A stretch of DNA of 23,005 nt, taken from positions 1-23,005 of IMG/VR virus record IMGVR_UViG_3300027730_000154; one strand, 5' to 3'. Below are positions 1 to 23,005 of the stretch, piece by piece. Source of the DNA: a virus. Under the pieces are notes generated by a model. That model was not told where the DNA came from. It did no database searches and saw only the letters and a list, made by a program, of their open reading frames with translations. Position numbers and translations under genes: made by a program. The stretch's first letter is position 1; every line of letters begins with the position of its first letter.

Positions 1-13
1 TACATCACCCGCA

Positions 14-65
14 ACTATAGCACCATACTATAGCACCATACTATAGCACCATACTATAGCACCAT
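14..65. repeat. Four tandem copies of a 13-bp repeat
   Basis: The unit ACTATAGCACCAT occurs four times without a mismatch at 14-26, 27-39, 40-52 and 53-65. A partial copy (ACTATAGC) recurs at 331-338. Short tandem arrays next to terminal repeats are known in T7-like phages, where they are linked to concatemer processing, and iterons also serve as protein-binding arrays. Which applies here is unknown. Confidence 0.97.
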
Positions 66-74
66 AGCACTACT

Positions 75-97
75 ATGCTAACACTAATAGCATGCTA
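75..97. repeat. Short dyads: ATGCTA/TAGCAT hairpin and TAGCATGCTA palindrome
   Basis: ATGCTA at 75-80 and TAGCAT at 88-93 are reverse complements separated by 7 bases, and TAGCATGCTA at 88-97 is a perfect 10-bp palindrome sharing the right arm. They follow directly on the 13-bp tandem array. They are short enough to arise by chance in this TAG/CTA-rich DNA, so a function is only suggested by location. Confidence 0.6.
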
Positions 98-120
98 CCT
101 TACTCTTATATAGTATGTGA

Positions 121-161
121 GTACTTACTAACAATACTTATGCGCTAGCGTACTTACTAAC
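121..161. repeat. 12-bp direct repeat pair flanking an 8-bp palindrome
   Basis: GTACTTACTAAC is present at 121-132 and again at 150-161, a 29-bp period, with the palindrome CGCTAGCG at 143-150 between and abutting them. The arrangement resembles a protein-binding site but no known consensus is matched. Confidence 0.85.
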
Positions 162-257
162 TTGAGGAGGGTGGTAGCCTTTTTTGAGTTTTGTGATTCC
201 TTCCTTCCTTAAGCACCTATCTATTTTTTATAAACTTTTTCAGTAGTACCACATTAT

Positions 258-278
258 AGTACTTAGCTAGCTAGTACT
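258..278. repeat. Near-perfect palindrome around TAGCTAGCTA
   Basis: A 10-bp palindrome TAGCTAGCTA (264-273) is flanked by AGTAC (258-262) and GTACT (274-278), which are themselves complementary; one unpaired T at 263 interrupts the left arm. A second dyad, ATAGTAC-TG-GTACTAT, follows at 320-335. Both lie between the tandem array and the first gene. Confidence 0.7.
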
Positions 279-374
279 GCTATATACTAGATACCTAGTT
301 ACTACTGCATATAACTAAGATAGTACTGGTACTATAGCTGCTATCGGCACTATACCTAGTACTCTCCTATTCTT

Positions 375-380
375 TATAAT
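375..380 (+). promoter_or_regulatory. Weak candidate -10 box before the terminase genes
   Basis: TATAAT at 375-380 matches the bacterial -10 consensus and lies 41 bases before the first start codon, but the bases at the expected -35 position (about 352-357, ATACCT) do not resemble TTGACA. In AT-rich DNA such a hexamer is common. It could be an extended or phage-modified promoter, or chance. Confidence 0.25.
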
Positions 381-420
381 ACTAGTAATATGGAATATAG
401 AACTAAAGGAATACAGGCAA

Positions 421-969
421 ATGGATAAGGTTTTTACTGGTACAGCTGGGCGCGCACTTGAGCTACTAGGAAATGGAGTAAATGCAGAATCTGTTGCAGC
501 TGCACTAGGTGTTACTCCTAGTTATATTAGTACACTTATAGCAGATGAAGAATTTACTACTCAGCTAGTTACTCTTAAATATGAGAAGCTTAGTAAACAT
601 AATGAGCGCGATGATAAGTATAACTCAATAGAAGATAAGCTATTAGAACAGTTAGAATCACTTCGTCCACTTATGATGAGACCAATGGAAGTATTGCGAG
701 CAATTCAGGTAGTAAATGCAGCGAAACGCAGAGGTGCAGCTTCACCTGATTCTATTGTAAATAAACAAGCATTAGTACAACTTACAATGCCAATACAACT
801 AGTACAGAAATTTACTACTAATATAAATAACCAAGTAGTGGAAGTAGAAGGACAGGAATTAGTAACTATTGATTCTAAGTCACTACTATCTAAGATAGGA
901 AGAACAGATGACTACAAAGCAGCAACACCAGAACTTACATCAGCAACACCAAGTGCTACATCAGCGTAA
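421..969 (+). CDS. Putative terminase small subunit
   Basis: A 182-residue protein directly upstream of the large terminase gene. Residues about 12-45 (ALELLGNGVNAESVAAALGV...) read as a helix-turn-helix of the type small terminases use to bind packaging-site DNA. The middle is charged and helical, consistent with oligomerisation, and the C-terminal 20 residues are a low-complexity Thr/Ser/Ala/Pro tail. The small subunit recognises viral DNA and delivers it to the large subunit for cutting and translocation. The start is supported by AAAGGA at 405-410 with a 10-base spacer. The call rests on position, size and HTH pattern rather than a diagnostic motif. A generic phage DNA-binding protein is the alternative. 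Confidence 0.65.
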   Translation: MDKVFTGTAGRALELLGNGVNAESVAAALGVTPSYISTLIADEEFTTQLVTLKYEKLSKHNERDDKYNSIEDKLLEQLESLRPLMMRPMEVLRAIQVVNAAKRRGAASPDSIVNKQALVQLTMPIQLVQKFTTNINNQVVEVEGQELVTIDSKSLLSKIGRTDDYKAATPELTSATPSATSA

Positions 970-1108
970 TAAGGATGCAGCATGGGAACGCTTGATTATG
1001 ATTCAGGCACAGTTATCTTCTACTCCTGACTCTACTACTTCTCCTAACTCTTTAACTACGAGCATAGCTCTACTAACTAAACTATCTAATAAGTCTTACT
1101 ATGGCTAG
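908..1108 (+). CDS. Small overlapping ORF between terminase genes, unknown function
   Basis: A 66-residue ORF starting out of frame inside the end of the small terminase gene (62-base overlap) and ending 8 bases inside the large terminase gene. Its ATG follows a good ribosome binding site (AGGAAG, about 897-902). It fills the otherwise empty 131 bases between the two terminase genes, and the large terminase start has no obvious site of its own, so translational coupling is plausible. The first third is His/Gln-rich because it reads the neighbour's Ser/Thr/Ala repeats in another frame. The rest (NKDAAWERLIMIQAQLSS..., then Ser/Thr/Pro) uses codons typical of the window. I recognise no family. 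It could be a small packaging accessory protein, or only a coupling reading frame. Confidence 0.5.
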   Translation: MTTKQQHQNLHQQHQVLHQRNKDAAWERLIMIQAQLSSTPDSTTSPNSLTTSIALLTKLSNKSYYG

Positions 1109-2669
1109 ATATGACTCTAGAGCAGATGCAGATTTAGGATTTACTAAACATGAACTAGATGAAGCAGCAGCTAAACTTACTCCTGTAGAAGATGAGCCTA
1201 GTACTGTAGATGATTTTACCTTTACTAGTGATGAAGTAATTAATGCAGCTAAGGAATCTCCTGACTTTCTAGCAGGCTTAGTAATGCCAGCTATATTTAA
1301 ATACATGCTACCACCAGTATTCGTAGCTATTTGGAACTGGCTTGTATCCTTTGTTAATATATCTAGGATATTTCCACAGCTTGCAATAGGACTTCCTCGC
1401 GGCTTCGGTAAAACCACAGTTATTAAACTATTCGTAGTATTCTGTATCCTATTTAGTAGAAAGAAGTTCATACTTGTAGTTTCTAGTACTAGTACTCTAG
1501 CTGAAAACATCATTAGTGACATAGCTGATATGTTAGATGAACCTAATGTAAAGAAAGTATTTGGAGACTGGAGAGTAGGACTAGAAACTGATAGAAAAGA
1601 CTTAAAGAAGTTCGGCTTCAGAGGTAAAGATATTACTCTTGCAGGACTAGGTGCTGGTACTTCCTTACGTGGACTTAATATTAAGAATGAACGTCCAGAT
1701 GTAATGATATTCGAGGATATACAAACTAGGGAGTGCGCTGATTCAGAAGTACAATCTAATGCTCTTGAACAGTGGATGTATGGTACTGCTATGAAAGCTA
1801 AGTCTCCTCATGGCTGTATGTTCATATTTGTAGGTAATATGTATCCTACAAAAAACTCTATATTACGTAAGCTCAAACTAAATCCTAAGTGGACTAAGTT
1901 TATTGTAGGAGGAATTACTAGTAAGGGTGAATCACTATGGGAAGAACTACAACCTCTTACACAACTACTTCAGGAATTTGAGAATGACTTAGCATCTGGA
2001 CATCCAGAGATATTCTATAGTGAAGTGCTTAATGATGAAAACGCTAGTGTAAATAAGCGAATTGATTTATCTAAACTGCCACCATACCCATATACAGCAG
2101 ATGAAGTAATACTAGGCAATTATATAATCATTGACCCTTCTAATGATAAGTCTAATTCTGATAGTGTGGCTATAGGATACTTCGAAGTAATAGATACACT
2201 TCCTGTACTTAAAGACCTAGAGAATGCAAGACTAAGTCCAGGAGATACTATTAGAGTAGCACTTACTATGGCACTTAAGTATAACTGTCGCTTAGTAGCT
2301 GTAGAATCTAACGCTTATCAGTACTCCCTTCTATACTGGTTTAAGCACTTCTCTGAACAACTAGGAATACAAGGAATTAACTTTGTAGAAGTGTATTCTG
2401 GTGGACTTAGTAAGCCTACTAGAATACTTACTATGTTTAAAGCATACATAGCTGGCGAGTTCTTTATAGACCCTAAGTTAGTATCACAAGTACACTTAGA
2501 AATATCTCAGTATAACCATCTCAAACGAGATAATACTGATAACATATTAGACTTACTTACCTATGCTGCAAGAGTACTAGAACTATATGCTGAATTTATT
2601 CAGTTTGATTCATACCTACAGATAGTAGAAGAATCTAGAGAACTTATATTACATAACTCACCATTCTAA
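1101..2669 (+). CDS. terL: Terminase large subunit (ATPase/nuclease)
   Basis: The packaging motor: the ATPase pumps DNA into the prohead through the portal and the C-terminal nuclease cuts the concatemer. The 522-residue protein shows the Walker A loop GLPRGFGKT (97-105), Walker B VMIFED (201-206, catalytic E205) and a coupling-motif candidate FIFVGN (241-246). An RNase H-like nuclease domain has acidic residues at D345 (IIIDPSND), E402 (AVESNAY) and D480 or D484 (DNTDNILD). Length is normal for the family. The ATG at 1101 is the first in frame after a stop at 1074, but lacks a strong ribosome binding site. It overlaps the end of the upstream small ORF by 8 bases, suggesting coupling. The RGFGKT-type P-loop resembles podovirus DNA maturase B proteins. 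Confidence 0.95.
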   Translation: MARYDSRADADLGFTKHELDEAAAKLTPVEDEPSTVDDFTFTSDEVINAAKESPDFLAGLVMPAIFKYMLPPVFVAIWNWLVSFVNISRIFPQLAIGLPRGFGKTTVIKLFVVFCILFSRKKFILVVSSTSTLAENIISDIADMLDEPNVKKVFGDWRVGLETDRKDLKKFGFRGKDITLAGLGAGTSLRGLNIKNERPDVMIFEDIQTRECADSEVQSNALEQWMYGTAMKAKSPHGCMFIFVGNMYPTKNSILRKLKLNPKWTKFIVGGITSKGESLWEELQPLTQLLQEFENDLASGHPEIFYSEVLNDENASVNKRIDLSKLPPYPYTADEVILGNYIIIDPSNDKSNSDSVAIGYFEVIDTLPVLKDLENARLSPGDTIRVALTMALKYNCRLVAVESNAYQYSLLYWFKHFSEQLGIQGINFVEVYSGGLSKPTRILTMFKAYIAGEFFIDPKLVSQVHLEISQYNHLKRDNTDNILDLLTYAARVLELYAEFIQFDSYLQIVEESRELILHNSPF

Positions 2670-2683
2670 AGGAACAATACATC

Positions 2684-4702
2684 ATGGCAACACCTGATAT
2701 TCCATTTATACCATCTATCAAATCACAAGAAGCACTAGTTAACTTCTCTACTGTTATTGCACAAGCTAATATTAACAACCAACGCCAAAGGTTCTTAGAT
2801 ATTGACTTAGCTTATATTCGTGAGCAAGACCAGACTAAAGAACATAAGAGAGCGCAACTAGCTAATAAGTATGGTGATTCTAATCGCCTTCAGAACATCA
2901 CTATTCCAGTAGTAATGCCACAAGTAGAATCCGCAGTTACTTATCAAGCATCAGTATTCTTAACAGGTGTACCTATGTTTGGAGTAGCAGCTGACCCTGA
3001 ATTTATAGATGCAGCTCTCATGTTAGAATCAATCATTGAAACTGAGCAGATTCGTGGCGACTGGGTACGTAATCTTCTTATGTTCTTTCGTGATGGTTTT
3101 AAATACAACATTAGTGCTATAGAATGTTCATGGGATACTATGTCTACTGTAGCACTAGAGACTAATCTAGCACAAGGTATACAAGCTAAACCTAAGAATG
3201 TACTGTGGAGTGGTAATAAGCTTACTCGTATTAATCCATACAACTTCTTCTATGACACCAAAGTAGCGCCATCACAAATCTACATTGATGGAGACTATGC
3301 TGGTAAGCATGAACTTATGAGTAGAATTAAACTTAAGCAATTTGTAGCTAATCTTAAGTACCGTATGAACATGACTGAAGCATTTGAATCCTCTTCTAAG
3401 GGTGCTAGTGTACTAGGCATTGATACATCTTACTACTATATGCCTGATATTAATCCGCAAGTATCAGCAGAACTTAAAGATGGTGACTTCAATTGGATGT
3501 CTTGGGCTAAAATTGCTGGAGGTAAGCAAGAAATTAACTACAGTGATAACTACTTAGTTACTACTATCTATGCTAGAGTTATCCCAGCGGACTTTAATCT
3601 AAATCTACCAGAGCGTAATACTCCGCAGATTATGAAGCTGATACTAGTAAATCTATCTGTACTAATATATGCAGAGAAACAAACTAATGCACATAACTAC
3701 ATACCTATAGTATGTGGTGTACCTAACGAAGATGGCTTACAAGAACAAACTAAGACATTAGCTGAGAACTCTATTCCATTCCAGCAAGTAACTAGTGCTC
3801 TTATGAACTCAGTAATAGCTTCCCGCAGGCGCGCTATCAGTGACAGAGTTATCTATGACCCATCTAGAATTAGTGAAGCACAGATTAATAGTCCTAATCC
3901 TTCTGCTAAGATACCAGTACGACCAACTGCTTATGGTAAGCCAGTAGGAGAAGCAGTATATCCATTCCCATTCAGAGATGAACAAGCTGGCTTAGTACTA
4001 GGAGAAATCCAACAACTACTAGCTATTGGTAATGAAGTTAATGGTCAGAATAAGGCTAAACAAGGGCAGTTTGTTAAAGGTAATAAAACCCAATCAGAGT
4101 TTCAAACTGTTATGAACAATGCTAATGGTAGAGACCAACAAACAGCAATACTGTATGAAGCACAGGCATTTACTCCACTTAAGGAGATAATTAAAACTAA
4201 CATACTACAGTATCAAGGTGCTGAGAAGTTATTCTCTAAGAGTAAGAACCAAGCAGTACAAGTAGACCCACAACGTATGAGAGATGCAGTAATGGAGTTC
4301 AAACTATCTGATGGTTTAGTTCCTACTGATAAAGTAATGGATGCAGAAGCATTTACTATCTCCTTGCAAACTCTTGGTTCTAGTCCACAGCTTGCTAGTG
4401 GTTACAATATAGCACCATTATTCAGCTATCTAATGAAACAAAGAGGTGCAGACTTAACTCCTTTTGAAAAGACTCCTGAGCAGATAGCTTATGAAGAAGC
4501 AGTACTAGCATGGCAACAAGCAGTAGCAGCATTTGCTAAAGGCTTAGAATCAGGACAAGTTACACAGGAACAACTTCCACCACAACCTACTCCTGAACAG
4601 TTCGGCTATACACCAGCAGGTAATAATAGTGCTGCTACACCAGCTAGAACTACTCAGAATGTAAATAATATAACTAATAACATTACTAATAACCGCGCGT
4701 AA
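2684..4702 (+). CDS. Portal protein
   Basis: A 672-residue protein immediately after the large terminase, the usual place for the portal. The portal forms a dodecameric ring at one capsid vertex, docks the terminase during packaging and carries the tail afterwards. Sequence features fit podoviral portals of 600-750 residues: a long helical N-terminal half, a central region with conserved-looking arginines (SVIASRRRAISDRVIYD) and a Gln/Ala/Pro-rich helical C-terminus (about 595-645). The last 15 residues are an Asn/Thr repeat (NVNNITNNITNNRA), probably disordered. There is no single signature motif, so the call rests on size, order and overall pattern. AAAGGA before the ATG supports the start. 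Confidence 0.85.
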   Translation: MATPDIPFIPSIKSQEALVNFSTVIAQANINNQRQRFLDIDLAYIREQDQTKEHKRAQLANKYGDSNRLQNITIPVVMPQVESAVTYQASVFLTGVPMFGVAADPEFIDAALMLESIIETEQIRGDWVRNLLMFFRDGFKYNISAIECSWDTMSTVALETNLAQGIQAKPKNVLWSGNKLTRINPYNFFYDTKVAPSQIYIDGDYAGKHELMSRIKLKQFVANLKYRMNMTEAFESSSKGASVLGIDTSYYYMPDINPQVSAELKDGDFNWMSWAKIAGGKQEINYSDNYLVTTIYARVIPADFNLNLPERNTPQIMKLILVNLSVLIYAEKQTNAHNYIPIVCGVPNEDGLQEQTKTLAENSIPFQQVTSALMNSVIASRRRAISDRVIYDPSRISEAQINSPNPSAKIPVRPTAYGKPVGEAVYPFPFRDEQAGLVLGEIQQLLAIGNEVNGQNKAKQGQFVKGNKTQSEFQTVMNNANGRDQQTAILYEAQAFTPLKEIIKTNILQYQGAEKLFSKSKNQAVQVDPQRMRDAVMEFKLSDGLVPTDKVMDAEAFTISLQTLGSSPQLASGYNIAPLFSYLMKQRGADLTPFEKTPEQIAYEEAVLAWQQAVAAFAKGLESGQVTQEQLPPQPTPEQFGYTPAGNNSAATPARTTQNVNNITNNITNNRA

Positions 4703-4712
4703 GGATACAGCT

Positions 4713-4922
4713 ATGAGCCCATTTGTAGGTGCTAAGCATCAAAGAGATAAAGCTATATCCAGAGGTAATACATTAGCTTATAGAGTATGGACTACTGAAG
4801 AAGATGCTGAACTACTTAAGTATGAAAAAGAAGGTCATAGTATCTATGCTTTATCTAAAGCATTTAAGAGAAGTGAAAAATCTATTAAAACTAGACTACA
4901 TAAATTAAAAGAAAGGAATTAA
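4713..4922 (+). CDS. Small Myb/SANT-like helix-turn-helix protein
   Basis: A 69-residue basic protein. Residues 26-66 (W26 followed by TTEEDAELLKYEKEGHSIYALSKAF and KSIKTRLHKLKE) match the pattern of a Myb/SANT-like or GcrA-like tri-helical DNA-binding fold: Trp, acidic helix 1, a Gly-turn, then a recognition helix with lysines and arginines. It sits between portal and head-assembly genes, where a transcription regulator would be unexpected, so it could control late genes, bind packaged DNA or be a small virion component. The ribosome binding site AAGGA overlaps the portal stop. DNA binding is inferred from pattern only. Confidence 0.6.
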   Translation: MSPFVGAKHQRDKAISRGNTLAYRVWTTEEDAELLKYEKEGHSIYALSKAFKRSEKSIKTRLHKLKERN

Positions 4923-4926
4923 TTAA

Positions 4927-5190
4927 ATGTCTAAACTATTAACATCACTATATACTAAGTATGAATTTACACCTGATGAAACTATTCAGGCTACATCATT
5001 TACAGACTTACAACTTCAATTTTTACAAACCGAATTAGCTATTGCAGCAGAGGAGAAAATAACAGCGACATACGACCCACTTAATCCAGTATCATATGCA
5101 CAACGAGAAGCAGAACTAACAGGTAAGATGCTAGTATTACAGTATCTTATCGAATTAGGTAACACAGCAAGAGCAGCACAAAACACTTAA
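4927..5190 (+). CDS. Small conserved-type head-region protein, unknown
   Basis: An 87-residue acidic, mostly helical protein starting 4 bases after the previous stop and preceded by AAAGGA. Layout is YEFTPDE near the N-terminus, a central helix with many Gln/Leu, then EAELTGKMLVLQYLIELG. Small helical proteins of this kind often lie between portal and scaffold genes in podoviruses, but I do not recognise a named family. A head-assembly accessory role is suggested by context only. Confidence 0.65.
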   Translation: MSKLLTSLYTKYEFTPDETIQATSFTDLQLQFLQTELAIAAEEKITATYDPLNPVSYAQREAELTGKMLVLQYLIELGNTARAAQNT

Positions 5191-5221
5191 CTCACAACTT
5201 ATATTCAAAGGAAATACTATC

Positions 5222-5953
5222 ATGGCATTATCAGACTTAATGGAATCATTCAAAGGCACACCAGCACCAGCGCCTGCACCAGCACCAGTAGTAGCACCTG
5301 CTACTAATATTCAACCGCCAGCAGATAATTCTGCACCAGCAGATTCTAATAACCCTACAGGTTCAGAATCGCCACTTGATACATTTAAGGACTTGTGGGA
5401 AACTGACCCTAATAAGCAAGCCGATACTAACACTAGTTTACTAGGGGAAATCAATCCTCAGAAGATACTAGAGCAAGCTAGTAAGGTGAACTTTGCTAAA
5501 ATTGTTAAACCAGAAGATGTTAAACTAATACAACAAGGCGGTGAAGGTGCAGTAGAAGCTCTTGGTAGAGCATTGAATGCAACATCACAAGCAGTTTATG
5601 CTCAATCAGCAGTAGCAACAGCTAAGATAGTGGAACAAGCAACTTCTAGATTAGAAGAAAAAATCTTAGCTTCACTCCCAGAAAGAATCAAACAACAGTC
5701 GTTCTCTAACTCCTTGCGAGAAGATAACCCTGCTTACTCCCATCCATCAGCTGCACCTATTGTAGCTATGATTGAAACTCAAATGCAAACTAAATTCCCT
5801 AATGCAACTACAGCAGAACTTAAGGAAATGGCGAAGGATTACTTCACTAAAACTTTCTCTGCTATCTCAGGTGCTGATGCAACTGCTGCTAAAACTAAGC
5901 AGGAAGCAGCTAGCAAAGAGATTGATTGGAGTAAGGAATTTGGTATTAATTAG
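5222..5953 (+). CDS. Putative capsid scaffolding protein
   Basis: A 243-residue protein between the portal and the major capsid gene, the standard position for a scaffold. It has a low-complexity Pro/Ala stretch (residues about 14-27, PAPAPAPAPV), a polar disordered segment to about residue 60, then long charged helices likely to form coiled coils (about 75-165), and a lysine-rich C-terminus ending EIDWSKEFGIN. Scaffold C-termini of podoviruses typically bind the coat protein. It would direct prohead assembly and leave before or during packaging. I see no protease motif. AAAGGA before the ATG supports the start. Scaffolds diverge strongly, so the call depends on position and composition. Confidence 0.75.
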   Translation: MALSDLMESFKGTPAPAPAPAPVVAPATNIQPPADNSAPADSNNPTGSESPLDTFKDLWETDPNKQADTNTSLLGEINPQKILEQASKVNFAKIVKPEDVKLIQQGGEGAVEALGRALNATSQAVYAQSAVATAKIVEQATSRLEEKILASLPERIKQQSFSNSLREDNPAYSHPSAAPIVAMIETQMQTKFPNATTAELKEMAKDYFTKTFSAISGADATAAKTKQEAASKEIDWSKEFGIN

Positions 5954-5990
5954 TAACTAGTTTTATTTTTAACCAAATTAGGAGAAACAT

Positions 5991-6401
5991 ATGTTTAACA
6001 GAGCGCAAGTTATGCGTGGCTCAGATGGTATTGTACAGAAGCAGATAGTAGGAGATGGTATCTCTGCTATTCTTGGTACTACTATCCAAGCCTCAGATTC
6101 TAACCAAACAATTACTGCAAATGCAATTGGTGGTGGTTTATATGTACGTAATGGTATGACTGCTGGTCGTACTGATACTACAGATACAGCACTTAATATC
6201 TTAGCAGCTAATGCTGGTATGGATAATGGTGATAGCTTCTTACTAGTAGTATCAGTAAGTACAGCCTTTGCACTTACATTAGCAGGTGGCGCAGGTGTTA
6301 CATTCGTAGCTGGTGGTAAAACTTCTATTCCAGCATCTAGCTTTGGATTAGTACAGTTTATCAAAACATCAGATACAACTATGCAAATGCGAATCCTCTA
6401 A
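5991..6401 (+). CDS. Putative capsid decoration (cement) protein
   Basis: A 136-residue, Gly/Thr/Ala-rich, beta-strand-like protein directly before the capsid gene. It has alternating hydrophobic strands (SFLLVVSVSTAFALTLAGGAGVTFVAGG) and a short final strand TTMQMRIL. Small beta-rich proteins with this type of ending are found beside the capsid gene in many phages and coat or stabilise the head. The start has AGGAGA 5-10 bases upstream. There is no catalytic motif or signal peptide. It could instead be a minor head protein, and the functional name is tentative. Confidence 0.5.
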   Translation: MFNRAQVMRGSDGIVQKQIVGDGISAILGTTIQASDSNQTITANAIGGGLYVRNGMTAGRTDTTDTALNILAANAGMDNGDSFLLVVSVSTAFALTLAGGAGVTFVAGGKTSIPASSFGLVQFIKTSDTTMQMRIL

Positions 6402-6450
6402 CATCAAGTTAGAACCATTAATTTAATTAAATAAAGAAAAGGAATTTATT

Positions 6451-7671
6451 ATGAGTACAGGTATTTTACAGACTAATAATCTACCTATCGATTTAGCGAA
6501 GAAGTCGTTTGCTGGTATGATTACACGTCTTATGCCAAATGGTGCTGCACCATTGTTTGGTATGACTTCAATGTTAGGAGACGAACGTGCAGTACAAACA
6601 GAGCATGGTTACTTCTCTAAAACAATGCTATTCCCTGAATTGCAATTAAGTGCCGCAGTAGTAGCTGCTGATACAGTATTACCAGTTGTGTCTACAAGTA
6701 ACGTACTTCCAGGTATGATTATGCGTGTCAATACTACTGGTGAGAATATCATTATTAATAATGTAATTTCTCCTACTTCAGTGTCAGTATCTCGTGGCAT
6801 TGGTACAGTAGCTGCTGCTAACATTGCAATCAATGTTAAGCTTTACCAAGTTGGTTCTGCATTTGAAGAATCTTCTATCAGACCAAACGCACTTAATATT
6901 AACCCAGTACGTATTACTAACTTAACCCAAATCTTCCGTAATACTTGGGCTGTCAGTGATACTATGCGTGAGACAATGGTAATTGCTGGCGAAACTAACG
7001 TAGCAGAGAGCAAGCAAGACTGTGCAGCGTTCCATGCTGCTGATATTGAGAAGGGCTTATTCTTCGGTCAACGTTCACAAGGTACTAGAAATGGTAATCC
7101 ATTCCGTACTATGAATGGTCTTATCGCTATTGTTGGTAACTTGGCTAACTACCCATCTTACTATGTAGCACCTAACAACTTTACAGCAGCAGCTACTACT
7201 AACTACACACAGTTAGAGGGTTTTTTAGACCCAGTGTTTAACCAAGCTACTGACCCTAAAGTTGCTAACGAGCGTGTATTATTCTGCGGTGGTAATGCTA
7301 AACGTGTTATCAATAACATTGGTCGTTTGAATGGTACTTATCAGTTAGTTGATGGACAAACTAATTGGGGTCTACAATTTGCTACATTCAAAACAGCTCG
7401 TGGTATGTTCCGTCTTATCGAGCATCCATTGTTCAATAGTAATACTGATTGGTCTTCTATGGCTATTGCAGTTGACTTAAGTACATTTAAAATAGCATAC
7501 TTAGGCGACCGTAAAACACAGTCTAAAGACTTTAATGGTTCTAGCAATGAAGCTACTGATAACGGTATTGATGCAGTAGGTGGTACATTAACTACTGAGT
7601 TAACTACAGTTATTAAGAATCCTCCAGCTAACTCAATCATTACAGGCTTGACAGCAGCAGCAGTAGGTTAA
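6451..7671 (+). CDS. Major capsid protein (SU10/DUF5309-like)
   Basis: A 406-residue protein expected to form the icosahedral HK97-fold shell. It follows the scaffold and decoration genes. Residues about 63-135 look like an inserted beta domain (repeated V/T strands). The segment NLTQIFRNTWAVSDT (157-171), the helix after it, and GTRNGNPFRTMNGLIA (211-226) match the pattern I know from the SU10-type (DUF5309) major capsid family. Codon use is visibly different from its neighbours, with more GGT, CGT, AAC and TTC, as expected for a very highly expressed gene. AAAAGGA precedes the ATG. It ends with two consecutive stops, TAA TAG, then a strong terminator. Confidence 0.85.
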   Translation: MSTGILQTNNLPIDLAKKSFAGMITRLMPNGAAPLFGMTSMLGDERAVQTEHGYFSKTMLFPELQLSAAVVAADTVLPVVSTSNVLPGMIMRVNTTGENIIINNVISPTSVSVSRGIGTVAAANIAINVKLYQVGSAFEESSIRPNALNINPVRITNLTQIFRNTWAVSDTMRETMVIAGETNVAESKQDCAAFHAADIEKGLFFGQRSQGTRNGNPFRTMNGLIAIVGNLANYPSYYVAPNNFTAAATTNYTQLEGFLDPVFNQATDPKVANERVLFCGGNAKRVINNIGRLNGTYQLVDGQTNWGLQFATFKTARGMFRLIEHPLFNSNTDWSSMAIAVDLSTFKIAYLGDRKTQSKDFNGSSNEATDNGIDAVGGTLTTELTTVIKNPPANSIITGLTAAAVG

Positions 7672-7699
7672 TAGCAGTTAGCAGTTAGTAGTTAGTAGT
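7672..7699. repeat. Four tandem copies of 7-bp TAGYAGT
   Basis: Directly after the capsid stop the unit TAGCAGT occurs twice, then TAGTAGT twice, with no gap. The array lies between the stop codon and the terminator hairpin. It looks like replication-slippage expansion; a binding function is possible but unsupported. Confidence 0.9.
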
Positions 7700-7709
7700 T
7701 CTTCCCCCT

Positions 7710-7749
7710 GAATAGGGTAGTAGCTTATTTTACTACCCTATTCTTTTTT
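7710..7749 (+). terminator. Strong intrinsic terminator after capsid gene
   Basis: GAATAGGGTAGTA (7710-7722) and TACTACCCTATTC (7731-7743) form a perfect 13-bp stem with an 8-base loop, followed immediately by six T (7744-7749). This is a textbook rho-independent terminator. It would boost or bound transcripts carrying the capsid gene and reduce expression of the tail genes downstream unless read through or antiterminated. It could also act as a 3' stabilising hairpin. Confidence 0.93.
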
Positions 7750-7777
7750 CCCTCTTGTATATTAGGAGTAACATCAA

Positions 7778-8305
7778 ATGCATAAATTATATAAAGCAGT
7801 TCAAAGTAGTTTTCAAGTAGTATTAGCTAAAGGTGGTGTATGTGCCTTTGTAGGTAATCAGTTCCACACAGGTAATAAAGAAGTAATAGCAGAATTAGAT
7901 AAAATGATAGTAGATGCTCCACACATGGGAATCTATGTTGATGAAAATGAGCCAGAAGTTGACCCAAATGCATTATCACCTACAGCTATCATTGAAGCAA
8001 AAGTACGTGCTAAGATTCTTGCGGAAATGGCAGAAGCTAATAATCCTGCAAATGACCGTGGTAATACTGTTCAAGGCAATTTTGCAAATTCTATTAATAA
8101 CACAGATAAAGTAGAAGAAGCTGCAACTGGTATTGCACCTGAAGTTAAAGCTGAGTTAGCTGCATTAACAGCGCAGAAATCATCTTCTACATTAGAAGCT
8201 ATTAGAGCTAGAACACAAGCAATGGCTACAGAAGTACCATCAGCAACAGTAGTACCAACTCCTGATACTAAGTTATCAGAAGATGAAGCAAGTACACAAG
8301 TATAA
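7778..8305 (+). CDS. Head-region protein of unknown function
   Basis: A 175-residue acidic protein, the first after the terminator. The N-terminal 60 residues (SSFQVVLAKGGVCAFVGNQFHTGNKEVIAELDKMI...) form a small beta/alpha unit resembling short proteins often found just after the capsid gene in phages. The remainder is Ala/Glu/Thr-rich and probably helical or disordered. It may be a head-completion or head-tail joining accessory. I recognise no named domain. TTAGGAG precedes the ATG by about 8 bases. Confidence 0.6.
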   Translation: MHKLYKAVQSSFQVVLAKGGVCAFVGNQFHTGNKEVIAELDKMIVDAPHMGIYVDENEPEVDPNALSPTAIIEAKVRAKILAEMAEANNPANDRGNTVQGNFANSINNTDKVEEAATGIAPEVKAELAALTAQKSSSTLEAIRARTQAMATEVPSATVVPTPDTKLSEDEASTQV

Positions 8306-8329
8306 AACATATAGATAGGATGAACTTTC

Positions 8330-8944
8330 ATGGCAGCTAATACACTACTTCAGTCTTTAATAGATGATACTATTACACTTACTAAGCGCCCAGACTTATT
8401 AGCGGAGACTAAACTTGCTGTTAAATCAGCTACCTTGAAGGTTCATACTACTGATTATATGCAGAAAGATTTGAAAGACCATTCAATACAATTTAACACA
8501 GAAGAGTATTTTCAAGAGTTTGAACCTAAGTTACTAATACCTACTTGGCGTGCGCTTAAGTACATTAGAAAAGTAGTACTAGACTCCAGTAGTGGAAACT
8601 ACATTGGCGCTAATTTTCTTAGTATTGTAACTCCTGAAAGTATCCTTGATGACTACAGTGTAGAAAAGCCTGATGTAGCATATGGTGCAGGTACAGTTAT
8701 TAAACTTAAGCTATCTACTAAAGAGAGAAGATTCTTAGTAGGTTGCTATGTGTATCCTACACTAGTAGATGAGTCTTATGAATCATGGATAGCTAGGGAG
8801 TTTCCTTATGCTATTATATATGATGCAGCTGCTACTGTATTCAAGGGAATTGGATTTGATGAACAAGCAGCACAATTTAGGTCTGATGCTGCATTATGGT
8901 TCACCATAGTTAAGAACTCAAATGTATTAGTAACTGGAGAATAG
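8330..8944 (+). CDS. Putative head-tail adaptor (T7 gp11-like)
   Basis: A 204-residue protein in the position of the podoviral adaptor (tail tubular protein A), which forms a ring below the portal and bridges it to the nozzle. Features fit: an N-terminal helix (LLQSLIDDTITLTKRPDLLAE), a beta-rich centre (FEPKLLIPTWRALKYIRKVV), and the segment ESWIAREFPYAIIYDAAATVFKGIG near residues 148-172 followed by a helix with FDEQAAQFR, a pattern I associate with this adaptor group. The gene ends 3 bases before the next start, whose ribosome binding site GGAGA lies in its last codons. Confidence 0.6.
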   Translation: MAANTLLQSLIDDTITLTKRPDLLAETKLAVKSATLKVHTTDYMQKDLKDHSIQFNTEEYFQEFEPKLLIPTWRALKYIRKVVLDSSSGNYIGANFLSIVTPESILDDYSVEKPDVAYGAGTVIKLKLSTKERRFLVGCYVYPTLVDESYESWIAREFPYAIIYDAAATVFKGIGFDEQAAQFRSDAALWFTIVKNSNVLVTGE

Positions 8945-8947
8945 TAT

Positions 8948-11617
8948 ATGTCAGATGAAGCAACCGTATGGAATCCTGGTAGTACCCCGCTAGTCAATAG
9001 TGATGGTACTGTAAAACGCCAGTACTTTGTAGCAACTGCTGCGCAATCAGTGTTCAATCTAACAGCATTTGCATATGCTCTTAGTACTGAATCACTACAA
9101 ATATATAAGAATGGTTTAGCTCTTAGATTAGGACTAGACTTTAATGAAACATCTACTAGTAGTTTTACACTCACTACTCCTGCTACTGCTGGTGATATTA
9201 TTATTGCTATTGGCTATGTAGGAATCACAGGAGTAGTGAATATTCCAGGCAATGGTACTGTTACATATGCTTCCCTAGCTATTGGTTTCGCACTTACTAA
9301 TACCGAACTACCAATAGTATCTCTTGCTAAAGGAGGTCTAGGACAAGCATTTGCAGACTTAGCTGCTGTTAAAACATATCTTGGTATTGTATCTTCTCCA
9401 GTACAGATTACACAAGAAGGTATAATGAATGTACTAACTCCTTCACCATTAGGTAGAGGATTTAAGGATATTATATCTAGTGGATGGTTGCCTGCATTTA
9501 TCAATGATTTATGGGGAGGTGCTGTTGCACCTTTTTGGCTAACTGACCAAGCTACTGGAGTAGAGTACAGATTTACTAGTAATACACAACAGATAGATGA
9601 TAATGGATTTGCTAACTGTGGCGCACTTGCAGCTAATGCAGCCATAGCACAAGGCTTCCAGTTATCAAGAGATTTATCTAATGAGACACTAGTAATATGG
9701 GTTAAGATATATAAAGTAGGCGCACCATCAGGTGCTAGTGTACACTTGTATGCAAGTACTGGTACAGCACCTACTGGCGCACCATTGTTTAGTAGTGGAC
9801 TTCCTACTCCTGACACAGTAACTACTTCTACTGAAGGTTCTTGGTATAGGATTGCATTTAGTAATGTAACACTATCAGCTAATACACAGTATCACTTTGC
9901 TATAACCTCTGGTGCAGTAGATGCAGCTAACTATTGGGTATCTAAGACAGACCAAACTAATAGAACTTATCCATTAGGTTCATTTGCTAACGGTACTGCT
10001 GCACCTGTATGGTCTCCTAATACTGCTGTTGCACTATGCTTTATTACAGAACTTCCTGTTAATAAGCAGATGTTACAATCAAGTGGGTTACTTAGTGGTG
10101 CTATTGTGTTTCATGAAGCAGTTAATCCAGTATTATCAAGTCTACTATGTAACTCAATGCAGAACATTTGGGATGGAGAAGAAGCTACTTGGATATTCAC
10201 TGGTACTCAGTTTCAAATCAATAAACCATTCTTTGATTGTGTGTATGGACTTACTAAGAACCGTATTACTGGCGCTGTTGATAACTTTGGTAATGTTACA
10301 TTTAGTTGCTATGATGCACTAGGTACATTAAGAACTACTAGCAGCTTAGGTGTGAATGTAGTTACAGGTAATAGGCAGATAGTATTAAGTATCAGAAGTA
10401 AAGGTGATGGAGTTGACTCCATGACTATTCACATTGATGGAGTACAGAGCGGCTCTGGACTAAGTAATATTAGTATTAGTTTTAATGATAGGTTCAGAGA
10501 ACTTGGTACTGTATGGCTTGGTGGTGGATTTAATGGTATTCCTAGTTGGTCTGATGAACTTACTATGAATGTATTACCAAGTTCCTCAGGCTGGACATAC
10601 AGTGGTTCTAACGTAGAAGCTACTGCATTTAAACTTAATAATAGTAGATTATACCAAGTTAAGAACACAGCTACACTTACAGCTATTTATACTAAGCCTA
10701 CAGCAGGACTTAATAATGGTACTGGATGGACAGTTAGCTTTACTGCTAATGTAACTGATGCAACTAGAACTGCTTTCTCACAAGCATCTACAGTTAATAT
10801 CTTTGATGGTGCTAAACAAACTGGATATATGCTACAAGATTACTTTGTATCATACTCAAATGACTTAGCTACATATCTGAATAGTGACTTACATACTACT
10901 ACTAGAGTAGAGAATGAGTACTTAATATGCGGTAGAGCTTCTGACCAGTATATGTTTGTTAATGGTAGATTCATGAGAGATGGTAGTGGTACTCTTACTA
11001 CAGTTAGTGCAAGTAATCAGATAGTATTTGGAGATAACTCAGCAGTAGCTGGTGAAGGTAATAGTGTAATTTGGGATAACATGGCATATGCTGGTACTAC
11101 TTACTTCATGCCTGTAGCTTCTAATGGATTAAGACTTAGTGAGTTTGTAGCACTTAAAGGTAATCAGACTAATAATATAACTGCGTTCTTTAATACTGCA
11201 CCTATATCAGTTAAAGACTTTGCTGGTATAGCTGGTGGTTATATCGAGAAGTTAAAACATACTGTAAGTAAGAAAGGAGTATTAGCTAATACTACCACTA
11301 CATCAGTAGCACAGCTTCCTATTGTAGATATGAGTACTTATGTGATTGGTAAAAACTTAGATGTAGAATATACTGGTACATTATCTAACAGTGCTGCACA
11401 AGTTAATACAGTTACTACTTCTATTGACGGAGAAACTGCACCATACTTTGATAGAAGTGCAACTACTCCAGCTGCTGCTCTAAATGAGATTACTGCTAGA
11501 GTTAAGGTAAGTAGATACTTCGGTCTACATAGAGTAGAAGCTAGAGCTAGAAGTGCAACAGGAACAATAACACATACATCAACTAACAGGGAATTAATTG
11601 TAGAAGGAGAATCTTAA
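8948..11617 (+). CDS. Tail fibre-like structural protein
   Basis: An 889-residue Thr/Ser/Asn/Gly-rich, beta-structured protein. Residues 1-100 (YFVATAAQSVFNLTAFAYALSTESLQIYKNGLAL...) resemble the N-terminal virion-attachment module of podoviral tail fibres, which plugs into the adaptor/nozzle. Residues about 175-370 form a beta-sandwich-like section (LYASTGTAPTGAPLFSS... WYRIAFSNVTLSANTQYHFAI) like carbohydrate-binding or lectin-type modules. Further strand-rich repeats lead to a C-terminal domain (about 770-889) with KVSRYFGLHRVEARAR. It probably binds the host surface. I see no enzymatic motif. It ends TAATG, sharing one base with the next gene. Confidence 0.6.
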   Translation: MSDEATVWNPGSTPLVNSDGTVKRQYFVATAAQSVFNLTAFAYALSTESLQIYKNGLALRLGLDFNETSTSSFTLTTPATAGDIIIAIGYVGITGVVNIPGNGTVTYASLAIGFALTNTELPIVSLAKGGLGQAFADLAAVKTYLGIVSSPVQITQEGIMNVLTPSPLGRGFKDIISSGWLPAFINDLWGGAVAPFWLTDQATGVEYRFTSNTQQIDDNGFANCGALAANAAIAQGFQLSRDLSNETLVIWVKIYKVGAPSGASVHLYASTGTAPTGAPLFSSGLPTPDTVTTSTEGSWYRIAFSNVTLSANTQYHFAITSGAVDAANYWVSKTDQTNRTYPLGSFANGTAAPVWSPNTAVALCFITELPVNKQMLQSSGLLSGAIVFHEAVNPVLSSLLCNSMQNIWDGEEATWIFTGTQFQINKPFFDCVYGLTKNRITGAVDNFGNVTFSCYDALGTLRTTSSLGVNVVTGNRQIVLSIRSKGDGVDSMTIHIDGVQSGSGLSNISISFNDRFRELGTVWLGGGFNGIPSWSDELTMNVLPSSSGWTYSGSNVEATAFKLNNSRLYQVKNTATLTAIYTKPTAGLNNGTGWTVSFTANVTDATRTAFSQASTVNIFDGAKQTGYMLQDYFVSYSNDLATYLNSDLHTTTRVENEYLICGRASDQYMFVNGRFMRDGSGTLTTVSASNQIVFGDNSAVAGEGNSVIWDNMAYAGTTYFMPVASNGLRLSEFVALKGNQTNNITAFFNTAPISVKDFAGIAGGYIEKLKHTVSKKGVLANTTTTSVAQLPIVDMSTYVIGKNLDVEYTGTLSNSAAQVNTVTTSIDGETAPYFDRSATTPAAALNEITARVKVSRYFGLHRVEARARSATGTITHTSTNRELIVEGES

Positions 11618-11847
11618 TGCAGAAAGTAAAGAAGTATTTTTGGAATATTCTTATATCTGTTGACCAATTTGCTAATACAATATTCTTAGGCGACCCTGAT
11701 GAAACTATATCTAGTAGAATGGGTAAGAAAATAAGAGAAGGAACTAGAGGTAGAATTCCATTATGGTTATGTAAAGCATTGCATATAGTAGATAAGAACC
11801 ACTGCACTAATAGTATTGAAGAAGAGGAAGGTAAGGATAATGTCTAG
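11617..11847 (+). CDS. Small conserved phage protein with DPDETISSR motif
   Basis: A 76-residue protein. The N-terminus ILISVDQFANTIFLGDPDETISSRMGK and the later HCTNSIEEEEG match a small protein seen in many podo- and siphophages, often near lysis or tail genes, whose function is not established. The N-terminal 20 residues are moderately hydrophobic but not a clear TM segment or signal peptide. The start overlaps the fibre stop (TAATG) and GAAGGAGAA upstream is a strong ribosome binding site. The end overlaps the next gene by 8 bases, so the pair is likely translationally coupled. Confidence 0.75.
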   Translation: MQKVKKYFWNILISVDQFANTIFLGDPDETISSRMGKKIREGTRGRIPLWLCKALHIVDKNHCTNSIEEEEGKDNV

Positions 11848-12112
11848 GATGTTAAGTGATGAGGATATTAAAGCCATTGCTGATAAGTTAACAGAGTATA
11901 GTGGACTTAGTTCAGCAGAGCATAGAGACCATCACGAAGCACTTACCTTGTTTATACAAGAAAGAAGACAGAAGATGGAAGATTGGGCTAAGATTAGACA
12001 ACAGGTTAGCGGTTGGCTTATCATTGTAGTACTGGGAGGTATTGGTACTATTGTGTATAACAGTGTAATAAGAGGTGAGTCTACTAAACAGCAGTTGGAA
12101 AGGAAGCAGTAA
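11840..12112 (+). CDS. Single-TM small membrane protein, possible holin-like
   Basis: A 90-residue protein with an acidic N-terminus (LSDEDIKAIADKLTEYSG), a His/Asp-rich stretch (SSAEHRDHHEAL), a charged helix (ERRQKMEDWAKIRQQVSGW), one TM segment at about 58-74 (WLIIVVLGGIGTIVYNSVI) and a basic tail. I chose the ATG at 11840 because AAGG lies just upstream; a TTG at 11816 would add eight residues. This architecture is typical of a phage membrane protein family sometimes annotated as holin, beside the DPDETISSR protein. It could be a holin, antiholin or membrane anchor. The better holin candidate lies next to the endolysin. Confidence 0.6.
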   Translation: MSRMLSDEDIKAIADKLTEYSGLSSAEHRDHHEALTLFIQERRQKMEDWAKIRQQVSGWLIIVVLGGIGTIVYNSVIRGESTKQQLERKQ

Positions 12113-13644
12113 TGGCGCAAGTAAGTTACAGAGCTAATCTAGGTGCATCTACATTCCCATTCTTATCTGAGAATCAGGGACAGAGTATTATTGTTAAGCA
12201 ACAAGATAATATGTATATCCCAGCAGTTGAGAGTGGAGGTAGAGATAACCAAGATGTAGGCATTCCACAGATATACTACTGTCATAATGTACTACCTACT
12301 AGTCAAGGCTATAGCTCTGTAGGCTATTCAAGAGTATGTAATGCAGTAGCTGGTGAAACAGGATTTAGTACTGTATTTGTATTAAGAGATAGTTCTGAGA
12401 ATAAAGCGTATTTCTGTCATACTACAAATAACAAGAATTTTGTACAACTTCCAGGTAGTAGTACATGGTTACAAATTAATAGTATTGCAGGTGCAGCTAA
12501 CAAGCTTACAACAGTTGCACTAATTAGTGGAGTTACTTATATCTACTTTGCTAATATTGGTTGTTATCGCTATGACTTCGCATCTAATCTCTTAGTACCA
12601 GTAACACTTAATGGACTTACGCCTAGTGCTGTTATTGGTATTACTACTACTGCTGGTTACATGATTGCTTGGACTGCATCAGAGATAGCATGGAGTAGTA
12701 CTATTGATGCTACAGACTTTGAGCCATCTCTTAGTACTGGTGCAGGTGGTGGTGGAGTAGAAGGTGCGAAAGGCTCTATACAAGTATGTATTAACACTAT
12801 TGCAGGCTTCATTGTATATACTACAAGTAATGCAGTAGCAGCTTCCTATAGTGGTAATAGTAGATACCCATTTAACTTCAGAGAGATTGTAGGTGCAGGT
12901 GGACTTGCTAATCCTGAACTTGCTTCAGCTGATGGTAACAGTAGTGCTCAATACGCTTATACTACTTATGGTATGCAATCAGTAGGTATTCAACTGGCGC
13001 AAACTGTACTACCTGATGTAACTGACTTTATTGCAGGTAGCTATTTTGAAGACTTTGATGACTTCACATTGCAATTCAGTAGACAAGTACTTACTGGTAC
13101 TATGCAAAAGAAACTCACACTTATATCTTCACGATATCTTATTATCTCCTATGGAGTTAGTAGTCTTACTCATGCACTTGTATATGACATAATACTTAAA
13201 AGATACGGAAAGCTTAAGATAACTCACACTGATTGCTATGAGTATAATCTTTTGAATCCTGAGATTATTGAAACTCCTAAGAAGTCTATTGCATTTGTAC
13301 AAGCAGATGGTACTGTGTTCTTACTAGATACTACCTTTGGTGCAGCTAACTCTTTTGGTGTACTGCTTCTTGGTAAGTATCAGTATGTAAGACAGAGAAT
13401 GTTGGCGCTAGATACTGTGGTACTAGAGAATATACAAACTAATAATGCTTTTGCGCTATATGCTCAACCAGCTATTGATGGTAAGAATGTAACTACAGAA
13501 GCTGGATACCTACTTGAATCAGATGGATTACTTAGAAAGTATGGATTTAGTACAGTAGGTACTAACCAAAGTCTATTATTCTTCGGAGGGTTCTCACTTG
13601 TATCACTTGTTCTTAACTTTCATGTGCATGGTAGGAGTACATAA
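12112..13644 (+). CDS. Putative tail nozzle / DNA-stabilisation protein
   Basis: A 510-residue beta-rich protein with many repeating strand-turn units suggestive of a beta-propeller (for example LISGVTYIYFANIGCYRYD and NTIAGFIVYTTSNAVAASY). Residues 207-222 (LSTGAGGGGVEGAKGS) and 250-265 (SRYPFNFREIVGAGGL) resemble podoviral virion proteins annotated as tail tubular B/gp10-like nozzle proteins, which extend the tail tube and hold DNA in until ejection. It follows the adaptor/fibre block, consistent with that role. Start and stop both overlap neighbours in TAATG junctions, indicating coupled translation. The family call is moderate; virion structural protein is the safe description. Confidence 0.6.
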   Translation: MAQVSYRANLGASTFPFLSENQGQSIIVKQQDNMYIPAVESGGRDNQDVGIPQIYYCHNVLPTSQGYSSVGYSRVCNAVAGETGFSTVFVLRDSSENKAYFCHTTNNKNFVQLPGSSTWLQINSIAGAANKLTTVALISGVTYIYFANIGCYRYDFASNLLVPVTLNGLTPSAVIGITTTAGYMIAWTASEIAWSSTIDATDFEPSLSTGAGGGGVEGAKGSIQVCINTIAGFIVYTTSNAVAASYSGNSRYPFNFREIVGAGGLANPELASADGNSSAQYAYTTYGMQSVGIQLAQTVLPDVTDFIAGSYFEDFDDFTLQFSRQVLTGTMQKKLTLISSRYLIISYGVSSLTHALVYDIILKRYGKLKITHTDCYEYNLLNPEIIETPKKSIAFVQADGTVFLLDTTFGAANSFGVLLLGKYQYVRQRMLALDTVVLENIQTNNAFALYAQPAIDGKNVTTEAGYLLESDGLLRKYGFSTVGTNQSLLFFGGFSLVSLVLNFHVHGRST

Positions 13645-14273
13645 TGGCTGGTAATCAAGGTCAGTTTAGTACTAACTTAGGGCTACCAGTACTTCCTGGA
13701 ATTACTGATGCAGACCCTAGGCTGTATAATGAGTTCCTACTAGTATATAATGCACTTAGGTCTTTAGCTGTACAGCTAGATAGAGCTACTGGACTAGAGT
13801 TTAGAGATGAGATATCACAAGCACAATACAAGGTAGATGGTGCTCAGAATACTTATATAGTAGGTAACATGAGTAAGTTCTATCTTATAGCTGGAGAAGC
13901 TCTTACATTTGGACAGTTCGTTCATGTATTTACTGATGGTAAGGTATATAAAGCTAGAGGAGGAATTGGTAATCTTAACAGTGTGAATAGAAAATGTCAT
14001 GGTTATTGTTCTAGTGAGTCAGTAGCAGCAGAAGATGTAGTAGAGGTTAGTACCACTGGAATAATTAAAACTAGTGGATTAGTTACTGGTGCAGGGTATA
14101 ATTTATATCATAATGCTAATATAGTAGATTCTGGAAGTAATAATGAAGGAGTTATACAGTATATAGGACTTGCTATAAGTACTACAGAGTTACTAGTACA
14201 GCCATCTAGGGATTGGTATTATATTAATGGTACTGACCCTGCTATAATATACATGGGTGAGAGAGATGGATAG
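13644..14273 (+). CDS. Virion-associated protein of unknown function
   Basis: A 209-residue protein coupled to the nozzle-like gene through TAATG. Residues 1-50 (FSTNLGLPVLPGITDADPRLYNEFLLVYNALRSLAVQLDRATG) form a conserved-looking N-terminal helix segment. The remainder is beta-rich with YIVGNMSKFYLIAGEALTFGQFVHVF and a C-terminal EGVIQYIGLAIS... strand region like small tail-tip or baseplate-associated proteins. It is probably a tail component partnering the upstream nozzle. I do not recognise a named family. Confidence 0.6.
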   Translation: MAGNQGQFSTNLGLPVLPGITDADPRLYNEFLLVYNALRSLAVQLDRATGLEFRDEISQAQYKVDGAQNTYIVGNMSKFYLIAGEALTFGQFVHVFTDGKVYKARGGIGNLNSVNRKCHGYCSSESVAAEDVVEVSTTGIIKTSGLVTGAGYNLYHNANIVDSGSNNEGVIQYIGLAISTTELLVQPSRDWYYINGTDPAIIYMGERDG

Positions 14274-14304
14274 TTTACAAACATAATAGAAAGGAATTAG
14301 TACT

Positions 14305-14814
14305 ATGAGTAACAAATTAGCAATGATTATACCTAGAAATTTATCTCCACACTTCACTTATAAAGAAGCTATTGCATCTCAGATAGCTGCTAGATATAAA
14401 CTAGATAACAGTATTCCAACTAAGGAACTGCTAGATGCAGCTATTAATACAGCAAATAACATGGAACTAGTAAGAACACTACTAGGTTCTAATCCAATAA
14501 GAGTAAGTTCTTGGTTCCGCTGTATTGCACTTAACCGCTTTCTAGGTTCTAAAGATACTTCCCAACATACTAAGTGTGAAGCAGTAGACTTTGACTGCGA
14601 CTCTTATGGTACTCCACTAGAGATAGTAATAGCTATAGTTGAATCTGATATTAATTTCGACCAAATAATTCTAGAACACGACTGGGTGCATATCAGTTTT
14701 AAAATCGTTGCTAGCAATAATAGAAGGCAAGTGTTAACATTACTTAGTAATGGCAGATATGCAAAAGGTATAACTAACAAAGTAGGAAAGGCACATCCAA
14801 AATGGGTATCTTAA
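14305..14814 (+). CDS. Endolysin, peptidase M15-type
   Basis: A 169-residue zinc peptidase of the M15 family (D-Ala-D-Ala carboxypeptidase/L-Ala-D-Glu endopeptidase type) that cuts peptidoglycan stem peptides at lysis. Visible motifs are IRVSSWFRC (65-73), S86-Q-H88 and A93-V-D95-F with zinc ligands H88 and D95, and W127-V-H129-I-S with the third ligand H129. Length is normal for a single-domain endolysin. There is no signal peptide or binding domain, so release should depend on a holin, encoded by the next gene, which overlaps by 13 bases. AAAGGA lies upstream of the ATG. The C-terminal tail is basic, as in many Gram-negative phage lysins. Confidence 0.9.
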   Translation: MSNKLAMIIPRNLSPHFTYKEAIASQIAARYKLDNSIPTKELLDAAINTANNMELVRTLLGSNPIRVSSWFRCIALNRFLGSKDTSQHTKCEAVDFDCDSYGTPLEIVIAIVESDINFDQIILEHDWVHISFKIVASNNRRQVLTLLSNGRYAKGITNKVGKAHPKWVS

Positions 14815-15296
14815 AGGAAATACTACCAACTATTGCTACTGCACTAGGTGGCCCACTAGCAGGATTAGCAGCAGAACTAGTATCTAAAGCATTAGGAGTT
14901 CCTACTAAAGACCCTAAAGCATTAGAAGGAATATTAGCTGGTATGCCACCTGATAAGTTAATACAACTTAAACAGATTGAATCAGACTTAAAAGTTAAAC
15001 TAGCACAACTAGGTTATGAGTCTGAAGCTAAGATTGAGGAATACAATGCTAGAGCATTAGAAGCAGTTAATGCTACTATGCAAGTAGAAGCTGCTAGTGA
15101 GCATTGGCAGACTTATAGCTGGAGACCATTCATTGGTTTTACCTTTGGTCTATATATTGCTAGTATGTTCATGTTACCTTTATTTGGAGTTACTCCAGTG
15201 GTAATGAGTCCTGACTTAGTAATAGCAGTAGGTGGTATACTTGGAGTTGCTAGCTGGTTTAGAGGTCAGAAGCAATTAGCAGAAACTAAATCTTAA
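14802..15296 (+). CDS. Holin-like protein (GTA three-TM holin type)
   Basis: A 164-residue membrane protein starting inside the endolysin gene. It has a hydrophobic N-terminal segment (about 7-31), a charged helical middle (about 35-100, coiled-coil-like), then HWQTYSWRPFIGFTFGLYIA (101-120) and two hydrophobic segments at about 109-129 and 134-152, ending in a basic tail. The WRPF motif before paired TM helices matches the GTA-type three-TM holin family. Holins form inner-membrane lesions that release the endolysin. GGAAAGG about 10 bases upstream supports this start and the overlap implies coordinated translation. No spanin gene is visible nearby. Confidence 0.75.
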   Translation: MGILKEILPTIATALGGPLAGLAAELVSKALGVPTKDPKALEGILAGMPPDKLIQLKQIESDLKVKLAQLGYESEAKIEEYNARALEAVNATMQVEAASEHWQTYSWRPFIGFTFGLYIASMFMLPLFGVTPVVMSPDLVIAVGGILGVASWFRGQKQLAETKS

Positions 15297-15322
15297 CACT
15301 ATATTATAAAGGAATAGATATT

Positions 15323-16819
15323 ATGAATCAAAATAACTTAACTACTAGCTACCAAGATACACTAATTGCTAATAGGTTAAAACGAATAGAAGCTTGGAAA
15401 AAAGGTCCAATGATACCAGCACCATTGAGACTTAATAATACTGCATATACTATTGGTACTGGTGAGATTCCAGCTAACGTAGTTAGATTTGCAGATGGTA
15501 CTCACTGGATATTAGCCACAGCAGGTACTACTGATGCAGCAGAACCAGTAGCTACTCCTATGGGCAGACCATTAACTGATGGTAGTTGTGTATGGTATCA
15601 AGACCAGTGGAGAACTGATAAATTAGCGGAAGGTGCGCCAACAGTTAAACCTGTTACTGCTGCACAACTTGCTGGTGAAGGACTTATATTTACCCGCTTT
15701 GCAGTAACTTCTGGCTTACCATTTGTAGTAGATTCAGAAGATGTTATTGTAGGTTCATTTAGTACTAACTACTTAAGTAGTTATAATCAAGTAGTTAACT
15801 TTAGTGGCGGTGGTAACTCCACTGGTGATGTAGTAGGTACTAACGCTGCTGGATTTAAAGGTGGAGTAGCTTGTACTAGAAGTTTTGCATATGACAAAGC
15901 AGCTCATAGTGAACTTACATTTGATGTTACTGACCATAAGTTCTCTTTAGGTTTCCATAACTTTGGCGCTCAGGCAATGGTAACTATTGATGGTAGATTA
16001 GTACAAGGAGAACCTAGTAGGTTTACTGTTGGTGGCGATGCTGGTCTTATCTATGACTTCAATGGCGAGTTCAAACGTAGAACTATTACAGTACCTGCTG
16101 CTGCACAATTCAGAGGTGTAGGACTTACTGCTAAAGGTTTCGTAAGTGCAACTCCTAAAGGTAATGATACTATGTTACTTCTAGCTGATAGTTATGGTTC
16201 TACTAGTAATCCATCATTATTCTTAATGGGAGTCATGGGATACCATCTTAAGAAAGAACTTGGCTTAAGTGGTATGATTAACTGCACTAGTGGTGGTACT
16301 GGGTACTTTAATAAAGTCACTGCACAGCAGTTAAATATGTTAGAACGATTAAACAATGTAGATAACATTGCTGCTTGGACATACTTAAATCCATCTCATA
16401 TATTATTTGCTATGGGTAATAATGATGTAAATCAGAATGAAAGTAATGCCAGATATTACATGAGAGCTAGTTGGGAGAAAGCTAGAGGACTATTTCCTAA
16501 TGCTAAGATATCAGTATGGACTTGTCATGGTGGTAGTACTGGACCTAGTGCTGGTACATTTGCTATGGGTGCTGCTATTAGAGCAGAGTTCAGAGCTTGG
16601 AATGACCCTAATAGTAGATTGATTGATATCTTAGGTACTTCTGCTGCACAGTCTATTGTGAGTGGTACTAGTAGAATTGACCTAGCTATCAATGCTGCTG
16701 AGAATGTTAGTTTTGTTGGTGGTTTTAATGATAACGCACATCCAAGTCCATTCGGTGCAAGGTACTTAGCTCAAAGATTAGCACAGTACATAAATGCAGC
16801 ATGGAATGGTGAGTACTAA
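15323..16819 (+). CDS. SGNH/GDSL-hydrolase tail protein
   Basis: A 498-residue protein. Residues about 37-97 form a small beta module (YTIGTGEIPANVVRFADGTHWIL...TDGSCVWYQ) like glycan-contact repeats of tail fibres. Residues about 280-498 show SGNH hydrolase blocks: LLLADSYG with nucleophile S290 (ADS in place of the usual GDS), GGTG (324-327, oxyanion glycine), GNND (365-368, with N366 or N367) and DNAHP (D470, H473 completing the triad). Such domains de-O-acylate surface polysaccharides, so it is probably a receptor-modifying tail component; substrate is unknown. It sits between lysis and ejection genes. AAAGGA precedes the ATG. Confidence 0.8.
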   Translation: MNQNNLTTSYQDTLIANRLKRIEAWKKGPMIPAPLRLNNTAYTIGTGEIPANVVRFADGTHWILATAGTTDAAEPVATPMGRPLTDGSCVWYQDQWRTDKLAEGAPTVKPVTAAQLAGEGLIFTRFAVTSGLPFVVDSEDVIVGSFSTNYLSSYNQVVNFSGGGNSTGDVVGTNAAGFKGGVACTRSFAYDKAAHSELTFDVTDHKFSLGFHNFGAQAMVTIDGRLVQGEPSRFTVGGDAGLIYDFNGEFKRRTITVPAAAQFRGVGLTAKGFVSATPKGNDTMLLLADSYGSTSNPSLFLMGVMGYHLKKELGLSGMINCTSGGTGYFNKVTAQQLNMLERLNNVDNIAAWTYLNPSHILFAMGNNDVNQNESNARYYMRASWEKARGLFPNAKISVWTCHGGSTGPSAGTFAMGAAIRAEFRAWNDPNSRLIDILGTSAAQSIVSGTSRIDLAINAAENVSFVGGFNDNAHPSPFGARYLAQRLAQYINAAWNGEY

Positions 16820-16836
16820 GTAGTTAAGTATAGAAT

Positions 16837-16860
16837 CTAAAGGACTAAAGGACTAAAGGA
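16837..16860 (+). promoter_or_regulatory. Triplicated Shine-Dalgarno: three tandem CTAAAGGA
   Basis: The 8-base unit CTAAAGGA occurs three times in a row immediately before the next gene (ATG at 16868). Each contains AAAGGA, the window's usual ribosome binding core. Only the last copy is at proper spacing (7 bases to the ATG). The extra copies may act as standby sites or reflect slippage. Confidence 0.8.
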
Positions 16861-16867
16861 GAATATT

Positions 16868-18103
16868 ATGGCGCAAGAAGTAGTAGCAAAGAAAGATAAG
16901 AAGTCGGGTAATCCATTAGGTAGTATTGCTGAAATCCTAGCATCTGCTGGACAGATTAATACTATCTTCAGTGGACAGGAACAGACTACTAGACAGAGTG
17001 GTAGTACTAGAACTAGTGGTCTTGATATCAGTCAACAAGGTATTGATAAAGTAATTCAAGATATATTAGAAAGTACTCAAGGACTTAGTGCAGTATCTAG
17101 TGGTCAACGTGGCGCTGGTTTGTATAATAGTACCACTAATCAACAATTAACTAATGACCTCCTCACTAGAACAGGTGGAGAAGCAGCTAAGTTATCAGCT
17201 AAAGAAGTTACTACCCAAGGTCCTAGTACTACTACAACAGTAACTCCTCCTAGTCTTGATATTGGTACAGCACTTCTTGGTACAGCTGCTACTACTATTG
17301 GTAAGAAATTATTCGAAGGTGCTGCTGATGGTACTATTCAGAACGCTAGTGGATTCATTGATGCACTTGTTAGTACTCCATCACTTAGCACAGCTAGTAG
17401 TGGACTAGGCTTCATTGATAGTGCTGTTAGTAGCGGTGGTGTAGGAGATTTAATTGGTGGTGCATTTGGCGGTGGTAGTGACTTAATAGGAGAAGTATTT
17501 GGTGGCTTAGATTTCTTAGGAGATGCTGGTGGCGCTCTTGGTGGAATTCCTATTGCTTCTATTGGTTTAGACATATTATCTGGTGACCCTGAAGATGCAC
17601 TAGGAGGCGCTGCTGGATATCTAATAGGTAATGCGTTACTACCTGGTATTGGTGGTCCGCTTGGTTCACTAGTATCAGAAATACTTCCTGTTGGTGATAT
17701 CTTTGATACAGTAGGTAGTTTATTTGGTGGACTCTTCGGTGGTTCAGTAGTATGTACAGAACTATTAAGACAAGGTAAGATGAGTAAGTACTTATATACT
17801 ACTGATATTATCTATGCTAGAGACCATATGTCAGCAGAAACTCTTAATGGATACAGATACTGGGGTATCCCATTAGTACGATTGATGAGGAGAAGTGAGT
17901 TAGTATCAAATATAGCAGCTTGGTTTGCTGTAGCACGAGCACACTATGTAGTATCTCTATATGATGATGGTTTCTATAATGCTAAACTAGCACGCAGAGG
18001 TAAGATTATTAATGCAATTGGAGTACCACTATGCAATATGATTGCAGCAGTAACTACTCCTAAAGATTGGTCAGTACTTTATACAGGTGGAAAGGTAGCA
18101 TAA
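16868..18103 (+). CDS. Putative ejection protein, glycine-rich (T7 gp14 analogue)
   Basis: A 411-residue protein, first of three consecutive candidate internal virion proteins. The N-terminal 130 residues are polar. Residues about 180-302 are Gly/Ala/Leu-rich with glycine-zipper spacing and a threefold motif (DLIGGAFGG, DLIGEVFGG, DFLGDAGG), suited to membrane insertion. From C296 the C-terminus (CTELLRQGKMSKYLYTTD...GYRYWGIPLVRLMRRSE) matches a module seen at the end of several phage virion proteins. By analogy with T7 it could form the outer-membrane part of the DNA-ejection conduit. The family link is architectural, not a clear homology. Start is supported by the triplicated AAAGGA. Confidence 0.6.
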   Translation: MAQEVVAKKDKKSGNPLGSIAEILASAGQINTIFSGQEQTTRQSGSTRTSGLDISQQGIDKVIQDILESTQGLSAVSSGQRGAGLYNSTTNQQLTNDLLTRTGGEAAKLSAKEVTTQGPSTTTTVTPPSLDIGTALLGTAATTIGKKLFEGAADGTIQNASGFIDALVSTPSLSTASSGLGFIDSAVSSGGVGDLIGGAFGGGSDLIGEVFGGLDFLGDAGGALGGIPIASIGLDILSGDPEDALGGAAGYLIGNALLPGIGGPLGSLVSEILPVGDIFDTVGSLFGGLFGGSVVCTELLRQGKMSKYLYTTDIIYARDHMSAETLNGYRYWGIPLVRLMRRSELVSNIAAWFAVARAHYVVSLYDDGFYNAKLARRGKIINAIGVPLCNMIAAVTTPKDWSVLYTGGKVA

Positions 18104-18104
18104 C

Positions 18105-19808
18105 ATGGCAGTAGCATCAGTAGCAGATATACTAGGAAGTCTAGGGGCATCAGCAGTTAGGTCTGCTGGTGATTCTTCTGCTGTTAATGATATAGCAGAT
18201 AACCTTAAAAGAGTTAAGGAAGATGAAGCAACTCAAATGCAACGAGCTTCTAAAGATGCAGAACTAGTACGTATGACTGAACAGCAGGGTCAACTTAACA
18301 GACAAGCTGCTAATGCTAGAGCTAAGCAACAACTTAATGTTGATGAAGTTATGGCTACTGTTGCTACTCAATTGCATAGTGAGTTCTTAAAGGCAGAACA
18401 ACTTGATAAGACTATTCAACAGAAAGAATCAGTAGGATTCTTTGATAATCCATTTGAATACATTATAAATCAAACTACTATCAATGATGATATAGATGCT
18501 TATAATGCTACTGCTGATTCTATCAATAGAAAAACTGGATACATAAAAGAAGTACAGAATCTTACTCAGGAAGCAGCGCAGACTAACTTAGCTACTATGG
18601 AAACAGTAAGTGAAGCTAGTGCTGCTGCTAGTGCTAGAGTAGCTGGTATGGAATTCCTCACTAGAGCTAATGATGCAAAAATCGCAGCTGGTACTATAGA
18701 CCTTAATAGAATCAATCAACTATCACAAATAGATAATAACAGATTAGACCTGTTATTAAAACAGAGACAACAAGTTAACAGTGAAGAAGACCAAGCTATG
18801 CAACGAGCTAACTTTGCTGCTGAGCAGAAGGAACGTGCTATCAGACTTGCACAGTTCCAAGAAGATGCTAAGGATAAAAATAAGAAGCGAGAAGTAGAAG
18901 CTAAATACTTAGCTATTGCTAATGCTGGTGCTAAAGTACTTGGTATTAGACAGTTCAGTTCTACTGAGGACTTTGAAATCTTTAGGAGAGCTAATAAGGA
19001 TGGTAAAGAGAAAGCTGATAGATTACTTGATGTAGGTTACCAAGTATTAGATAGAGAGACTACTGGTAAGCAGATTAAACTAGGTGACTCTCCAGCAGAT
19101 ATTGGTAAGTTCCTAGTAAATACTAGAGGTACGCTTGCACCTACTCAGCGCAAGATACAGGAACTTATAACTAGTACCCATCAAGGTGTAGCTAGTGGCA
19201 CTCTTAGTGGAGTAGATAAAGGTGCTAGTATTGACCTAAAGAACCCAGCAGCAGTTACTGCACAGGCTAATAAGTTAATTGGTATAACAATAGAAACTAT
19301 GCAGAAAGATAGTACAGCAGATAGAGAGAAGAATATCTATGCTACTCCTACATTATCTAGTGTAGCTGCTACAGTTCCAGCAATTAAGAATAATAACCTG
19401 TATATTAAACTGATTGAACCACAACTTAAAGTACTTGGTGATAAGCCAATTAACCCACAAGAACTAATTAATCAGACAGCAGTAGCTATGAAGAATAAAA
19501 GTATTACTTTTGCTGAAGGTGTACAAGGACTAGAAAGACTCTTTGGTGCAGCAGTAGTAACTAACAATGTACTTAACTCTTATGAGAGTGTAGGACTTCC
19601 AGCACAGAAGAAACTAAATGCACCTTATAAAGCATCTGATGCTATACCATTCTACAGTACTAAGACTAGAGACTTCGCATCTCCTACAGATGTTAAAGCT
19701 GCATTAGTAGCTAGACTTACTGCTATGGAAACTGAAAGAGGTGCTGACCCTGCTAGTGCTCTAAATACTTTTGAAACACTTATCTCTAGCCCACAAGTAA
19801 GGAATTAA
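18105..19808 (+). CDS. Putative ejection protein, coiled-coil rich (second internal virion protein)
   Basis: A 567-residue, strongly helical, charged protein starting one base after the previous stop, with GGAAAGG upstream. Residues about 25-110 and 140-275 are Ala/Gln/Glu/Lys-rich with heptad-like spacing (NDIADNLKRVKEDEATQMQRASKDAELVR and EQKERAIRLAQFQEDAKDKNKKREVEAK), predicting coiled coils. The C-terminal half is mixed. It has no signal peptide or TM segment. Position between a membrane-active glycine-rich protein and a very large protein parallels T7 genes 14-15-16, suggesting the periplasmic tube component. This is inference from order, size and composition. Confidence 0.55.
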   Translation: MAVASVADILGSLGASAVRSAGDSSAVNDIADNLKRVKEDEATQMQRASKDAELVRMTEQQGQLNRQAANARAKQQLNVDEVMATVATQLHSEFLKAEQLDKTIQQKESVGFFDNPFEYIINQTTINDDIDAYNATADSINRKTGYIKEVQNLTQEAAQTNLATMETVSEASAAASARVAGMEFLTRANDAKIAAGTIDLNRINQLSQIDNNRLDLLLKQRQQVNSEEDQAMQRANFAAEQKERAIRLAQFQEDAKDKNKKREVEAKYLAIANAGAKVLGIRQFSSTEDFEIFRRANKDGKEKADRLLDVGYQVLDRETTGKQIKLGDSPADIGKFLVNTRGTLAPTQRKIQELITSTHQGVASGTLSGVDKGASIDLKNPAAVTAQANKLIGITIETMQKDSTADREKNIYATPTLSSVAATVPAIKNNNLYIKLIEPQLKVLGDKPINPQELINQTAVAMKNKSITFAEGVQGLERLFGAAVVTNNVLNSYESVGLPAQKKLNAPYKASDAIPFYSTKTRDFASPTDVKAALVARLTAMETERGADPASALNTFETLISSPQVRN

Positions 19809-19813
19809 TACTT

Positions 19814-22800
19814 ATGTCATTACTAGATGAATTGAATACTAGAAATACTACAGCTATACAATCAGGACAGCCAGCAGAAGAAGGCTTTGCAGAACTTCCT
19901 GATTACCTAGTTGCAGCAGATTTACATAACCAAGCAGGTGATGGTGGATTTAGCTTCTTTGACCCTAGTACTTGGGAACAAGGACTTAGTGATGCTAAGA
20001 GTTTTGTTGCTACTAGTGTTATCAGTGGCGGTGCTAGTATCTATAACAGCGGTGTAGCTATCAGTAACTTCTTTGGTAATGATGCAGAGGAGATAGATAT
20101 TGCTGCTGCTATTGCTGATATTGATTCTGACTTAGGTTTCTACTATGAAGATAACAAGCAAGCAGTAGATTTAGCTGGCTTCATTGCTACTAGTCTTATC
20201 CCAGGTACTCTTGGAATTAAAGCACTTAATGCTGCTAAAGCAGGGTATGTAGGTAAGACTATGGCAGCAGCTACTAATCTGGCTGTGCCGAATACAGAGA
20301 TACTAATAGCGAAAGCGGCTAAGGAACTAGCGCAGTCTCAGGCAGTCTTTTCTAATCTAAATGCAGGAGTACTTAAGGCTTATGGTGCAGGGTTACAAGC
20401 AGCTGCTGTTGAATCTATAGTAGCAGAAGTAGCTGTAACTGCAACTATGTTTAGAAGTCCTATACTAGAGAACCAAGATATAGGAGATTTAACTGCTAAT
20501 GTATTTACTGGCGCACTCATAGGTGGTGCTATCGGCGGTGCATTTAATGCAGCCAAAGTATTCGGTGGTATTAAGAACAAGCTAACTCCAGTAGATGATG
20601 CACTTAAACCAATACAACAACAATCAGCATTACCTGATAGCTTCTTAGAAACTGATAAAATATTAGTAGCGCTAGGGGATAGAGATAGAGTAGCATCTGC
20701 TACTGTTGTATCAGACTTACTTGAAGAAGCTACTATTACTAGAGTAAGAAAGAATACACTTCAAACACTAGAGAATGAAGTAGGTATTCAAATGCAGAAG
20801 TTTGCTGGTAAGGATGCAGAACTAGCGAATCTAATGACTTCATCAATAAAAGAGATTCCTACAGATGTAGCACAAAGCTCACTGTTTGGTGCTACTAGAA
20901 TGGGAAGGATTGCGACTAGACTACCTGAAGAAACAATCATAGCTAAGGAAATGAAAGAGATAGGACTAGCTAACTTGGATGATTTGAATGCACCAGTTAA
21001 GACTCCTAGTCGCGCTATTGGTTATGTATCTCTTACAGGAGAGAATAAAGGTAAGGTACTATGGGAAGCACCAAAGGTAACTACTCTTGGTGACCAATTC
21101 GCTAGTGCCAATGACATAGTACGAGCAGCTAAGAATGAAGGATTCTCTATATCTAAAGTGTGGAGTCCTACTAAATCTAGCCTTAAGAGCGCACAACTAC
21201 GAGAAGTATGGGTAGATAAGTTCGCTAAGATAATTCCTAAGATGGTAATTGGTGAAGATGATATCCCACTTCTTGAGAAGTACTATAGGACTGTACTATC
21301 TCCTCCACAAGGAGGACTGGAACTAAGTATTAAAAACGCCAAAGGTCAAGTTACAGTACTTACTAATACTCAAGATATGCTTGCACATATAGTTAACAAG
21401 AAAGAAACATTAGCAAAGAAACTACTACTTGAAGAAAAGCTAAGTGTAGAAGAGATTGCAGCTAAGTTGAATGTTAAACAAAGTATGCTTGAAGGACAGA
21501 AAAGTGCTATTGGTTCTAAAGATATGAAAGATTACTTTGCTAGACAAAGTTATCAAGAATCTTATACTAGAGACTTAATTGCTAAAGGTGAGTGGAAGTC
21601 AGATAAAGGATTATATCCTATAGGATTAGAACCTAAGTATGCTAAAGTAGCATATGATACTACACGCCTAGAAGCTATTGATGGTAATGTACTTAATGGT
21701 ATGGTAGATATTCAGCAGAAATATAAGCTATACATGCAAGGAGTTGATAACGCTATATCTAATGCACTTGGTGATGATGATTTGTATAAACAACTATTCA
21801 CACTATCTGATGATGATATCCTTAAGGCTAACAGGTTTGGTTCACAGGCATCATTCTTAGGATTCAATAACAGTAACTATGATTCACTAGGTTCTAAGAC
21901 TCAGTTCTTAGGCGCAGTAACTGCACGTATTACTAACAAGTTTAAAAACGCCACTAGTGATGCTATAAATCCGCTAGGACTTCAACTGCTATCCAAGCCA
22001 CAAGCAGCTATAGAATTTGCAACTATCAATCAGGCAGTAAGTAACAGTGGTGAAGCATACATCCTAAGAGGTAATGCACTTATCCCTAGAAGGCTACAGC
22101 AGTACTTAGATGATATTGGTACAGGTAAGCCTAATGTAGTAGAACCTAAGTTTGCACCTAATACTAAATTAGAGATTCCTATTGATAACCCTGAGACATT
22201 GGAAGCAGTTAGAACTCATATTAATGTGAATGGTTCTAGATACAGCAAGGAAAAGGCTCTTAGAGCTGCACAGGGGCTAGAGCATCATGTAGATAGCCAA
22301 TATACATTCTACCCTATTAGAAAGGATTACAGGGACTTTAAGTACTACGCATTTGTAACAGATGAAAAGATAACTGGTACAGGACATAGTAGTATGATTC
22401 ATGCTAATAGTCCTGAAGCATTAGAAGCATTGATTGCTAAAGTACCTCCTGAACTTAAGGTTATTACTGACAAGCAATCTAAGGACTTTTTTAAAGCTAA
22501 AGGTGAATATGACCATGCTAGAACTCTTAATGAGAACTACATTGATACTAAGCTAAAAAGAGCTGGTGTTGATAGTGACTACTTTGTACAGACTGACCCA
22601 CAGAAGATAGTTAACACATGGCTTGAACAACATCACAGACAAGACAGTGTTCTTGCTAAGGAGTTAGTACGTGCTAAGAATGAAAAGCAGTTTTTAGAAC
22701 TAGAGAAACTAGGTCAGCAATATACTAATGTAGCTACTAGTACTAAAGGCGGCTCATCAAGAGCAGTAGAAGCAACTGTTAATAACCCTTATGAGAACTA

Positions 22801-23005
22801 CATTAAGACTGCACTTAATATTAGTACTGCTAATGAGCAACCACTGCTATCTGGATTTAATAACCTGATGGATAGAGGTTTTACTAAGATAGTAAATGCT
22901 TTAGATAGTGCATTACCTTCTGTAGGTAAGGTAGATGACTTAGCTCTTATTAATGAAGCACTAGAAAAGTACGGTGCTAAGAGTGGTTACTATGATGCAG
23001 CTACT
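19814..23005 (+). CDS. Large putative ejection protein (T7 gp16 analogue), partial at window end
   Basis: Starts at ATG 19814, preceded by AAGGA, 5 bases after the previous stop. The frame stays open for all 1064 codons to the last base of the window, so the protein is longer than 1064 residues. It begins MSLLDELNTRNTTAI and has a Gly/Ala hydrophobic segment at about 231-250 (TGALIGGAIGGAFNAAKVFGG) and another at about 70-85, consistent with membrane contact. Long helical stretches follow, including a helix-turn-helix-like LSVEEIAAKLNVKQSML. I see no lysozyme or transglycosylase Glu motif in the translated part. Very large proteins at this position are ejected with the DNA in podoviruses. The function is inferred from location and size. 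Confidence 0.7.
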   Translation, partial: MSLLDELNTRNTTAIQSGQPAEEGFAELPDYLVAADLHNQAGDGGFSFFDPSTWEQGLSDAKSFVATSVISGGASIYNSGVAISNFFGNDAEEIDIAAAIADIDSDLGFYYEDNKQAVDLAGFIATSLIPGTLGIKALNAAKAGYVGKTMAAATNLAVPNTEILIAKAAKELAQSQAVFSNLNAGVLKAYGAGLQAAAVESIVAEVAVTATMFRSPILENQDIGDLTANVFTGALIGGAIGGAFNAAKVFGGIKNKLTPVDDALKPIQQQSALPDSFLETDKILVALGDRDRVASATVVSDLLEEATITRVRKNTLQTLENEVGIQMQKFAGKDAELANLMTSSIKEIPTDVAQSSLFGATRMGRIATRLPEETIIAKEMKEIGLANLDDLNAPVKTPSRAIGYVSLTGENKGKVLWEAPKVTTLGDQFASANDIVRAAKNEGFSISKVWSPTKSSLKSAQLREVWVDKFAKIIPKMVIGEDDIPLLEKYYRTVLSPPQGGLELSIKNAKGQVTVLTNTQDMLAHIVNKKETLAKKLLLEEKLSVEEIAAKLNVKQSMLEGQKSAIGSKDMKDYFARQSYQESYTRDLIAKGEWKSDKGLYPIGLEPKYAKVAYDTTRLEAIDGNVLNGMVDIQQKYKLYMQGVDNAISNALGDDDLYKQLFTLSDDDILKANRFGSQASFLGFNNSNYDSLGSKTQFLGAVTARITNKFKNATSDAINPLGLQLLSKPQAAIEFATINQAVSNSGEAYILRGNALIPRRLQQYLDDIGTGKPNVVEPKFAPNTKLEIPIDNPETLEAVRTHINVNGSRYSKEKALRAAQGLEHHVDSQYTFYPIRKDYRDFKYYAFVTDEKITGTGHSSMIHANSPEALEALIAKVPPELKVITDKQSKDFFKAKGEYDHARTLNENYIDTKLKRAGVDSDYFVQTDPQKIVNTWLEQHHRQDSVLAKELVRAKNEKQFLELEKLGQQYTNVATSTKGGSSRAVEATVNNPYENYIKTALNISTANEQPLLSGFNNLMDRGFTKIVNALDSALPSVGKVDDLALINEALEKYGAKSGYYDAAT

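Follow-up and report, generated by a model that had tools for sequence, protein, structure and literature searches.

A probably lytic, podovirus-like phage lineage without GATC: silent elimination of a restriction-type site and its candidate drivers

The elimination of restriction sites by lytic phages has already been described, and the lineage presented here is a new and extreme case of it. In the survey by Rusinov et al. 2018, where elimination denotes a compositional bias below 0.1, only the smaller share of phage-site pairs showed it, chiefly pairs involving non-temperate phages and orthodox type II systems, while GATC was under-represented in every one of the 46 phages with a host that encodes a matching endonuclease (PMC6286503). 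Individual examples include a Staphylococcus podovirus with two GATC copies and no GGNCC (PMC6346686) and phiX174, a 5.4-kb phage of another kind from which GATC is wholly absent and for which an explanation through mismatch repair and MutH has been discussed (PMC5014478). Escherichia phage T7, which is virulent and of similar size to the phage examined here, belongs to a different family and has 6 of 141 expected GATC copies and none of 9 expected CTGCAG; unlike the present lineage, it retains GGNNCC and most GCTCC and loses CCWGG (2/83). Whether such losses reflect restriction or Dam/MutH has long been discussed for T7 and phiX174. With the lytic dsDNA phages of the Rusinov survey, the present lineage shares the removal of a palindromic type II site whose expected number lies well above 15, whereas it differs in having fully or nearly lost a further 6-base site together with two sites of degenerate or asymmetric type, and in that the enzyme is one that we infer. 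It is less ordinary that the count is exactly zero over approximately 41 kb and that several sites have been lost together.

The window, that is, the whole stretch of 23,005 bases that was analysed, is a 23-kb IMG/VR virus record (IMGVR_UViG_3300027730_000154) and represents a fragment of a phage. This phage is a distant relative of Pseudomonas phage 119X (Fredfastierviridae, Jamesmcgillvirus) and of Aeromonas phage P5 (OM519319), with approximately 29-39% protein identity to these two phages, EBPR podovirus 3 and Polaromonas phage Tiera. Homologues of the terminase, portal, capsid and polymerase follow the 119X-type order of the Fredfastierviridae, in which terminase, portal, capsid and structural genes precede replication genes of opposed orientation; the proteins are approximately 29-37% identical to those of 119X and closely allied phages. 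By terminase, Aeromonas phage P5 is the closest named relative. On the + strand, the ORF at 421-969 stands where, by comparison with 119X, the small terminase subunit would sit, and has no Pfam match. Further along the same strand are predicted the terminase large subunit (1101-2669; phrog_38, E = 1.3e-53; 37% identity to Aeromonas phage P5), the portal protein (2684-4702; phrog_15554, E = 2.2e-69), the major capsid protein (6451-7671; phrog_1328, with tblastn matches in 24 phage records), a virion structural protein (12112-13644; phrog_16563), an endolysin (14305-14814; phrog_894, E = 1.3e-24), a holin-like protein with three membrane segments (14802-15296; PF11351), a putative GDSL/SGNH-type hydrolase (15323-16819; PF13472, a weak match under the Pfam cut-off) and a large protein (19814-23005) that runs off the window and is placed like the last structural gene, a large one, in 119X-type phages. 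Short tandem repeats of approximately 14 bases (ACTATAGCACCAT) lie upstream of the structural genes, at positions 13-70 of the window and at L019:100-158, and differ slightly between the window and the near-identical contig G001. The tetramers AGTA, TACT, TAGT and CTAG are unusually abundant in the window and G001, also in intergenic DNA such as window positions 1-420.

Three further contigs, G001 (38,469 bases), G002 and G003, match the window at 99.0-99.95% identity over the aligned parts. The opposed half of G001 encodes a family A DNA polymerase, a Dda-like helicase, a primase-like protein and a nucleotide kinase, together with a PD-(D/E)XK exonuclease and a Sak4-like annealing protein. 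Neither integrase nor repressor was found among the ORFs scanned of a genome whose sequence may be short by a few kb, and a search for tRNA genes gave none; the phage is probably podovirus-like and lytic. A profile search of G001 with the MethyltransfD12, MutH and DpnII families returned no match, nor was a Pfam methyltransferase present among the other scanned ORFs of the phage contigs. The phage thus appears, in contigs that may be missing a few kb of its genome, to carry no gene recognisable as that of a Dam-type methyltransferase, MutH or DpnII.

A direct count over positions 1-23,005, covering all frames and the non-coding DNA, gives zero copies of GATC, as the initial annotation had claimed, and its estimate of approximately 80 copies by chance agrees with the 78 expected from base composition. 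The comparison with Markov and codon-shuffled nulls that it had proposed leads to the same result. A maximal-order Markov estimate from trinucleotides predicts 63.8 copies in the window (z = -8.0, the lowest among the 256 tetramers), and 500 synonymous shuffles within each gene, which preserve the proteins and each gene's codon usage, predict 58.3 +/- 5.2 (range 43-77), distributed over the three codon phases as 41.8, 7.5 and 9.0, against 0, 0 and 0 seen. Nor did GATC turn up in numbers in the remaining genome, which had been named as the finding that would speak against avoidance: it is absent from all four near-identical contigs, including G001 (approximately 109 expected) and the 2.9 kb by which G002 reaches beyond the others (6 expected). 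With 0 of 64 in the window and 0 of 109 in G001, the site is eliminated in the sense of an observed/expected ratio below 0.1 at an expected number above 15. The absence of GATC is real and far beyond chance.

Genes occupy 96% of the window, and the site is avoided in them through silent choices. Aspartate preceding a codon that starts with C is encoded by GAC in 42 of 42 cases, whereas elsewhere GAC accounts for 63 of 334 (19%); GGA, AGA or CGA is followed by TC in 0 of 322 cases in the window genes, and a search of the same genes for xxG-ATC codon junctions found none. Both codon rules had been read from the sequence beforehand, the second for AGA and GGA only, and both hold throughout; the GACCCT examples given for the first exist as well, with positions corrected from 2132, 2992 and 19968 to 2133-2138, 2993-2998 and 19961-19966 (+ strand). 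Since the dipeptides able to create GATC (Asp-Leu, Asp-Pro, Asp-His, Asp-Gln and Asp-Arg) are not generally depleted in the window proteins, avoidance acts at the DNA level and leaves the proteins unchanged. Strong selection against GATC through codon choice, which had likewise been proposed, is supported by all nulls and by the comparison with relatives. A SNP test covering 77 differences found no new GATC where only approximately one would be expected, and is therefore uninformative on ongoing purifying selection.

Depletion of GATC is lineage-specific and scattered over the tree of relatives. In 94 related loci the median observed/expected ratio is 0.77, with eight loci below 0.35 and three below 0.1. 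On a terminase tree built by a quick method, in which the three most depleted rows sit on long end branches and the placement of any single row is unsure, the depleted label needs seven changes, at least six of them forced by well-supported branches; given these forced changes, depletion has arisen or disappeared repeatedly. It thus tracks the lineage or the host and not deep ancestry, a pattern expected of a trait that follows the host. Additional scans aimed at close relatives recovered the same species again, or approximately 50% identical relatives that retain GATC. Among relatives, observed and expected counts are 177/231 in 119X on Pseudomonas, where the site is thus not eliminated, 154/190 on Polaromonas and 234/237 on Caulobacter, against 3/154 in Aeromonas phage P5. 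A Vibrio phage from the wider group retains roughly half of the expected copies (94/172) and has a gene for an N6/N4 methyltransferase whose specificity is unassigned. In Vibrio phage vB_VspS_VS-ABTNL-3 (L140), which belongs to the wider group, a different site, GGCC, is almost eliminated (2/62). The window lineage therefore offers a clean and quantified complete elimination inside a clade of approximately 95 related loci with scattered GATC loss, a natural experiment in which the hosts of GATC-free and GATC-bearing relatives would separate restriction from Dam/MutH.

Selection has purged this lineage of GATC, probably through an orthodox type II restriction-modification system of the Sau3AI/DpnII/MboI type in its usual hosts; the absence, its strength, its synonymous route and its lineage specificity are observed, while the enzyme responsible, the host that carries it and cutting as the mode of action are what we infer. 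Unmodified phage DNA bearing GATC would be cut on entry into the host, and a phage without a recognisable methyltransferase would be unable to protect itself, so that GATC-free variants would win and synonymous changes would be selected. The same host, or set of hosts, would probably possess further restriction systems, leading to the loss of CTGCAG, GGNNCC and GCTCC. CTGCAG is present in 0 copies against 21 expected, GTGCAC in 0 against 9, GGNNCC in 1 against 34 and, in the window and G001, GCTCC/GGAGC in 2 against 32; codon shuffling, in which one 253-base ORF was read in the wrong frame with negligible effect, gives 0/22 for CTGCAG, 1/14.5 for GGNNCC and 2/42 for GCTCC/GGAGC. Most relatives keep these sites. 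The asymmetric GCTCC/GGAGC has been lost only in the window/G001 lineage, and a specificity for it matches no restriction enzyme known to us. Together with GATC, these losses could, rather tentatively, be read as a record of several restriction systems of one host, including one with GCTCC/GGAGC specificity, and the full set of missing sites may help host prediction for uncultured phages. Low counts of AATT, CATG and A-runs were not taken as restriction signals, as they are low in many relatives too or reflect homopolymer effects.

The initial annotation had left the cause between a GATC-cutting restriction system and Dam/MutH-linked processing. The evidence leans towards the former because other restriction-type sites have been removed too, and the loss of CTGCAG, GCTCC and GGNNCC points to hosts equipped with several restriction systems more than to Dam/MutH acting by itself; against restriction stands Aeromonas phage P5, which is almost free of GATC and has not lost GGNNCC, GCTCC and CTGCAG to the same degree. 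Dam/MutH thus stays a serious rival, although one that we rank below restriction and consider distinctly less likely. In a gammaproteobacterial host, MutH would nick or cut GATC in under-methylated replicating phage DNA, or MutHLS mismatch repair would hinder replication and packaging. The same loss in T7 and in Aeromonas phage P5 is consistent with this, as the host genera of both are known to carry Dam and MutH, and so is the retention of GATC by the relatives on Pseudomonas, Polaromonas and Caulobacter. A MutH-based counterselection has also been proposed earlier for the GATC-free phiX174 (PMC5014478). However, if Dam/MutH acted alone, GATC would be expected to be the sole affected site, and the losses of CTGCAG, GCTCC and GGNNCC are left unexplained; moreover, the Vibrio phage mentioned above retains about half of its GATC on a host genus bearing Dam and MutH, though it encodes a methyltransferase. 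As T7 loses other sites as well, MutH may act jointly with restriction.

Methyl-directed restriction of the DpnI type, or hosts that alternate between DpnI-type and DpnII-type systems, would be an improbable driver. A GATC-free genome would be immune to both kinds, and GATC is the single methyl-dependent site found under-represented in phages, but methyl-dependent enzymes in general show weak avoidance, which is ascribed mainly to type II systems (PMC6286503), and DpnI-type enzymes attack only phage propagated in hosts that methylate GATC. Less probable still, and very doubtful, is a phage-encoded GATC-specific nuclease that degrades host DNA and against which the phage has purged GATC from its own genome: nuclease genes do occur in lytic phages, and a PD-(D/E)XK protein is present at L020:12967-13908, but this protein matches phage exonuclease families and adjoins the Sak4-like annealing protein, and the phage contigs, from which a few kb of genome may be missing, gave no match to a MutH, Sau3AI or DpnII domain. 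Mutational bias, codon bias or chance in place of selection is the least likely of all, for despite strong compositional quirks (abundant AGTA, TACT and CTAG; low AATT, CATG and A-runs) GATC is an extreme outlier at exactly zero under nulls that preserve trinucleotides or codon usage, while GATA and GACC lie above expectation.

If restriction is the driver, the missing sites would describe the host's defences, and the earlier suggestion of such a fingerprint is plausible, although it has led to no host here. Searches for spacer and other DNA matches, using either half of G001 as query against three taxonomic samples (287 and 399 genomes of two phyla and 346 of a MutH-bearing order), yielded only noise beyond two known bins; short matches at L019:5347 were discarded, as they fall inside a Pro/Ala-repeat gene, and no convincing spacer was among them. 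One of the two bins pairs a GATC-poor relative (G005) with Ponticaulis and contains no MutH/Sau3AI or DpnII match; this pairing is probably a binning error, because the bin contigs examined have a GC content of 0.53-0.56 against 0.375 in the phage contig. In the other, a relative contig with 4 of 142 expected GATC copies (G007:C45) shares its bin with a genome encoding a Sau3AI endonuclease (NF040973, 430.6 bits against an NCBIfam cut-off of 300) beside a C5 methyltransferase. The two adjoining genes lie at L104:9329-12041 in a 1.2-Mb groundwater bin (nzgw467), amid housekeeping genes. MutH/Sau3AI-domain matches in frames of 458-470 amino acids occur in only 4 of the 287 sampled genomes of that bin's phylum, and the phage clade in only 1 of them, so that the pairing obtained from metagenome binning is suggestive and not proof. 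An 8-kb contig of the same bin (L131, G007:C1), possibly another mobile element, has 4 GATC copies against 22 expected.
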